This document shows positions 1 through 64,000 of a stretch of 64,000 nt of DNA, piece after piece. The DNA is from Hyunsoonleella aquatilis (GTDB taxonomy: Bacteria; Bacteroidota; Bacteroidia; Flavobacteriales; Flavobacteriaceae), in assembly GCF_014270105.1 (NCBI RefSeq), contig NZ_JACNMF010000005.1, positions 186,001 to 250,000 on the forward strand. Direction: 5' to 3'. The notes under the pieces are model-generated. The model was not told where the DNA came from and ran no database searches. It saw nothing but the letters and a program-made list of their open reading frames with translations. Numbering within the stretch: the first letter of the stretch is position 1; each line of letters begins with the position of its first letter. The position numbers were made by a program, and so were the translations under genes.

Positions 1-2
1 AT

Positions 3-161
3 TCCGAAAACTGGGATGCTGTTTTATTAATGGAACACGAGTCAGTTGAAAAATTTATGGCTTTTTCACAGAGTAAAGTTTATTTGAATAATGTAGGTCA
101 TAGAATGGCTGGATTGGCAGATTCGAGACTTTTACCTACAACAGAAATACAAAACAATTGA
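3..161 (+). CDS. DUF1330-like protein, 3' end only
   Basis: The reading frame is open from the left edge and stops at 159-161, giving the last 52 residues of a protein whose start lies outside the window. The segment contains WDAVLLM followed about 30 residues later by LADSRLLP. This spacing and wording are typical of the C-terminal half of DUF1330 (dimeric alpha-beta barrel) proteins, where a WDAV strand precedes a closing strand. The biochemical role of DUF1330 is not established. The next gene begins 7 bp downstream, so the two were probably co-transcribed. The family call rests on a short piece; another small dimeric alpha-beta barrel family is possible. Confidence 0.55.
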   Translation, partial: SENWDAVLLMEHESVEKFMAFSQSKVYLNNVGHRMAGLADSRLLPTTEIQNN

Positions 162-168
162 AATCATT

Positions 169-552
169 ATGAGATTAAATGCTGGAATACTAACTACAAA
201 ACTATAAGAAAGAAAGTCATTTTATAAGGAGAATCTAGGATTTAAGATCAAAGTTGAAAATGAATTTTACCTTCTTCTTAAAACACCTAATGAAAAAGAT
301 ACATTGAGCTTTCTTTTACCAAATCATCCAACTCAGCAACCTTTTTTTCATAAACCTTTTCAAGGAGAAGGAATGTACCTAACTATCGAGGTTGACAATG
401 TCGATAAGTTATATGAAGAAATAAAAAGTAAGGGAGTTGAAATAAAGGTGGATATAAGGGACGAACCTTGGGGAGAAAGACATCTTTCCATTGAAGACCC
501 AAACGAAATTGGAATTGATATTATAAAATATACACAACTAATTGGAAAATAA
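169..552 (+). pseudogene. VOC (glyoxalase/bleomycin-resistance) family gene with in-frame stop
   Basis: From the ATG at 169 the frame reads MRLNAGILTTKL, then TAA at 205-207, then continues in the same frame as ERKSFYKENLGF to the stop at 550-552. Homologous VOC proteins have a residue, often Gln, where the stop falls, so a single CAA or CAG to TAA change is the simplest explanation. The rest is intact: a VOC-type second half with YLTIEVDNVD, LYEEIKSKGV and DPNEIGIDI. A remnant protein of 82 residues could start at TTG 304 but would lack the first beta-alpha-beta unit. VOC proteins bind a metal and small ligands as dimers; the substrate here is unknown. A sequencing error at 205 cannot be excluded. 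Confidence 0.65.
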
Positions 553-561
553 AAAACTACA

Positions 562-687
562 CACAACAATGGCTATAAGTAATTGCTTTCTCTCGCCTAC
601 TTTGGAAATTCCTTCGGAATTTCCAACTTGGTGCGTACTTGCAAAGTTAACTGCTAAACCACGCAACTACTCATAGGTACTGTGTTA
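562..687. repeat. Long imperfect palindrome with internal 11-bp hairpin (attC-like)
   Basis: The outer arms 562-586 and 663-687 are reverse complements at 17 of 25 positions without gaps. Inside lies a perfect hairpin, 602-612 against 616-626, with a 3-nt loop. The element follows directly after the small DUF1330/VOC gene pair. An imperfect outer palindrome of about 125 bp behind a short gene is the layout of integron attC sites and of some flavobacterial dispersed repeats. No integrase gene is visible, so the class is uncertain. Confidence 0.5.
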
Positions 688-839
688 AAAACCAAGTTTT
701 TTAGACAAAAATTTTGGTAAACATACGAGCCGAGACCGATGTGGGATAATTTGACCCGTCCTGAATAAAGGCTACATAATTTTAAACATTAAACACTAAA
801 ACAGCAAAGTAATTAAATAGCTTTGGGGGCATCGTCTAT

Positions 840-1505
840 CTAAACCAACCCAAACTCCCTAGCCTTATCCGTCAATTCCTTTAGATTGGACACCTCTAAT
901 TTTTTCATCAAATTAAAACGGTGTACTTCCGCCGTACGCTTGCTGATTTGCAGTTCATCAGCAATATCTTTGTTATTTTTAAGCTCCAATACCAAGCCTA
1001 AAATTTGCTTTTCGCGTTTGGTAAGGTTAAATGGATCTCCTTTTGGAGCAGTCTTGCGTTCTACGGCAGAACTTGTATTACCATCAACAAAATTGTTCAT
1101 AATTATGGCGGACACATCACCTGTAAAATACTTACCTCCCGAGGCTACTTTATTCAGAGCCTTTAAAAACTCTTCTTTGCTTGCCCCTTTCAATAAATAG
1201 CCGTCCGCACCTGCTTGAATGGCCTGCACGACATATTCCTCAGAATCGTGCATGGATAGCACCAAAGTTTTTACATCAGAACCTGATTTGTTTATTTCAC
1301 CTACCACTTCAATACCGTTCATTTCTGGCATCCGGATATCCACTATCAATATGTGCGGTTTACTTCTTTGGATAACTTCAAGGGCCTCTCTTCCATTCGA
1401 AGCTTCATCAATTACTTCGATACCTGTCTGGTCTTCCAAAAGCGCCCTTATTCCATCCCTTACCAAAACATGGTCATCAGCAAGTACAACTTTAATTTTG
1501 TCCAT
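840..1505 (-). CDS. NarL/FixJ-family response regulator
   Basis: Cytoplasmic two-component transcription factor of 221 residues, the usual size. The N-terminal receiver (about 4-120) has the acidic pair D10-D11, phospho-acceptor D56 in LIVDIRMPEMNG, and the conserved Lys in YLLKGA. The C-terminal LuxR-type helix-turn-helix (about 155-220) has LTKREKQIL and SKRTAEVHRFNLMKKL. It stands alone: no kinase is adjacent. The nearest HisKA_3 kinase in the window is at 16.7-17.5 kb and is itself without a regulator, so the two could be partners, but this is only inference. Target genes are unknown. Confidence 0.9.
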   Translation of the reverse strand: MDKIKVVLADDHVLVRDGIRALLEDQTGIEVIDEASNGREALEVIQRSKPHILIVDIRMPEMNGIEVVGEINKSGSDVKTLVLSMHDSEEYVVQAIQAGADGYLLKGASKEEFLKALNKVASGGKYFTGDVSAIIMNNFVDGNTSSAVERKTAPKGDPFNLTKREKQILGLVLELKNNKDIADELQISKRTAEVHRFNLMKKLEVSNLKELTDKAREFGLV

Positions 1506-1696
1506 TAACTAGCAATTATAAGTACAAAAGTAAGAAAATAAGTAATACTACGTATTTTTTGGAATTTACATTCGGATGCGCTTAATAAATAATGGCCTAA
1601 AAAAGGACTTGCAACACCCAACATATATTGTCAAAATGTTTCGATCTATCCAACCCTTAAAATAGCAAAAGGTCATTTTATAAAGGTGGAATTTTG

Positions 1697-2644
1697 TTAA
1701 CCGGTCAACTTTTGAATAATCTTTTTGGTGGGCAAAATAGCATCGGTGTATTCAATACTTGGGCCAGCAACCCAAACGGTTTTGTATGTGGCTTTGGTGG
1801 CGGCATTTTTGGTAGCGTTCATCCCAATAGAAAATCGAATCATTTTTACCCACTTTTTCAGTTTTCGGTTTTTATTAAGGAGATTTTCCAACCACGTTGC
1901 TTTCGTACCAATTTTTTGAACGTAGGGTGTGTTAATTACTGTGCAAGGTGTCCCCGAAATACGCTCGGTCATCACAATATCATCAGCACCGTATTCCACG
2001 CAGGCTTGTTTGTACTCCTCCGTCACATTGGCCTCTTCGGAAGCAATAAAAGGGCTTCCAACAGAAACTCCAGCCGCACCATAGCTCAACATCCTATCAA
2101 TATCTTCTTTTTGACCGACTCCTCCGGCAGAAATAACGGGTATATTACAATGAGACACCAATTCTGAAATCAAGTCCTTTGGGGACAAGTTACCACGGTG
2201 CCCTCCTGCTTGGTTGTTAACAGCTATGATGGCATCTGCACCCAACCCTTCCACTTTTTTTGCAAATTTTAGGTCCACGACATCACAAAACACCTTAATG
2301 CCTACTTTATGGGCTTCCTTAATAGTTTCCTCCGGGCTTCCCAAAGAGGTAATGATAAAATCACATCCTTCTTCACAAATGACTTCCAATTGCACCTTAT
2401 ACTTAACGTTTGACTTATTGACAATCAGGTTGAAGCCGAATGAACCTCCCTCAACCTTGGCCTCTTTAAGTTCTTTTAAAGCCTCGCGCAATTCCTCCAA
2501 AGTCCGATAATTCAAAGCCGGAATACATCCGGCAATACCACCTTTCATGGCTTCCTTAACCATGGCTACATTAGACACTAAAAACATAGGAGCTTGAATA
2601 ATGGGGTGCTTAATATTAAGAAGTTCGGTTAATGAAATCGCCAT
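1697..2644 (-). CDS. Nitronate monooxygenase / NAD(P)H-dependent flavin oxidoreductase family
   Basis: FMN-dependent TIM-barrel enzyme of the 2-nitropropane dioxygenase family, 315 residues. Visible signatures are QAPM (17-20), AGGHRG (146-151, with the His that acts in nitronate monooxygenases), SAGGVG (172-177) and the FMN phosphate-binding GSPFIASEE (196-204). The family contains enzymes oxidising alkyl nitronates and also FabK-like enoyl-ACP reductases; the GGHRG form favours the nitronate group but does not prove the substrate. It is transcribed away from the PepSY-like gene at 2821, and the shared intergenic region holds two identical 12-bp palindromes that may regulate both. Confidence 0.85.
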   Translation of the reverse strand: MAISLTELLNIKHPIIQAPMFLVSNVAMVKEAMKGGIAGCIPALNYRTLEELREALKELKEAKVEGGSFGFNLIVNKSNVKYKVQLEVICEEGCDFIITSLGSPEETIKEAHKVGIKVFCDVVDLKFAKKVEGLGADAIIAVNNQAGGHRGNLSPKDLISELVSHCNIPVISAGGVGQKEDIDRMLSYGAAGVSVGSPFIASEEANVTEEYKQACVEYGADDIVMTERISGTPCTVINTPYVQKIGTKATWLENLLNKNRKLKKWVKMIRFSIGMNATKNAATKATYKTVWVAGPSIEYTDAILPTKKIIQKLTG

Positions 2645-2675
2645 GAAAAAAGTTTTTTCAAATATAACAAAATAT

Positions 2676-2687
2676 TATGCATGCATA
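2676..2687. promoter_or_regulatory. Palindrome TATGCATGCATA, copy 1 (putative operator)
   Basis: Perfect 12-bp palindrome 31 bp upstream of the start of the minus-strand flavoprotein gene. An identical copy sits at 2772-2783. A pair of perfect palindromes in a divergent promoter region suggests binding of a dimeric regulator. The regulator is not identifiable here. Confidence 0.5.
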
Positions 2688-2771
2688 GTATTTGATAATC
2701 AATCAGTTACGAAAAACACCCATAATTCACGGTATAAATAACTGATAATATGACTTTTATCATTTTTTTAT

Positions 2772-2783
2772 TATGCATGCATA
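2772..2783. promoter_or_regulatory. Palindrome TATGCATGCATA, copy 2 (putative operator)
   Basis: Second identical copy, centre-to-centre 96 bp from the first and 37 bp upstream of the ATG of the plus-strand PepSY-like gene. Its placement mirrors that of copy 1, each lying near one of the two divergent starts. Confidence 0.5.
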
Positions 2784-2820
2784 ATTAATTTTGGCTATAA
2801 AATTTTATAACTCCTTTATC

Positions 2821-3321
2821 ATGAAAACTTACATCTTTTGCCTTTTTGGGTTTTGCTTTGCCACATTTGTAAATTCGCAAACTGTAGAGCTACCAGAAAC
2901 TGTTATCTCCATCAATTCTCACTATTTGAATTCGCTGGATTCCGAAAATTCGTGTCATTACGTTAAAAAATTGGAGCAGGCGTTATTAAAATATGACCAT
3001 TCCAAAATATCATCCCTTTATGACTCAAAAAGCGATATCTACAGGGTAACCTTTAAAATTCCCAACGGGCACATTGTCGCTTCTTTTAATAAGGATGGAA
3101 AAATTGTTAAGACTTTTGAGAAATATAACAACGTCCGATTACCTCAAACCGTTTTGCAAGCCATTGCTGAAAAATATCCCAATTATTCTATTGTAGAAGA
3201 TGTATATATTGTGAAATATCATCGAGACGAGGATAACTTAAAACAAGAGTATCGTATTAAAGTTAAAACCGAAGATGAAATTTTTACGGTAAAAACCAAT
3301 AATCTTGGCGTCTTTATTTAA
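2821..3321 (+). CDS. Secreted PepSY-like protein
   Basis: 166 residues from the ATG at 2821. The frame is open further upstream to TTG 2791, but the ATG is followed at once by a typical signal peptide (MKTYIFCLFGFCFATFVNSQ), so this start is preferred. The mature part carries two beta-alpha-beta style units; the second includes LPQTVLQAIAEKYPNYSI and a C-terminal beta hairpin, as in the PepSY-like (formerly beta-lactamase-inhibitor-like) family of Bacteroidota periplasmic proteins. Their function is not established. Divergent from the flavoprotein gene, tail-to-tail with the methyltransferase at 3328 with a 6-bp gap. Confidence 0.7.
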   Translation: MKTYIFCLFGFCFATFVNSQTVELPETVISINSHYLNSLDSENSCHYVKKLEQALLKYDHSKISSLYDSKSDIYRVTFKIPNGHIVASFNKDGKIVKTFEKYNNVRLPQTVLQAIAEKYPNYSIVEDVYIVKYHRDEDNLKQEYRIKVKTEDEIFTVKTNNLGVFI

Positions 3322-3327
3322 AATGAG

Positions 3328-4557
3328 TTACTCCAAAAATTGGTAATACCCACTTTTTAAGTAGGCCCCTTCCGGAAACCCAATAGGATGATCTATATCG
3401 TGTTGGGTTTTCACTTTTACTTTGTATCGTCTGGAATTTGAAGACAAAACTTGGGCATTGATATCATAAAATGTTTGAGCAATTATACGCGATGAGCATG
3501 ACGCCAATACCAATAATCCATTTTTTGCAGTCAATTGTTCTCCCAAATCGGCTAATTGTGCATATTTCCTTTTGGCGAGCTCAATTTCTGAAGCCTGCTT
3601 AGCAAAACTTGGTGGGTCAATGACCACTACATCATAGGTTTTTCCTTTTTTAATGAGTTTTTTTAGCTCTTCAAAAGCATCTCCAGCAATGGTTTTATGT
3701 ATTCCTGAGTAGGCATTTAATTTTCCATTTTGAATGGCAATATCCAAAGCCTGCTTGCTAATATCCAAACTTGTCACTTCTTTGGCACCGTTCGCCAAGG
3801 CGTGCACTGAAAACCCACCAGCATAGGAAAACACATCCAATACCCTTTTCCCTCTACTCCACTCTCCAACCTGTTTTCTATTGGCGCGATGATCCAAAAA
3901 ATAACCCGTTTTATGGCCCTTGATGACATTTGCAGAAAAATTAACACCATGTTCCACAAACGCCACCACTTCATTTTCTAAGGTACCGTAAACTACTTCC
4001 CCATTTTTGAATTCATGTGCTTTGGATTGTTCCAATCCCCGACTCAAACGCATGACGACAGTTTTGGCTTTTGAAACTTGTTGCAAACTTGGGAGGATAT
4101 CTTCCAAATAAGGCAACCAAATTTCAGAATAGAGTTTCACCACCAAAACATGAGCATAAACATCTGCAATCAAACCAGGAAAACCATCGTTTTCGCCAAA
4201 AATCAATCGGTAGCTGTTGGTATTTGTTTCTAGTAAAGGGCTTCGCTTTGCGAAAGCTTCTTCTATTTTCTTCTGAAAAAAAGAAGCATTAATTTCAACT
4301 TTTTCAAATCCAGAATGCAACATTTTGATTCGGATGGGTGAATTCGCATCATAAAGTCCCAAACCCATTACCCTATCTTTGTTTTTGCTGAAAATAATAG
4401 CCAAATCCCCAGTTTTGGCGTCAGCATTGATTTTAGTGATGCTATTTGAAAACACCCATGGGTGCTCATTAAGGACGAACTGTTCGCCTTTAGCATTCAG
4501 TTTTACTGCAAGTCTTTTGGATTGAAAATTAGATTTTATTTTAGTCTTGAATGGCAT
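3328..4557 (-). CDS. rlmI: Class I SAM-dependent rRNA methyltransferase, RlmI type
   Basis: 409-residue enzyme with the architecture of RlmI, which makes m5C in 23S rRNA. An N-terminal PUA domain (about 10-85, with HPWVFSNSI) is followed by a linking domain, then a Rossmann methyltransferase with the SAM-binding VLDVFSYAGGFS near 240-251 and the catalytic-loop motif DPPSF near 311-315. A Cys in LVLASCSS near 350 matches the expected catalytic Cys position. Cytoplasmic, acts on ribosomal RNA. The gene stands alone between the PepSY-like gene and a secreted protein. The exact target nucleotide could differ from the E. coli enzyme. Confidence 0.85.
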   Translation of the reverse strand: MPFKTKIKSNFQSKRLAVKLNAKGEQFVLNEHPWVFSNSITKINADAKTGDLAIIFSKNKDRVMGLGLYDANSPIRIKMLHSGFEKVEINASFFQKKIEEAFAKRSPLLETNTNSYRLIFGENDGFPGLIADVYAHVLVVKLYSEIWLPYLEDILPSLQQVSKAKTVVMRLSRGLEQSKAHEFKNGEVVYGTLENEVVAFVEHGVNFSANVIKGHKTGYFLDHRANRKQVGEWSRGKRVLDVFSYAGGFSVHALANGAKEVTSLDISKQALDIAIQNGKLNAYSGIHKTIAGDAFEELKKLIKKGKTYDVVVIDPPSFAKQASEIELAKRKYAQLADLGEQLTAKNGLLVLASCSSRIIAQTFYDINAQVLSSNSRRYKVKVKTQHDIDHPIGFPEGAYLKSGYYQFLE

Positions 4558-4681
4558 AACATGTTTGCGTGCCCTAAAAATATCGGTTTTAAATCAATTA
4601 AAAAATTATCGCCCTTAACCCAAAAAAAATACCTTCATAAATTATGGTTATGAAGGTACGTTTATCAATGAAATTCAGCTT

Positions 4682-5854
4682 TTAGTGTTTGACTATTTTT
4701 TTGATAACTTGATTTCCATTTATCTGTATTTTTAAAAAGTACAAACCATCTGATAAATTCGAAATATTGATACTATCCCCAACATTATCAAACTTTTGAT
4801 TTACCATTAACCCTTTTGAGTCAAACAACTCAAAGGTATAAGGAAAATTATGATTGGTTATCTTGATAATATCTTTTGTTGGGTTTGGAAATATGGATAG
4901 TTCATTATAATCTTTAGAATCAGTATGTAATGGATTGTTATTGAAAACCCTACTGCTTCCATTGCTATAGTTGAATGCTAGCAACTCATTCCAAATAAAA
5001 TCTATAGTACTTTGAAAATTACTTTGAACCAGTGCATTAACGGTATTTGGAATTGTATAGGTTACTGGTGCTTTTTCTTCATAAATGGCCATATAAGTTA
5101 TCAAACCAGCTAAAAAGTAAAGCGTTGGCTCTCCGTGTGGCGCATTATCTTCATATAGCTCTAAAATTGGGACCTGGCTTAAAGGCGTATCTGTTAATAG
5201 CTTACTTAGCACTGGCCCAACAGGGATCATTCTAACATTTTCACTTGGGCGCGCAGCTTGAACATAATCTTGATAATCAATCCACCAATTATGAAAATCA
5301 CCTGTTGTGTAATTATTGTAATTCTCAAACTCAGTTCCGGAAGGAGGAAAACCCTCACCAGCAATAAAAGTAGCCATATCTGGCCAGTTTTCGTATATGT
5401 AAGTTACCGCGCTTTCTTCTTGGTTGTCAATCCAATCTACAATATCTAATGTTGCTGATAGCGGAGATGTTGTTGGATTTCCATGGTAATTTACATTTGA
5501 TGGCTGATATTGTATAAAATTAGCAGCTGTGAGTAAGATGGTATTAAAATTTGCTTCTGAAAACTCTTGGGTATCAGATTCCCATGCAGATGGCACTTCA
5601 CTAAATCCCCATTGAGCAATAGGTGGTAGGTCAGCATGTTGTGGTAAAAACCCATATTGTCCTGAAACTGAAATAGTGTGTCCTGCTTCCTGGGCTAATA
5701 AATGCAACCAGTGGGGTACGGTTGTTTCATCAGAGGATGTGGCATGAACAATAAGGCTATGCCCAAAAACATACATGGTTTTATTGTCTTGAGCTAATGT
5801 GCTACTGGTACAAATAAGGCATAATACTAAGGCTAACTGTAATAAGTTTTTCAT
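4682..5854 (-). CDS. Secreted SGNH-like protein with type IX secretion sorting domain
   Basis: 390 residues. It has a signal peptide (first 22 residues, ending TLAQ), an extracellular body and a C-terminal type A sorting domain (from about 315: LSIFPNPTKD to GLYFLKI and IVKH), so it is exported by T9SS. The body starts with YVFGHSLI, where S33 sits as in block I of SGNH hydrolases, and near 250 there is DNAPHGEPTLYFLA, resembling the block V acid-His region. An esterase or sugar deacetylase is therefore plausible but not certain; GHS replaces the usual GDS or GNS. No neighbour supports a pathway. Confidence 0.55.
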   Translation of the reverse strand: MKNLLQLALVLCLICTSSTLAQDNKTMYVFGHSLIVHATSSDETTVPHWLHLLAQEAGHTISVSGQYGFLPQHADLPPIAQWGFSEVPSAWESDTQEFSEANFNTILLTAANFIQYQPSNVNYHGNPTTSPLSATLDIVDWIDNQEESAVTYIYENWPDMATFIAGEGFPPSGTEFENYNNYTTGDFHNWWIDYQDYVQAARPSENVRMIPVGPVLSKLLTDTPLSQVPILELYEDNAPHGEPTLYFLAGLITYMAIYEEKAPVTYTIPNTVNALVQSNFQSTIDFIWNELLAFNYSNGSSRVFNNNPLHTDSKDYNELSIFPNPTKDIIKITNHNFPYTFELFDSKGLMVNQKFDNVGDSINISNLSDGLYFLKIQINGNQVIKKIVKH

Positions 5855-5935
5855 AAGTAGGTATTTTAATAAATTTTATAATTTATAATATAACAGCTTA
5901 ATTGGATAAAATCCTACCTAATAAATTCGCTAAAT

Positions 5936-5970
5936 AAAAAAAACGCAACCAGAAGTGGTTGCGTTTTTCT
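5936..5970. terminator. Bidirectional rho-independent terminator
   Basis: Perfect 11-bp stem 5941-5951 against 5956-5966 with a GAAG tetraloop, flanked by A's on the left and T's on the right. It can therefore stop transcripts in both directions. On the minus strand it follows dnaK and the broken tRNA, and it lies upstream of the SGNH-like gene. Confidence 0.75.
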
Positions 5971-5978
5971 CTATATTA

Positions 5979-6066
5979 ACCTGCCGCTCTACCAACTGAG
6001 CTAAGTCCCCAAGTCAAAAAATTATTTGTGGAGACTGTGGGAATCGAACCCACGACGCACAGAGTG
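5979..6066 (-). pseudogene. Broken tRNA: 3' half followed by 5' half (permuted order)
   Basis: On the minus strand a tRNA 3' half (6066 to 6029) comes first, with a T arm GTGGG-TTCGAAT-CCCAC and acceptor strand AGTCTCC-A. After an 18-nt A/T-rich spacer comes a 5' half (6010 to about 5979) with acceptor GGGGACT, T-A, D arm GCTC-AGTTGGTA-GAGC and the start of an anticodon stem. The two acceptor strands pair at all seven positions, with one G-U. The anticodon region itself is missing or scrambled. Either a deletion between tandem tRNA copies left two remnants, or this is a circularly permuted gene. It cannot yield a normal linear tRNA, so it is called a pseudogene. Confidence 0.6.
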
Positions 6067-6077
6067 CTTTTGATGAG

Positions 6078-6098
6078 ATACTGAAACAAGTTCAGTAT
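6078..6098. repeat. REP-like hairpin just after dnaK
   Basis: Perfect 8-bp stem ATACTGAA (6078-6085) against TTCAGTAT (6091-6098) with a 5-nt loop. It begins 9 bp beyond the dnaK stop codon and directly precedes the broken tRNA 3' half. Similar short palindromes are dispersed between genes in flavobacteria. It may also act as a transcript 3'-end hairpin for dnaK. Confidence 0.5.
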
Positions 6099-6106
6099 GA
6101 CATAAA

Positions 6107-8020
6107 TTACTTTACTTCCTCAAAATCAACATCCTCAACATCATTGCCTTCAGACTGTGCTTGCTCTCCAGCTCCAGCATCTGGTCCTGGTTGCGCACCT
6201 CCCGCTTGTTGTGCTTCGGCTTGTGCTTTGTACATTTCTTCTGAAGCTACTTTCCAAGCTTCGTTTATTTTCTCTAAAGCAGGCTCAATCTGTGCCAAAT
6301 CTTTAGTTTCATAAGCCTTCTTCAACTCTTCTAAAGCTTCCTCGATTGGCTTTTTCTTATCATCGGACAATTTATCACCAAACTCTTCTAATTGCTTTTC
6401 CGTTTGGAAAATCATAGAATCCGCCTCATTCAGCTTTTGAGCTTGTTCAGCAGCCGCTTTATCAGCCTCAGCATTCGCCTCAGCATCAGCTTTCATTTTC
6501 TCGATTTCCTCCTCGGTCAATCCAGAAGATGCCTCAATTCTAATATCCTGTTTCTTACCAGTCGCTTTATCTTCAGCAGATACTTTGATGATACCATTGG
6601 CATCAATATCAAACGTTACCTCAATTTGTGGCGTACCACGTCTTGCTGGTGGAATACCGTCCAAGTGGAAACGTCCGATAGTTTTGTTATCCGCTGCCAT
6701 TGCTCTTTCACCTTGCAATACATGGATTTCTACTGATGGCTGATTATCCGCTGCCGTAGAGAATACTTGTGATTTCTTGGTAGGGATTGTTGTATTCGCA
6801 TCAATCAATTTGGTGAATACATTACCCATTGTTTCAATACCTAAAGATAAAGGCGTAACGTCAAGTAGCAATACATCTTTTACATCACCAGTCAATACAC
6901 CACCTTGGATAGCAGCACCTAAAGACACCACCTCATCCGGGTTTACACCTTTACTTGGGGCTTTTCCAAAGAATTTTTCAACAGCAGTCTGTACCGCTGG
7001 AATCCTTGTAGAACCACCAACCAAAATAATCTCATCAATATCGCTTTTGCTCAATCCGGCCGCTTTCAACGCCGTCTGGCATGGCTCAATAGTACGTTTT
7101 ACCAAATCGTCAATCAATTGCTCAAACTTAGAACGTGTTAACGTACGCACCAAGTGCTTTGGTCCACTAGCAGTTGCCGTAATATATGGCAAGTTAATTT
7201 CAGTTTGGGATGAAGAAGACAATTCAATCTTTGCCTTTTCAGCAGCTTCCTTCAAACGCTGTAAAGACATAGGATCCTCTCTCAAATCCATACTCTCCTC
7301 AGCCTTAAACTCATCAGCCAACCAGTTGATGATTTTTTCGTCAACATCATCACCACCTAAGTGTGTATCACCATCAGTAGATAATACTTCAAATACGCCG
7401 TCACCCAATTCTAAAATAGAAACGTCATGTGTACCTCCACCAAAGTCAAATACAACAATCTTTTGGTCCGTACCTTTTTTGTCCAATCCGTAAGCCAATG
7501 CCGCAGCAGTTGGCTCGTTAATAATACGCTCTACTTTCAAACCCGAAATCTCGCCAGCCTCTTTTGTAGCCTGACGCTGACTGTCGTTAAAATAAGCAGG
7601 CACAGTAATTACAGCTCTGCTCACATCAGTTCCCAAGTAATCCTCAGCAGTTTTCTTCATTTTCTGTAGAATCATAGCTGACAATTCCTGTGGTGTGTAC
7701 AAACGGCCCTCGATATCCACTCTTGGCGTATCGTTGTCACCCTTCACTACTTTATATGGCACGCGCTCGGCCTCTTTTTTAGATTCAGAATATTTATTCC
7801 CCATAAAACGCTTAATCGAATACACCGTTTTAGTTGGGTTGGTTACGGCTTGACGCTTTGCAGGGTCGCCCACCTTGATTTCACCGCCTTCAACAAAGGC
7901 AATCACAGATGGCGTCGTCCTTTTTCCTTCTGCATTAGGAATCACCACCGGCTCGTTACCCTCCATCACGGAAACGCAAGAGTTGGTCGTCCCTAAATCA
8001 ATTCCAATAATTTTGCTCAT
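6107..8020 (-). CDS. dnaK: Hsp70 chaperone DnaK
   Basis: 637 residues, full length. The N-terminal ATPase domain begins [12 protein letters not shown] and carries [13 protein letters not shown], the phosphate-2 loop in [11 protein letters not shown] and the adenosine-binding [11 protein letters not shown]. The substrate-binding domain contains [11 protein letters not shown] and the helical lid. The C terminus ends EDVDFEEVK, close to the EEVD-like tail of bacterial DnaK, after a Gly/Ala/Gln-rich linker. Cytoplasmic folding of unfolded proteins with DnaJ and GrpE, neither of which is nearby. Transcribed alone, with a hairpin right after the stop. No CIRCE-type operator was seen upstream; a 13-bp palindrome is present at 8101-8113. 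Confidence 0.97.
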
Positions 8021-8475
8021 AATATGTTTTTTATTGTGTTGAATGTTCGTTTTTCAAATTCGATTTACATAAGTCAATCTTTATGCCAATACAAAAAGCA
8101 TGACACAGTGTCAGTCTCGATAGCTATCGGGATTAGTCGCAGTGGGCAGTAGCAGTAGGCAGTACTTTAAAAACCGTAGCATTCTGTACACATGAATATT
8201 CCCCCTTTGGGGGTTAGTGGGATTATTTGGGCGCAAGGGTCCCAAAATCAGTTCCTCCATTAAACAACATTTCTAAACGCCAACCTCTCCACAAAAACCC
8301 ATTGATTAACAATACCTTACCCAGTTTTATCGTTTAAAGTCACATAATGTTGAGAAATCCTAATTCAGAATTACCATTCATCGAAAAAATAATACTTTCA
8401 ACCTATATTTAATTATATTTGAATGATTTAAGAAATAAAAAACCTACAATTTTTATTAAAATCACCCAAATTGCA
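8021..8475. other. Intergenic region with several short palindromes
   Basis: No gene is supported in this 455-bp divergent region between dnaK and the DUF1800 gene. It holds three perfect palindromes: TGACAC-A-GTGTCA at 8101-8113, CGATAGCTATCG at 8118-8129 and CCCCC-TTT-GGGGG at 8211-8223. A short run rich in GGCAGTA-like units lies at 8142-8165. The latter three resemble dispersed intergenic repeats; the first could be an operator. The promoters for both flanking transcription units must be here but could not be pinpointed. Confidence 0.5.
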
Positions 8476-10281
8476 ATGAAAAGAACTTTACTGTCCACAC
8501 TTTTATGCTTGCCTATTTTTATCCTAGCGCAATCCTACAATGACTATTTGGGTGCGGGCCATAGTAATGGCATTATCGTAACCTCCAGTAGCCAGCAAAC
8601 TAAAACCGATTGGAATGAACAGGCCAGTGGCATAAACACCATTAACGGTTCAGGTTTGGATGGACGATTATTGGAAACCTCTCGTTTTTTAGCACAAGCT
8701 TCTTTTGGCGCAAATTTGGAATACATTAAACAAGTTGCCGAAAACCCTTTCGAGGATTGGATTGACCAACAGTTCGCTGCCAATTCCCCGGCCCTGGAAC
8801 AACTCACCCAATCCATTTTTGAACAGGCCCGTTCAAGATTCATCGCAAACGGTGGCAATGCAGAGAATTATGAGCGCCCCGATTGGCAACATTTTATGTT
8901 TGCTTGGTGGCAGGCCAATATTAATAATGAAGATTTGTTAAGGCAAAAAGTGGCTTTGGCCTTGAGTGAAATTTTGGTGATTTCGCGGGACTCAAATCTT
9001 GCCAGTTATGGCCTAGGCTTGGCCGATTATTACGATGTATTAAAAGATAACGCCTTTGGCAACTTCCGAGATTTATTAAAGGGCATAGCGCTTCATCCAA
9101 TGATGGGCATTTATTTAAGCCATTATAACAATCCAAAAAGTGTCCCAAACCTGAACATCCATCCCGACGAAAATTTTGCGCGTGAAATTATGCAATTGTT
9201 TAGCATCGGGCTTTATGAGCTAAATCCAGATGGCACCTACGTTTTAGACGGCAACGGCGATAGAATCCCGACTTATGACAATAATGATATCAAAGAATTT
9301 GCAAAAATTTTTACGGGTCTTGGCCCGGCAGATATACGACCAAACGAGTGGGTATCGTCACCTGATTTTGGTGTGGGTCATTGGGTGGCCATAAAAACTA
9401 AGCCCATGGTGATGTACGACGAGTGGCACCAACCGGGCGAAAAACGATTATTAAATGGTCTAGTAGTGCCCAGCGGACAGTCAGGAATGCAGGATATTGA
9501 TTCGGCCATTGACAATTTGTTCAAACACCCAAATACAGGCCCGTTTATCGTTACCCGATTGATTCAACAATTGGTAAAGTCCAACCCATCTCCTGCCTAT
9601 GTGGCAAGGGCAAGTGCCGCTTTTAATAATACAAAAGGAGTTCGCGGTGACATGAAAGCGGTCATTAAAGCTATTTTGCTGGATGACGAAGCCAGAAGCT
9701 GTAGCTGGATTGAAAACCCTTCAAGCGGCAAGTTAATTGAGCCGATGGTAAGGTATTTTAATGTTGTAAGGCAAATCGATTTAAACAACAACGACGGCAT
9801 TTACTGGAACATTGCTTGGGATTTTTATAAAAATACTGGCCAGGCACCATTGTCTGCGCCTCATGTATTCAACTTCTTTTTACCCGAATATGTCCCAAAT
9901 CAAGAATTTACCGATGCCAAAATGGTTGGGCCAGAGTTTGAAATTCATAACTCCGCCACCAGTATCAACTATTTAAATCAAGTAGATGCCTGGACCAACA
10001 ACCGATGGTATGACGTACTGAGAACTTGGGACCTTGGCATGGAAGGTACTCCTCTAGATTTTGAGAAATTAAAATATTACGCAAAAGACAGTGAAGTCTT
10101 GGTAAATCAATTAGATAAATTGTTCACCCATGGGCTGCTTTCAACCGAAACCAAACAAACCATCGTGGAAGCCATTGACCCAATTCTTAGAGGTTGGGGA
10201 GATGTTGAATACACGGATTTAAGGGTAAAAATGGCGCTTTACCTTATCATGGTCAGCCCAGATTATGCCATACTGAAATAG
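8476..10281 (+). CDS. Secreted DUF1800 family protein
   Basis: 601 residues from ATG 8476. The frame is open to TTG 8419, but the ATG begins a clear signal peptide (MKRTLLSTLLCLPIFILAQ). The body has family features: an early RFLAQASFG block, FMFAWWQANINNEDLLRQKVALALSEI, and NPDENFAREIMQLFSIGLY-like wording (HPDENFAREIMQLFS). DUF1800 proteins are long all-helical secreted or periplasmic proteins of unknown activity. They are almost always encoded next to a DUF1501 gene, as here (7-bp gap), so the two probably work together. First gene of a three-gene operon. Confidence 0.85.
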   Translation: MKRTLLSTLLCLPIFILAQSYNDYLGAGHSNGIIVTSSSQQTKTDWNEQASGINTINGSGLDGRLLETSRFLAQASFGANLEYIKQVAENPFEDWIDQQFAANSPALEQLTQSIFEQARSRFIANGGNAENYERPDWQHFMFAWWQANINNEDLLRQKVALALSEILVISRDSNLASYGLGLADYYDVLKDNAFGNFRDLLKGIALHPMMGIYLSHYNNPKSVPNLNIHPDENFAREIMQLFSIGLYELNPDGTYVLDGNGDRIPTYDNNDIKEFAKIFTGLGPADIRPNEWVSSPDFGVGHWVAIKTKPMVMYDEWHQPGEKRLLNGLVVPSGQSGMQDIDSAIDNLFKHPNTGPFIVTRLIQQLVKSNPSPAYVARASAAFNNTKGVRGDMKAVIKAILLDDEARSCSWIENPSSGKLIEPMVRYFNVVRQIDLNNNDGIYWNIAWDFYKNTGQAPLSAPHVFNFFLPEYVPNQEFTDAKMVGPEFEIHNSATSINYLNQVDAWTNNRWYDVLRTWDLGMEGTPLDFEKLKYYAKDSEVLVNQLDKLFTHGLLSTETKQTIVEAIDPILRGWGDVEYTDLRVKMALYLIMVSPDYAILK

Positions 10282-10288
10282 ACACATC

Positions 10289-11713
10289 ATGACAAAACAT
10301 AATAAAAATACCATGTCACGACGAAAGTTCATTGGGGATTCCTGTGCAGCACTGGGATATACAACACTATTTTCATCGTTGATTAATCTGAAAGCGATGG
10401 CAGCATCGGCCATGGACAATTCGGCCGTCATCACGGCTAATGGGAATTACAAAGCCTTGGTGTGCTTGATGCTAGGTGGCGGTAATGATTCCTTTAATAT
10501 GCTCATTCCGAAAGGAAATAACGAATATAATGAATATGCTACCACACGCTCTAATTTGGCAATTGCCCAAAACGAGGTGTTACAAATAAATCCAAATACC
10601 AGTGATGGCAGAACATTTGGCTTGCATCCATCTATGCCGGATATCAGGCAAATTTTTGAAAGTGGCAACTTGGCGTTTTTGGCCAATGTTGGTACTTTAA
10701 TAGAACCATCAACCAAATCTGATATAAAAAATAATGTCGTCAAAACACCTTTGGGACTTTTTTCTCATGCCGACCAGATTCAGCAATGGCAAACGGGAAG
10801 ACCCAACGAGCGAACCAATATCGGCTGGGGAGGTAAAATTGCAGATTTAGTGCAATCGATGAATTCCAGCAATAAGATTTCAATGAACATTTCTCTAAGA
10901 GGCAGTAATGTTTTTCAGCGTGGAGACCAAATTATTCCCTATGCCATTGGCAACGAAGGGAGTGTTGGTATTAGAGGGTACGGTGAAGACGACCTATTCA
11001 ATAGCCTTAGAACCGATGCTCTTAATTCAATATTGGAAAGGGATTATCAGGATATTTTCAAGAATACTTACAAAAATACCATCAAAGCCTCAAACGAATC
11101 CAATTTGGAATTTCAGTCAGCAGTCGATAGTATTCCGGAATTTGTAACTCCGCTTCCGGAGGAAAACGATTTGGCGGCACAACTGAGAATGGTAGCCAAA
11201 ACCATTGCCTCAAGAAATACCCTTGGGTTTTCAAGACAAATATTTTTTGTACAACTGGGCGGTTGGGACCACCACGATGAATTATTGATAAATCAAGCCG
11301 ATAAATTGACGCAAGTGAATGATGCGCTTAGCTATTTTAATAGTTTGATGTTTGAGCTGAATACCAATGATTGCGTGACCACATTTAGTGTATCAGACTT
11401 TGCCAGAACGTTAACGTCAAATGGGAACGGAACCGATCATGCTTGGGGTGGCAACGCCTTTATGATGGGAGGTGCTGTAAACGGAAAGGAAATTTATGGG
11501 GACTACCCTACATTGGCATTGGATAGCGAACAAGATTTACGCGATGGCGTAATGATTCCCACCACTGCAGCGGATTTATATATGGCCGAATTGGCCCTTT
11601 GGTTTGGCGTGGCACCCTCTGAACTAAGTACAATATTGCCGAACCTTTCAAAATTCTATGATACCAATAGCGGTACGCCACCATTGGGCTTTATGAATAT
11701 GAATCAGATATGA
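10289..11713 (+). CDS. DUF1501 family protein with Tat-type signal
   Basis: 474 residues. The N terminus has SRRKFIGDS followed by a hydrophobic stretch ending AMAAS, a twin-arginine (Tat) export signal, implying export in a folded state. The rest matches DUF1501, a family with an alkaline-phosphatase/sulfatase-like fold: LVCLMLGGGNDSFNMLIP near 50, GGWDHHDEL near 330 and the C-terminal DHAWGGNAFMMGG near 385-397. The His and Asp residues in these motifs are candidate metal ligands. The activity is unknown. It overlaps the next gene by 4 nt (ATGA), so translation is likely coupled. Confidence 0.85.
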   Translation: MTKHNKNTMSRRKFIGDSCAALGYTTLFSSLINLKAMAASAMDNSAVITANGNYKALVCLMLGGGNDSFNMLIPKGNNEYNEYATTRSNLAIAQNEVLQINPNTSDGRTFGLHPSMPDIRQIFESGNLAFLANVGTLIEPSTKSDIKNNVVKTPLGLFSHADQIQQWQTGRPNERTNIGWGGKIADLVQSMNSSNKISMNISLRGSNVFQRGDQIIPYAIGNEGSVGIRGYGEDDLFNSLRTDALNSILERDYQDIFKNTYKNTIKASNESNLEFQSAVDSIPEFVTPLPEENDLAAQLRMVAKTIASRNTLGFSRQIFFVQLGGWDHHDELLINQADKLTQVNDALSYFNSLMFELNTNDCVTTFSVSDFARTLTSNGNGTDHAWGGNAFMMGGAVNGKEIYGDYPTLALDSEQDLRDGVMIPTTAADLYMAELALWFGVAPSELSTILPNLSKFYDTNSGTPPLGFMNMNQI

Positions 11714-12465
11714 TGAAACGATTACACATACTGACTATTTTAATTTTTGTTACAGGTTGTTTGACGATTCAGTCTCAGTGCTACCCCGATAGGCATAGCA
11801 CCAATTGGTACGACGGCTGGGTATCCTGTGAACCTTCCCCTAACCCTATTTCATCCTATGGTAGCACCCATTGGATTTTATATGATTTGGGATACGACTA
11901 TGTTTTGAATGAAACCAAAATATGGAACGCTAATCAACCAAAACATCTGGATTATGGCATCAACGAATACACCATTGATTATTCATTAGATGGTTTTACG
12001 TGGGATAATCTGGGTAGTTTCACTATGGACCAAGCTTCTGGCTCATCAACTTACGAAGGCGCAGAAGGACCTGATTTTGAAGGTACAAAAGCAAGGTATG
12101 TGCTGATAACTCCAAATACAAACTATGGGGGAGACTGCATGGCCATGAGTGAAATAAAAATAGCTATAACAGACCCATTTATTGTGGTTAACGAAGAAGA
12201 GGGCTTTAATGCTTCTATTTATCCTAATCCGTTTCAAAGTGATATCAATCTTAGAATCGTGGCTTTGGAGCAAAACGCTCCAGTGTCCTATCATTTATAC
12301 GACATCATGGGTAGGTCCATCACCAGTAATAGCATAGATTTAGCTGAAAATCAACAAAATTATCGCTTACCTATCAATGCGGGAGTACTTTCCGTAGGCA
12401 TCTATATTTTGAAAATCAACCAAAACGGAAAAGAAAAAACGTTTAAATTGATTAAACGGAAGTAA
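11710..12465 (+). CDS. Secreted discoidin-like protein with T9SS sorting domain
   Basis: 251 residues. It has an N-terminal signal (first about 23 residues; VTGC resembles a lipobox, but cleavage after SQS is also possible), a single F5/8 type C (discoidin)-like jelly roll at about 25-155 and a type A sorting domain from about 170 (SIYPNPF to SVGIYILKI). Jelly-roll clues are WILYDLGYDYVLNETKIWN, IDYSLDGFTWDNLGSF and KARYVLIT. It is probably displayed on the cell surface and binds glycans or another ligand. Last gene of the DUF1800-DUF1501 operon, so its ligand may be the operon's substrate. Confidence 0.7.
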   Translation: MMKRLHILTILIFVTGCLTIQSQCYPDRHSTNWYDGWVSCEPSPNPISSYGSTHWILYDLGYDYVLNETKIWNANQPKHLDYGINEYTIDYSLDGFTWDNLGSFTMDQASGSSTYEGAEGPDFEGTKARYVLITPNTNYGGDCMAMSEIKIAITDPFIVVNEEEGFNASIYPNPFQSDINLRIVALEQNAPVSYHLYDIMGRSITSNSIDLAENQQNYRLPINAGVLSVGIYILKINQNGKEKTFKLIKRK

Positions 12466-12482
12466 ATTCAATATAAGTGTCA

Positions 12483-13109
12483 TTAAAGAGTATTGTGCTT
12501 TGAATATCCTGGCGGTCTAATTCCATTCAACCTTAAGTAGCCAATAGCTTGCGCCCGATGATGCGAAGTATGATTTTCGGCCCTTAAAACAAGGTCTAAA
12601 TGCGTATGTCCTTGCAAGTACCATGGCTTTTCTTTGGCTGCCCCCCTTTTTAAAGTGTCGTCATCAAGCTTAGAAAGACTTGAAATTACATAATCAAAAG
12701 TATCTTCCAAATATTTCTTAACCAAACCTTTCTTTGCTTTAGAGCCCTTTGTTTTCATAAAATCGGGATGAAATAAACTCACCCCATCGGGCCTATCAAT
12801 AAAAAAATCGGCTTTGAGGAGGCCCTCAAAATCCGGATAGGTTTGTTTGTCCATTAATACGCCTATAAAGGAGTTATTAGTAAAACCAATATGCATAAAA
12901 TGTTGTGCAAAACTCATTTGCTCGATATTGGGGCTATATTCAATAGCCTCTTGTGGCATGGCCTCAAAAACAGCCAAGGTATATGTTTTTGATTTTTTCC
13001 ATCTTTTGATAAGAATATTGACTATGGTGGTTTCGGTAACTGGAAGTTTGGACGAAATAAATGCTAGCGGACTTATTCCAATTAGGGCTAATAGTTTTCT
13101 TCTATTCAC
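12483..13109 (-). CDS. DinB family protein
   Basis: 208 residues. A short hydrophobic or Tat-like leader (MNRRKLLALIGISPLAFISS) precedes a four-helix DinB domain. His residues in QHFMHIG near 70 and the ENHTSHHRAQ segment near 180 match the three-His metal site of DinB/YfiT-like proteins. The C terminus (LRLNGIRPPGY) is typical of the family. DinB-fold enzymes include thiol transferases for bacillithiol or mycothiol, but most have no known role. The leader suggests a periplasmic location, which is unusual for the family. It is convergent with the discoidin gene. Confidence 0.75.
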   Translation of the reverse strand: MNRRKLLALIGISPLAFISSKLPVTETTIVNILIKRWKKSKTYTLAVFEAMPQEAIEYSPNIEQMSFAQHFMHIGFTNNSFIGVLMDKQTYPDFEGLLKADFFIDRPDGVSLFHPDFMKTKGSKAKKGLVKKYLEDTFDYVISSLSKLDDDTLKRGAAKEKPWYLQGHTHLDLVLRAENHTSHHRAQAIGYLRLNGIRPPGYSKHNTL

Positions 13110-13149
13110 AATACTATTTTATGGTTTCTATATGAATGTCAAAATCCTT

Positions 13150-13619
13150 TTAATTTTCTGTTTCAACATCACAAGTTGAACGTCTTCTGGTATCAATCAT
13201 ATAAATAATCTTCCATTGCCCTCCGTCATTAAACAACTGAAAAGAATTCACACCACAATGACTGAATTCACCATTAAACCAAAACTCATAAGGTGTCCAA
13301 ACATTGGCCATATTTCCATCAATCTGAATGCTATAATCCAATAGACGCTCCTCCCATTTTTGGTCAGCTGGCCTGTTGGCTATCGCATCGATAAATTTAG
13401 CCGGGTCATCAGTCATCAAAACGTCCTCCCCTTTTTTATTCCTAAAAGCGGTCTGCATCAAAACCTTATCAGCCATACCGATTTCATTAGGATTGTATCC
13501 CCTTTATGAAAACCTTCAAAAAATGTTTCAATTGTTGCCTTAGCACTAGTATTTTCGACTGATTGCGACTGAACGGTTGAAACAACTAAAAGCACTAAAT
13601 AAAAAACAAACCTGACCAT
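13150..13619 (-). pseudogene. NTF2-like (SnoaL/DUF4440-type) secreted protein, frameshifted
   Basis: Two overlapping frames together make one NTF2-like protein. The upstream part, from ATG 13619, has a signal peptide (MVRFVFYLVLLVVSTVQSQ), then ETFFEGFHKGD and LMKSV, after which it runs into a short wrong-frame tail. The downstream part (from 13476) resumes with MADKVLMQTAF and continues through YEFWFNGEFSHCGVNSF and WKIIYMIDTRRR to the stop at 13150. One missing base near 13475-13480 would restore one frame. NTF2-like secreted proteins of Bacteroidota have no defined function. A sequencing error would give the same picture. Confidence 0.7.
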
Positions 13620-13737
13620 AGAAAATAACTTTTCACTAAAGTAGCACATAACCAAGCCGTGATTACAGGCTTAAAGAAAAGTTTAACAGTATCTGCTTTA
13701 TTTAGTATTTTTACGTGCTAACTAAAACTGAAGCAAC

Positions 13738-14556
13738 ATGTCCACAGCCAAGAAAGAGTACAAACGCGTTACCGTAAAATCCTTAGTTGACATGAAGGCC
13801 GCGGGCGAAAAGATATCTATGTTAACGGCGTACGATTATACGATGGCAAAAATAGTGGACGGTTCCGGGGTTGACGTTATTTTGGTTGGAGATTCTGCCA
13901 GTAATGTGATGGCCGGGCATGAAACCACCTTGCCAATCACATTAGACCAAATGATTTACCATGCCTCTTCAGTGGTTCGCGCTATTTATCGTGCTTTGAT
14001 TGTTGTTGACCTGCCTTTTGGGAGCTATCAAAGTGACCCGAAAGAGGCGTTGCGTTCTGCCATTAGGATCATGAAAGAAAGCGGTGCGCATTCGGTTAAA
14101 TTAGAAGGTGGTAAAGAAATAAAGGAATCCATCAAACGTATTTTAAATGCTGGTATACCCGTAATGGGACATTTAGGGTTAACCCCACAATCTATTTATA
14201 AATTTGGCACTTATACTGTCCGTGCAAAAGAAGAACAAGAAGCCGAGCAACTTATTGAAGATGCCAAAATGCTAGAACGTTTGGGCTGTTTTGCAATTGT
14301 CCTCGAAAAGATTCCCGCAAAACTGGCTAAGCAGGTTGCAGAAAGCGTTAGTATTCCCATTATCGGAATCGGAGCGGGACCCGAAGTAGACGGTCAAGTT
14401 CTGGTACTCCATGACATGATCGGGATGACCCACGAATTCAATCCTAGGTTTTTAAGGCGCTACTTAAGTTTATATGAGGATATGACCAATGCTATTTCGA
14501 AGTATGTAGATGATGTCAAATCTCAGGATTTTCCTAATGAAAGTGAGTCGTATTAG
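13738..14556 (+). CDS. panB: 3-methyl-2-oxobutanoate hydroxymethyltransferase (ketopantoate synthesis)
   Basis: 272 residues, the normal length. PanB transfers a hydroxymethyl group from methylene-tetrahydrofolate to 2-oxoisovalerate, the first committed step to pantothenate and coenzyme A. Visible motifs are [51 protein letters not shown] with the catalytic Glu, and [21 protein letters not shown]. Cytoplasmic. The next gene (RluA type) begins 30 bp downstream and may be co-transcribed. No panC or panD is nearby. Confidence 0.96.
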
Positions 14557-14586
14557 TAGCTTTTAGCAAAAAATATTCGAAAATTT

Positions 14587-15288
14587 GTGTCCTATAAAAT
14601 AGTTTCAAATAAAGATAATCTTCAAGTTTTATACGAAGACAACCATCTCATAATGGTAAACAAAAGGGCTGGTGACATTGTACAAGGAGATAAAACAGGT
14701 GATACACCTTTGAGTGATGTGGTGAAAGCGTACATAAAAGACAAGTACAATAAACCTGGAAATGTGTTTCTGGGCACCGTTCACCGTTTGGACAGGCCTA
14801 CAACAGGTCTTGTAATATTTGCTAAAACCGGTAAAGCACTGCCAAGACTCAACAAACTATTTCTTTCTAAAGACATTCAAAAAACTTATTGGGCGGTTGT
14901 AAAAAAAGAGACTCCAAAACGAGAGGACACCCTTATCCATTGGTTAAAAAAAAATCCCAAAAACAATAAATCTACGGCTCACCCAAAGGAAATAAGAGAC
15001 AGTAAAAAGGCTATTCTTAACTATAAAACCATCAAAAAACTAGACAATTATTATCTTCTTGAAATCCAACTGGAAACAGGAAGACACCACCAAATCCGTT
15101 CACAATTATCAAAAATTGGTTGCCCGATTAAAGGCGACCTGAAATATGGTTTTGACAGAAGCAATAAAGATGCCAGTATTCATCTACATGCCAGGCATAT
15201 TGAATTTATCCATCCGGTGAAAAAGGAGCCCATTTCCGTTGAGGCACCATTGCCAAGTGATCCTGTTTGGAATGCCTGTTTATCTTAA
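14587..15288 (+). CDS. RluA family pseudouridine synthase
   Basis: 233 residues from a GTG start; no ATG precedes the conserved core and the core begins immediately. The catalytic motif HRLDRPTTGLVIF places the essential Asp near residue 70. LETGRHHQIRSQL and GDLKYG are the later RluA motifs. There is no N-terminal S4 domain, so this is the short RluA/YqcB-like form that modifies a uridine in rRNA or tRNA. The exact target cannot be told. It lies 30 bp behind panB and 30 bp before the aldehyde dehydrogenase, all on the same strand. Confidence 0.9.
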   Translation: MSYKIVSNKDNLQVLYEDNHLIMVNKRAGDIVQGDKTGDTPLSDVVKAYIKDKYNKPGNVFLGTVHRLDRPTTGLVIFAKTGKALPRLNKLFLSKDIQKTYWAVVKKETPKREDTLIHWLKKNPKNNKSTAHPKEIRDSKKAILNYKTIKKLDNYYLLEIQLETGRHHQIRSQLSKIGCPIKGDLKYGFDRSNKDASIHLHARHIEFIHPVKKEPISVEAPLPSDPVWNACLS

Positions 15289-15318
15289 ATTAAATATCTT
15301 TATGAAAACCATTTTTCT

Positions 15319-16698
15319 TTGGATACCATTCAAAATATTGTTGATGCACAACGGCAATGCTTCAGATCACAGAAAACAAAAAATATCTCATGCAGGCTAT
15401 CGCTATTGAGAGATTTAAAAACAGAGCTTTTAAATAGAGAAAAACAAATATACGAAGCGCTTTATGCTGACTTTAAAAAATCTGAATTCGAAACCTACCT
15501 GAGCGAACTTGGACTAGTGGTTTCTGAATTGGATTTGGCCATTAAAAAACTTAAAAAATGGGCAAGACCAAAGCGTGTCTCTTCTTCCCTGTTAACCTTT
15601 CCTTCAAGAGACTACATTTACAAAGAGCCTTATGGTACAGTTTTAATCATCGCTCCCTGGAACTACCCTTTTTTGTTGGCCATAGAACCCTTTATAATGG
15701 CGATTGCAGCCGGAAACACAGTTGTATTAAAACCCAGCGAACTTACAACTAACACCTCCACATTAATTTCTGAAATTATCGGCAAAGTGTTCCCTCCCGA
15801 AATAGCCATATGTGTTGAAGGCGGTGTGGAAACGTCCACGGAATTGCTAGCACAAAAATGGGATTACATCTTCTTTACAGGAAGCCCTAAGGTGGGCAAA
15901 ATCGTGGCTAAAGCAGCGGCCCTACATTTAATCCCCACCACATTAGAACTGGGAGGAAAAACGCCTTGTATCATTGATGGTACGGTCGACTTAAAATTAG
16001 TTGCTAGACGTATAGTATGGGGCAAACTCTTAAACGGCGGGCAGACTTGTATTGCACCAGACTATGTTATTGTAAAATCCAGCACAAAAGACACTTTAAT
16101 TGAAGTTCTAAAAAATGAGATTATAAGGCGATACGGCATTAATCCACAAAAATCTATTGATTTCCCACGAATCATCAATTCAAGAAATTTAAATCGACTG
16201 AAAGAGTTGATAGCACAAGAGACCGTGATATTTGGAGGAGAGATTGATGCGACAGACAGTTATATCGGTCCTACCCTAATCGACAATCCTGGCCTAAAAA
16301 GCCCAATTATGACTGAAGAAATTTTTGGGCCCATACTGCCGATTTTGACTTATGAAACCAAAAAGGACATCGAAGAAATTATATGGAATTTAGAGAGACC
16401 TTTGGCATTCTACATATTTTCTAAAAACAAGGATTTTGTTGCTGAAACCATTGAGAAATTCAATTTTGGAGGTGGAGCAATTAATGACACCATGGTACAT
16501 TTTGGCAACCCAAACTTGCCCTTTGGAGGCATTGGTAACAGTGGCATGGGCAAATACCACGGAAAACATGGTTTCGATACCTTTTCGCATGAAAAATCCA
16601 TATTGAAAAGGGGTACTTGGCTGGATATGCCTTTCCGTTACCCGCCATACTCTAGCAAATTGAATTTTCTTAAAAAGGTCTTTAAATATTTGGGCTAA
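15319..16698 (+). CDS. NAD(P)-dependent aldehyde dehydrogenase, ALDH3 type
   Basis: 459 residues, the compact length of class 3 ALDHs. Key motifs are APWNYPFLL (cofactor site), KPSEL, FTGSPKVGK, the general-base Glu in TLELGGKTP (near 210) and the nucleophilic Cys in NGGQTCIAPDY (near 243). The C-terminal PFGGIGNSGMGKYHG is also present. It oxidises aldehydes to acids; class 3 enzymes often take fatty or aromatic aldehydes. The only start in frame before the core is TTG 15319; the ATG at 15302 is in another frame. The gene ends 1 bp from the convergent kinase gene. Confidence 0.9.
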   Translation: MDTIQNIVDAQRQCFRSQKTKNISCRLSLLRDLKTELLNREKQIYEALYADFKKSEFETYLSELGLVVSELDLAIKKLKKWARPKRVSSSLLTFPSRDYIYKEPYGTVLIIAPWNYPFLLAIEPFIMAIAAGNTVVLKPSELTTNTSTLISEIIGKVFPPEIAICVEGGVETSTELLAQKWDYIFFTGSPKVGKIVAKAAALHLIPTTLELGGKTPCIIDGTVDLKLVARRIVWGKLLNGGQTCIAPDYVIVKSSTKDTLIEVLKNEIIRRYGINPQKSIDFPRIINSRNLNRLKELIAQETVIFGGEIDATDSYIGPTLIDNPGLKSPIMTEEIFGPILPILTYETKKDIEEIIWNLERPLAFYIFSKNKDFVAETIEKFNFGGGAINDTMVHFGNPNLPFGGIGNSGMGKYHGKHGFDTFSHEKSILKRGTWLDMPFRYPPYSSKLNFLKKVFKYLG

Positions 16699-16699
16699 A

Positions 16700-17503
16700 T
16701 TAGGATTTTAATGGATAAATTAATTTTAACTCAACTCCTTCGTTAGGTTGGGATTTTAAGTCCAGAGTAGCGCCAATCAACTCTGCGCGGCTTTTCATGT
16801 TGATAAGCCCTGCGCCTTTTTCAACTTTATTCTCATCAAACCCTTTGCCGTCATCTTTGGCGGTAATCAGAATGTTGTCCCCTTGATATTTTATTGTGAT
16901 ATTTATGTTTTCTGCCTCTGAGTATTTTACCGAATTGGACAAAAACTCCTGTAGAATTCGAAAAACAACAATCTCGTGTTTTCGGTCTTTAAATTCTAAT
17001 CTTTCACCTTGAATATTAATCCCTGCCGACTTGAACTTCATCCGTTTTAATCGGTCCAATTCGTTGGTGATTGATTTTTCAAAACCGATATTTAAAACCA
17101 CATCGTTATTCAACGTTCGGGACAATGCCCTCACCTCTTTTAGCCCATTACTGAGTGCTTCGGTGGTATCCTTGAATTTTCCCTTAACCTCATCAGAAAC
17201 CTGCATTTTTAAAATACTCAATTGCATATTTGCAAAGGACAATAATTGCCCCACATTATCATGCAGTTCCCAACCAATATTCTTAAGGGTTTGCTCTTGG
17301 GCTTCCGTTTGCGCCTGAATGATTTCTTCCTCAAACGCCTGTTGCTGTTTCACTTTATCTAGTAGCAACTTGTTTTTCCGTCTTTGGAATACCACAAAAA
17401 ACACGATAACCAATGCCGTTATCACTATCAGCACCAAAATCATGTACACCAGCAAATAACGCTCGGCCGGCGTACTTGTTAATTTTTCTCCGGTCTGCAC
17501 CAT
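16700..17503 (-). CDS. Sensor histidine kinase, HisKA_3 type
   Basis: 267 residues. One transmembrane helix (about 17-40) precedes a cytoplasmic coiled coil rich in Gln/Glu, the HisKA_3 dimerisation domain with phospho-acceptor H81 in WELHDNVGQLL, and a HATPase with N190 in EFLSNSVKYSEA and DDGKGF at 217-222. HisKA_3 kinases normally pair with NarL-type regulators. None is adjacent; the one at 840-1505 is the only candidate in the window. It overlaps the preceding membrane-protein gene by 25 nt, so that protein is a likely sensory partner. Confidence 0.9.
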   Translation of the reverse strand: MVQTGEKLTSTPAERYLLVYMILVLIVITALVIVFFVVFQRRKNKLLLDKVKQQQAFEEEIIQAQTEAQEQTLKNIGWELHDNVGQLLSFANMQLSILKMQVSDEVKGKFKDTTEALSNGLKEVRALSRTLNNDVVLNIGFEKSITNELDRLKRMKFKSAGINIQGERLEFKDRKHEIVVFRILQEFLSNSVKYSEAENINITIKYQGDNILITAKDDGKGFDENKVEKGAGLINMKSRAELIGATLDLKSQPNEGVELKLIYPLKS

Positions 17504-18201
17504 ATCAAGGCAAAGGTAAAAGTTAAATACAAAAACAAATTGGCAAATAAGTAAATATATCTTCTTAGTACAAGATATTCATTATCCCTAAATGGACTGT
17601 TTACTTCATAAGCACCATAAATATCAAAGAAAACCAGTGGCGTCAAAATTAGCCACCAAATGAATATAGATGATGTGATGTAGAAGTTAACGGATTTATA
17701 AAAGCTCAAAATCTTATCAGTATTTAAAATCTCAATAAAATAAAAACAGGTACAGAGCAAAACGATTATTGCTCCTAAAACACTGATAATAGGAAAATAA
17801 CCAGTAAAGAATGATTCCCATTTTAGGATTATTTGACATAAAGAGACCGTCAGAAAACCATAGGCGCTGAACTTCAAAACAGTTTTGAACTTTTTACTTT
17901 TTATGACTTTACGGTAATAGTAGGCAAAAAATAAAATTGCACCAATTTTCCAAAACAAAGTATACCACCAATAATTTTTCTCGATTAATGTTCCCTTTAG
18001 AAAACTTAATCCCTTATTTTGATCTATTAATATTGAATATGCTCCTAAAAAATCACATATTGCCACATATACAAGAAAAACAATAAAATATCTGGCTGTA
18101 GAATGCTTGTATTTCTTGTAATACAATAAACCAATTCCAGCAGCCAGAGATTCTACAATATGCGTTAAGAGACTATAGTTATCAAGAAAAATCTCTTTCA
18201 A
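17479..18201 (-). CDS. Multi-pass membrane protein upstream of the sensor kinase
   Basis: 240 residues with about seven hydrophobic helices: near 12-28, 38-56, 80-96, 108-126, 134-156, 170-190 and 215-235. No known domain was recognised. The gene overlaps the kinase gene by 25 nt in the same direction, which implies co-translation. The size and helix number recall 7TM sensory modules, here encoded separately from the kinase. The function as a signal receiver is an inference from context only. Confidence 0.6.
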   Translation of the reverse strand: MKEIFLDNYSLLTHIVESLAAGIGLLYYKKYKHSTARYFIVFLVYVAICDFLGAYSILIDQNKGLSFLKGTLIEKNYWWYTLFWKIGAILFFAYYYRKVIKSKKFKTVLKFSAYGFLTVSLCQIILKWESFFTGYFPIISVLGAIIVLLCTCFYFIEILNTDKILSFYKSVNFYITSSIFIWWLILTPLVFFDIYGAYEVNSPFRDNEYLVLRRYIYLFANLFLYLTFTFALIWCRPEKN

Positions 18202-18213
18202 AGATATCCGTCT

Positions 18214-18735
18214 TTAAGGATTATATGGAGGTGGAGAACCACCGCCTTCGTTTAATGGAGGTATCGGTAAGTCATTATTGTTTTGTAAACTAAAATTGAT
18301 GAAACTCGCCTCCGAAGTCGACTTTTCACCAGTTGGAACTACAAACATAGTAGTTAAATCTTTTTTACTTTCCCCTGCGTTGCTTCCATAAACTCCGAGG
18401 TAAACACGCAGACCGGTCAAAGTATTTCCGCTTTTACTAGCCTCACTTTTTGCATAACCTATATATTTCTCAACATCATCAATCGACCACCAAGTTGAAC
18501 GGTTGTCTTCTTTCCCGACGCTTCTCTCTGTAATAGAATCCAGAACACTCTTCCTTAATTTCGTCCAATTATCATTTAATAATTTGGCCTCGGCGACCGA
18601 AATCACACCTTTTGGTTTTACAATTTCCATTTTGTCCTCCATTTCCGTATTCGGAGCAGCTTCACGTGGACAAAAATAGTACGTCAACACGGCACCAATG
18701 ATAAATCCAACAATAAGTAATCCTAATTTTTTCAT
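18214..18735 (-). CDS. Hypothetical membrane-anchored or secreted protein
   Basis: 173 residues. An N-terminal hydrophobic helix (about 3-20, MKKLGLLIVGFIIGAVLTYY) is followed by a soluble domain with LRVYLGVYGSNAGESKK in the middle and a Pro/Gly/Asn-rich tail (GGGSPPPYNP). No family was recognised. It lies 12 bp upstream of the seven-helix protein and kinase genes, on the same strand, so it probably belongs to their operon and may be an accessory or sensed component on the periplasmic side. Confidence 0.6.
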   Translation of the reverse strand: MKKLGLLIVGFIIGAVLTYYFCPREAAPNTEMEDKMEIVKPKGVISVAEAKLLNDNWTKLRKSVLDSITERSVGKEDNRSTWWSIDDVEKYIGYAKSEASKSGNTLTGLRVYLGVYGSNAGESKKDLTTMFVVPTGEKSTSEASFINFSLQNNNDLPIPPLNEGGGSPPPYNP

Positions 18736-18815
18736 ATTTAATTAAGTTTTTGGTTAACAATAGCTTGCTTAAAAATAGCAAAAAGATTTTACTATGTGCG
18801 ATTTCCTGTAAGTTT

Positions 18816-19445
18816 TCAGGTAGGAAAGCCTAACATTTCCCCCATACCAACAGTAAAAAGCCAACACCCGTAAATGGCATGCTCAATGGAAACCATTATT
18901 GTGGATTTTGTTTCAACATAGGTCCAGGCAAACAGCAAACCTCCTAAAAAGGTTATCAACAGCACAAAATTATTGCCATAAAACAAATGGGCCAACGAAA
19001 AAAGTATGGCATTTACCAAAATGAGCAATCGCTTGTCCCTAAAGAACCTTTCGTATCTTTTAAAGAAAAATGTGCGGAAAATGATTTCTTGGGGGTAAAC
19101 GGAAAGTAATGTATAAACGAAAAGAATGAAAACCCATAATTTTGGTTTGTTCAGCACTACCTGAAACAAGGCTTCCCTATTGGTTACACTAACGAATATG
19201 GTAGTTAGCGCAATAATCACAGAAAACTTCAATAAGGTATCCCGCCAGAACAAAATCCATTTAAGGTCCCTCGCAAGTCTAAATTTTTCTTTTTCTACTA
19301 CCAAAAGCACATAAACCACATACAGAAAACCGATTAGGCCTGTTGCGGTTTTAACGATTGGCGAGGTGCCTACCACAAAACTAATGGGCAACATCACAAA
19401 CAAAACAAAAAACTCTACGCACTTATAATAAAATGTTTTGATCAT
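18816..19445 (-). CDS. CPBP-type intramembrane metalloprotease (Abi family)
   Basis: 209 residues with six or more membrane helices. The CPBP signature is YPQEIIFRTFFFKRY near 124-138, followed by FSLAHLFYGN (His) and a Gly-rich helix. The family normally has EExxxR; here the first Glu is Gln (QEIIFR), so catalysis may be altered, though this form may be usual in related proteins. CPBP enzymes cleave near membranes (CAAX-like processing) or act in bacteriocin immunity. It overlaps the Lrp gene by 4 nt and is probably co-transcribed after it. Confidence 0.75.
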   Translation of the reverse strand: MIKTFYYKCVEFFVLFVMLPISFVVGTSPIVKTATGLIGFLYVVYVLLVVEKEKFRLARDLKWILFWRDTLLKFSVIIALTTIFVSVTNREALFQVVLNKPKLWVFILFVYTLLSVYPQEIIFRTFFFKRYERFFRDKRLLILVNAILFSLAHLFYGNNFVLLITFLGGLLFAWTYVETKSTIMVSIEHAIYGCWLFTVGMGEMLGFPT

Positions 19446-19900
19446 AACAGAATGACATGATTTTGCTTTACTTCACTTATGACGAACATACTATGGGTAC
19501 TGCCTATATGGTTAATGGTGGTCAATTTTTTCACCATAAATTCTCGAAACGCTTCCATATTTTCAACAATTACTTTAAGTAAATAATCATAATCCCCACT
19601 AATGTGATAACACTCCAGCACTTCATTTAGTCGATTGACTTCCCTTTCAAAGCTCACCACATATTCTTGGCTATGTTGCAATAGCTTTACATGACAGAAA
19701 ACTACAAAATTTCTGCCAATTTTCTGCTTATTGATCAAAGTTGTGTATCCATCAATAAAACCTTCTTTTTCTAGTTTCTTAATCCGCTCATAAACCGCTG
19801 TTACGGAAAGCCCTAACTTGTTGGACAATTCCTTATTAGTCTGTTTGCTATCAGTTTGAAGGAGTTCCAATAATTTTTTATCAGTTTGGTCAAAAATCAT
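19442..19900 (-). CDS. Lrp/AsnC family transcriptional regulator
   Basis: 152 residues. An N-terminal winged helix-turn-helix (about 4-60: DKKLLELLQTDSKQTNKELSNKLGLS, AVYERIKKLEKEGFI) is followed by a RAM ligand-binding domain (about 65-145, with HISGDYDYLLKV). These proteins sense amino acids as octamers. The gene is divergent from the PLP lyase-like gene at 20055, which involves sulfur amino acids, and it overlaps the protease gene downstream. Control of both neighbours is likely by the usual arrangement of Lrp genes next to their targets. Confidence 0.92.
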   Translation of the reverse strand: MIFDQTDKKLLELLQTDSKQTNKELSNKLGLSVTAVYERIKKLEKEGFIDGYTTLINKQKIGRNFVVFCHVKLLQHSQEYVVSFEREVNRLNEVLECYHISGDYDYLLKVIVENMEAFREFMVKKLTTINHIGSTHSMFVISEVKQNHVILL

Positions 19901-19978
19901 AATTGAAAAATTTTCGCTTTGTATCGTTTGAATTTACGAAATATAAATAATAACTCTATTAAATTATTAAATTTTAGT

Positions 19979-19995
19979 TTTATTTTCTAAATAAA
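19979..19995. promoter_or_regulatory. Candidate Lrp operator
   Basis: Palindrome TTTATTT-TCT-AAATAAA between the divergent Lrp gene and the PLP enzyme gene. Arms of 7 bp with a 3-bp centre and A/T-rich sequence agree with known Lrp/AsnC sites (about 15-17 bp). In an AT-rich region chance palindromes are common, so this is weak. Confidence 0.3.
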
Positions 19996-20054
19996 TAATA
20001 CATCATTGATTTTTATTCCTATTTCATCTAATTTAGTATGATTAAATCCCTAAG

Positions 20055-21284
20055 ATGATGAGTTTTAAACCAGCGAATAACATTCAAGACTTACAGTATT
20101 TTGGCGAATTTGGAGGGGTAAATCCATCCATTTCCGATTCCTCCACCTATACTTTTTTATCGGCAAAGACAATGTTTGATACCTTTGAAGGCAATGCTGA
20201 CGGGTGCTACCTTTACTCTCGCCACTCCTCCCCTTCCAACCTATATCTAGGTGAAGCTTTGGCAGCCATGGAGCATACCGAAACGGCTAACGTTACGGCT
20301 TCTGGTATGGGCGCTATTACTTCCACCATCTTACAATTATGTAATGCGGACGACCATATTGTGTCCAGCCGAACCATTTACGGGGGCACTTATGCTTTTT
20401 TTAAGAACTTCACCCCTAAATTTAAAATTGACACCACTTTTGTTGATATTACAAATTTGGATGCCGTTGAGGCTTCTGTCACTAAAAACACCAAAATAAT
20501 TTACTGTGAATCCATTAGTAATCCCCTTTTGGAGGTTGCGGATATAAAAGGTCTAGCCGACATAGCTAAAAAACATGGTTTGAAGTTGGTAGTGGACAAT
20601 ACCTTTTCGCCACTTTCAATTTCCCCGGCAATTCTTGGAGCAGATGTTGTGATTCATAGTTTAACCAAATTTATCAACGGTTCGAGCGATACTGTGGGTG
20701 GTGTGGTTTGCGGTACTCAAGATTTCATTAATCATTTGAGAAATGTAAATGACGGTGCCAGCATGTTGCTCGGTTCTACAATGGACAGTTTGCGGGCATC
20801 TTCCGTTTTAAAAAACCTGAGAACACTTCATATTCGGATGCAACAGCACAGCAAAAATGGATTGTATTTGGCGCAAAAATTTGAAAACGACGGTTTGAAA
20901 ACAGTCTATCCAGGTTTGTCATCCCACCCTTCTCACAATTTATTTAAATCGATGATGAATGCCGAATACGGTTTCGGCGGTATGTTGACCATTGATGTAG
21001 GGTCGCTGGATAAGGCCAACGAGTTGATGGAACTGATGCAACACCGAAACTTAGGCTATTTGGCCGTAAGTTTAGGCTTTTACAAAACTTTATTTTCAGC
21101 CCCAGGAACTTCAACCTCTTCTGAAATACCGGAGGATGAACAGAAAGAAATGGGGCTAAGCGATGGATTGATTCGTTTTTCCATAGGTTTGGATGCCGAC
21201 ATTGAACGCACCTATAAAATGATGCGGGATTGCATGGAGGAATTAGATATCCTGCCCACAGCACAAAAACTAAAGGTGGGTTAA
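20055..21284 (+). CDS. Cys/Met metabolism PLP-dependent enzyme (gamma-lyase-like)
   Basis: 409 residues; the start is ATG 20055 or the adjacent ATG 20058. It belongs to the trans-sulfuration enzyme family: YSRHSSPSN, ASGMGAIT, the YGGTY phosphate-binding region, DNTFSPLSISP and the Schiff-base Lys (K205) in HSLTKFINGSSD. Members include methionine gamma-lyase, cystathionine gamma-lyase/synthase and O-acetylhomoserine sulfhydrylase; the motifs seen do not single one out. The divergent Lrp regulator suggests amino-acid-dependent expression and favours a catabolic lyase. It overlaps the convergent hydrolase gene by 4 bp at the 3' ends. Confidence 0.85.
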   Translation: MMSFKPANNIQDLQYFGEFGGVNPSISDSSTYTFLSAKTMFDTFEGNADGCYLYSRHSSPSNLYLGEALAAMEHTETANVTASGMGAITSTILQLCNADDHIVSSRTIYGGTYAFFKNFTPKFKIDTTFVDITNLDAVEASVTKNTKIIYCESISNPLLEVADIKGLADIAKKHGLKLVVDNTFSPLSISPAILGADVVIHSLTKFINGSSDTVGGVVCGTQDFINHLRNVNDGASMLLGSTMDSLRASSVLKNLRTLHIRMQQHSKNGLYLAQKFENDGLKTVYPGLSSHPSHNLFKSMMNAEYGFGGMLTIDVGSLDKANELMELMQHRNLGYLAVSLGFYKTLFSAPGTSTSSEIPEDEQKEMGLSDGLIRFSIGLDADIERTYKMMRDCMEELDILPTAQKLKVG

Positions 21285-22303
21285 ATACCTTTAGTACGTT
21301 CCCAAATGGATTTCAAAACCTCGCCCATCCCATCAAATTTAGGTTCAAAGGGGCGCATATTGAGACGATTTCCATTTTCGTAAAGCACAAAACTGAACAC
21401 TGAGGTATTGGGGTCTTCTTCATCTAGAAGGGGATAGCGCAAATCATTGTAGCGGTATTCGTTTTCCTTCAACTTATAAATACTGTAATACCAATTGCTA
21501 AACCATGCCAGCCCCTTGATATCGTCATAATCCGCAGGATTCAAATCCCTTTGTTTGGGTACCTTTCTAAAATTCAAAAAACGGTTTTTACTGTCGAACA
21601 AGGAATAATTCCCAACATAATAATCGGTTTCAGTCTCGGCGATGGCATACCACAATAAATTGGTGAAAATTGCAGGCTGGTTAGTAAACCGCACAGCTTC
21701 GATTTCGGCATCCTTCAACGATTTTCTAAATACCGAATCCACGTACAATTTATTTCCTAAAGTGAAAATCAGGTATGCCGAACTGATGCCAATCCCCCAT
21801 TTTAACCACAAACGGCGTTTAACCGATGTTCTTTTAAAAAACATTAGAACAATCATACAGATTAAAAACGGCAAAGTGTAGGCAGGATCAGCCACGGCAA
21901 TATTATTAAGCGCCACTCGATAATTACTAAAGGGTGCAAATAATTGTGTGCCGTATGGCGTAAACGCATCTAAAATGGGGTGGGTAAACAAGGACCAGAA
22001 AAACAAACTAATCCAGTCGTTTCTTGTGGTCATATTCAATCGTTTCCCCCAATTGTATAGTTTATGCACCAACCAGCCTAAAACAATGGCCGCCAAAACG
22101 GAAAATACAATAGAATGCATAAAACCACGATGGAACAGCATGGCATCAATTTCATTGCCGTAAATCCAACTCCCAACGTATACGTCCAAATCTGGGATTG
22201 TACCACCAATAGCTCCAAACAGCAATGCCCTATTGCCTATTTTTTTTCCGAGAACGGCTTCTCCGCAAGCGGCTCCTAAAACTATTTGAGTGAGTGAATC
22301 CAT
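21281..22303 (-). CDS. YdjM-like membrane-bound metal-dependent hydrolase
   Basis: 340 residues. The N-terminal half matches the LexA-binding/YdjM family (DUF457): MDSLTQIVLGAACGEAVLG, GGTIPDLDV, FHRGFMHSI and a second His/Asp set in SLFTHPILDAFTPYGTQLFAP. These give the expected Asp/His pattern of a membrane metal hydrolase. There are about five hydrophobic helices. The C-terminal 150 residues form a soluble extension with no recognised domain. The physiological substrate is unknown. Convergent overlap with the PLP enzyme gene. Confidence 0.8.
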   Translation of the reverse strand: MDSLTQIVLGAACGEAVLGKKIGNRALLFGAIGGTIPDLDVYVGSWIYGNEIDAMLFHRGFMHSIVFSVLAAIVLGWLVHKLYNWGKRLNMTTRNDWISLFFWSLFTHPILDAFTPYGTQLFAPFSNYRVALNNIAVADPAYTLPFLICMIVLMFFKRTSVKRRLWLKWGIGISSAYLIFTLGNKLYVDSVFRKSLKDAEIEAVRFTNQPAIFTNLLWYAIAETETDYYVGNYSLFDSKNRFLNFRKVPKQRDLNPADYDDIKGLAWFSNWYYSIYKLKENEYRYNDLRYPLLDEEDPNTSVFSFVLYENGNRLNMRPFEPKFDGMGEVLKSIWERTKGI

Positions 22304-22351
22304 TTAAGTTGGCAAAGTTAACCAACTATTTTGTATTGCGGTATCATAAAT

Positions 22352-23122
22352 TTATGGGATGCGCCTCAACCACACGGCAACGCGCGCGCTGTTGATATTC
22401 CCCGATTCCGTAATGGAACGAAAACCCAAGGTAGTACCAGAAGGAATAGCAACGGGAGTTGCTAAAATTTCAGTGTAAGACATGTTATCATTGGCACCTG
22501 ATGCAGTGAACCTAAAAAATTCAGTGAATGCGCCATTACCAGAAATATCTACCACAGCTACAATCAAGGTGTTAGAAGCATTTGAAGTGTTGTCTGCATG
22601 AAAACTTACGGCATAGGCTTCCCAACTTTCTGGTAAGGGTATACCAATAAAACCGGCATCCCCATTTCCATAGGACCATTGCATATTGTTATTGCCGATA
22701 TTACCAGCTTCTTCTGCCCAGATTACTACTTTCTCGTAAGCAATTTTGTTTTTGCCTATCTGCTCCCAGTTTGTGCCATCGCTTTGCACCCAAATTGTAG
22801 TTTGGCTTTGCAAAGTAGTGGTAGCAGTACCATTTAAATCATTGTAACTTGAAATAGTGGGTGTATTTGTTGTTGGATTTTTTATTACATATATTCTTCC
22901 ATCACAGGTATTCGCAACAGGTAAGGTAATATTATGATTTCCACCTAAAACAATTGTGTGATGTGTGTCATCCAAGGTAAGGTTTCCAGACGTAGTTGAG
23001 ACATCTGCAGAAAAAGAGCCATTTACGTCCAATGTTGATACCGGAGCGGTAGTTCCAATACCAACTTGGGCAAATACATTACACGACAATAATAAAAGGA
23101 ATTGTGAGAGAATCCTTTTCAT
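22352..23122 (-). CDS. Secreted hypothetical protein with tail-fibre-like N terminus
   Basis: About 256 residues from the ATG at 23122, chosen because it begins a signal peptide (MKRILSQFLLLLSCNVFAQ); the open frame extends to 23245 without other support. The mature protein starts VGIGTTAPVSTLDVNG, a phrase shared by many secreted Bacteroidota proteins and by phage-tail-like repeats, and continues with beta-rich sequence (TLPVANTCDGRIYVIKN). The C-terminal part is probably a jelly roll or similar beta domain ending VAVWLRRIP. No sorting domain was seen. Function unknown. Confidence 0.6.
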   Translation of the reverse strand: MKRILSQFLLLLSCNVFAQVGIGTTAPVSTLDVNGSFSADVSTTSGNLTLDDTHHTIVLGGNHNITLPVANTCDGRIYVIKNPTTNTPTISSYNDLNGTATTTLQSQTTIWVQSDGTNWEQIGKNKIAYEKVVIWAEEAGNIGNNNMQWSYGNGDAGFIGIPLPESWEAYAVSFHADNTSNASNTLIVAVVDISGNGAFTEFFRFTASGANDNMSYTEILATPVAIPSGTTLGFRSITESGNINSARVAVWLRRIP

Positions 23123-23592
23123 TTTTTTGTTATAGCAATATTTACAAATTCCTAACAATATTAACGAAAAATTACTGAAATAGTATTGAAAATCAGTAGT
23201 TTTTACAATTTTATGTTTAAAATATCCTAAAAACAAAGGATACATTATTTTATATTTTTATCTGAGTGTTCTTTCTTTATACCAGAAACCTTAATTCATT
23301 CGCACTATTAAATTTTCACAAACAAAGCTTGAAATTGCTAAAGCAAAAACATAGCTATAAATTTGGGGTTCTATTCTTAATACTTGAGTCCTTTGCCTTT
23401 AAAACAACTATAATAATAAGGATCACATACAGGAAAAAGCATGCTGCCATTGCTATTAATATGGAAATTGCACAAAACAGAATTTTCGGGATTTTTAGGT
23501 TTCTTATTGTTTAAGACCCATTTCTATGCAAATGTCACATCATTTTGAAAGCAGTCAATAAAATCGTAACATTACGTACCTAAAAATTGACT
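23123..23592. other. Intergenic region, no supported gene
   Basis: 470 bp between two divergent genes. A small open frame (23266-23514) has no recognisable content and is considered chance. No hairpin terminator or RNA gene was seen. Promoters for both flanking genes must lie here. Confidence 0.4.
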
Positions 23593-25080
23593 ATGAAAGA
23601 CGACAAGAATATCACTAAATTTAAAGCCAACGACCAAAATATTATTGAAAATACCGAATTGAACATTTGGGAAGCACTAATCCCATTATTTGCCCTGGTG
23701 GGAATGTTAGCCTACAATGTTTATGTTTATGGAGATGATGCTTTGAGTGGCTCCAATCAATTTATTCTGTTACTTGGTGCGGCTGTTGCTGCGATTGTAG
23801 GCTTTTATAACAAGGTTTCTTACAGCATAATGCTGGACGAAGTTTCTGAAAGCATTAAATCTGCAACCGGAGCTATTCTTATTCTTTTAATGGTGGGAGC
23901 ATTGGCCGGAACTTGGTTAATAAGTGGTATAATCCCGTCCATGATGTACTATGGGCTACAGATTTTAAATCCCAATATATTCTTGGCTGCATGTGTTATT
24001 ATTTGTTCAATTACCTCTATAGCCACAGGTAGCTCTTGGACGACCGCTGCTACAGTCGGGATTGCATTGATTGGAATCGGGGAAGCTCTGGGCATATCAC
24101 TTGGTATGACAGCCGGTGCTGTACTGTCGGGCGCCTATTTTGGAGATAAAATGTCACCGCTTAGTGACACCACTAACTTGACCCCAATAATGGCCGGAGG
24201 CGAACTGTTCTCGCATATCAAGTACATGACTTTAACAACTGTACCCACGGTAATCATTACCCTTATAGTCTTCATTATTATTGGTTTTACGGTAGATACT
24301 AGCGGGGTGACCGACACCTCCTCCATTCTAACAACCATCGATACGACATTCAATATTAGCGGGTGGTTGTTTCTTGTTCCCCTTGTTCTTGTTGTTTTAA
24401 TTGTAAAAAAAACACCTCCTCTTGTTGCACTTCTTATTGGAACGCTACTTGGAGGCCTAGTAGCCATTATTGCGCAGCCTGAAATTGTTAAGGACATTAC
24501 CGGAGCGGACTCATTAACTTTTCAATCTGCTTACAAGGGCATAATGAATGCGATGACGGTTGATATTGCCATAGACACATCAAATAAAAGCTTAAACGAC
24601 CTTTTTACATCTGGTGGCATGCACGGTATGCTGGGGACTGTTTGGTTAATAATCTGCGCCGTAGTTTTTGGAGGTGTAATGGACGCCATTGGCGCACTTT
24701 CCAAAATCAGCAAAGAATTACTAAACCTGGCCACATCGACTTTTGGATTGTTTGCAAGCACAGTAGTGAGCTGTTTGGCAATAAATGTAACAGCGTCTGA
24801 TCAATATCTCGCTTTGGTTGTTCCTGGTAAAATGTTTAAAAAAGCCTTTGAGGATAGAGGGCTTGCTCCAGAAAATTTGAGCAGAACCCTTGAGGATTCG
24901 GGAACAGTAACCTCACCATTGATACCCTGGAACACCTGCGGAGCCTACCATAGTAGCGTTCTTGGCGTTAGTGTTTTTGACTATTTCTTCTATGCCATTT
25001 TTAATTGGCTGAGTCCTTTCATGACCCTTCTTTTTGCCGCCTTCAGGATAAAGATAAAAGAACTTTCAAATTCCAAATAA
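23593..25080 (+). CDS. nhaC: NhaC-type Na+/H+ antiporter
   Basis: 495 residues from ATG 23593 (a TTG two codons upstream is less likely). About 11-12 transmembrane helices. Family features include EVSESIKSATGAILILLMVGALAGTW-like helix wording (SATGAILILLMVGAL), ATGSSWTTAATVGIA, GAYFGDKMSPLSDTTNL with Asp residues in a membrane-embedded stretch, and VTSPLIPWNTCGAYHSSVLGV near the C terminus. It exchanges Na+ for H+ across the inner membrane, fitting a marine or salt-exposed lifestyle. Monocistronic by its spacing. Confidence 0.92.
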   Translation: MKDDKNITKFKANDQNIIENTELNIWEALIPLFALVGMLAYNVYVYGDDALSGSNQFILLLGAAVAAIVGFYNKVSYSIMLDEVSESIKSATGAILILLMVGALAGTWLISGIIPSMMYYGLQILNPNIFLAACVIICSITSIATGSSWTTAATVGIALIGIGEALGISLGMTAGAVLSGAYFGDKMSPLSDTTNLTPIMAGGELFSHIKYMTLTTVPTVIITLIVFIIIGFTVDTSGVTDTSSILTTIDTTFNISGWLFLVPLVLVVLIVKKTPPLVALLIGTLLGGLVAIIAQPEIVKDITGADSLTFQSAYKGIMNAMTVDIAIDTSNKSLNDLFTSGGMHGMLGTVWLIICAVVFGGVMDAIGALSKISKELLNLATSTFGLFASTVVSCLAINVTASDQYLALVVPGKMFKKAFEDRGLAPENLSRTLEDSGTVTSPLIPWNTCGAYHSSVLGVSVFDYFFYAIFNWLSPFMTLLFAAFRIKIKELSNSK

Positions 25081-25245
25081 GCATATTTCAGGCTATATCT
25101 AAAACTGTTAAGAAGTCCGTAATTTGAATGCTGTTTTTTTATGTAATTCTTAAAAAAACAACCTCTTTTTTTATCCGATATGCATTCACTATTATCATAT
25201 AAGATTTAATAATTGTATTCTATTTTCAAGGGTATTTTGAAATAC

Positions 25246-25253
25246 TAGATTTG
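25246..25253 (+). promoter_or_regulatory. Possible -7 element upstream of the peroxiredoxin operon
   Basis: TAGATTTG matches the Bacteroidota -7 consensus TAnnTTTG, 42 bp before the peroxiredoxin ATG. A -33 TTG at a good distance is not clear (the nearest is 25213-25215), so this is only a candidate. Confidence 0.3.
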
Positions 25254-25295
25254 CTTCAAATTGAAATTATTAATCATATTAAAACATAGAATATT

Positions 25296-25937
25296 ATGGC
25301 ATTTGTAGGGAAAAAATTTCCAAGTTTAAATGTTGACGCGATGAACGAAATGGGCGACACTTTTAAGTTAAACGTTTTGGAAGAAGCAGTTAAGAACAAG
25401 AAAAAAGTGGTATTGTTTTGGTACCCAAAGGATTTCACCTTTGTATGTCCTACGGAACTTCATGCATTTCAAGCCGCTATAGGGGAATTTGAAAAACGAA
25501 ACACCATTATAATTGGAGCATCCTGTGACACCCCTGAAGTACATTTTGCATGGTTAAACACAGAAAAGGATAACGGAGGCATTGAAGGTGTAACCTATCC
25601 CCTTTTAGCTGATTCCAATAGAAATTTAGCTTCCACTCTTGGCATTTTAGATATCACCAGCGAAACTTATAATGAAGACACTGGAGTGATTCTTGTGGAT
25701 GGTGATAATGTGACTTATAGAGCAACCTACATTATCGATGAAGATGGAATTGTGCAACACGAGAGCATCAACAACATGCCTTTGGGCAGAAACGTACAAG
25801 AGTATTTGCGTTTAGTGGATGCGTTAACACACGTTCAAGAAAAAGGTGAGGTTTGTCCGGCAAACTGGGAAGAAGGCAAAGACGCAATGAATGCTAACAG
25901 AACAGGCGTTGCTGAGTATTTGGCAGCACACATTTAA
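25296..25937 (+). CDS. 2-Cys peroxiredoxin (AhpC/TSA family)
   Basis: 213 residues. The peroxidatic Cys is C51 in FTFVCPTELHAF and the resolving Cys is C187 in GEVCPANW, so it is a typical 2-Cys enzyme. It reduces H2O2 and alkyl hydroperoxides in the cytoplasm. The C-terminal tail after CPANW is slightly longer than in E. coli AhpC. The thioredoxin gene 98 bp downstream is the likely electron donor, replacing AhpF. First gene of a peroxide-defence stretch. Confidence 0.93.
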   Translation: MAFVGKKFPSLNVDAMNEMGDTFKLNVLEEAVKNKKKVVLFWYPKDFTFVCPTELHAFQAAIGEFEKRNTIIIGASCDTPEVHFAWLNTEKDNGGIEGVTYPLLADSNRNLASTLGILDITSETYNEDTGVILVDGDNVTYRATYIIDEDGIVQHESINNMPLGRNVQEYLRLVDALTHVQEKGEVCPANWEEGKDAMNANRTGVAEYLAAHI

Positions 25938-26035
25938 TACAAATTCCAAACAATTTAAGTTCCAAATTCCAAAATTACTCATTTTTAATTTGGGACTTAG
26001 CACCGATTGTCATCGGGATTGAAAATTAAAAAGTT

Positions 26036-26350
26036 ATGGTAAAAGAACTAGATCAAGATAATTTACAAGAAGTAGTTACTGATAATGAAACCGTTGTGGT
26101 GCAATATTCTGCCAGTTGGTGCGGTAACTGCCGTATCATGAAACCAAAGGTAAAAAAGCTAGCTTCTGAATTGGAAGACGTTACTTTTGTAATTGCTGAC
26201 GCGGAGAAGTTCCCAGAATCTAGAAAATTGGCCACAGTGGATAACCTGCCAACATTTGCCACATTTAAAAAAGGGGCATTTGTAAATCAGGTACAAACCA
26301 ACAAGTTTGATGTTTTAAAAGACTTAGTAAATGAAGTTACCAGTAATTAA
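26036..26350 (+). CDS. Thioredoxin family protein
   Basis: 104 residues, the thioredoxin length. The active site is WCGNC (C29 and C32), differing from the WCGPC of classical thioredoxins; the cis-Pro loop is NLPTFATF. It is probably the reductant for the peroxiredoxin encoded just upstream, which matches its context. It overlaps the following small gene by 20 nt. Cytoplasmic, no signal peptide. Confidence 0.9.
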   Translation: MVKELDQDNLQEVVTDNETVVVQYSASWCGNCRIMKPKVKKLASELEDVTFVIADAEKFPESRKLATVDNLPTFATFKKGAFVNQVQTNKFDVLKDLVNEVTSN

Positions 26351-26588
26351 GCATTTAACCAATTTTATCGAGGATAACGACGAAGATTTCATAGTGGAAA
26401 CGATAGAAACTTTGGAAGCCCTAACCGAAGTACCTTCTTTAAAAGACGAGGAATTGGATGTTATTGGAGAGTTAATTTCCAATATGTACGGCGCTATAGA
26501 AGTGCACAAAATGACTAAAGAAGGTACACCAAAAAAAGAAGCTTTAAATAGTTTTATGGGACGTGTTATGGGGTCTATTGACACATAA
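26331..26588 (+). CDS. Small conserved protein (DUF6952-like)
   Basis: 85 residues, acidic and helical (MKLPVIKHLTNFIEDNDEDF, ETLEALTEVP, KKEALNSFMGRVMG). It recalls a small flavobacterial family found after peroxiredoxin-thioredoxin gene pairs; the family name is from memory and moderately certain. It overlaps the thioredoxin gene by 20 nt and is followed by a terminator, so it is the last gene of the peroxiredoxin operon. Its role is unknown, perhaps an accessory of peroxide reduction. Confidence 0.7.
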   Translation: MKLPVIKHLTNFIEDNDEDFIVETIETLEALTEVPSLKDEELDVIGELISNMYGAIEVHKMTKEGTPKKEALNSFMGRVMGSIDT

Positions 26589-26611
26589 TTGAAATAGAAA
26601 AAGCCATCTAA

Positions 26612-26639
26612 AAACCACCTTTGATTAAGGTGGTTTTTT
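26612..26639 (+). terminator. Rho-independent terminator of the peroxiredoxin operon
   Basis: Stem AACCACCTT (26613-26621) against AAGGTGGTT (26627-26635), loop TGATT, followed by a run of T's. It is 24 bp after the last stop codon of the operon. Confidence 0.85.
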
Positions 26640-26716
26640 GTTTGCAATAACTTGACCTTATAAAATTTTTCTGCTAGCTTCTCTTAAGGCCCTTTAAGTA
26701 GAACACACACCTAAAA

Positions 26717-27187
26717 TCACTCCAAAAGTGGAACGATTTCTTCCGCCCCTTTTTCCTTAGCATAAACCAAAGCTGTTTTCCCTTCCTTATCTTTTAGAGC
26801 TGTATCAGCATTGTGCTTCAGCAATAGCTCCACCATTTTTATCTGCCCGTATAATGTGGCAAAAATCAAAGGCGTATAACCTAAATTGTTCTGCGCATTG
26901 ATGTTGGCCCCTTTTTTTAAAAGTTGTTCAGCAAAATCGACATTCCCTTTAAAGGCCACGCCTATCAAAGCCGTATTGCCAGAAGCATCTGTGGCATCCA
27001 CTTTAGCGTTATGTTTTAGCAATAACTTAACCACAGCTTTTTGGTCAAAATAGGTGGCAAAAATTAACGGCGTAAAACCCCTGGAATCCTTTATGTTTGC
27101 CAAACTTGGGTTTTGTTTGAGCTTGGCCTCTACAGTTTCGGCATTCCCAGACTTTATAATATTAAAAAACAGATCGTTTTCATTCAT
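26717..27187 (-). CDS. Ankyrin-repeat protein downstream of katG
   Basis: 156 residues made of about four ankyrin repeats. Typical repeat phrases are GFTPLIFATYFDQKAVVKLLLKH-like (PLIFATYFD, VVKLLLKHNA), GNTALIGVAFKGN and GYTPLIFATLYGQ, followed by a degenerate last unit. There is no signal peptide, so it is probably cytoplasmic. It follows katG by 66 bp on the same strand. Pairs of catalase and ankyrin genes occur elsewhere (for example Pseudomonas katB-ankB), where the ankyrin protein is needed for full catalase activity; a similar supporting role is inferred. Confidence 0.85.
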   Translation of the reverse strand: MNENDLFFNIIKSGNAETVEAKLKQNPSLANIKDSRGFTPLIFATYFDQKAVVKLLLKHNAKVDATDASGNTALIGVAFKGNVDFAEQLLKKGANINAQNNLGYTPLIFATLYGQIKMVELLLKHNADTALKDKEGKTALVYAKEKGAEEIVPLLE

Positions 27188-27253
27188 ACGTCTTGCATAA
27201 AAATATTGGGACAGGCGCTAAAAAACACCTATCCCAATTGTTGTTCATTCTAT

Positions 27254-29446
27254 TTACTTTAAATCAAATCTGTCAGCATCCATCACTTTGGCCCAGGCCT
27301 TAACAAAATCGTTTACAAATTTTTCTTCGCCGTCGTTGGCTCCGTAAACTTCTGCAATGGCCCTTAATTCAGTATTTGAACCAAAAATTAAATCGGCACG
27401 CGTTCCCGTAAATTTCACAATACCTGTTCTTCTGTCCTTACCTTCGAAAATGGAGTCATCAGAAGACGTTGCGCTCCAAGTATATGCGAAATCAAGAATA
27501 TTTGAAAAGAAATCATTGGTTAAATGCCCTATATTATGCGTGAATACGCCATGCTTAGAGCCATCATAATTAGCACCAATTACCCTCATCCCACCGACCA
27601 AAGCCGTCATTTCTGGAATGGACAGGTTCATTAAATTAGCGCGATCCACCAATAGATCCTCGGCTTTTACATCCAAGCCACTTTTTATATAATTTCTAAA
27701 ACCATCAGCTAAAGGCTCCAAATAACTAAACGATTCTAAATCTGTTTGAGCTTGAGATGCATCCCCTCTACCTTGAGAAAATGGTACTTCTACACTATGA
27801 CCTGCATTTCTTGCAGCTTCTTCTATTCCTGCATTTCCAGCAAGCACAATCAAATCAGCCATAGATACTTCACCGCTAAAATCTTTTTGAATACCTTCTA
27901 AAACGTTCAGCACCTTTTCCAATTCAGAAGGATTATTGGCTTCCCAACTACGTTGCGGCTCTAAACGGATACGTGCTCCATTGGCCCCTCCTCGCTTATC
28001 AGAATCTCTATACGTGGAAGCTGAAGCCCAAGCCGTAGTTACCATTTGGGAAATGGTTAAGCCCGAGGCCAATACCATTTTCTTCAATTGCGCTATATCA
28101 GAATCACTTAATGTATAACTTACCTTTGGAATTGGGTCTTGCCAAATCAATTCTTCCTGTGGCACTTCGGGTCCCAAATAGCGATCAATTGGTCCCATAT
28201 CACGATGGGTCAGTTTATACCAGGCTCTCGCAAAAGCCTCTTCAAACGCTTTGTGGTCTTTATGAAAACGTTTTGAAATCTCTAAATATTTAGGATCGGT
28301 CTTCAAGGCTATATCTGCAGTGGACATCATTAAGGCTTGTGAGCCATTCCCGCTTGCCGTAGGTGCCTTTCTAGCATCCGAATTTTTAGGCGTCCATTGA
28401 TGTGCCCCTGCCGGACTTTTGGTAAGTTCCCAATCGTAGTTCAGCAATACATCAAAATAATCGTGATCCCATTGTACTGGGTTTGGTGTCCATGGTCCTT
28501 CCAATCCGCTGGTTATCGCATCATCCAAAACACCAGAATTGTAGGTGTTTTTCCAACCCGTGCTCATTTCCTCGATGGACGCCCCATGAGGTTCCGGACC
28601 CACATATTTATCCGCATCTGCGGCACCATGTGCCTTTCCAAAGGTATGACCTCCGGCAACCAAAGCAACGGTTTCCTCGTCGTTCATCGCCATTCTTCCA
28701 AACGTAATTCTAATGTCGTGCGCTGACTTCATAGGATCCGGAACGCCATTAGGCCCTTCCGGGTTCACATAAATCAATCCCATGTGTACGGCACCCAAGT
28801 GCCCTTCCAAATCGCCATCACTGGTATCGTATCGGTCATCATTATCCAACCAACCAGTCTCGCTTCCCCAATACACATCCTGCTCAGGCTCCCACACGTC
28901 TTCGCGTCCTCCGGCAAAACCAAAGGTTTTAAAGCCCATAGATTCCAACGCACAGTTTCCTGCTAAAATCATCAAATCTGCCCATGAAAGCGCCTTACCA
29001 TATTTCTTTTTTACTGGCCATAACAACAATCTAGCTTTGTCCAAATTTCCATTATCAGGCCAACTGTTCAACGGTGCAAAACGCTGCGTTCCAGATGCTC
29101 CACCACCACGACCATCACCAACTCTATAAGTTCCGGCACTATGCCATGCCATCCGAATCATAAAGGGCCCATAATGCCCATAATCTGCAGGCCACCAATC
29201 TTGCGAATCGGTCATCAAATCAATCACCTCTTGTTTCAAGGTTGGAAAGTCTATACTATTAAATGCTTTGGCATAATCAAAATCGGTATCGTAAGGATTG
29301 GAACCTTTCCCGTGTTGACGCAAAATATTTAATTTAAGTTCGTTGGGCCACCAGTCGCGATTTCGAGTTCCACCACCGGCCGGCTGTTTTTGCGCGCCGC
29401 TCATAAAAGGGCACTTACTAATGTCATTGCTGTCTGTTGCGTGCAT
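27254..29446 (-). CDS. katG: Catalase-peroxidase
   Basis: 730 residues with the two-domain duplicated haem peroxidase structure. The N-terminal active site holds R98, W101 and H102 in [11 protein letters not shown], and the proximal His is in [12 protein letters not shown]. The Tyr in [11 protein letters not shown] supplies the Met-Tyr-Trp adduct needed for catalase activity. The C-terminal domain repeats the fold without haem ligands ([13 protein letters not shown]). It destroys H2O2. Upstream neighbour is tpx, divergent; downstream is an ankyrin gene. No signal peptide, so cytoplasmic. Confidence 0.97.
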
Positions 29447-29700
29447 TTTATTGTAAAGTTTTTAATTAATTTTTAAATTTTTCAAGTACTTAAAATTAGT
29501 AATTGTTTTGATAAGTTGAACCTGAAAACATTTTAATAAACTATAACAAAATTGAAAAAATTTATTACCCAAATTGAAGCCATAGTTTTTATTGATAATT
29601 GGAAAACCACTGTAAAAATTATTTCTTAAAGATTCGACCATTTCATGCTTTAACATTTTAAATATTCTTATTTTAGTTGCCCTAATCAAAACATAAAAAA

Positions 29701-30207
29701 ATGGCTAATATTACCTTGGGCGGAACGCCCGTAGAAACTAGCGGATCGCTACCTAAAGTGGGTACTCAAATTAAAGACTTTTTATTAGTAGCGACGGATA
29801 TGTCCACCAAATCACTAACGGATTTCAAGGGAAAAAAATTGGTACTGAATATCTTTCCAAGTGTTAATACCAGTGTTTGCGCCACATCTGTAAGACAGTT
29901 CAATACGGAAGCTAATGAACTGGACAATACCGTAGTGTTGTGTATTTCGAGGGATTTACCTTTTGCGCAGAAACAATTTTGCGCAGCCGAAGGGCTTGAT
30001 AATGTAGTAATGCTTTCGGATTTTAAGACTGGGCAATTCGGTAAGGACTATGGAGTTATGTTTACCAGCGGTGCATTTGATGCGTTGTTGTCTCGAAGTG
30101 TTGTGGTTGCGGACGCTTCTGGCAAGGTGCTTTACTCAGAGCAAGTACCTGAAACTGGCGAAGAACCTAATTACAAAGCGGCTCTGGAAGCCCTTTTAGA
30201 TGAATAA
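29701..30207 (+). CDS. tpx: Thiol peroxidase
   Basis: 168 residues, full length. The peroxidatic Cys is C60 in FPSVNTSVCATS and the resolving Cys is C94 in KQFCAAEG, closely matching the spacing in E. coli Tpx. It is an atypical 2-Cys peroxiredoxin reduced by thioredoxin. Divergent from katG, so the 254-bp region between them may carry a shared peroxide-responsive control. It overlaps the diacylglycerol kinase gene by 8 nt. Confidence 0.95.
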   Translation: MANITLGGTPVETSGSLPKVGTQIKDFLLVATDMSTKSLTDFKGKKLVLNIFPSVNTSVCATSVRQFNTEANELDNTVVLCISRDLPFAQKQFCAAEGLDNVVMLSDFKTGQFGKDYGVMFTSGAFDALLSRSVVVADASGKVLYSEQVPETGEEPNYKAALEALLDE

Positions 30208-30568
30208 AAAGGAGTCCTTTTTGCAAAACCGGATTAAAAGTGTGGGCTACGCCTTTAAAGGTGCCTTGTTGCTTTTAAGAACGGAGGCCAGCATAAAAAT
30301 CCAGTTCGTGATTGCCCTTTTGGTAACCGTAGCTGGATTTCTTTTTGAAATTTCATCTACGGAGTGGGTCATTCAAATTTTAACCATTGCGCTAGTTATG
30401 AGCATTGAAGGTTTAAATACGGCCATTGAGGAAATTGCAAACTTCATCCATCCCGAACACCACAAGAAAATTGGTCTAATTAAGGACATCTCGGCGGGAG
30501 CTGTCTTTTTTGCGGCTGTTTTTGGTGTGATTATCGGCTGTATTATTTACTTCCCGAAACTTGTTTAA
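30200..30568 (+). CDS. Diacylglycerol kinase family protein (DgkA/UndK type)
   Basis: 122 residues with three transmembrane helices. The conserved EGLNTAIEEIANF motif with its Glu residues is the signature of the small integral-membrane lipid kinases. Such enzymes phosphorylate diacylglycerol or undecaprenol at the inner membrane; the substrate cannot be settled from sequence. It overlaps tpx by 8 nt and precedes the DinB gene by 10 bp, suggesting one transcript. Confidence 0.9.
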   Translation: MNKKESFLQNRIKSVGYAFKGALLLLRTEASIKIQFVIALLVTVAGFLFEISSTEWVIQILTIALVMSIEGLNTAIEEIANFIHPEHHKKIGLIKDISAGAVFFAAVFGVIIGCIIYFPKLV

Positions 30569-30578
30569 AAATATGTAA

Positions 30579-31022
30579 ATGGAAACGACTCCGGAAAATC
30601 TGAAGCGCTTGATATCAGCTGGGCACGGATATTTGAAAAATGCGTCAGAGTCAGATTTGAAAAGAAAGCCTTCACCGTCAAAATGGTCTAAAAAAGAAAT
30701 TTTAGGGCATTTAATTGATTCCGCCATTAATAACTTACAACGATTTACTGAGATTCAATTCGAAAACAAACCCTACATATACAGGCCCTATAGCCAATTA
30801 GGATTGATTAATGCAAATAATTATCAAAACTCAGACACAAAAGAACTTATCGATTTATGGTTGGCCCTCAATAAAAGAATATTGTTTATTATTGGGCAAC
30901 AAACTGAAACGACATTAAACTTTATGGTGCAGTTGAATGAAGGCCACGTTTCGGATTTGAGATTTTTAATTAACGATTACGTCATTCACTTGGAACATCA
31001 CGTCAATCAAATCGTGAAATAA
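30579..31022 (+). CDS. DinB-like protein
   Basis: 147 residues without a signal peptide. The helical bundle with KWSKKEILGHLIDSAINN, YSQLGLINANNYQ and the C-terminal DYVIHLEHHVNQI matches the cytoplasmic DinB/YfiT group, with His in GHLIDS and EHH as probable metal ligands. Homologues act as thiol-dependent transferases or are uncharacterised. It follows the lipid kinase gene closely. A second, periplasmic-looking DinB protein is encoded at 12483-13109. Confidence 0.8.
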   Translation: METTPENLKRLISAGHGYLKNASESDLKRKPSPSKWSKKEILGHLIDSAINNLQRFTEIQFENKPYIYRPYSQLGLINANNYQNSDTKELIDLWLALNKRILFIIGQQTETTLNFMVQLNEGHVSDLRFLINDYVIHLEHHVNQIVK

Positions 31023-31121
31023 AACACCCCCATATATATCGACAATACTGCCCTATTAAAATACTATTCCACCTAGGATAAACGTTAGTAATTTGTATTT
31101 TTGCTGAAACTAGCGCTCATA

Positions 31122-33518
31122 ATGGCGAAGAGAACCAAAACTAAAAAACCTACTAAAAAGACATTCAAAAAACCCAGTTTTAAGCTGTCCAACCAGCAGA
31201 AATTGGTGTTTGGCAGTTTTTTGGTGATTGTGGGGCTCTTGTTATTTATTTCTTTCGTTTCCTTCATATTTACTGGTGAAGCCGACCAAAGTGCCATAGA
31301 CACCTTTCCTTCCAGGGATACCAAAACCAAAAACTGGGCAAGCCAGTTCGGTGCTTGGTTAAGCCATTTTTTTATTGAGAGGGGCTTTGGTATCGCCTCG
31401 TTTATTTTTGCTGGTTTGATATTCCTTTCGGGAGTTTACGTACTCATGAATATCCGCAAAGCGAAACTGCGACAGCACTGGTTTTGGGGGACTCTTATTG
31501 TGATCTGGTGCTCTATCCTTTTTGGTTTTTTTGGTAACGAAAATGATATCCTTGGAGGTACTATCGGGTTTGAAATCAATACTTTTTTACAAGATTTTAT
31601 AGGGAAAGTCGGTACTGTTCTTCTTTTGGTTTTTGGCTTGATTACCTATCTGGCTATGCGTTTTAAGGTGACTTTTGAAAGCATTACCAATCTCTTCAAA
31701 TCAGCTAAAAAGAATATCAAAACAGAGTTTTCAAAACCTAAAGATGACGCTTCCGAAGATACAATAATAGCTTTTGACAACAATTTATCCGAAGAAGCGG
31801 CATCCATCAAATCGGCATATGAAATCCCATTGGATAAAAACGATACGGATATAGAGGTAGTTTCAAAGCCTAAAGTTGAAGTTAAAACAGAAGTTGCTAA
31901 ACCTTCTAAAAAAAAGGTGATTGAAGAACCTGAACTTGAGATAAAAGTTGAAGCCGTTAAAGAAGAGGTTTCAGAAACGAATAATATTGCCAACAAATTG
32001 GTGGAGGATTTTGGCCAGTTTGACCCAACCTTAGAATTGGCAAAATATCAGTTTCCAACGCTTGACCTTTTAAAGAAATACGACACTGAGGGTATTACCA
32101 TCAATCAAGAAGAACTTGAAGAAAACAAAAATAAAATTGTTGAGACCCTCAATAACTATAAAATTGGGATTGCCAGCATAAAAGCGACGATTGGGCCTAC
32201 TGTAACGCTCTATGAAATTGTTCCTGAGGCAGGGATTCGGATTTCGAAAATTAAAAACCTAGAAGACGATATTGCCCTATCCCTTGCCGCGCTCGGTATC
32301 CGAATTATTGCGCCTATTCCCGGAAAAGGCACCATAGGTATTGAAGTGCCTAACAAAAATGCGACGATTGTGTCCATGCGATCGGTAATTGCCTCCAAAA
32401 AATTTCAAGGCTCAAAAATGCAGTTGCCGATTGCCTTAGGAAAAACCATCAGTAATGAAACCTTTGTGGTAGATTTGGCAAAAATGCCCCACCTCCTAAT
32501 GGCAGGTGCTACAGGGCAAGGTAAGTCCGTTGGTTTAAATGCTGTTTTGACTTCATTGCTTTACAAAAAACATCCCGCAGAAGTAAAGTTTATTTTGGTG
32601 GACCCGAAAAAGGTGGAACTAACCCTTTTCAATAAAATCGAGCGCCATTATTTGGCCAAACTACCGGATAGCGAAGAGGCGATTATTACAGACAATACCA
32701 AAGTGATCCATACGTTGAATTCCCTTTGTATTGAAATGGACAACCGCTACGAGTTGCTCAAAAATGCCATGTGCCGTAACATTGCCGAGTACAACAAAAA
32801 GTTTAAGGAACGGAAGTTAAACCCGAATGAAGGCCATCAATTTTTGCCTTACATCGTCTTAGTGGTGGATGAGTTTGCCGATTTAATTATGACAGCTGGA
32901 AAAGAGGTTGAAGCCCCAATTGCGCGTTTAGCGCAGCTAGCCCGTGCCATTGGCATTCACTTAATCATTGCCACACAACGCCCCTCGGTAAACGTTATCA
33001 CGGGTATCATCAAAGCCAACTTCCCTGCACGGATTGCTTTTAGGGTAACTTCGAAAATCGATTCACGAACCATTTTGGATAGTTCGGGAGCCGATCAACT
33101 CATTGGGAGAGGCGACATGCTTTTTACCCAAGGAAATGACGTTATAAGAGTACAATGTGCCTTTGTGGACACTCCCGAAGTAGAACAAATTACAGACTTT
33201 ATTGGCTCCCAAAAGGCATACCCCGATGCATATATGCTCCCTGAATATATAGGCGAGGAAAGTGGCACAGGTATTGATATAGACATATCGGAAAGGGACA
33301 GCCTTTTTAAAGATGCAGCCGTGGTGATTGTTACTGCACAGCAAGGCTCTGCATCGTTATTGCAACGAAAGCTGAAACTGGGCTACAATAGAGCAGGGAG
33401 ATTGATTGACCAATTGGAAGCCGCAGGTATAGTGGGCCCTTTTGAAGGTAGCAAGGCTAGGCAAGTTTTAGTGCCAGATTTGACGACCTTGGACCAAATG
33501 TTAGAAAACGAAATTTAA
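31122..33518 (+). CDS. ftsK: DNA translocase FtsK/SpoIIIE
   Basis: 798 residues from ATG 31122 (an upstream TTG at 31101 is less likely). Four membrane helices lie in the first 190 residues, then an acidic/Lys-rich linker shorter than in E. coli, then the alpha-beta motor with Walker A AGATGQGKS (near 460), VDEFADLIM (Walker B) and RLAQLARAIGIHLIIATQRPS. The C-terminal winged-helix gamma domain follows (SLLQRKLKLGYNRAGRLIDQLE). It pumps DNA at the septum during division and resolves chromosome dimers with XerCD. First of four same-strand genes (ftsK, lolA-like, lptF/G, ribB). Confidence 0.96.
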   Translation: MAKRTKTKKPTKKTFKKPSFKLSNQQKLVFGSFLVIVGLLLFISFVSFIFTGEADQSAIDTFPSRDTKTKNWASQFGAWLSHFFIERGFGIASFIFAGLIFLSGVYVLMNIRKAKLRQHWFWGTLIVIWCSILFGFFGNENDILGGTIGFEINTFLQDFIGKVGTVLLLVFGLITYLAMRFKVTFESITNLFKSAKKNIKTEFSKPKDDASEDTIIAFDNNLSEEAASIKSAYEIPLDKNDTDIEVVSKPKVEVKTEVAKPSKKKVIEEPELEIKVEAVKEEVSETNNIANKLVEDFGQFDPTLELAKYQFPTLDLLKKYDTEGITINQEELEENKNKIVETLNNYKIGIASIKATIGPTVTLYEIVPEAGIRISKIKNLEDDIALSLAALGIRIIAPIPGKGTIGIEVPNKNATIVSMRSVIASKKFQGSKMQLPIALGKTISNETFVVDLAKMPHLLMAGATGQGKSVGLNAVLTSLLYKKHPAEVKFILVDPKKVELTLFNKIERHYLAKLPDSEEAIITDNTKVIHTLNSLCIEMDNRYELLKNAMCRNIAEYNKKFKERKLNPNEGHQFLPYIVLVVDEFADLIMTAGKEVEAPIARLAQLARAIGIHLIIATQRPSVNVITGIIKANFPARIAFRVTSKIDSRTILDSSGADQLIGRGDMLFTQGNDVIRVQCAFVDTPEVEQITDFIGSQKAYPDAYMLPEYIGEESGTGIDIDISERDSLFKDAAVVIVTAQQGSASLLQRKLKLGYNRAGRLIDQLEAAGIVGPFEGSKARQVLVPDLTTLDQMLENEI

Positions 33519-33528
33519 TTCAAAAAAA

Positions 33529-34167
33529 ATGAAACCGATTATCACGATTCTATTCCTAACTTTTTCAATCCTTTCGGGAATTGCCCAAAATAAGGGAAAA
33601 GACTTACTAAACGAAGTATCCCAAAAAGTGAAAGGTTACGATAACATAGAAATTGATTTTAAATACATTTTAGAAAATACTGCTGAAAATGTAAAACAAG
33701 AAACCCGTGGCGATGTGATTCTTCAAGGTGATAATTACAAATTGAATATTTTAGGCATCACCCGCATGTTCGATGGCAAAACACTATATACCATCAGCCC
33801 AGAGGACGAAGAGGTAACCATTTCATCACAGGCGGAAGACCAAGCCGATGCTATCACTCCTAGCAAAATGCTGTCGTTTTATGAAGATGGATACACTTAT
33901 GAAATGGATATCGTCCAGAATATAAAGGGTCGAAAAATTCAATATGTGAAGCTGACGCCCATCGATTCCAATTCTGAAATAAAATATATCCTTTTAGGCG
34001 TTGATGCTACCACAAAGCATATTTACAATTTGATTCAGGTAGGTAAAAACGGGACAAAAACGACATTAACCGTTAATTCTTTCAAAACGAACGAACCTTT
34101 ATCGAAAACCTTATTTACCTTTGATGCCTCAAAATATCAGGATTATTATATCAATAAACTGGATTAG
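33529..34167 (+). CDS. LolA-like outer-membrane lipoprotein carrier
   Basis: 212 residues. A signal peptide (MKPIITILFLTFSILSGIAQ) precedes a LolA/LppX-like half-barrel with YDNIEIDFKYILENTAENVKQETRGDVILQGDNY-type strands and FDGKTLYTISPEDEEV. It is a periplasmic carrier of lipoproteins from LolCDE to the outer membrane. It lies 10 bp after ftsK, a frequent arrangement in bacteria. LolB is not expected in Bacteroidota. Confidence 0.88.
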   Translation: MKPIITILFLTFSILSGIAQNKGKDLLNEVSQKVKGYDNIEIDFKYILENTAENVKQETRGDVILQGDNYKLNILGITRMFDGKTLYTISPEDEEVTISSQAEDQADAITPSKMLSFYEDGYTYEMDIVQNIKGRKIQYVKLTPIDSNSEIKYILLGVDATTKHIYNLIQVGKNGTKTTLTVNSFKTNEPLSKTLFTFDASKYQDYYINKLD

Positions 34168-34180
34168 GTAAATTGCCGAA

Positions 34181-36226
34181 TTGAAGATTCTAGACCGCTA
34201 CATACTAACCACATATCTAAAGACGTTTCTTAGCGTCTTTGTCATTTTGGTCTTGATTTTTGTCCTACAGACCATTTGGCTATATATCAAGGAATTGGCG
34301 GGAAAGGATTTGGATATCGGCATAATTGTCAAATTCATTGTTTATTTCCTCCCGAAGCTGATGCCTTTGGTGCTTCCACTTACCATTCTGCTCACCTCCA
34401 TTATGGTTTTTGGGAATTTTGCCGAAAACTACGAGTTTGCTGCCATGAAATCTACCGGGATTTCATTACAACGCGCTATGTCTGGCCTCAGTGTCTTTAT
34501 TGTACTCTTGGCCATCACTACATTTTTCTTTTCAAACAATGTGATTCCATGGGCCGAATACAATTCCTATAACCTTAGGAAAAACATCGCCAAGCTAAAA
34601 CCTGCCATGGCAATTGCTGAGGGACAGTTTAACGAAATTGGCACCTACAATATTAAGGTTGAAGAAAAGTCTGGAGACAGAGGACAATTTCTTAAAGATG
34701 TTGTCATTCATATTAAAGACAAAAGCGGCCTACGGAATAGCACCACTATTGTATCCAAAACAGGTGAATTGGAGGGTAGTGAAGATTCGGATGTTTTAAA
34801 ATTGATTTTAAAGGACGGCAACTATTACAATGATTTGTATCCAAGAAAAATAAAGGAGCGCAAGAAAAAACCTTTCGTAAAGAGCACTTTTGACCAGTAT
34901 ATTATTAATATCGATTTATCGCAATTCAACAATGTGGATATTGAGGATAAGTCCTATACCAACAAATACAACATGCTTAATTTAAGTGATTTGGATTATA
35001 CCATTGATTCACTCACGATTGAGCACGACAAAAGCATTGAGCAGTTTAGCAAAGTACTTTACAATCGCGCCAGTATTACGAAGTATGTTCAAATAACAGA
35101 AGATAGGGAAAGCCTAAAAAAGGCAGCAGGTTTACCTGACGATGTAGGTTTTGATAATATCGATGAAACCAAGAAAAAAAAGATTGTTGATGTGGATTCT
35201 ATCTACGCAGGGAATATTTTGGAGCTGTTTAGTAATAAGAAAAACATTGGCTACCTTACAAACGCCATTAGCGTGGTCAATAGTGCCACACAGGTAATTC
35301 GTAATAAGAAGTCAACCCTAAAACCGAAAAAGGTTTGGTTCAACAAACATATTATTGCTTTTCATGAAAAATTGGCATTAGGATTTGCTTGCGTCATCCT
35401 TTTCTTTGTAGGTGCACCATTGGGTGCATTGATCAGAAAGGGAGGTATTGGCCTGCCCATGGTGATCGCTATTCTGTTGTTTTTAACCTACCACTTTATT
35501 GGAATTTTCGCTTTGAACAGTGCCAAATCTGGAGACTTCAACCCTGTTTTGGCCAGCTGGTTTTCTACTTTGATTATGTTGCCGTTAAGCGTATTTCTAA
35601 CAAGAAGGGCAACGGCAGATCGAAGTCTATTCGATTTCGACAGCATTACTGTTCCGTTGAAAAGGGCTTTCAACATCAAAGAAAAGAATAAAGAAAGTTT
35701 TAAGTTTTTACAATCATTTACAAATGAAAAACTTGCTGATGCGATTAATAATTATGAATCTTTGGGTTACAGCGAAAATACCCGCTACGAAGCTATTAAA
35801 CTTTTGAACAGTCGCGAAATACCCACCAGTGAATTCAATGAAAAAGGAATTGAAATAAGCAATGATTTTGAGACTTCTCAGGATATTTCAAAAGATTATG
35901 TAGACCACTCAAAATTCGCGATAACGCTCTACACAATTGGAGCTATCTTATTGGTTCTGTTTTTTGTGTTCAAAAACAACAAATTGCCCTCAGTTGCATC
36001 GGCATCTATTCAACTTAGCATGGTGTCTTTTATTTTGTATGCCATATACTATCTTAAATCCATTTTGAATCTCAATACATTTTACACGCACATCAAAAAG
36101 CCTAGAAGGAAACCCAACCTCCTAGTTCTCATTTTTGGGTTTCCGCTATATTTCATAACCTTTGTGTTTTTTAGATTCAAACACAAGGAAGACTTAAAAC
36201 GAAATTGTCTGGAGAGTTTAAAATAA
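34181..36226 (+). CDS. LptF/LptG family permease, long form
   Basis: 681 residues from a TTG start (MKILDRYILTTYLKTF); no ATG fits the conserved N terminus. Transmembrane helices at about 11-35, 50-75 and 95-120, a periplasmic beta-jelly-roll-like part (about 130-370), then three more helices around 395-480 complete the YjgP/YjgQ fold. It is a subunit of the ABC exporter that extracts LPS from the inner membrane. The extra C-terminal about 190 residues contain a soluble part and about three more helices, beyond the usual 360-480 residue length. Preceded by the LolA-like gene, followed by ribB, all same strand. Confidence 0.88.
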   Translation: MKILDRYILTTYLKTFLSVFVILVLIFVLQTIWLYIKELAGKDLDIGIIVKFIVYFLPKLMPLVLPLTILLTSIMVFGNFAENYEFAAMKSTGISLQRAMSGLSVFIVLLAITTFFFSNNVIPWAEYNSYNLRKNIAKLKPAMAIAEGQFNEIGTYNIKVEEKSGDRGQFLKDVVIHIKDKSGLRNSTTIVSKTGELEGSEDSDVLKLILKDGNYYNDLYPRKIKERKKKPFVKSTFDQYIINIDLSQFNNVDIEDKSYTNKYNMLNLSDLDYTIDSLTIEHDKSIEQFSKVLYNRASITKYVQITEDRESLKKAAGLPDDVGFDNIDETKKKKIVDVDSIYAGNILELFSNKKNIGYLTNAISVVNSATQVIRNKKSTLKPKKVWFNKHIIAFHEKLALGFACVILFFVGAPLGALIRKGGIGLPMVIAILLFLTYHFIGIFALNSAKSGDFNPVLASWFSTLIMLPLSVFLTRRATADRSLFDFDSITVPLKRAFNIKEKNKESFKFLQSFTNEKLADAINNYESLGYSENTRYEAIKLLNSREIPTSEFNEKGIEISNDFETSQDISKDYVDHSKFAITLYTIGAILLVLFFVFKNNKLPSVASASIQLSMVSFILYAIYYLKSILNLNTFYTHIKKPRRKPNLLVLIFGFPLYFITFVFFRFKHKEDLKRNCLESLK

Positions 36227-36242
36227 GACATATCTTTGCAAA

Positions 36243-37403
36243 ATGATAGCAGAACCTATGACAACGAACCATACCCCTGTATTCAAATTAAACACCATCC
36301 ATGATGCCATTGAAGATATTAGAAATGGCAAGGTTATCATTGTGGTAGATGACCAGAATCGGGAAAACGAAGGGGATTTTGTTGCGGCAGCGGACAAGGT
36401 AACTCCGCAAATGATTAACTTTATGGCCACTCACGGGCGAGGTTTAATCTGTACGCCTTTGACCGAAACCCGTTGCAAGGAATTGGAGCTGAACATGATG
36501 GTAAATAACAATACGGACCCCATGGAAACGGCATTCACAGTTTCTGTGGATTTAAGAGGTAATGGTGTTACCACGGGTATATCTGCCGGCGATAGAGCAA
36601 AAACCATAAAGGCCCTCATCGATCAAGGAACAAAATCATTTGAACTTGCTCGACCCGGGCATATTTTCCCATTGGTTGCCAAAGAAGGTGGTGTTTTACG
36701 ACGAACGGGGCATACCGAAGCCGCTATAGATTTTGCCCGTTTGGCCGGGCTTAAACCAGCAGGTGTTATTGTCGAGATTATGAACGAAGACGGCACCATG
36801 GCACGGCTCCCTCAATTGATAGAAGTAGCCAAAAAATTTGATTTAAAAATTGTGTCTATTGAAGATCTGGTGGCCTACCGGATGCAACATGATTCTTTAA
36901 TCGAGAAAAAAGAAGATTTTGAAATCGAAACGCGATTTGGAAGATATCGATTAAGAGCTTACAAGCAGACTACTAACAACCAAATACATATTGCCTTGAC
37001 AAAAGGTCAATGGAAGGATGACGAACCTGTTTTGACCAGAATTAATTCCACTTTGGTGAACAATGATATTCTTGGTACGCTTACGAACAATATCGACGAG
37101 CAACTGGACGCCATGTTCAAAACAATTAACGATAAGGGCAAAGGGGCTATTATTTTTATCAACCAAGAAGTAAAGGCAACAAATATTCTTAGTCGATTGG
37201 CCTACTTGAAGGCGCATCAGCAAAACAATATTATTTCTAAAGCTCCAAAAATTAATATGGACACTAGAGATTTTGGAATAGGGGCACAAATCCTTCATGA
37301 TCTAAACATCCATAAGCTTCGCCTGATTTCTAACAGCGAAAGAACCAAACGTGTGGGCATGATCGGTTATGGGCTGGAGATTACGGAGTATGTGAAATAC
37401 TAA
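36243..37403 (+). CDS. ribB: 3,4-dihydroxy-2-butanone-4-phosphate synthase with degenerate GTP cyclohydrolase II domain
   Basis: 386 residues. The N-terminal DHBP synthase (about 15-215) is intact: DDQNRENEGDFV (acidic active-site loop), THGRGLICTPLT, HIFPLVAKEGGVLRRTGHTEA. It converts ribulose 5-phosphate to the four-carbon riboflavin precursor. The C-terminal half (about 225-386) has the GCHII fold but no Cys at all where three zinc-binding Cys are needed; the expected ligand stretch reads LGTLTNNIDEQLD. So this half is probably not catalytic, and GTP cyclohydrolase must be elsewhere. Start may also be ATG 36258. No riboflavin riboswitch was recognised upstream. Confidence 0.92.
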   Translation: MIAEPMTTNHTPVFKLNTIHDAIEDIRNGKVIIVVDDQNRENEGDFVAAADKVTPQMINFMATHGRGLICTPLTETRCKELELNMMVNNNTDPMETAFTVSVDLRGNGVTTGISAGDRAKTIKALIDQGTKSFELARPGHIFPLVAKEGGVLRRTGHTEAAIDFARLAGLKPAGVIVEIMNEDGTMARLPQLIEVAKKFDLKIVSIEDLVAYRMQHDSLIEKKEDFEIETRFGRYRLRAYKQTTNNQIHIALTKGQWKDDEPVLTRINSTLVNNDILGTLTNNIDEQLDAMFKTINDKGKGAIIFINQEVKATNILSRLAYLKAHQQNNIISKAPKINMDTRDFGIGAQILHDLNIHKLRLISNSERTKRVGMIGYGLEITEYVKY

Positions 37404-37898
37404 AAGGGAAGCGCTAGTAAACAGCATCTCCCCTTTCCTTGGTTAATAGCATTTTAAGAATTTTCAGAAAGAATTTTTATAGTATTTAAGTCGATTGTCG
37501 ATTTAAAACAATGACTTAAGATTTCTGCTTCCTTTCTTTTACATCGAACCTATTTCGAAACGTGAGCATCGAAACCTTAAAAAACGGAGAGGATTGTAAT
37601 TTTTGATGTCATAGCACATTTTTTAAAAGATTAATAATTTCTAAAAAATGGTAGAGTCAAAGACCATGTAATGTCTTACAATATTGAAAATTGATAGAAA
37701 TACACCACACTACAAATCATATGCGAATAGCAATTCATTTGAAACTATTCCTTTTTTGACTTACCATTGTGCTATCATCAGGTATGGAAAAGGATGAGAA
37801 ACTAAAAAGAATGTCACTGACATAATTACAATAATGCCAGCCTTTTAACTTCTTTAAAATTACAATTTTTTTTAAAACGAACTTAAAAAAATGAGCAT
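37404..37898. other. Intergenic region, nothing recognised
   Basis: 495 bp of AT-rich sequence between convergent genes ribB and the GH16 gene. No ORF of interest, no RNA gene and no strong terminator hairpin were found. The length is unusual for a convergent junction, so it may be a decayed gene or repeat. Confidence 0.4.
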
Positions 37899-39446
37899 TT
37901 ATTGAACCAATACTTTTTTGATTTCCGTTTTAGAACCAGACTGAATACTGAGCAAGTATAATCCTGAGGATACATCCGAAACATCCAAAGTGGATATGGC
38001 GTTTCGTTGACGTTTTATCAACTTGCCATAGGTATCGAAAAGCTCAATGTTATCAATAGCGCCATTCCCTTGAATATTAATTTTGGTTTCGGAAGGGTTG
38101 GGATAAACTTTGAACAAGTTTGTATCATTTTCATCAATGCTCAGACCGTTATTTTGGTACACCCTCACATAATCAATCACCATGGCACTTTGTGTAAACG
38201 ACGGATCAATAGCACCGGATATACCGCCCATAGCTACGTTCAAAATCAAATACTGATCTAAATCAAATGGCCAGGTACTGGCGTCTTTTACTGCGGGATT
38301 ATAAGTATAAAACCCCACTCCATCCACTAAAAATGTAATTTGATTGGGAGACCAATTAACTGAATAAACATGAAAATTGGTAGTGACATCGCTTAACACT
38401 TGCTTATCCGTATTTACAGTATTGCCATTACTGGAAGGGGTATGTATGGCGACCGAAGTTTCGTTGGTAGCGTCGTGCAAACCGTGCTCCATTATATCTA
38501 TTTCACCACAATCTGGCCAAGGTGTAGTTCCAAAACCTTGGGTTTGCCAATACGCTCCTGTTTCAGTAATATTTTTGCCCAAAGTCCAAATGGCAGGCCA
38601 TGTGCCATCTGTGCCCGCAGGCAATTGCGCCCTAACGTCTACCCTCCCGTAAGTAAATGCAAACTTGGAGTTCAATCTAGCGGAAGTATAATCCAAAGTA
38701 ACACCTTGATTGGTGTACGTTTCTTTTCTGGCAACAATGTGCAAGTTCCCATTTACCATAAAGGAATTATTAATTCTGTCCGTGTAGTGCTGTTCTTCAA
38801 AATTGAACCATTGTCCGCCGTTAGGGCCAATGGTTTGATGATGCCACTTAGAGCCATCAATAACTTCAGGACTTGTACTACTATCAAATTCATCTGACCA
38901 AACCAAATCATTATAGATTACGTCCAAGGCATTAGGGTCTGTAACTACATTGCCATCATTGATATCATCAATTTGAAACGCCCCAGGGGTGGTGCTACCG
39001 TCATCAATCCGTATAGTTAATCTGCTATATTGACCAGTGCCGGCAACGGTGGAAAAATCGAATGTCAAATTTGTCCATGTTTTTTCTGAAGATAAAGTTT
39101 GACTCACCTCAACACTAGGGTTCGTTCCATTTTCAAGCTTTACTATAATTGTATGAATAAGCGGGTCGTCGGCATAAAATCTTAATGTAATTTCATCTTC
39201 CACATCCAAATCTATTGGCCTACTTAAGTCAATATAATTCCCCTGTTCTAAAGGCGAAGTGTTTCGAAAAAAGTTACCGACATCGTTATTGGAATCAACC
39301 GGATCCGGAATAACCGAAAAGGAACTACCCCCCCAACTAGAAAATGTATGTGAACTATTTGAGAAATCTATTGGGGTTTGTTGGGCAAAACTTAATTGTA
39401 AACAAATGAAAAGGACTAAATAAGAGAAATAGTATTTTTTCTTCAT
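37899..39446 (-). CDS. Secreted GH16 beta-glucanase (laminarinase-like) with T9SS sorting domain
   Basis: 515 residues. Order: signal peptide (first about 21), an N-terminal beta-sandwich of CBM type (about 25-165, with LTIRIDDGSTTPGAFQIDDI), a GH16 catalytic domain (about 175-430) with the nucleophile and acid/base Glu in GEIDIMEHG (near 315-323), and a type A sorting domain from about 445 (FKVYPNPSETKI to GLYLLSI). Such enzymes cut beta-1,3(4)-glucans, laminarin being common in the sea; agarase or carrageenase activity is less likely from these motifs. Exported by T9SS to the surface or medium. Confidence 0.9.
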   Translation of the reverse strand: MKKKYYFSYLVLFICLQLSFAQQTPIDFSNSSHTFSSWGGSSFSVIPDPVDSNNDVGNFFRNTSPLEQGNYIDLSRPIDLDVEDEITLRFYADDPLIHTIIVKLENGTNPSVEVSQTLSSEKTWTNLTFDFSTVAGTGQYSRLTIRIDDGSTTPGAFQIDDINDGNVVTDPNALDVIYNDLVWSDEFDSSTSPEVIDGSKWHHQTIGPNGGQWFNFEEQHYTDRINNSFMVNGNLHIVARKETYTNQGVTLDYTSARLNSKFAFTYGRVDVRAQLPAGTDGTWPAIWTLGKNITETGAYWQTQGFGTTPWPDCGEIDIMEHGLHDATNETSVAIHTPSSNGNTVNTDKQVLSDVTTNFHVYSVNWSPNQITFLVDGVGFYTYNPAVKDASTWPFDLDQYLILNVAMGGISGAIDPSFTQSAMVIDYVRVYQNNGLSIDENDTNLFKVYPNPSETKINIQGNGAIDNIELFDTYGKLIKRQRNAISTLDVSDVSSGLYLLSIQSGSKTEIKKVLVQ

Positions 39447-39536
39447 GGATGGCGTTTTTTACAAATTTAGATATCATCCAATTGGTAAAAAACAATTCCA
39501 CCACTACAAAAACAATACAATCCGAGGAATATTAAT

Positions 39537-40730
39537 CTACAGAGATACTTTTATCGCTTCAACCATCTTTTTCGCCCTTTCTGCCACTTCTCTCTCTGTC
39601 CAAGACAGTTTTATCAAACACGAGATATTACGGCCGATAAAATGATCGGATTGCTCGAATGATTTGGTTTGAAGATACCTAAGTCCATCCTTGACTTCTT
39701 TTGAAATCGGGTGCAAAGATTTTAAGTCTTTAAGATGCTCCCACTTCCTGATGTAATGCCAATTGTTATTGTAGTAATTCCAACAGGCATCCACACCGTT
39801 TTGCTTGAAGGCCTCCGATACTTTTGTGGCTGTTTCTAAATCTGGCAATGAAAAATTTAAAAAGGCACAACTTTCCGCTCCTCCCTCAGGAACTGTTCTA
39901 AAAGTTACTTCTGGAATCTCAGCTAAGGCCTCCCTAATAATTTCAAAATTTCGCTTTTGAATGGCCAAAAATTCAGGAAGACGCCTAGCTTGAGCCAATC
40001 CCACAGCAGCGTGCAATTCTGAAATTCTAAAATTATAGCCCAAAAACGGATGCGATTCTGCTCCTCGGTCATTACCAATGTGGTCATGACCATGGTCGCT
40101 ATAATGGTCAGCGTTTAAGTAAAATTGTTCGTTATCAGTGATTACGGCGCCTCCCTCACCACAGGTAATGGTTTTTACAAAATCGAAAGAGAAACAGCCT
40201 AAATCGCCAATACTTCCTAGGGGTTTTCCTTTGTAAGTGCCTCCAATCGCCTGACAAGCATCCTCCACTACCAGTAAATTATGTTTGTCAGCTATCGCCA
40301 GAAGTGCATCCATATTGGCCATACTACCGCACATATGTACCACCATAATGGCTTTTGTTTTTGGGGTAATGGCTTTTTCTACAGATTTAGGACATAGGCC
40401 TAAAGTGTCATCCACATCCACCAAAATGGGAATGGCCCCGAGCATCATTATGGCCTCAAAACTGGCCACAAATGTAAAAGTGGGCATAATTACCTCATCC
40501 CCTGCTCCAACACCAGCTGATGCCAAAGCTACTGAAACGGCCGCAGTACCACTGGATACCAATTGCACATATTTGGATTGAAAGGTGCTCTGCAATTCCT
40601 TCTCAAGTTCTTTAGCTTTCCAATGGCCTTTGCGCATGCCGTCAAATCCATAGCGCATGATGACGCCATTGTCCAACACGTCGTTGACTTCCTTTCTCTC
40701 TAAATTTCCAAATAATTCAAATCCTGGCAT
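39537..40730 (-). CDS. DegT/DnrJ/EryC1/StrS family aminotransferase
   Basis: 397 residues. PLP enzyme with VSSGTAAVSVALASAGVGAGDEVI (phosphate loop region), VEDACQAIGGTYKG (PLP ring contact Asp) and the Schiff-base Lys in FDFVKTITCGEGG. The family makes amino-sugars for LPS, O-antigen or antibiotics from keto-sugars. There are no sugar-nucleotide genes nearby, so the substrate is open. The C-terminal SFEQSDHFIGRNISCLIKLSWTE segment is ordinary for the family. Confidence 0.87.
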   Translation of the reverse strand: MPGFELFGNLERKEVNDVLDNGVIMRYGFDGMRKGHWKAKELEKELQSTFQSKYVQLVSSGTAAVSVALASAGVGAGDEVIMPTFTFVASFEAIMMLGAIPILVDVDDTLGLCPKSVEKAITPKTKAIMVVHMCGSMANMDALLAIADKHNLLVVEDACQAIGGTYKGKPLGSIGDLGCFSFDFVKTITCGEGGAVITDNEQFYLNADHYSDHGHDHIGNDRGAESHPFLGYNFRISELHAAVGLAQARRLPEFLAIQKRNFEIIREALAEIPEVTFRTVPEGGAESCAFLNFSLPDLETATKVSEAFKQNGVDACWNYYNNNWHYIRKWEHLKDLKSLHPISKEVKDGLRYLQTKSFEQSDHFIGRNISCLIKLSWTEREVAERAKKMVEAIKVSL

Positions 40731-40754
40731 ATGTTTCTTATTTTTTTCTTTCTG

Positions 40755-40839
40755 GGCTTTGCGTTAGGGATTGAACGGCCTGTTTGAGCTCCTCGCAGAG
40801 AGCGAGTAGTGAAAGCCCGACCCCTTGCGGGTAACGCCC
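40755..40839. repeat. Dispersed flavobacterial intergenic repeat
   Basis: An 85-bp GC-richer block whose ends are inverted (GGGC..GCGTTA on one side, TAACGCCC on the other) and which contains short inner inverted pieces such as CTCCTCGCAGAGAGCGAG. It lies 7 bp after the nitroreductase stop codon. Blocks of this form recur between genes in flavobacteria, judged from memory. It could also act as a 3'-end structure. Confidence 0.5.
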
Positions 40840-40846
40840 AAATAAT

Positions 40847-41491
40847 TTATATCTCTACGACGGCTTCCTCTATTGGTTTTCTAACTTTTTTGAATTCTGA
40901 AAACATATCGTCTTCCGCGCGATAACCTACGGGTAACAGTAATACGGATTTTAAGCCCTTGTCGGTTAGCTTTAAAATGTCGTCAAACTTTGCTGGAACG
41001 AAACCTTCCATTGGGCAGGAATCTATACTTTCCATAGCGCAGACGGTCATGAGGTTGCCCAAGGCGATGTACGCTTGATTAGTAGACCATCTTTGGCGTT
41101 CGTCAACGGACATCTTTTCCATCATTTGTATAAGGCCTTCACGGTAAGGTTTCAAAATGGTTTCGGCGGTATTTCGTATACCCTTGATGTTGTCATAATA
41201 TTTAACGACGTCCTCATCAAGAATGTTATTTTGGATACAAATTATCAGCAGGTGCGAGGCATCCAAAACCTGCTTTTGGTTAAAGGCGTGCTCCACCAGC
41301 GGTTCCCTGACGGCCTTGTTTTCTAATACCACCATTTTAATGGTTTGTAGCCCATAAGAGGTTGCGGTTAGATTAAACGCCTGCTTTAGTACCTCTAACT
41401 TTTCTTTGGAAAGTTTTTTTTGAGCATCAAATTTTTTAGTGGCGTACCTCCATTTTAACTGCTTCACCGTGTCCATTATTGCTGTTTCCAT
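40847..41491 (-). CDS. Nitroreductase family NAD(P)H oxidoreductase (NfsB-like)
   Basis: About 214 residues from ATG 41491; the ATG at 41476 (MDTVKQLKWRYATKKFD) is equally possible, and the longer frame to 41551 is not supported. The FMN-binding family pattern is seen in WRYATKKFD, ATSYGLQTIKMVVLEN, TNQAYIALGNLMTVCAMESIDSCPMEGF (read in pieces) and LLPVGYRAEDD. It reduces nitroaromatics, quinones or flavins with NAD(P)H. A repeat lies just downstream. Confidence 0.87.
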   Translation of the reverse strand: METAIMDTVKQLKWRYATKKFDAQKKLSKEKLEVLKQAFNLTATSYGLQTIKMVVLENKAVREPLVEHAFNQKQVLDASHLLIICIQNNILDEDVVKYYDNIKGIRNTAETILKPYREGLIQMMEKMSVDERQRWSTNQAYIALGNLMTVCAMESIDSCPMEGFVPAKFDDILKLTDKGLKSVLLLPVGYRAEDDMFSEFKKVRKPIEEAVVEI

Positions 41492-41696
41492 TTGTGCAAA
41501 AATAAGGTTTGAAAACGTTATTTTTTCAAAAAAGGCCATAAAATATGGCAATCGTGAAATGGTGTAAATTTATTTAAAAAGATAAGGTTTTATTTGAAAG
41601 AATTAAAAAAGGGTTCTATATTTGCACCCGCCTACGCAATGCCTCTGGCATCGCTTCGGCGGGCAAGCCCGCTGAAAGGCAAACGCAAAAGACACT

Positions 41697-41781
41697 GGAG
41701 AAATGGCAGAGTGGTCGAATGCGGCAGTCTTGAAAACTGTTGAGGGTCACACCTCCGGGGGTTCGAATCCCTCTTTCTCCG
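41697..41781 (+). tRNA. tRNA-Ser (anticodon UGA)
   Basis: An 85-nt cloverleaf with acceptor GGAGAAA/TTTCTCC, a D arm with AGTGGTCGAAT, an anticodon loop CTTGAAA giving TGA, a long variable arm typical of class II tRNAs and a T arm with GGTTCGAATCC. No CCA is encoded. Its 3' end is the left border of the genomic island, as expected for a tyrosine-recombinase attachment site. Confidence 0.93.
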
Positions 41782-41782
41782 C

Positions 41783-41818
41783 AAAAACCCTTGTAATCAA
41801 TTGATTTACAGGGGTTTA
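41783..41818. terminator. Bidirectional terminator between tRNA-Ser and the island operon
   Basis: A nearly perfect 16-bp stem (41785-41800 against 41801-41817, one bulge and one G-U) with A's on the left and T's on the right. On the plus strand it ends the tRNA transcript; on the minus strand it can end the 18.8-kb restriction operon. It may overlap the integration site. Confidence 0.7.
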
Positions 41819-41898
41819 TTTTTTGAGGTGTAAAATCAGGTGTAAGTATATGCGCCTTATTCTTCAATATCTGCATATTATGAACGTTGATTTATCAA

Positions 41899-42573
41899 TC
41901 AAAAATCAACTTCTAACAAATATCCATTTAGTTTTAACCAATTTTTGGCTTTTTCGTAATTAGGAATCTGAATTGATAAAATATGCCAAAACCTTTGCGT
42001 GTGATTATTTTCAATTAAATGAACCAACTCGTGAGCGACTAAATACTCAACTACATACATTGGAGCCTTTATGATTCTCCAATTAAAAATAATGTTATTT
42101 TTAGGTGTACAGGAAGCCCACCTATATTTCATTTCTGACACCTTACATTCATTAAACTCAACCCCTAAATTTTTAGCATACTTTTTTGCAAGAGGTACTA
42201 ATTTTTCTTGCGCTTTGATTTTATACCAAACCGTAAACAGTCGATTTGATTCTTGTTGATGGCATTTTGAAATCATAAACCTTTGATTAAACTCTACTCC
42301 ATCAAAATCCTCTTCTTTAATTAACAACTGATAGTTTTTCCCCAAATACAATAACGTCTCTCCGGAAACGAACTCTTTTGGAGAATAATTAAGTGGATAC
42401 TTCTGAATATGATTCATTTTTTCTTTAATCCATTGTCTCTTTTCATATACCATCTCTTTGATTCTCTCACTTGATAAGCTTTTAGGCGCTCTTACAACTA
42501 TAGACCTATCTCTCTCAACGGTAATGTTCAATGTTTTTCTATCACTATATTTTACAATGTATTCCAACTGCAT
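41899..42573 (-). CDS. YgjP/DUF45-type M48-like zinc metallopeptidase
   Basis: 224 residues. The zinc motif HELVH (near 180-184) is preceded by a conserved WRIIKAP segment, and NNHTQRFW supplies the third ligand region, as in the YgjP-like/WSS1-SprT superfamily. No signal peptide. It shares one base with the hsdR end (TAATG), so it is the last gene of the restriction operon. YgjP-like genes are often found beside type I restriction genes. Related SprT/Wss1 proteases digest DNA-protein crosslinks, so it might release stalled proteins from DNA, but this is inference. Confidence 0.85.
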   Translation of the reverse strand: MQLEYIVKYSDRKTLNITVERDRSIVVRAPKSLSSERIKEMVYEKRQWIKEKMNHIQKYPLNYSPKEFVSGETLLYLGKNYQLLIKEEDFDGVEFNQRFMISKCHQQESNRLFTVWYKIKAQEKLVPLAKKYAKNLGVEFNECKVSEMKYRWASCTPKNNIIFNWRIIKAPMYVVEYLVAHELVHLIENNHTQRFWHILSIQIPNYEKAKNWLKLNGYLLEVDF

Positions 42574-45500
42574 TAATCAATAATTTTATAATGATTAGTT
42601 TTTGCAACTTCCATAACTCTTGACACTATTGCTTTTCTGTTCGCAATTATCTTGGGCAGCTTACTAAATTGAGGTGACAATAGTAATTTTTGTAACTCTG
42701 CTTTTAATTTTAATTGTGCTGGTGGACTTTCCCAAAAACCAGTTAATTCTAACTCTGTCTTGACCAAATTATAGCTGTGTTGAGTGAGATTAACATTTTG
42801 AGCTATTTCATCTTCAGTTAAATCACGATTATCGAATATTTCAGCTTTAAATATCCTGAAGAATGGCATTTGCTTTTTCCTATCTAACCCATAAGTTTCT
42901 TCTTTTTCACGGTTCTTAATCTTTTCCCTCAATTTCTCCAATTCTTCATATATCAATTTCCAATTTCCCTGAAAGTTTTTAAGAATCTCTTCTAACGCTT
43001 GTGAAAAGGATGCAAATAACTCTGGATCCTCATCTATGTTTATATCTATATAATGCCGAATAGCATGTTCAACTTCGGCTGCTTTTGTTTTCTCCCTTTT
43101 TTTGTTAGTTACATTTTTTTGAAAATCGTCTGCAATTATTGAAATGGGTGCTACTTTTTCTTCAATCCCTTTAGACTTTAAAAACTCATCAGCAATACCT
43201 CTCAATTTTTTTGGAATACCTTTCATGCTAAAACGATCATCTCTGAAATGCCTTTTTGCCAATACATTTATTTCAGTAAATGAACGCCAATCATGGAGAT
43301 AATCAAGAGCCTCCTTTCTTGGTAAAACTGTATTAAACGCCGTTGTTAATTGCTTATATAGGTTGATATAGTCGAATCGTATGTCTTCGTCATAAAAAAC
43401 ATCATAAAACGCGTCAATATCTTCTAAATCATCCAAACCATTGTCCTTTAAAAACTTCCAAATCTCATTATGCAGTTTCCTAAGTTCATTCAATTCTTCT
43501 TCATCATTTGATAAACAATTAATTATATCTTGAGCTTCTTTATCAGAATAGGTGTCTAAAGCTCTTTTGATATGATGACCAACACCAACATAGTCTACCA
43601 CAAAACCTTTATCCTTACCTTCTGGACCAATACGATTAACTCTAGCTATAGTTTGTAATAAATTATGCGCTACAATAATTCTATCAATATACATAACTTG
43701 TTCAATTGGTGCGTCAAAACCAGTCAACAGCATGTTATTCACTATTATAATACCCACATTTCCATCAATAGAATTATCTTCTTCATCAATATTCTCAAAA
43801 GGCAGTTTAAACCTTTTTATACTTTTCTTATGGTATGCTTTGTTAGTAAATACTTTTATATGTGGTTCATCATTATGACTACCGGAAATAACAACTGCAG
43901 TTTCCAATTTCTCTAATAAGGTTAAATCCACTTTCAAGGGATTTTCCTGCTTTAATTCTGTAATTCTTACTTTTAATGCTTCATCGATTGCTGCTTTATA
44001 TCTAACCGCTGATTCTCTTGAGTTTGCTACAATTTGCGCTTTAAACTTATTTGAGAAAATATGCTCAACATAATGGCCTATCATACTTTTTGCCTTTGAG
44101 CGTATGGTTTCTATGGCTTCTAAATATGCATCTCTACTACCAAAACCAAGTATTTTCATTCTCTCGGTTAAATTGTACTCACTAAATACATCTTCGAATT
44201 TTTTGTCCATACCATCTGCATCTTCTACCTCCGCATTATTTGTAAATCCTTGATAGACTATCTCTAAAGTAACACCATCATCAATTGCTTGACGCATTGT
44301 ATATTTATCAATGTAATCCTTATATTTCTTTTCAGTTTTGTCTGTAGGTGTACCAGTAAAACCGATAGATGTTGCATTAGGTAATGCCTTATCTAAATTT
44401 GCAGCCAAAATTGAATATTGTGACCTATGTGCTTCATCAGTCATTATCAAAACATTAGGACTTTGGTTTAATTCTGGAAATAATTCCAAACCAGTCAAAT
44501 CTCCATTTTCCTGAAATTTGTGAATCATAGCCATTACCAAATCTGAATTATCATTTGATAATAATTCCTTTAAGCTTTGTCCATCAGGATTTGTTTTTTG
44601 ATTTATGAAATTGGCAACCTTTATTGTAAATCCAACATTTTGACCAGTTTCTGCCAATTGTTCTTCCAACTGGGTTCTATCAGTAACAAAAACAATTTTC
44701 CATGACATTAATTTTGGCTTTAATTTCATTTCACGAACCATAAACATCATAGTTAATGACTTTCCTGAACCTTGAGTATGCCAAATTATCCCACCTCGTT
44801 CAATTGGATTTTTACCTTCTAAAAGTCTTTTAGTTGCTAATTTAACAGCTCTAAATTGCTGATAACGCCCTACTATTTTAATTTTCTTCCCCTTATCATT
44901 TGTGCTGAATATTGTAAACACTCTAATTATATCCAACAAATTTCTTCTATCCAGCATGCCTGCCACTAAACGCTGTTGGTCATTAGGTGATGATTTACCA
45001 TGTACCAAATCATTCAGTTTTCTTGGATACGGGTCTGTCCATCTGTAAAAATATTTGTCTGTGTGTGTTGTAATTGTGCCAAATTTTGCTTCAGTACGAC
45101 ACGTTGTTATAATAAATTGATTGTAGAAAAACAATTCCTTGTTACCCTCTGCGGTATTGCCACGTTGTTCACTGTACCTCAACAATTGATCTATAGCCTC
45201 ATGTATTGGTTCTTTAACTTTAGGTGATTTTGCCTCTATAACAACTACAGGCAACCCATTAAGAAATAATACAACATCTGGAATTATGTGATGTTCAGTT
45301 CCTGTTACTTTTACTTTAAACTGTGAAATAGCAGTAAAGATGTTATTCTCAACATTTTCAAAATCAATGTAGCGCACCGTTGGACTCACTTCGCCTGTTT
45401 CTTCATTTCTTGAAACTGTAGTGTTTTCCAATAATAGACTTAATACTCTTTGATTGTTTTCAAGTAAGCTATTACCATCAAAAGATGTTATTTTACGGGT

Positions 45501-45770
45501 GACTTCATCAACTTGACCATCTGTTAAAAATGGGTTAATGGTCTTTAATGATTCCCTTAATTTAGGCTGCAACACTACTTCGGAAAAGTTAGTGCGAAAG
45601 CTTTCTTCAGGTTGTTGTTGCATCTGCAATTCCAATACCTGATTTTTATCCTTATTCCATCCTAAACCTACAAGCTGCTCCATCAAAGGTTTTTCAACTT
45701 TGTTGTATTCATCAAGTTTTAAGGATTGTCCTAAATTACCTCTATGCTGGTTATCGTTAGTTAGTATCAT
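42573..45770 (-). CDS. hsdR: Type I restriction endonuclease subunit R
   Basis: 1065 residues. The N-terminal HSDR_N nuclease domain has the PD-(D/E)XK set D165 in IPDVVLF and E179/K181 in VVIEAKSP. The SF2 helicase follows, with Walker A QGSGKS (near 331-336), the DEAH-type TDEAHRSQ (near 444) and QTIARVNRIG. The C-terminal part (about 750-1065) is helical and contacts the methyltransferase. It translocates DNA and cuts at a distance. Start overlaps the stop of the giant helicase gene by 4 nt, so they are translated together. All motifs for activity are present. Confidence 0.95.
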   Translation of the reverse strand: MILTNDNQHRGNLGQSLKLDEYNKVEKPLMEQLVGLGWNKDKNQVLELQMQQQPEESFRTNFSEVVLQPKLRESLKTINPFLTDGQVDEVTRKITSFDGNSLLENNQRVLSLLLENTTVSRNEETGEVSPTVRYIDFENVENNIFTAISQFKVKVTGTEHHIIPDVVLFLNGLPVVVIEAKSPKVKEPIHEAIDQLLRYSEQRGNTAEGNKELFFYNQFIITTCRTEAKFGTITTHTDKYFYRWTDPYPRKLNDLVHGKSSPNDQQRLVAGMLDRRNLLDIIRVFTIFSTNDKGKKIKIVGRYQQFRAVKLATKRLLEGKNPIERGGIIWHTQGSGKSLTMMFMVREMKLKPKLMSWKIVFVTDRTQLEEQLAETGQNVGFTIKVANFINQKTNPDGQSLKELLSNDNSDLVMAMIHKFQENGDLTGLELFPELNQSPNVLIMTDEAHRSQYSILAANLDKALPNATSIGFTGTPTDKTEKKYKDYIDKYTMRQAIDDGVTLEIVYQGFTNNAEVEDADGMDKKFEDVFSEYNLTERMKILGFGSRDAYLEAIETIRSKAKSMIGHYVEHIFSNKFKAQIVANSRESAVRYKAAIDEALKVRITELKQENPLKVDLTLLEKLETAVVISGSHNDEPHIKVFTNKAYHKKSIKRFKLPFENIDEEDNSIDGNVGIIIVNNMLLTGFDAPIEQVMYIDRIIVAHNLLQTIARVNRIGPEGKDKGFVVDYVGVGHHIKRALDTYSDKEAQDIINCLSNDEEELNELRKLHNEIWKFLKDNGLDDLEDIDAFYDVFYDEDIRFDYINLYKQLTTAFNTVLPRKEALDYLHDWRSFTEINVLAKRHFRDDRFSMKGIPKKLRGIADEFLKSKGIEEKVAPISIIADDFQKNVTNKKREKTKAAEVEHAIRHYIDINIDEDPELFASFSQALEEILKNFQGNWKLIYEELEKLREKIKNREKEETYGLDRKKQMPFFRIFKAEIFDNRDLTEDEIAQNVNLTQHSYNLVKTELELTGFWESPPAQLKLKAELQKLLLSPQFSKLPKIIANRKAIVSRVMEVAKTNHYKIID

Positions 45771-48700
45771 AGTTTTCTCAATTGTATGTCAATAGCATTA
45801 TCATTTGACTTAATAAAATACTTCATTTCAATTTGACCAAAAACATTTACATTGTCATGACCAGTTATATAACAATTATTCTCTATAAAATCTGGTTGTT
45901 TAAATATAGCTTCTTCAAACTCTTGGTAATTTTTAATAGCATTCTCACCAAAATTTCTAACGTATGATTCACGTAATTGATTGATGAAAAGATTATTAGA
46001 AATTACCTCAAAAGGATGTAAAATCACTAAATAATCTTTTGCTCTACTAACAGCTACATTGTAGATATACTCTTTAGACATTAAACTTTTATAATGCCCT
46101 GTATATCTTATATTGTTGGGATTAGCAATGAAGAAAATTATATCACATTCATCACCTTGAAAACCGTGAACAGTATCTGAATAAATTTTTATTTTATCCG
46201 AAATACCAAATGAAGTGATTAACTTATTTAATATTACTGCTTGAGCTTTATAAGGTGCTATTAGGCCTATTGACCAGGATTCAGAATCCGATAGTAAAGT
46301 GTCAAAATATTTTACAATTTCCGCTACTAAAATGGCACTGTATGTATGATAAGAACTATAAAATAGTTTGTCTATTCTGAAAATGGAATTATCTACATCC
46401 AATGGTATATCTATAAATGTAACATTCTTATTTATTAACTTTTTTAAATTTTCTGGCAATTCCTTTGCTGCATGATTAACATCTTCTCTATGATGATTTA
46501 ACAAGTTATTATATGATAGATCGCTAAATAATTGACCAATTGATTTTACGCTTCTATATTGTGTTGTTAAGTTTTGAATAACATCTTTTTCCCTTCGGTC
46601 TCTTTCTTGTTCATGAGGATTAAAGCTATTAATCCCCATCATAGTATAAATATTCTCATCTTGAATATCAATTTCTTCAAGTTCCTTGTCGGTTACATTA
46701 ACTACAGGCGGAATTTGTTTTGGGTCTCCAGCAATTATAAATTTTGCCTCTGGATTAAACTTATGGATTGCCATTATTGCAAAAACTATATAAGGAAGAT
46801 TAGTCATAGAGGCCTCATCAAAAATTATATAGTCCCAATACTCTTCCAATTTAAATAGTTTGGTTGAAGAATTAGCTTCTTGATTAAAAACATCATAATA
46901 GGGTATTCGATGTATTGTTGAGGCTATAAGATGTGTATTGTCTATTATATCTTGATCTAATGATTCTTTATATAGGTTTTCGTCATATTCTTCAAGTTCT
47001 ACGTCTGTAGATCTACCAACTCTAACCATTGACACTGGCATTCTAAATACATTTTCATCCCCAATTTCAGCCTGCTCATTTTCATACTTATGTTGATTAT
47101 CTATTAATTTTTTACAAACAACATCTGCTGCTTTATTGGTGGGTGTTAATAATAGAAATTTAGAATCATGTTTCTCTTGAACTATTCTTTCTACCTTTTT
47201 ACATATTGTTGTTGTTTTACCAGTACCTGGTGGACCGTAGATAAATTCTAATTTTGGTAACTTTTCTTTAATATTATCCCATGTGTCTATATTGGTCTCA
47301 TTAAAAAAAGCATTCTTTAAAAGTTCCAATAAGTGCAATACTGGTGAAAAACTTATTTTCACTTGTAGTACTTCCTTGAAACCATCAATTATATTTTGTT
47401 GAATTGGTGTCCTACAAAAAATTAAAAGGTCTTGACCTCTTTTAGAAACTCCTTCAACATCAATATTAACCCTCCTTTTATTTTTTTGAACTAACGTTAT
47501 ACTAAAATCCTCAAAATCCTCAATATTGATAGGTATAAGAGAGTTAGCACCACATAAGAGAAAATATTTATTTGAAATCTTGTCTTTAAATTTGTAACGT
47601 TTAATTTCTTGAAAAACGATAGATTTTTGCTGAGTTGTATCTTGTTTGTCTTCGAATGTAAGTAATAGGTTTAAATACGATTTGAACCAACTGTATGAAT
47701 ATTTGTTATCAGATTTAATACTCTCCAACAACTTCTCTCTTTCGTGTTTTAAGTCTTCTTGTTTAAAAACTGATTGCAATGCTTTTAAATGACTGCTCTC
47801 AATACCGTCTTTATCTGCAGCGTTATATGCCTCATAAATTTTTGATAACATGCTGTTTTTTCTCACGATAATATCTTCAATAGCATCAGATAATTCTGGT
47901 TTATCATCCTGCAACGAAATACTTAATTCCTCTAATGATGTGCTTTTTTTATAGTATATAACTACTTGATTAGATTCTCCGACAGAAATGTTACATATAC
48001 CATCTTCTATAACACCTAAATCAAACACCTCTGTATCATTATCAAAAAGAATTTGAAACTCTATTGAATCCTGTTTTATAAGCCGTATGTTATTTTCAGA
48101 CCTCCAATTACGATAAAAGGGTTCATTATGCTCATTAGCATTTATATCAGATAAAAACGTTTTTTCATATTTCAATTCTTTGAAATCACGAACAAATTCA
48201 TCCACACCCGTTATAGGTAACTTAAGAATATTAACGCTAGTGTATAATCTATTTAAATTATTTTGTTCATTGTCTATTAACTTACTATGAACATCTTCGT
48301 TAATGTAATAGAAATCATTTTCTTCAGACATTACAATTTTAAAACTATCAATTGTATGATAAACTAACCGCGGAATCCCATCTTGCTCTTTAGAAATAAG
48401 ATGATTTATGATTTTTTCAATTAATTCGATTCGTCTGGTATCTTCATTATTAATTATTATCGGATTATTATTCAGTCTTGTAAACTTACCTGAAAGCCCT
48501 TTTAAGGTGTTTAAAAGTAAGCTATTGTTAACCCTATCAAAACTAAATTCTTCAGATAAGCTACCTAATTCACCTAACAAATAACTTCTTAAACCTTGGA
48601 TTACATTCTCACCTTTCCAAAACCCAAGATCACTTAAAAATTGTATTTTGTTAATATCTTCACCAGCCCAGTGACTAAATTCTTTAGGTGGTATTTCATT

Positions 48701-51700
48701 TTCAGTACGTATTCCTTTTAATATATTTTCTCTTGGATTAATACTTAAATAATCTATCCAATCCAATTTTCTTTTATGAACTCTAATTTGAGATGATAAA
48801 TTTATCCAGCCATTGAAAAGGTAATTTAATTTACTTTCTAACTCCTTTTCATTCACTAATATTTCTGGATTAAACCCCTTAACAAAAAGAAACTTTGAGG
48901 CTATGATGTCATCTTCATTGTTGCCATAATTAAACGCCTCTAAATCATTTAATTTTAGCAACTCTTGAATCCCCTCATAATCTTGACTTATCATAAACAT
49001 TGAATCAATAAACTCTTCATTTTTTTCTGAATAAATAATTAATTGATTCTCAATTTTCATCCATCTTTCATTATTGAACTTAATTGAAAACTCTTTAATT
49101 TTTTCACTATTGAATTGTTGTGACAATAAAACAAATGCTAATTGGTGGCTATTAGTTATTTGCTTATTATTTAAGTTTTCTAAAAATTTTGAAACCAATT
49201 GATTAGTCACACCAGCACTGGAAATCTTGAAAAGCTTATCTGCTGTTTGATGATTTAATATTTCACGGGATATTGCATCATTATGGATTTGTTGAATTAT
49301 TTCAATACTATCAGCATTTTCAAGATTTAATATTTGAGATTGTGATAGTACAATGTCTTTATCACCTCTTTTAACCTCAATAGAATCTTGCGCACTGTCT
49401 ATATCTGCAATAATTATTTCTGACTCATCTTTTAGAATTTTAATTTTTTCTTGTATTGTTTCTAATTCATCATCGGCAATAACCCCTTCAACTACTTCTT
49501 TCAGTAGTTTTAAGTATAAATTATTGCTTCTTTCATTATTCCAATAGGCATCTAAAGGCGTAAAAGTAAGGGTTTCTAAAAGTGCTTTTTTATCTTGTAA
49601 ACGCTCTGCCAGAACTAACTCTATTAAATCCAATTCTTGATCCTCATTATCTTCTTTGAAAATCTCAATTAAATGTTCTACTAGATTACTTTCTGCTAAC
49701 TCAATATTAGCTTTGAAAGAAGCAAACTCGTTAGGTATGAGTTCATAATCATCTGAATAGTATGTTCCAACATATTTGATTATTGCTGTTTTTGAAGTAA
49801 ATATTTGTTGTTTAGAGTTTGTTGATTCGATAGTATATTCCCCATTATTTTGGACAATACAATTATCTTCAAAGAAATCTAATTCACATTTAGTTGAAAA
49901 CAACAGCAAATAGTGCAATTCTGTTTTATTAATTTTCTCTACTTCTAAATCTTTGTCAATATTAGCGAGGTTATAGGAAAAAGGCACTTTATCCATAGAC
50001 GACAACATACAAGCATCTGGAATATACACATTGTAATACTTCAGAATTACCTCCTGTATATTTTGAAAATTATCTTGAGATAGATGCGCTAACTTTTCAT
50101 TAAAATAAATTTCATCTACATGGATAACCTCTCCTTTATATATTATTAATTTAGAAGTATTGAGTAAATAATTGGCTTTTTCTTGCCAATTACTTTTATC
50201 ATACAAAATGATTATTTCATCAAATACCTCTTTAGACTCCTTTTGATTAATTGAAACATGTTCTAAAATGTCCTTCCAGAAAGGATAAATGACACCTTCA
50301 TAAATTTCTTGATCAGTATCAATTAAATAGTTTTTATAGGCTGTATTGTTTTCTTCTGGATGAATACAAAACCTCGAAAGCCAATTGTGTTGTGAAGCTG
50401 CTAATAAATTTTTAAAATGAGCAGGAACATTGTTATTGTTTTTAAATAATTTCAATTCCTTAATTCTGTCCCCAGGTGTTTCATTCAATGTTCTAAACGC
50501 CTCATATATATTATGTTTCTCTTTGACAGATAAACTATTAAGGTTTTCGTTCTTAACAACTGTACTAAATAATTTTGTTACATTTAAATAACCTCCTGCT
50601 TGAGATTTATTATTGAATAAACTAAAATATTTAGGGTTAAAATCAAAATCCTCAAAATTATGTTCCGTTACATTGAACTTTAGCTTAATTAATATGTCTT
50701 TTATATTATTAAGTTTATTATAAGTAATAATATAACCTTCAGATTCTTTTTCTTGTACTTCATTTGGACTTAAAGATTCATAATTATTAAACTTGAACAG
50801 TTTCGTTTCAAAGAAGTTTGCTTTAAAAATAGCATTGGAAACTATTTCTTGAGGAACATTTTTAAGTTCTTTTAATAAGGTATCTAAATTATTTTCTTGT
50901 TTTAGCCAGCCATTTAAATAATTAAACACCTGATTGTTTGAAATGAACAATTTACCTAAATCAAAATTTTTGATATTTAACTTTGTTATAGCGGATAATT
51001 CAAATTGAATACCTGAATCACTCCAATAAAACCATTTTACGTTTTCTAATCCCCAAGTAAGAGGCTCTACATCTATTTTTGTTTTCTTAATAAATACTTC
51101 ATCAGGATTTGATACAACGGAAAACTCATTGGAATTTAAAGATTCCCTAACTGGAATATATCTTTTGAGTAACTCATTTATAGGATTTATATAAGGTTTT
51201 TCAATCCACAATCTATCTTGATTTGCACTCTTTCCGGAAGTTAGTAATGCAGCATAAAAATGTAAAAATAATCGTCTTTCAGAATCTATATCGGAATTTG
51301 AAAGCCGTTTTAATTCTTCATCAATTTTATTTACAATGGTCTCGAGTAATCTTTCGTTTATACCATCTTGATTTGTACTTCCCTTATGCAAAAAGGTTCT
51401 TGAGCTACCCTTGTAAAACGCATTGGAATGCAACACGTAATTGAAGTTATGTACCTCTTCTGATAATGGAAAATACAAGTATAAATTAGGTGCTCCCTTA
51501 AAATAATCTTCAATTAGATTGTGCTTTCTAAAACCAAATAGCACTTCTACATTGGCTTCTTCCTTTAATTTATTTTGTTGCTCTGCTGAAAGTTCATCAT
51601 AAGTTTGCACACCAAAACGTATATAAGCATACGTATCTTTTTCAGAGTTTTTATCTATGGTAAATTTCACATACTCTAATTCTGGATATGTGATAGGTTC

Positions 51701-52684
51701 TTCTTCTTTTAACTGAACTGTTTTAAGTAGATTATCTGTTTTTTCAACCTCGTCGGTAGTTTCTTTTAGTATTGCTAACGCAAACTTGACACCTTCTTTT
51801 AAGTTAATTTCATCTAATTCCGTCTCCTTGCCCGAACCCAATTTGATAAAAAACAAAGCACCTTCATTATAAGTATTTCTATTAAGAATATGCCGATATT
51901 TCTTTACCCATCTTGACAAGACCTTATATTCAGAGTTATTGAATGGGTTTACTTCTGCTAAAGCTCCATTAGCCATTATAGGCAGTTCATCTATTTTATC
52001 ATTTTCTGGTAAGCACGGAAAACATGTAATTAGAATTTTAAATAGCCAAGGATAGTCATCTTTGATATTAAGATTACCTTTTTCATTTAAATTATATTCT
52101 ATCTCCGTTGGCTCGAGAGTTTCAGCATTAGCAAGGTTTTCAATTTCATAATTCTTCCAGCTAAATAAAATAGGACCCGAATTTTCATTAATTAATTCTT
52201 CAAGTCCGTTGTTTTTCCCCACTAACCTATGGGCTAATTTAAAACCAATACCAAACTTTCCTATTGTCTCACTGTCTGCTGTTTTGGTGGATGAACCAAC
52301 ATTTAGAATAGAGCGAATACTATCACCGTTAAACATATTACCGTTATTTGCCACTAACAAATAGTAGTTGCCATCAATAGGGTCTTTATCCCAAATCATT
52401 GTGAAATGGGTGCTTTCTGCATCTACAGCATTTTGCAAGAACTCATAGACTGCTTGACCGTCTTTGGCCATATCCAAAAAGCTTTGTAAAAAATTTTCTA
52501 TTCCAGCTTCTGCTTTACCATATCCTTCTTTATCTCCGTGATAAATTTCAAACCACCCAAATTTCTTTTTTTTAGAGTTTTCTTCAATTAGGTAATTACC
52601 AATAAAATTTTCATCTCGAGAAGGCAAATCTCTAATCACCGTTTTGTACAGGGAACGATATTGTTGGATGTTTTTGATTTTCAT
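45767..52684 (-). CDS. Giant GHKL (sacsin-like) ATPase - SF1 Upf1-like helicase fusion
   Basis: 2305 residues. The N-terminal GHKL/Hsp90-like ATPase (about 55-260) has EFLQNAVDAE (E81, N85, D88), NNGNMF (112-118; Asn where Asp is usual), and GKFGIGFK (142-149). The middle (about 400-1780) is long and mostly unrecognised, with helix-rich and acidic stretches. The C terminus is an SF1B Upf1-like helicase: Walker A GPPGTGKTT (near 1817), APTNKAAD-like TPTNKAADVV, DEASM (near 1955), AGDPKQIPPV, TQYRS, TVHGFQGDE and NVAVSRAKDYL. A small C-terminal domain has NCYITGHDNVNVFG. It sits between the RecD-like gene (9-nt gap) and hsdR (4-nt overlap). It is very likely defence-related, but no named system was recognised with certainty. 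Confidence 0.85.
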   Translation of the reverse strand: MKIKNIQQYRSLYKTVIRDLPSRDENFIGNYLIEENSKKKKFGWFEIYHGDKEGYGKAEAGIENFLQSFLDMAKDGQAVYEFLQNAVDAESTHFTMIWDKDPIDGNYYLLVANNGNMFNGDSIRSILNVGSSTKTADSETIGKFGIGFKLAHRLVGKNNGLEELINENSGPILFSWKNYEIENLANAETLEPTEIEYNLNEKGNLNIKDDYPWLFKILITCFPCLPENDKIDELPIMANGALAEVNPFNNSEYKVLSRWVKKYRHILNRNTYNEGALFFIKLGSGKETELDEINLKEGVKFALAILKETTDEVEKTDNLLKTVQLKEEEPITYPELEYVKFTIDKNSEKDTYAYIRFGVQTYDELSAEQQNKLKEEANVEVLFGFRKHNLIEDYFKGAPNLYLYFPLSEEVHNFNYVLHSNAFYKGSSRTFLHKGSTNQDGINERLLETIVNKIDEELKRLSNSDIDSERRLFLHFYAALLTSGKSANQDRLWIEKPYINPINELLKRYIPVRESLNSNEFSVVSNPDEVFIKKTKIDVEPLTWGLENVKWFYWSDSGIQFELSAITKLNIKNFDLGKLFISNNQVFNYLNGWLKQENNLDTLLKELKNVPQEIVSNAIFKANFFETKLFKFNNYESLSPNEVQEKESEGYIITYNKLNNIKDILIKLKFNVTEHNFEDFDFNPKYFSLFNNKSQAGGYLNVTKLFSTVVKNENLNSLSVKEKHNIYEAFRTLNETPGDRIKELKLFKNNNNVPAHFKNLLAASQHNWLSRFCIHPEENNTAYKNYLIDTDQEIYEGVIYPFWKDILEHVSINQKESKEVFDEIIILYDKSNWQEKANYLLNTSKLIIYKGEVIHVDEIYFNEKLAHLSQDNFQNIQEVILKYYNVYIPDACMLSSMDKVPFSYNLANIDKDLEVEKINKTELHYLLLFSTKCELDFFEDNCIVQNNGEYTIESTNSKQQIFTSKTAIIKYVGTYYSDDYELIPNEFASFKANIELAESNLVEHLIEIFKEDNEDQELDLIELVLAERLQDKKALLETLTFTPLDAYWNNERSNNLYLKLLKEVVEGVIADDELETIQEKIKILKDESEIIIADIDSAQDSIEVKRGDKDIVLSQSQILNLENADSIEIIQQIHNDAISREILNHQTADKLFKISSAGVTNQLVSKFLENLNNKQITNSHQLAFVLLSQQFNSEKIKEFSIKFNNERWMKIENQLIIYSEKNEEFIDSMFMISQDYEGIQELLKLNDLEAFNYGNNEDDIIASKFLFVKGFNPEILVNEKELESKLNYLFNGWINLSSQIRVHKRKLDWIDYLSINPRENILKGIRTENEIPPKEFSHWAGEDINKIQFLSDLGFWKGENVIQGLRSYLLGELGSLSEEFSFDRVNNSLLLNTLKGLSGKFTRLNNNPIIINNEDTRRIELIEKIINHLISKEQDGIPRLVYHTIDSFKIVMSEENDFYYINEDVHSKLIDNEQNNLNRLYTSVNILKLPITGVDEFVRDFKELKYEKTFLSDINANEHNEPFYRNWRSENNIRLIKQDSIEFQILFDNDTEVFDLGVIEDGICNISVGESNQVVIYYKKSTSLEELSISLQDDKPELSDAIEDIIVRKNSMLSKIYEAYNAADKDGIESSHLKALQSVFKQEDLKHEREKLLESIKSDNKYSYSWFKSYLNLLLTFEDKQDTTQQKSIVFQEIKRYKFKDKISNKYFLLCGANSLIPINIEDFEDFSITLVQKNKRRVNIDVEGVSKRGQDLLIFCRTPIQQNIIDGFKEVLQVKISFSPVLHLLELLKNAFFNETNIDTWDNIKEKLPKLEFIYGPPGTGKTTTICKKVERIVQEKHDSKFLLLTPTNKAADVVCKKLIDNQHKYENEQAEIGDENVFRMPVSMVRVGRSTDVELEEYDENLYKESLDQDIIDNTHLIASTIHRIPYYDVFNQEANSSTKLFKLEEYWDYIIFDEASMTNLPYIVFAIMAIHKFNPEAKFIIAGDPKQIPPVVNVTDKELEEIDIQDENIYTMMGINSFNPHEQERDRREKDVIQNLTTQYRSVKSIGQLFSDLSYNNLLNHHREDVNHAAKELPENLKKLINKNVTFIDIPLDVDNSIFRIDKLFYSSYHTYSAILVAEIVKYFDTLLSDSESWSIGLIAPYKAQAVILNKLITSFGISDKIKIYSDTVHGFQGDECDIIFFIANPNNIRYTGHYKSLMSKEYIYNVAVSRAKDYLVILHPFEVISNNLFINQLRESYVRNFGENAIKNYQEFEEAIFKQPDFIENNCYITGHDNVNVFGQIEMKYFIKSNDNAIDIQLRKL

Positions 52685-52693
52685 TTTTAAAGC

Positions 52694-55600
52694 TTAAATC
52701 AGTTTAGATATTTTATTGATTACTTCTTCAATTGCAATTGAATCTATACCTCCTTTTTCACTCTCTGTTGTTGTAAATAGGTTATCTGTTAGTTTATAGC
52801 CATTATCATTATAAAATTGAAGTTTCTTTTCCCAATCGGCTCTGTAACTTGGTAAAGACATCATTCCCAAATGCTCAAGAATAATTATATCTCCTGCTGC
52901 ATCAATAAAGGTGAAATCAGGTATTCTTTTTTGCCCATTTTTACCAATAAATTCACGTTCATATTCAAAATCTATTTCTTTCTCCACTAACATATTTGCT
53001 ATTATAACCTCTGATTTGCTTCTGACTAATAACCCTTCTTTTTTGGTTTTATGAATCAACCCTTCTGCATAAGGTATACTATGTTTTTCTTCCCTTACTG
53101 AATAAGAGAATATATGTGTATTACGTTTTGCCGTTTCAGAATATTGAGGTTTGGATAGGTTTATAATCCAGTGTGGTGTATCTCCTTCAACCAATAATAT
53201 AAGCTTCTTTTTTGCTCTGGTTAAAGCCGTATATATTAATTCCCTTGAGATAATCCTTCCGGTTTTTGGGATAACCAAGAACACAAAATCAAAATCACTT
53301 CCTTGGCTTTTGTGAACTGTAATTGCATATGCCAATTCCAAATTACTTGAGTCATTATCTGCTTGTCCTTGTGATTTATAACCAAACGTTACCTTATTAT
53401 CAACACCTGCAAAAACCACATTAGCAAACCCCTTTCTGGTGTCTTTTACCAACCCCAATTGACCGTTAGACAATTGATAGGGTTCACCGCCAGGAAATCC
53501 ATCTTTCCATTCATTAACTGTTTGGATTACCTTATCATAAAGTCCTAATTGATACTCGCCAATTGATACCGTTCCTTTTAAACCGTTTCTAAATTGTTGC
53601 TGAAAGGTTCGATTTAAATTATAGGATCCCCAATAAGGTGCTTTAACCGGACTTAATAACTGAAATGCTTCTATTTTATCTGTGTTTACATTATATCCTT
53701 CAACACCCAAAACCTTATTAAGGGTTACATAATCCTTTTCACCTTTTAAGTCTAAATTTTCAATCAAAAGCCCATTAAGTTTGGTAATCAATGATTGTTC
53801 GTCTTCCCAATTTGTCACTTGCAAATCATTTAACAACTCATTACTACCTAACTTTTGGAAAATAGAATCGGCATCTTTTGATGGTTTTAATCCCGAGTAC
53901 CAAGAGGCCAATGTTAAGGTGTCTGAATTTTCTCCATCAACATTTCTAACTACTTCTTTTAATCTTGCCAATGCTTCATAAGCTTCAAAATCTTCGTCTT
54001 CTTCTTCCAGATTATCTAAAAAAGTACAAAAGTCTGCGAATGGTCTTCCTGCACCAATTGGTGGCAATTGATATGGGTCACCCACTAAAATAAGCCGTTT
54101 TATATGGCCTAAATCTAACGCTTGCATTAAGGCGTACAAATCATCTTCTGTAAGCATAGAGCACTCATCCACAATTACATTTTGTTCACCCTTATATTTT
54201 TCTTTACCTGTAAATCGGGGTTTCATTCGATTCCAATCAAAGCGATTTTGCTTGTTTAGGAACTGCGCTATGGTAAAAGCTTCACCACCTGCCATTTTAC
54301 CCAATTTAACTCTGGCTTTTCCTGTTGGGGCTAACAATAAAATTCCTTCAGTAGTTAAGGTTTTACATCCAAATAATGCTCCCAGCACCGTAGTTTTTCC
54401 AGTACCAGCAGGACCGTGTAGCACAGAAATTTTCCTATCTGTCAACCTTTGTAAAGCTGTAACTTGGTCTGCTAATGCCGCTATATGTTTTGGATTGTTA
54501 CCATTAAATGTAATACCATTATTAGCAATAACCCTTTTAATTAGTGCTTCCCAATTTTCATCTATTCCTTCTAACGCTCTTTTGGCTCTTGCTATCAATA
54601 CCTTTCTAAAGTAGGATTCAATTTCATTATACTTTTCGAGCTGTAAGGCTTGAATTTCTCCACGGTTTATAAAATTGAGTTGTTCTTTTATAAACTCTAT
54701 ATTGGTTATAATATAGTTTACCGGTAAGACTGTAGCTCTTTGAAGATTGAGTGTGTTTATGGTTTCTGTCAATTCGTTTACAGATACCAACGTATCGCCA
54801 TTTTCTGCAGCTCTTTTTAAGACTTGTGTGATTATGGCTCTTATTCGTCTTTGGTCTAATGGGGAATCTACCAATTGTGGTTTATTAGGAACATTTTCGC
54901 CCTGAATGGCTTTATCTTCAAATAATCCATTATCTATAGTTTCTACTGCTATTGGATAATTTTCTAAATCACCTTCATCTAATTCTGCAATTCTGTATGG
55001 GTTTTCTAAAATTTCTGCATCTGTTGTTTTATAACCTAACTTATTTCTGGTTTTGCTATCAAACCAATTTTTAATCTGTTTATCAGACAGTTCAAATCGT
55101 GATAATAGGATTAACAGGTTTTTTCTTTCGGTACTTTCATTTAACCAAATATCCCTAAAATGTGGCAGGTCTGATGCGTAAGGCTTATTCTGTAAATTAA
55201 TAATTCCATTAATAGCATCTTCCCATGCATCCCAAGGATTGTCTTTAACAGCTAACTGTTTGCTGTTCCGTAAGTCTTCTTCCAATAAATGACCATATTG
55301 AAAACCTAAAGCCAACAGGGCATTGCCGAAGGATGGGAACGGTCCCATACTTTCCTTAACCTTTCCTATTTGACGGTCTATCCATTGTATGTGATGTTCC
55401 CAAAGATCTTTTACTATACCATGACTTTTGATTCTTTCAACAATACTTCTCAACTTTCCTAACACCACCAAAGCCGAACTATCATTTACATGTTCACTAC
55501 CATAAGTAAACTCGTCTATAACCTCTTGTCTGCTCGCTGTTTCTTGTAAGGTGAGTTTTATCTCGTTAAGAAGGTCTTGTTTGTTTTTTTTGCCTTCTTT

Positions 55601-56350
55601 TGTTTTAAGAACATAATCTTCTGGTAGTTCCAAATACTCATAATATGGCAAAAGAATTCCTTCACTTGAAGTCTCATTAGGACGAATACCATGTTCAATT
55701 AATCTATCCCATAACGGATAGGTATAATCTGCATTGGTTTCGTATTTAAGTATTTTCGATTTTGTTTTTACAATGCCAATACCAACAATTAACCTTCTGC
55801 TGTCTTCATCTACAGGATTTGCTCCTTTAGCATAATACATGACCAAAGAATAATTTTCTTTTATAGGTTCAAAAAAACGTTTTAGAAGAGCCTCTTGTGT
55901 TTGATAGGTGTAAACCCATGATGATGGAAAAGGTGGGTTTTGGTCTCTGGGAATATCAGGATATTGTTCTTTTATTGTATTTTGATTACCTCTTAACATC
56001 CACCAGAAAGGCACTGCAAAACTGCTGAATGGTGGCACTGATATAGTTGTTGGTTTTAAAGCATTGTGTGGTACGTCTTTACCATTGGGTTTATAGTATG
56101 GATGCTGAAATGTACGGTTGTATTTAAGTGCACTCATAAAACTTGCACCTTCTGCTTTACAAGGTGGTAACTGATTTTGTTGCAAGGTACTCCAATGCTT
56201 ATCTGCTATTTTATCTTCTTCTTTATCGTTTTTATCTGCATAAATACGTGGTAAGTTTAAGCAATAGGCGTTTTGGGATGGATGCTTGCAAATAGCCCCA
56301 TTCCATTTATTGTCGTGCCAGCTTACCCTGATGGAAAGATGTTTTATCAT
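52694..56350 (-). CDS. RecD-like helicase with C-terminal PD-(D/E)XK nuclease
   Basis: 1218 residues. The N-terminal about 600 residues begin with a striking LSIRVSWHDNKWNGAICKHP block (Cys and His residues, possibly metal-binding), with no known family recognised. A RecD-like SF1 helicase follows: Walker A GPAGTGKTT (near 645), DECSML, GDPYQLPPIGAG, HKSQGSDFD and TALTRAKKKL. The C-terminal domain (about 1105-1180) has RSKSEV, PDFTF and ILEHLG, the E-D-E pattern of a PD-(D/E)XK nuclease. It can therefore unwind and cut DNA. Its start overlaps the hsdS stop by 4 nt. Confidence 0.85.
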   Translation of the reverse strand: MIKHLSIRVSWHDNKWNGAICKHPSQNAYCLNLPRIYADKNDKEEDKIADKHWSTLQQNQLPPCKAEGASFMSALKYNRTFQHPYYKPNGKDVPHNALKPTTISVPPFSSFAVPFWWMLRGNQNTIKEQYPDIPRDQNPPFPSSWVYTYQTQEALLKRFFEPIKENYSLVMYYAKGANPVDEDSRRLIVGIGIVKTKSKILKYETNADYTYPLWDRLIEHGIRPNETSSEGILLPYYEYLELPEDYVLKTKEGKKNKQDLLNEIKLTLQETASRQEVIDEFTYGSEHVNDSSALVVLGKLRSIVERIKSHGIVKDLWEHHIQWIDRQIGKVKESMGPFPSFGNALLALGFQYGHLLEEDLRNSKQLAVKDNPWDAWEDAINGIINLQNKPYASDLPHFRDIWLNESTERKNLLILLSRFELSDKQIKNWFDSKTRNKLGYKTTDAEILENPYRIAELDEGDLENYPIAVETIDNGLFEDKAIQGENVPNKPQLVDSPLDQRRIRAIITQVLKRAAENGDTLVSVNELTETINTLNLQRATVLPVNYIITNIEFIKEQLNFINRGEIQALQLEKYNEIESYFRKVLIARAKRALEGIDENWEALIKRVIANNGITFNGNNPKHIAALADQVTALQRLTDRKISVLHGPAGTGKTTVLGALFGCKTLTTEGILLLAPTGKARVKLGKMAGGEAFTIAQFLNKQNRFDWNRMKPRFTGKEKYKGEQNVIVDECSMLTEDDLYALMQALDLGHIKRLILVGDPYQLPPIGAGRPFADFCTFLDNLEEEDEDFEAYEALARLKEVVRNVDGENSDTLTLASWYSGLKPSKDADSIFQKLGSNELLNDLQVTNWEDEQSLITKLNGLLIENLDLKGEKDYVTLNKVLGVEGYNVNTDKIEAFQLLSPVKAPYWGSYNLNRTFQQQFRNGLKGTVSIGEYQLGLYDKVIQTVNEWKDGFPGGEPYQLSNGQLGLVKDTRKGFANVVFAGVDNKVTFGYKSQGQADNDSSNLELAYAITVHKSQGSDFDFVFLVIPKTGRIISRELIYTALTRAKKKLILLVEGDTPHWIINLSKPQYSETAKRNTHIFSYSVREEKHSIPYAEGLIHKTKKEGLLVRSKSEVIIANMLVEKEIDFEYEREFIGKNGQKRIPDFTFIDAAGDIIILEHLGMMSLPSYRADWEKKLQFYNDNGYKLTDNLFTTTESEKGGIDSIAIEEVINKISKLI

Positions 56351-57594
56351 ACCGTTTGTTTTATTAAATGCGTTACTCTTTTTTTACCTGATAAGAGATC
56401 TTGCATTAAGCCTCTTTTGATAGAATGTAGTTTAGAGAGTTGTGTGTCATAAAATCTAAATGATTTTTGAATTTTATCTAGCTTTGATGCTATAAGATTT
56501 TGTTCATCTATTTGAGGTAGTAAAATCCAAATTTGCCTTAAATCAGAAATGTTAATATCAATAAAGGTCGTTCCCTTTATCAACAGTTCCATCTGCCTTT
56601 CATTTCTGTAAGACTTCAAAAACCAAACTAAATAATTTGGGTTTAAGTCACTATTAGGACAAATTCTAGCCACACCTCGCGTTGTATTGCAATTTATATA
56701 TTCAGAGCTAACAAGATTAAAATCCCCTACTGAAGCCCTCACATTACAAACTATATCATTTTCTGATAAAATCGTTCTTTTGTATTTATCTGAAATTGAC
56801 TGTTTGGTACGAAGTAAATTTTTTAATGGGTTAATACCATTTTCCCCTAAATCAATTGTTCGTAAAACCGGTACACCATCCTCAATATGTTCAAAAGTTT
56901 GAACAATACCATAAGTAATAGAAGTACCTTTCATTTTACAGTTATCAAGAATTTCAATGTTCCATTCCACAGGAATACGCCCTAATTGACTATCTTTAAA
57001 TTGGTGTGTTGCTTCTTCACGAATATTACCATCTTTATCTATCCCTTTCGTTAAGAGGTCTTGCATTAAACCTGTTTTAATGCGTTGGTATTTAGCAATG
57101 AGTTTTTCGGTTTGTGTAATAGCTTCATCTACTTTGGATAGAATGCTGGCGATTTGAGTTTGTTCCTTTGGGTTTTCTGGAATTAAAAATTCAAATTCTT
57201 TAATTGCCTTCTGCTGAATATTTGGAAGGCCAGAACCAACACGTAAGTCCATTATTAAATGCTGTCTTCCTTTTAAAGCTTGGTATAGAAAACCATTATC
57301 AAGTTCTTTATCTAAATCCAATAAAGAGTAGCAGTGACCACCACTCCAGAACTTGGTTGTTATAAGGTTTATGTAACCACAAGAGTTACCTCCTTCACTA
57401 ATCGTAATTGTTTTTTCATTTGTATTCCATAGATCCGAATAACCAGACGGTTCAATTCCTCCGTTTATACAAGGGTACATTCCATAATCTGAAAGGTCAA
57501 TCTTATTGAATTGAACACCTTTTTTAATTTCACAAGCAGCACCAAGTTTTTTTAATTTCCATCCATCAGGAATATTTACTTTAACCTCTTTCAT
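56347..57594 (-). CDS. hsdS: Type I restriction specificity subunit S
   Basis: 415 residues. Two target-recognition domains (about 10-145 and 205-365), each followed by a conserved helical spacer: KVDEAITQTEKLIAKYQRIK with GLMQDLLTKG after TRD1, and a shorter copy with RGLMQDLLSGKK after TRD2. The two spacers correspond to direct DNA repeats. The protein reads the bipartite target and holds the two HsdM copies. The recognition sequence cannot be predicted from this. The start is one nt away from the hsdM stop; the end overlaps the helicase gene. Confidence 0.93.
   Translation of the reverse strand: MKEVKVNIPDGWKLKKLGAACEIKKGVQFNKIDLSDYGMYPCINGGIEPSGYSDLWNTNEKTITISEGGNSCGYINLITTKFWSGGHCYSLLDLDKELDNGFLYQALKGRQHLIMDLRVGSGLPNIQQKAIKEFEFLIPENPKEQTQIASILSKVDEAITQTEKLIAKYQRIKTGLMQDLLTKGIDKDGNIREEATHQFKDSQLGRIPVEWNIEILDNCKMKGTSITYGIVQTFEHIEDGVPVLRTIDLGENGINPLKNLLRTKQSISDKYKRTILSENDIVCNVRASVGDFNLVSSEYINCNTTRGVARICPNSDLNPNYLVWFLKSYRNERQMELLIKGTTFIDINISDLRQIWILLPQIDEQNLIASKLDKIQKSFRFYDTQLSKLHSIKRGLMQDLLSGKKRVTHLIKQTV
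56391..56421. repeat. Direct repeat in hsdS, copy near the 3' end
   Basis: Matches 57051-57081 at 26 of 31 positions. It encodes the conserved spacer motif GLMQDLL in both halves of HsdS. Such repeats allow recombination between target-recognition domains. Confidence 0.6.
57051..57081. repeat. Direct repeat in hsdS, central copy
   Basis: Partner of 56391-56421, same orientation, about 660 bp away, one complete target-recognition domain apart. Confidence 0.6.
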
Positions 57595-57595
57595 A

Positions 57596-60487
57596 TTAAT
57601 CCAAATAATTTAAAGCGGTTAAAAAATTGCTTAACTCCTGCATGGTTTCTTCTCGTTTGTTTTCAATGCTTTGAGCCGATACAGCGTATTTATCCCAAAG
57701 GTTTTCAAACGCACTTACCAGAATGCGCTTTTCGGTATTTAAGTAGCGTTGTAATTGGGTGTTGATTAAATCGAAATGCTTTTTAAGGATTAATTTTTGA
57801 GATTCCTCTTCGGAAATCACGCCTCCAATGCTTTTTAACAAGGCATCTAAACTATTTAGTTTTTCTTCTAAAATCTCAAGATTTTTTAAAGCCGTATTAT
57901 AGGGTTTGGTAATACTTTTAAAACTAGCTTTAGCCTTTAATACTTGTTGCAACTTCTCTGGATTGTTTTTATCCTTTTTTAGTTCTTTTTCTAATGCTGT
58001 GGTAGCTTTTTTTATGGCATCGTAAGATGTTGTATTTGCTAAATCCTTTTTAAAGAAACTAATAACCTTTTCAATATTGCTATCTAATGCTGTTAAGTCT
58101 TTTTTAGTAGTTTTAACTAACTGGTTCGCTGTTTCTTTTTCATCATCTACACCGTAGCGTTTAATTACCAGTTTAAGGGCTAACTCTTCTTGCTTTTGTT
58201 TTAAGGTTGCTTTGGTTTCCTTTATTTGCTTTTCAAGGTTTTTAATTTTAGCATCAATAGTCTCGTAAGGTTTGGCTTGTTCTGGTTTGAGCTTTTCTTC
58301 CTTTAGGTAGGTGATTTCTGTTTTTAACTCGCGTTTTGCTATAGCAGTGGTTATTTTTTCATCTTCATCAGCTTCATACTCCAACAACTCTATAGCTTCT
58401 TCAACCGCTTCCTCTAAAGCACTTTCTTTTTCTGATTGTTTTATTTCTAAATCTTCAATTTCCTGTTCCTCTTTCTGAAAATAAGCTTCAATTAAATATT
58501 CGTCTGGAATTAAACCTGCATCCCAACCGTTTTGCATAATGGTTTTTAAATCGTATTTAATGTTGTCCCACCAATTTACAAATACGCCAGCCACTTGAAA
58601 CTTGTCCAACACACCTACAGGCACAAATTGTTCTTTGATAGTGGTTAATAATTCTTCCCTAACCTTTGGTAGCTTGGTGTTGTTTAGTGTTACGTAATTA
58701 GTGATACCTTCGTTAACAGCATCTTCCTCACTGATAGAAGTTTCTATTTTTGGTGCAAGCGTAGAAAAATCTTCTTTTGCCAATTGCCACCAATCTGCTA
58801 ATTGTAAACCTAAATCTAATAAGGTTTTCTCAACATTTTCATCAGTATCTATTAATGATTTTATTTCTGACTTTTCATCGATATCAAACACTTTGTAGTT
58901 TCCATTTTTATCATTGAAGAGTTTATCACTAATGAAGTTGAATTTTTGACATTGTCCGTTTTGCACTGTTTCTATTTCCCCTACTGGAATACCACCCACT
59001 AAATGTGCTTTTACATCTTCAGGTTCAGGTTCAGCAGTATTATCTACATAGCGTCTAATGTTTAGTGTAAAGTCATTATTTTCGATTTCACTATACTCTA
59101 CTAAACGACTGTATTTAGGTTCGTTGATTTTATTAGTAAAGACAAAGTCAATCTTTTCTACATCCTCTGGTCGTAACGAATTTTGCTTTTTTCCTTCCGC
59201 ATATTCTTTATCGGCATTAATAAAGAATACTTTGTTTTTAAGTTCGTCAGGTTTGTTTTTATTAAAAACCATTACACAAGCTGGAATACCAGTACCATAA
59301 AACAATTGTGGTGGTAAACCTATTACACCTTCCAACACATCTGCTTCTGGCTTTAACATATTCTCTCTAATTTCTTTCTCTTTACCACCTCTGAATAATA
59401 CACCATGAGGCATAACAACTACTACCTTTCCATCTTTTTTACAGCTTGCCAACATGTGTTGCACAAACATTAAATCGGCTTTTTTTCCTGTTTCTGGTGC
59501 AAAACCATAAGGGAAACGGTTAGGGTAATCCATATTTGCTCTCGAGTAATTTTGAGAGAATGGTGGATTTGCTATTACTCTGTCGAACTGGATTAACTGG
59601 CCACCTCTAACATTTAAAGGTGTTTCTAAAGTGTCTTCAAATTCAATAGTATATTTTGATATGTTGTGTAGAATGATATTCATTTTACATATAGCCACAA
59701 CAGAAGGTTCTGACTCCTGACCAAATAACTCTAAATTATTTGCATCTTGACCTTGCTCACCTACATAGGAATGTGCTTGGATTAACATACCACCAGAACC
59801 CACTGTAGGATCGTATATAGAATGCCCTTCTTCAGGTTTTAATAACTGAACTAATAATCTTACCACTTGATTAGGCGTATAGAATTGCCCTCCTTTTTTA
59901 CCGCTTTCGTCTGCAAAGTATTTTAGCAAATACTCATAAGCAGCACCTAATAAATCTGGAAACTCAAAGTTTTCATTGACCAATGCAGGAAACTCATTGA
60001 AATGGTCAATCATATCTTTTAGGTCCTTGTTTTTTACAATTTGTTTACCATCTACTTCACGGTTGAAATTGATACGCCCTTTAAAGACCCCTGTTAAGGT
60101 TTCTGGGTTAGCTTCCTCTATAGCATCTAATGCTTTGTTAAGCATTTGCCCAATATTGTCTGATAAGTGTTTTATTGGTGATCTTTCAGTCCCATTCTCA
60201 TCAATAAAACCTTCGTGCCATCTTGCTCTTTTTGGAACAAAGAAATACTCCCCATAGGTTTCATTGTCTTCTAGCAGTTCATCAACAATTTCCTTATCCA
60301 AATGTGCAAAATCTTTTTTGCGAAGTTGTTCTCTTTTTTGGTCGAATACATCTGACATTCGTTTGAGAAATAGCATTCCAAAAATGTATTCTTTGTATTC
60401 TGAAGGGTCTATTTTACCTCTTAAAATATCAGCTGCTTTCATTAGGAATTTTTCCAGCTGACTTAACTTAATTATGTTTTTTTTCAT
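57596..60487 (-). CDS. hsdM: Type I restriction methyltransferase subunit M, extended form
   Basis: 963 residues, almost twice the usual length. The N-terminal HsdM_N part (about 10-165) is followed by the N6-adenine methyltransferase with DPTVGSGG (226-233, SAM binding) and NPPF (307-310, catalytic). A C-terminal extension (from about 560) contains a long Lys/Glu-rich coiled coil (about 670-900; EQEIEDLEIKQSEKESALE, KNLEKQIKETKATLKQ). With HsdS it methylates adenines in the target and protects host DNA. The extension could bind the extra helicases, which is inference. Preceded 31 nt upstream by an XRE gene. Confidence 0.93.
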   Translation of the reverse strand: MKKNIIKLSQLEKFLMKAADILRGKIDPSEYKEYIFGMLFLKRMSDVFDQKREQLRKKDFAHLDKEIVDELLEDNETYGEYFFVPKRARWHEGFIDENGTERSPIKHLSDNIGQMLNKALDAIEEANPETLTGVFKGRINFNREVDGKQIVKNKDLKDMIDHFNEFPALVNENFEFPDLLGAAYEYLLKYFADESGKKGGQFYTPNQVVRLLVQLLKPEEGHSIYDPTVGSGGMLIQAHSYVGEQGQDANNLELFGQESEPSVVAICKMNIILHNISKYTIEFEDTLETPLNVRGGQLIQFDRVIANPPFSQNYSRANMDYPNRFPYGFAPETGKKADLMFVQHMLASCKKDGKVVVVMPHGVLFRGGKEKEIRENMLKPEADVLEGVIGLPPQLFYGTGIPACVMVFNKNKPDELKNKVFFINADKEYAEGKKQNSLRPEDVEKIDFVFTNKINEPKYSRLVEYSEIENNDFTLNIRRYVDNTAEPEPEDVKAHLVGGIPVGEIETVQNGQCQKFNFISDKLFNDKNGNYKVFDIDEKSEIKSLIDTDENVEKTLLDLGLQLADWWQLAKEDFSTLAPKIETSISEEDAVNEGITNYVTLNNTKLPKVREELLTTIKEQFVPVGVLDKFQVAGVFVNWWDNIKYDLKTIMQNGWDAGLIPDEYLIEAYFQKEEQEIEDLEIKQSEKESALEEAVEEAIELLEYEADEDEKITTAIAKRELKTEITYLKEEKLKPEQAKPYETIDAKIKNLEKQIKETKATLKQKQEELALKLVIKRYGVDDEKETANQLVKTTKKDLTALDSNIEKVISFFKKDLANTTSYDAIKKATTALEKELKKDKNNPEKLQQVLKAKASFKSITKPYNTALKNLEILEEKLNSLDALLKSIGGVISEEESQKLILKKHFDLINTQLQRYLNTEKRILVSAFENLWDKYAVSAQSIENKREETMQELSNFLTALNYLD

Positions 60488-60518
60488 TTAGTTGATTGGT
60501 TCTATTCTGTAGCAATAA

Positions 60519-60716
60519 TTAGCTATTAGGCACTTCTTGTAAAAGATCTTTAGCATCCACTTTTAATATCTTGGCTATTTTGTACAATATTTCCAAACTG
60601 GGTTGGGCTCTATTTTGAACATAGCCATTTACAGTGTTAAAACTTTTGCCAAGCCTTTCAGCTAACCAGACCTGCTTAATGCCTTTTTCTTCTAAAACTT
60701 CTTTAATTCTATTCAT
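60519..60716 (-). CDS. XRE-family HTH regulator, first gene of the restriction operon
   Basis: 65 residues, almost only a helix-turn-helix: QVWLAERLGKSFNTVNGYVQNRAQPSLEILYKIAKILKVD. It resembles the controller (C) proteins that delay restriction until methylation is complete. It is 31 nt ahead of hsdM on the same strand, so it probably controls its own operon. The region upstream (60721-60797) has short A/T palindromes that could be its operators. Confidence 0.88.
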   Translation of the reverse strand: MNRIKEVLEEKGIKQVWLAERLGKSFNTVNGYVQNRAQPSLEILYKIAKILKVDAKDLLQEVPNS

Positions 60717-60720
60717 AGGG

Positions 60721-60797
60721 AGAGAGATATATTAAGATATAAATATAGTGTTTGACCTTATATAAATACCTTGTTTTATATTATAATTTGAAAAATT
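60721..60797 (-). promoter_or_regulatory. Presumed promoter/operator of the restriction operon
   Basis: 77-bp, very A/T-rich gap between the radC-like gene and the XRE gene. It includes imperfect or short palindromes TATAT-TAAG-ATATA (60728-60741) and TATAAA-TACCTTG-TTTATA (60761-60779). It is the only place for the promoter of the 18.8-kb operon. The exact elements are not resolved. Confidence 0.35.
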
Positions 60798-61238
60798 TTA
60801 TAATCCCTCGTCCATAAAACTATAATACCCTTTTGAAGTGACTATAAGATTGTCCAGATAGTTTAAATCGTGGAAATTGGCAATCTTCTTAATCTTTTTG
60901 TAAAGGCTAACATCTGGTGTACTAGGTTTTAGTTTTCCGGAAGGATGATTGTGAACCGTAATGAAGCCCATAGAGCCGCTCTTTAGAATTACACCAAACA
61001 TTATCCTTAAATCTACGGGAGCAAAAGTCAACCCGCCTTTAGAGAGGCTATATATGCCTAGAACTTCATTAGAGTTATTGAGCAGTACTATTTTGAATTC
61101 TTCTTGGAGCTCTAAGGTGTCTTTGTCCCAATTATTTAGGATTACTTGATAGGCAACTTCACTATGGGTTATTTTCAGCGCATCTTTTAAACGGTTGGGT
61201 TTATAACTTAGTTTTATTTCTGATATAATGTGTTTCAT
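60798..61238 (-). CDS. RadC-like JAMM domain protein (DUF2466)
   Basis: 146 residues, only the JAB/JAMM part of RadC. The metal motif is HNHPSGKLKPSTPD (near 96-109). The N-terminal helix-hairpin-helix of full RadC is missing. Such short RadC proteins are frequent on mobile elements of Bacteroidota and near defence genes. The activity is not established (isopeptidase-like fold). A terminator separates it from the membrane-protein gene behind it. Confidence 0.9.
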   Translation of the reverse strand: MKHIISEIKLSYKPNRLKDALKITHSEVAYQVILNNWDKDTLELQEEFKIVLLNNSNEVLGIYSLSKGGLTFAPVDLRIMFGVILKSGSMGFITVHNHPSGKLKPSTPDVSLYKKIKKIANFHDLNYLDNLIVTSKGYYSFMDEGL

Positions 61239-61253
61239 GATTTCTTTAAATAA

Positions 61254-61283
61254 AAAAGGAGATGCTTTTAAACATCTCCTTTT
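61254..61283 (-). terminator. Rho-independent terminator downstream of the small membrane-protein gene
   Basis: An 11-bp perfect stem (61254-61264 against 61273-61283) with an 8-nt loop, followed on the minus strand by T's. It lies between the minus-strand gene at 61308 and the radC-like gene, so they are separate transcripts. Confidence 0.7.
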
Positions 61284-61307
61284 GGTTAATTATAAACTAT
61301 TTCTTCT

Positions 61308-61673
61308 CTATTTGTTATTTCTTAATCTTAACCAAGGTGCATAGACTAAGGTGTATCCTAGCCCTGCAAAGGTTAAGGATGCCGTGATTGTTACACCTAG
61401 CGACAGAGTAGCGTAGAGTGTGCCCATAAAGATTATTATGTCCAGTAGCTTGTTACTTTTTGAAGCGATAAATTTGAGGTATTTATTGCTTTCAATGATT
61501 GCAATTAAACCAGCCAAAGTAATAGTTCCAAAGAATACATAAGTTGCAATAGTAGCACCGATTAAGACCCCTATTGCTAGAAGACTTAGGAAGACCATCA
61601 AACCCATTTTATAGGGCAATGTTTTAACATCAGGGATTCGGCAAAATCGCCTACCTTTTACTTTAAATTTCAT
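61308..61673 (-). CDS. Small membrane protein of unknown function
   Basis: 121 residues with a basic N terminus (MKFKVKGRRFCRIPDVK) and about four hydrophobic helices (27-45, 46-64, 75-92, 95-112). No family was recognised. The neighbours (RadC-like, XRE, RepA-like) mark it as part of the mobile-element backbone; a role in conjugation or membrane effects cannot be told from sequence. It is followed by its own terminator. Confidence 0.55.
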   Translation of the reverse strand: MKFKVKGRRFCRIPDVKTLPYKMGLMVFLSLLAIGVLIGATIATYVFFGTITLAGLIAIIESNKYLKFIASKSNKLLDIIIFMGTLYATLSLGVTITASLTFAGLGYTLVYAPWLRLRNNK

Positions 61674-62299
61674 TTTTATCTGCCTGTTTCCAGGACTTTA
61701 TTAATTAATACTCGTTACTGAGTTTTAATTGGAAAACCTAAACACAGAAGGGTGTTAAAACTTAAATAAATTGTAATATGTACTAAAGGTTAAAAAATTG
61801 GCATTAAAATGACGACTAATAGATTACCTGTAATTTTGTTAATCCCCCAATAGCTTGCAGGCTTGTTGAAAAAGCTGCTGCACATTTCAGGTGGATTATG
61901 AGGAGTTATTCTATTCTCAAGGAAGAAAATATTAAGGCATTAGCTAGTGTAGAAGAAGATCTAAAGAGGAGCGTTTTAAAAAGGACTCTCTTTTTAAACA
62001 TCACTTATAAGGGGGCGTACCACAAAAATGAAATTAGTGTGGGCCATGATTTAGTGGTAAGCACACTTAAGCACAAATGCTATTTAAAAACTCAAATGCA
62101 TCAAGTTTATCGTATTTAGAAAGCTTTCTTCTTTCTTTTAATTAAAAAGTCTCTTTATTTATCCTAACCCAAGAACAGAATCTTTAGAGTTATCTCTGTT
62201 GTCGCTGTCAGATGAAGAGGAAATAATTGTAATTGAAAACATGTAAATACGTAGAATTGCTTTTTTTCGTAAGTGGTTATGATTCAGGTTTATAAATTA
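61674..62299. other. Sparse region of the island
   Basis: 626 bp with little recognisable content. The only open frame of note is 61898-62119, listed separately at low confidence. No tRNA-like sequence, no clear hairpin terminator and no attachment-site copy of the tRNA-Ser 3' end was seen. Confidence 0.4.
61898..62119 (+). CDS. Possible small basic protein
   Basis: 73 residues from ATG (MRSYSILKEENIKALASVEED), Lys-rich, no recognised domain. Nothing around it supports expression except that the region otherwise would be empty. It may be chance. Confidence 0.25.
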   Translation: MRSYSILKEENIKALASVEEDLKRSVLKRTLFLNITYKGAYHKNEISVGHDLVVSTLKHKCYLKTQMHQVYRI

Positions 62300-62752
62300 T
62301 TAGTTACAATGCATTATTATTGCGTATTTAGCTTTAGGGTAATTTAATTCCGCGGCTTTAGAGAAATCATAACAAGCAGAATCTTTTCCCTCTGGATTTG
62401 AAAGTAAGTTTACACCCCTCAAATAGTATGCTTCTCCAGAATCAGGTCTAATTGAAATAGCTGTACTATAATATCTTCCTGCGTCAACATCATTTCCAAG
62501 AGATTGATTACATTTTGCTGCTCGCAAACAAGCTTCATAATATTCAGGATTATATTCTAAAGCCCTTTTAAAATCTAATAGTGCCCCTCTATTATCATTA
62601 TAACTCATTTTAGATATTCCAGATTCAAAATATTCTTTTGCTTTTTCTGGATTGATTATCAGAACATTACTCTTCTCTTTATCTTTACAAGAGCAGATTG
62701 CAATAAAAAAGAATGCAATAATTGAATACCTAAACATAATTTTCATAAGCAA
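62300..62752 (-). CDS. TPR-repeat lipoprotein
   Basis: 150 residues; the start is ATG 62752 or one of the ATG codons within the next six. The signal ends in AICSCKDK, a lipobox-like Cys, so a lipidated outer- or inner-membrane location is likely. The mature part holds about three tetratricopeptide repeats (AKEYFESGISKMSYNDNRGALLDFKRALEYNPEY, AGRYYSTAISIRPD, YDFSKAAELNYP; seen in pieces). TPRs mediate protein contacts. The partner is unknown. Confidence 0.75.
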   Translation of the reverse strand: MLMKIMFRYSIIAFFFIAICSCKDKEKSNVLIINPEKAKEYFESGISKMSYNDNRGALLDFKRALEYNPEYYEACLRAAKCNQSLGNDVDAGRYYSTAISIRPDSGEAYYLRGVNLLSNPEGKDSACYDFSKAAELNYPKAKYAIIMHCN

Positions 62753-62845
62753 GGTTTAAAACGTAGTTAAAGTTGATTTCAAAGATAAATAAATATGGCA
62801 AGTATGCCATAATATAAAGATTATATTGTAACGACATTTATCATT

Positions 62846-63073
62846 GTGAGTGAATCAGCCAATGATAAAGCGTTTATAAAAGATTTTGGAGCTAATCTTA
62901 GGAGAATAAGAAAGTCCAAAAAGATGAGTATGGAAGATCTATCTCATGTGGCTGATATGGAGTATTCCCAGATAAGCAGAATAGAAAGAGGTGTGATAAA
63001 CACAAAAATCAGCACTGTTAATGCCTTGGCTCGAGCATTGGAAATTCCCGTAAAAGATTTGTTTGAGTTTTAG
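62846..63073 (+). CDS. XRE-family HTH regulator
   Basis: 75 residues from a GTG start (MSESANDKAFIKDFGANLRRIRK). The helix-turn-helix is SMEDLSHVADMEYSQISRIERGVIN, with NALARALEIPVKDLFEF behind it. The form is usual for regulators on flavobacterial mobile elements. It is transcribed away from the TPR lipoprotein gene. Targets may include the element's transfer or replication genes. Confidence 0.88.
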   Translation: MSESANDKAFIKDFGANLRRIRKSKKMSMEDLSHVADMEYSQISRIERGVINTKISTVNALARALEIPVKDLFEF

Positions 63074-63260
63074 TTATTATTTGAAGATTGTTTACTAATA
63101 TAATTTCCTTTCACGATAACATTCAATTTAAGACTCATGAAGTTACAAATTTTAAATAATATTCAATTCATGGGTATATTGAGTTCTTTTTAAGAAAAAG
63201 TTTAAAAAAATGCCATTTCATTGAAATATTAGACAATAAGCACAATACAGTATTTAATTA

Positions 63261-63294
63261 ATGCCCACCCCCCCCCTTATAGGGGGGTGGGCAT
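63261..63294. terminator. Strong GC-rich hairpin after the RepA-like gene
   Basis: Perfect 13-bp stem, 63261-63273 against 63282-63294, including a run of nine C's. It stands 12 bp beyond the stop of the minus-strand ATPase gene and between it and the XRE gene, which points toward the same spot, so it may terminate both. Confidence 0.7.
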
Positions 63295-63305
63295 TTAAAT
63301 ATTTT

Positions 63306-64000
63306 TCAAAATTTATACCTAGGCAACCCATTAGAATCAACAATAAATTCAAATGTTGGAATTTCAATGCTCCGTGAATTTTGAGATTTAACGGTGGTAG
63401 TAGAGTTATTTCTTGGAGTATTTACATGTAAAACGGTTTCTGCTTTTTGACTTATAAAACTTCCTAAATGTCCTTTGGGCTCTTCGCTTGATTTAGTGTG
63501 ATGAATAACCGTAATTATATGAATATTTAAGTCCTTGGACCATTTCATTAGCTTTCCTACAATTGAATTAGAAAGGGTTTCATCATTATAACCATTAACT
63601 AAATCTGCTATTCCATCAATAACAACCAAGGAAATGTTTCTATATGTATCCAGGGCTTCTTCAATAATTTCTACTCTCGTATTTGCATCAAATTCTCTAA
63701 GCGAAAAAACCTTAAAATTTGGAATATTACCTTGTCTTCCTAAAAGCGAATAGACTCGCTTAGTATACTTTTGAACATAGTGATTGGATTGTTCTGTATC
63801 AAAATGAAGAATTGTAGAATCACCTATAAAAGATTGAATTGCTCCATGTGATAGGTTCTCTGACAGGCAAATGGATTCCAATAAGCTTAGCAAAAATGTC
63901 TTTCTAGATTTGGGCTTTCCTACTATACATGAAAAATCTCCGCGAGTTCCAAAATTCACTCCATTTATGCTTAAAATCGTTGGATAAACTGGCAGTGACA
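63306..64000 (-). CDS. RepA-like AAA ATPase (plasmid/mobilizable-element type), partial
   Basis: The frame is open to the right edge, so the N terminus is outside. Visible are GDFSCIVGKPKSRKTF (Walker A type, GKPKSRKT), ILHFDTEQS, SLVVIDGIADL (Walker B) and VIHHTKSSEEPKGHLGS. This is the RecA/DnaB-like fold of RepA helicases and of ATPases on Bacteroidota mobilizable islands. An internal GTG at 63959 is not needed as a start because conserved-looking sequence continues upstream (VYPTILSINGV). It probably starts or supports replication of the excised element. Confidence 0.8.
   Translation of the reverse strand, partial: SLPVYPTILSINGVNFGTRGDFSCIVGKPKSRKTFLLSLLESICLSENLSHGAIQSFIGDSTILHFDTEQSNHYVQKYTKRVYSLLGRQGNIPNFKVFSLREFDANTRVEIIEEALDTYRNISLVVIDGIADLVNGYNDETLSNSIVGKLMKWSKDLNIHIITVIHHTKSSEEPKGHLGSFISQKAETVLHVNTPRNNSTTTVKSQNSRSIEIPTFEFIVDSNGLPRYKF

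Follow-up and report, generated by a model that had tools for sequence, protein, structure and literature searches.

A type I restriction cassette on a tRNA-Ser island of Hyunsoonleella aquatilis probably houses a portable two-gene defence module between hsdS and hsdR

An otherwise ordinary type I restriction-modification (RM) cassette in Hyunsoonleella aquatilis (Flavobacteriaceae), carried on a tRNA-Ser integrative island, probably houses a portable two-gene module with a putative defence function in the slot between hsdS and hsdR. The window, that is, the whole stretch of DNA analyzed, comprises 64,000 nt of the forward strand of contig NZ_JACNMF010000005.1 (assembly GCF_014270105.1, positions 186,001-250,000). 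Within it, seven minus-strand genes occupy positions 41899-60716 in the order XRE-like, hsdM, hsdS, RecD-like, GHKL-Upf1, hsdR, and ygjP:

60798..61238, minus strand: RadC-family JAB-domain gene, island gene immediately upstream of the operon (PF04002, E=7e-28)
60519..60716, minus strand: XRE-like HTH protein of 65 aa that heads the run (translation; label from sequence appearance and the first-pass annotation)
57596..60487, minus strand: hsdM, type I N6-adenine methyltransferase, 963 aa, NPPF motif (PF02384, E=1e-101; HsdM_N; MTase_I, E=4e-254)
56347..57594, minus strand: hsdS, specificity subunit, 415 aa, two Methylase_S stretches (PF01420)
52694..56350, minus strand: RecD-like helicase, 1218 aa, cargo gene 1 (PADLOC PDC-S68; SF1B domains)
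45767..52684, minus strand: GHKL-Upf1, 2305 aa, cargo gene 2 (PADLOC TmtA and MkoA-like helicase)
42573..45770, minus strand: hsdR, type I restriction subunit, 1065 aa (TIGR00348, 464 bits versus a cut-off of 285; HSDR_N, SWI2_SNF2)
41899..42573, minus strand: ygjP, YgjP/SprT-like metallopeptidase, 224 aa (PF01863, E=2e-56)
41697..41782, plus strand: tRNA-Ser(TGA), island integration site; 3' end CCTCTTTCTCCGC (41770-41782) repeated at C17:253043

All operon reading frames are open, and the coordinates, strands, and lengths reported for the seven packed genes in the first-pass annotation agreed with our recount, as did the junctions, which are exactly +31, +1, -4, +9, -4, and -1 nt in operon order. 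Since the genes are tightly packed and overlapping, they are likely to form a single transcript, judging from gene layout. Promoter- and terminator-like counts did not exceed those in shuffled sequence under a sigma-70 model, which may be ill-suited to this phylum. The XRE-like protein is a possible controller of the operon; the radC-like gene, 81 nt upstream of it, may lie on the same transcript or on a separate one. Library searches bore out the gene names for six of the seven genes, all but the XRE-like one, and the type I set is complete, with hsdM, hsdS, and hsdR carrying their domains. HsdM scored 226 bits against TIGR00497, below the cut-off of 243, while its Pfam (PF02384, HsdM_N) and PADLOC matches were strong. 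PF02384 matched once in the 3.93 Mb of this genome; a type I-like methylase next to an arbitrary gene is therefore rare there. The island spans 25.3 kb, and a phage-type integrase gene (C17:251637-252890) adjoins the repeat of the tRNA 3' end. A 14-mer at 41815 was considered as an att candidate and dropped in favor of this 13-bp repeat.

The RecD-like protein gave a full-length match to PADLOC PDC-S68 (E=0), with residues 2-1214 of 1218 aligning to profile positions 5-1218 of 1221. PDC-S68 is an unvalidated PADLOC phage-defence candidate, presumably a single-gene one, as we read the S in its name; none of the papers searched contains the term. A Pfam search detected SF1B helicase domains. The AlphaFold model (mean pLDDT, 67.0) resembled SF1 helicases in the 50 fold matches listed (RecD, RecD2, Pif1, Dda, TraI, Helitron transposase, DSH9, and Upf1), with RecD and RecD2 among the best. 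At the C terminus, PD-(D/E)XK-type residues E1114, D1145, E1159, and K1176 did not vary across 14 aligned rows; of the 7 rows in a second alignment set, one carries R at 1176. The catalytic residues are retained in distant rows. The model predicts the order of helices and strands of a PD-(D/E)XK-type domain, and no nuclease family appeared for this region among the best 25 of 30 Pfam families, nor a PDB match better than E=0.4. The second cargo gene encodes a sacsin-type GHKL ATPase fused to an Upf1-like SF1 helicase in one chain of 2305 aa. Residues 1-1707 match TmtA (E=1e-173), and past that match lie the Upf1-like helicase (1802-2222) and an MkoA-like helicase match (1814-2230). GHKL and helicase motifs are intact, with motif residues invariant in five of five homologue rows. 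For residues 1-1200, AlphaFold gave no usable model (mean pLDDT, 38.8).

Comparison with other type I operons shows a cassette that lacks these two genes. Plasmid pRUNSL02 of Runella carries hsdM-hsdS-hsdR-ygjP with an hsdS-hsdR gap of 8 nt and neither large gene; its proteins match those in the window at 66% (HsdM), 52% (HsdS), and 75% (HsdR, over residues 1-1064 of both). We therefore regard the RecD-like and GHKL-Upf1 genes as cargo in the hsdS-hsdR slot, and YgjP with the RM genes constitutes a separate base cassette. A SprT-family gene lies 3' of hsdR in Runella and in four cyanobacterial plasmids. In the four cyanobacterial relatives the slot is filled by toxin-antitoxin, Fic/HigB, or unknown genes, and the hsdS-hsdR interval has been described as a site of embedded defence genes (DarTG2) and a potential recombination hotspot (PMC12255303). 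A search across the family for close HsdR proteins (E<=1e-150) returned the H. aquatilis genome only (1 of 299).

Relatives of the cargo genes adjoin several other kinds of phage-defence operon, and for this reason the genes look portable. Four of 12 chromosomal RecD-like loci are inside type I RM operons, six are near BREX, DISARM-like, DrmD-GHKL, type III, or type IIG genes, and two showed no such host system in the stretches examined. Full-length GHKL-Upf1 occurs at six loci (type I, 2; BREX, 2; DISARM-like, 1; no host seen, 1), of which one type I locus, L002, has hsdS and hsdM and no hsdR on its 14-kb contig; a RecD-like gene adjoins three of the six and is absent as a neighbor at the other three. 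The core of DISARM is drmA/drmB/drmC. Scanning proteins from the relatives' hosts turned up matches to DrmMI and DrmD or DpdE but no such core, so "DISARM-like" is a loose label here. The adjacent pair occurs at three loci with different hosts: the window; G954 (Flavobacterium frigoritolerans), in the same order with a gap of 11 nt, beside DruE-, DpdE/DrmD-, and DrmMI-like genes; and G949, in reversed order beside the BREX genes for BrxC, PglX, BrxHI, and PglZ. GHKL and RecD-like genes are also neighbors in G431 and L107, and in G329 pglZ and brxL lie beside a relative of the cargo genes. Some associations are looser: in G160 the host operon is ∼11 kb away with the RecD-like gene on the opposite strand, and in G274 several genes separate it from the type III host. 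RecD-like genes with no such host seen occur in G587, on Vibrio, Embleya, and Rhizobium plasmids, at L111, and in G483, where DRT3 alone was seen nearby. In viral contigs, single-protein scans turned up no GHKL-Upf1 and a single RecD-like locus, a weak one, and an A2 profile scan found no relatives.

On the RecD tree, the two members of a sister pair have different hosts in four cases out of six: the window (type I) with G954 (DISARM-like), G433 (type I) with G656 (IIG), G949 (BREX) with G483 (near DRT3), and G579 (type I) with G274 (type III). Members of the remaining two, G431 with L107 and L106 with L109, have a common host type. A GHKL neighbor is missing in 16 of 21 tree rows, and well-supported branches force at least three changes in its presence; as few suffice in 26 of 500 label shuffles, and three changes could represent one gain and two losses. 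A simple methylase-motif scan, which misses DrmMI, was positive in 6 of 17 case stretches versus 0 of 20 controls (p=0.005). A homology scan drew its queries from case loci, which match themselves by construction, and the p-value for 10 of 12 versus 0 of 20 is unsafe. The 20 controls were picked from 26 weaker RecD-like loci, six having been dropped before neighbors were seen; two of the stretches are short. Because they were hand-picked and, judged by similar neighbor sizes, look largely like one conserved locus, the controls are weak and we give the p-values no weight.

Taken as a whole, these sequence comparisons show a cassette that can do without the module, and module genes that also lie next to BREX, DISARM-like, and other RM genes. 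The first-pass annotation had argued that the two large genes are not a random insertion, and their recurrence as neighbors within other defence operons in G954 and G949 agrees with this. It had further read them as a dedicated extension of type I RM, with all seven products working jointly as one machine. Tight packing and gene overlaps favor such an integrated system, but Runella retains the cassette without cargo, G954 and G949 retain the cargo pair with no type I genes seen in the stretches examined, and the same holds for 8 of 12 chromosomal RecD-like and 4 of 6 full-length GHKL-Upf1 loci. The relatives are thus found mostly without hsdMSR, although most of these loci are still near another modification-type defence system. 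We keep the single machine as a rival, a distinctly unlikely one. The two genes could also be unrelated single-gene defence candidates that share a hotspot and do not cooperate. PADLOC treats RecD-like and GHKL proteins as separate families, and each occurs with no such partner beside it (GHKL-Upf1 at three of six loci, RecD in the 16 tree rows), but the adjacent pair with three different hosts, the neighbors in G431 and L107, and the repeated change of GHKL neighbor on the tree make uncooperative passengers quite unlikely. A further alternative is a PrrC-like guard, in which the cargo would stay silent while HsdMSR is intact and a phage anti-restriction protein, by inhibiting the RM complex, would trigger degradation of phage and host DNA. 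Its precedent is prrC, embedded in the type I operon EcoprrI and encoding an anticodon nuclease that senses RM inhibition (PMC3874165, PMC12707154), and a RecD-like gene does lie between hsdS and hsdR in G174 (L048) and directly before hsdR at the contig edge of L108. However, related proteins accompany BREX, DISARM-like, type III, or IIG systems or no host seen, so specific HsdR contact is not a conserved feature; we consider a guard unlikely.

Under the preferred reading of a portable module in an ordinary cassette, the cargo would be transcribed with its host system. The GHKL part may serve as an ATP-driven clamp or assembly switch, while the two SF1 motors and the PD-(D/E)XK-type domain would unwind and degrade phage DNA, entering at DNA ends left by HsdR or replication or at unusual replication intermediates. 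Self-protection could come from the host methyltransferase, or the host may simply share its promoter. Such a module would add a second layer that anti-restriction proteins miss. More tentatively, RecD-like and GHKL(-Upf1) proteins might form a universal plug-in for any modification-based defence (type I, IIG, III, BREX, or DISARM-like): an effector that degrades DNA with two motors, as RecBCD does, and uses the host's methyl mark or DNA ends to tell phage from self. If the portable-module reading is right, it would explain the related giant helicase genes in restriction, BREX, and DISARM-like operons, which would be sockets for exchangeable effectors; it would also offer a clean test of cooperation between a modification system and a helicase-nuclease via methyl marks or DNA ends and give two protein families a testable function.

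The initial view that this is not a named system holds for the whole set; the single proteins do have candidate names, PDC-S68 and TmtA. Whereas PDC-S68 presumably denotes a single-gene candidate, the RecD-like protein here is paired with a GHKL protein. We take TmtA to be the Tiamat protein and MkoA to belong to Mokosh. Tiamat is a one-gene system that stands alone; GHKL-Upf1 resembles TmtA in its GHKL and middle parts, with GHKL motifs intact, but lies inside an operon and extends into an Upf1-like helicase. Mokosh consists of MkoA with a partner gene or of the one-gene form MkoC. MkoA/MkoC matches are limited to the helicase part of GHKL-Upf1, and none of the other operon proteins run against PADLOC matched a second Mokosh gene. 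Unlike TmtA and MkoA, both parts here occupy one 2305-aa chain with a RecD-like gene adjoining. The BREX core is brxC/pglZ, to which no operon protein matched in PADLOC, and no Drm names were among the PADLOC matches listed for the window proteins. In EcoprrI, prrC lies between hsdS and hsdR. The shared feature is an extra defence gene within a type I operon (PMC3874165, PMC12707154), but in contrast to PrrC the cargo here resembles DNA helicases with a predicted DNA-nuclease-type domain. MORC/paraMORC GHKL ATPases likewise occur in RM operons together with helicases, nucleases, and methylases, and DNA looping has been proposed for them (PMC2292703; also PMC3710099); there the helicases are SF2 proteins encoded by separate genes, whereas here an SF1 helicase is fused to the GHKL ATPase and a RecD-like SF1 helicase is encoded next door. 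The nearest gene plan, almost the same as in Hyunsoonleella, is that of the RptR-RM-DarTG2-M48 island of enteropathogenic E. coli, with a small regulator, hsdM, hsdS, embedded defence genes, hsdR, and a metallopeptidase (PMC12255303). RptR-type islands encode the RptR repressor and have a promoter with TAGCTA repeats; the operon here has one TAGCTA (60520-60525), at the end of the XRE-like gene and outside any promoter. Their cargo also differs, being the DarTG2 toxin-antitoxin in the RptR island and a helicase-nuclease with a GHKL-helicase in Hyunsoonleella.

All seven minus-strand genes, with the spacing at each junction, were confirmed as the first-pass annotation gave them. The operon and the features beside it are as follows.

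41770-41782: 3' end of tRNA-Ser
41899-60716, minus strand: XRE-like gene, hsdM, hsdS, RecD-like gene, GHKL-Upf1 gene, hsdR and ygjP
60798-61238, minus strand: RadC-family JAB gene, immediately upstream of the XRE-like gene

Library searches identified HsdM as MTase_I (E=4e-254; its 226 bits in TIGR00497 fall below the cut-off of 243), HsdS, HsdR (over the TIGR00348 cut-off) and YgjP (E=2e-56); the label of the 65-aa XRE-like gene is putative. The 1218-aa product is a RecD-like SF1B helicase and matches PADLOC candidate family PDC-S68 over its full length. In the 2305-aa protein, the N-terminal part is a sacsin-type GHKL ATPase, residues 1-1707 are covered by a PADLOC match to TmtA (which we take to be Tiamat, as we take MkoA to be Mokosh), and the C-terminal helicase is a relative of SMUBP-2 and Upf1.

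Active-site residues are intact in both giant proteins. Across 14 aligned RecD-like proteins, E1114, D1145, E1159, H1160 and K1176 were invariant, as were the helicase residues checked, except for one T-to-S change in Walker A; in a second alignment, K1176 was replaced by R in one of seven rows. The C-terminal stretch is predicted to run helix-strand-strand-helix-strand (AlphaFold model, seven rows, mean pLDDT 67.0), an order that suits the PD-(D/E)XK fold. No nuclease family was found for the 14 members among the best 25 of 30 Pfam families, nor in a PDB search of the C terminus, where the best match reached only E=0.4. For GHKL-Upf1, the GHKL motif residues E81, N85, D88, N113-G115, G142, G145 and G147 and the helicase residues checked were invariant in all five full-length homologues aligned.

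The same cassette occurs with and without the giant genes. On Runella slithyformis plasmid pRUNSL02 (identities: hsdM, 66%; hsdS, 52%; hsdR, 75%; SprT/YgjP, 67%), the hsdS-hsdR gap is 8 nt, and the HsdR alignment with the window starts at the first residue of both. This plasmid and four cyanobacterial ones are the 5 of 20 HsdR-matched plasmid records that were fetched. The hsdS-hsdR slot holds toxin-antitoxin genes in Synechococcus (whose hsdS carries an IS element) and Dolichospermum (where hsdR lacks annotation and the gene run spans the record start), Fic/HigB-type genes in Synechocystis, and one gene of unknown kind in Oscillatoria; hsdR is followed by a SprT-family gene in 5/5 records. 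This sequence comparison places YgjP within the cassette and marks the pair of giant genes as cargo, because the pRUNSL02 slot is only 8 nt, relatives' slots hold other genes, and a SprT-family gene follows hsdR throughout. The first-pass reading of all seven genes as one composite anti-phage system is only partly supported: the operon stands, and the giant genes are cargo with relatives in other hosts.

Strong PDC-S68 matches (E<=1e-100) were found in 4/299 genomes of the same family; at the default threshold 291/299 match, because ordinary RecD-like helicases match too. At E<=1e-60, 9/395 phylum and 4/336 order genomes (overlapping draws) match, as does Methanocaldococcus jannaschii among 14 control genomes. 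Eleven survey loci plus Flavobacterium frigoritolerans (G954) gave 12 chromosomal loci.

Hosts (neighboring defense or modification systems) of the RecD-like gene at 12 loci and of GHKL-Upf1 at 6, from genes within the stretches fetched; "DISARM-like" is a loose label for DruE-, DpdE/DrmD- and DrmMI-like genes
RecD-like, type I RM: 4/12 (window, G174, G433, G579)
RecD-like, DISARM-like: 2/12 (G954, same run; G160, ~11 kb off, RecD-like gene on opposite strand)
RecD-like, DrmD plus GHKL: 1/12 (G431)
RecD-like, SNF2 plus type IIG: 1/12 (G656)
RecD-like, type III RM: 1/12 (G274, several genes intervening)
RecD-like, BREX: 1/12 (G949)
RecD-like, DRT3 nearby, no methylase seen: 1/12 (G483)
RecD-like, none seen: 1/12 (G587)
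GHKL-Upf1, type I: 2/6 (window; L002, Pedobacter MAG whose contig has hsdS, a PtuA-like gene and hsdM but lacks hsdR)
GHKL-Upf1, BREX: 2/6 (G949, 36% identity, L070; G329, L188)
GHKL-Upf1, DISARM-like: 1/6 (G954, L004)
GHKL-Upf1, none seen: L003, 12-kb contig

In both the window and G174, hsdS and hsdR flank the RecD-like gene; the G174 type I operon (L048:4723-16996) carries a GmrSD/HEC-06-like gene next to a divergent RecD-like one, both within hsdS-hsdR. Close to its DISARM-like operon, G160 encodes at L046:2606-7985 a protein of 1565 aa, with a DarT domain toward the C terminus, followed by a 230-aa product that looks like a macro domain. Five of 10 plasmid records with a RecD-like match were fetched: a DrmD-type helicase lies near the gene in Sphingomonas and in Hymenobacter, the latter also having a methylase and a protein that has the Upf1-like end in common; no DrmD-type or comparable neighbor was seen in the stretches from Rhizobium, Vibrio and Embleya. 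The viral collection yielded at least 79 loci, of which L106-L111 (E<=4e-97) were accepted as six genuine relatives: L106, L108 and L109 lie beside type I genes, and L107 beside DrmD plus GHKL; no host genes were seen beside L111, and L110 is a fragment.

Full-length GHKL-Upf1 homologues were found at the six loci listed, three of them (G954, L002, L003) from a search reaching close relatives only; the RecD-like gene adjoins at 3/6. Matches occur in 1/299 family genomes (E<=1e-80) and 3/360 phylum genomes (E<=1e-150), one of these to the helicase part only. L188, ordered pglZ, brxL, qatA, a 283-aa gene without PADLOC match, qatC, qatD and GHKL-Upf1, is a case of nested defense systems. On Hymenobacter (L058) and Chryseobacterium (L059) plasmids, 1673- and 1612-aa proteins match the window protein only in its Upf1-like C terminus and are accompanied by a DNA methyltransferase and DEAD helicase; in L058 the gene run also includes a RecD-like gene, ~9 kb upstream.

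The RecD-like tree was built from 21 proteins and contains six sister pairs; it omits L110, the Sphingomonas gene (which is split), two phage-collection records and the five plasmid records outside the fetched set. Four, all well supported, join different hosts (window/G954, G433/G656, G949/G483, G579/G274); G431/L107 share DrmD plus GHKL, and L106/L109 share type I (support, 83/76). A GHKL neighbor occurs in 5/21 rows, with the Upf1 fusion in the window, G954 and G949 and without it in G431 and L107. This trait requires three changes, forced by well-supported branches (26/500 shuffles gave as few); a single gain plus two losses could account for them.

GC is 0.28-0.35 across the operon versus 0.39-0.42 in the 4 kb to its left, and 0.345 to 0.43 farther left. 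The tRNA-Ser 3' end recurs as a 13-bp repeat at contig 17:253043, adjoining a phage-type integrase; on the window's numbering this copy would fall at 67043, so the ~25.3-kb island between the copies extends past the window. A congeneric genome (G132) carries different cargo between this tRNA-Ser and pheT, an interval that looks like a defense hotspot. The G132 cargo (L093:704-12519) includes part-matching PtuA-like (988 aa) and DpdF/GajB-like (1601 aa) proteins.

PF02384 has one match in the window's own 3.93-Mb genome; therefore, for this methylase family, few arbitrary genes in that genome would have a type I-like methylase as neighbor. The formal controls, 20 loci chosen from a list of 26, were weak and apparently represent for the most part one conserved locus; the case rests instead on recurrence of the genes in different hosts. 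The best-supported reading is that RecD-like and GHKL-Upf1 form an embedded, exchangeable defense module; gene content, conserved active-site residues and relatives in several kinds of host are the parts of it seen directly. Such cargo would be transcribed together with the host system, the two proteins would act jointly to unwind and degrade DNA, and the host methylase would confer self-protection. Earlier reports propose DNA looping between recognition and cleavage sites by MORC-type GHKL ATPases in RM operons (PMC2292703) and describe GHKL-HEPN fusions in RM neighborhoods (PMC3710099), which would be in keeping with the GHKL part. With PrrC as a precedent (PMC3874165 and PMC12707154), the cargo may have a guard role. 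The plug-in hypothesis of an exchangeable module is testable.

PADLOC PDC candidates were obtained by a "guilt-by-embedding" screen, and most of them lack validation (PMC12988326). In the literature searched, which covered few subscription papers, the term "PDC-S68" was not found, nor, in titles and abstract beginnings, a description of the RecD-like and GHKL-Upf1 pair. One review lists both Tiamat and Mokosh as mechanism unknown (PMC12926258). Among known systems, the E. coli island RptR-hsdM-hsdS-DarTG2-hsdR-M48 comes nearest in gene plan; the authors who described it name hsdS-hsdR a potential recombination hotspot (PMC12255303).
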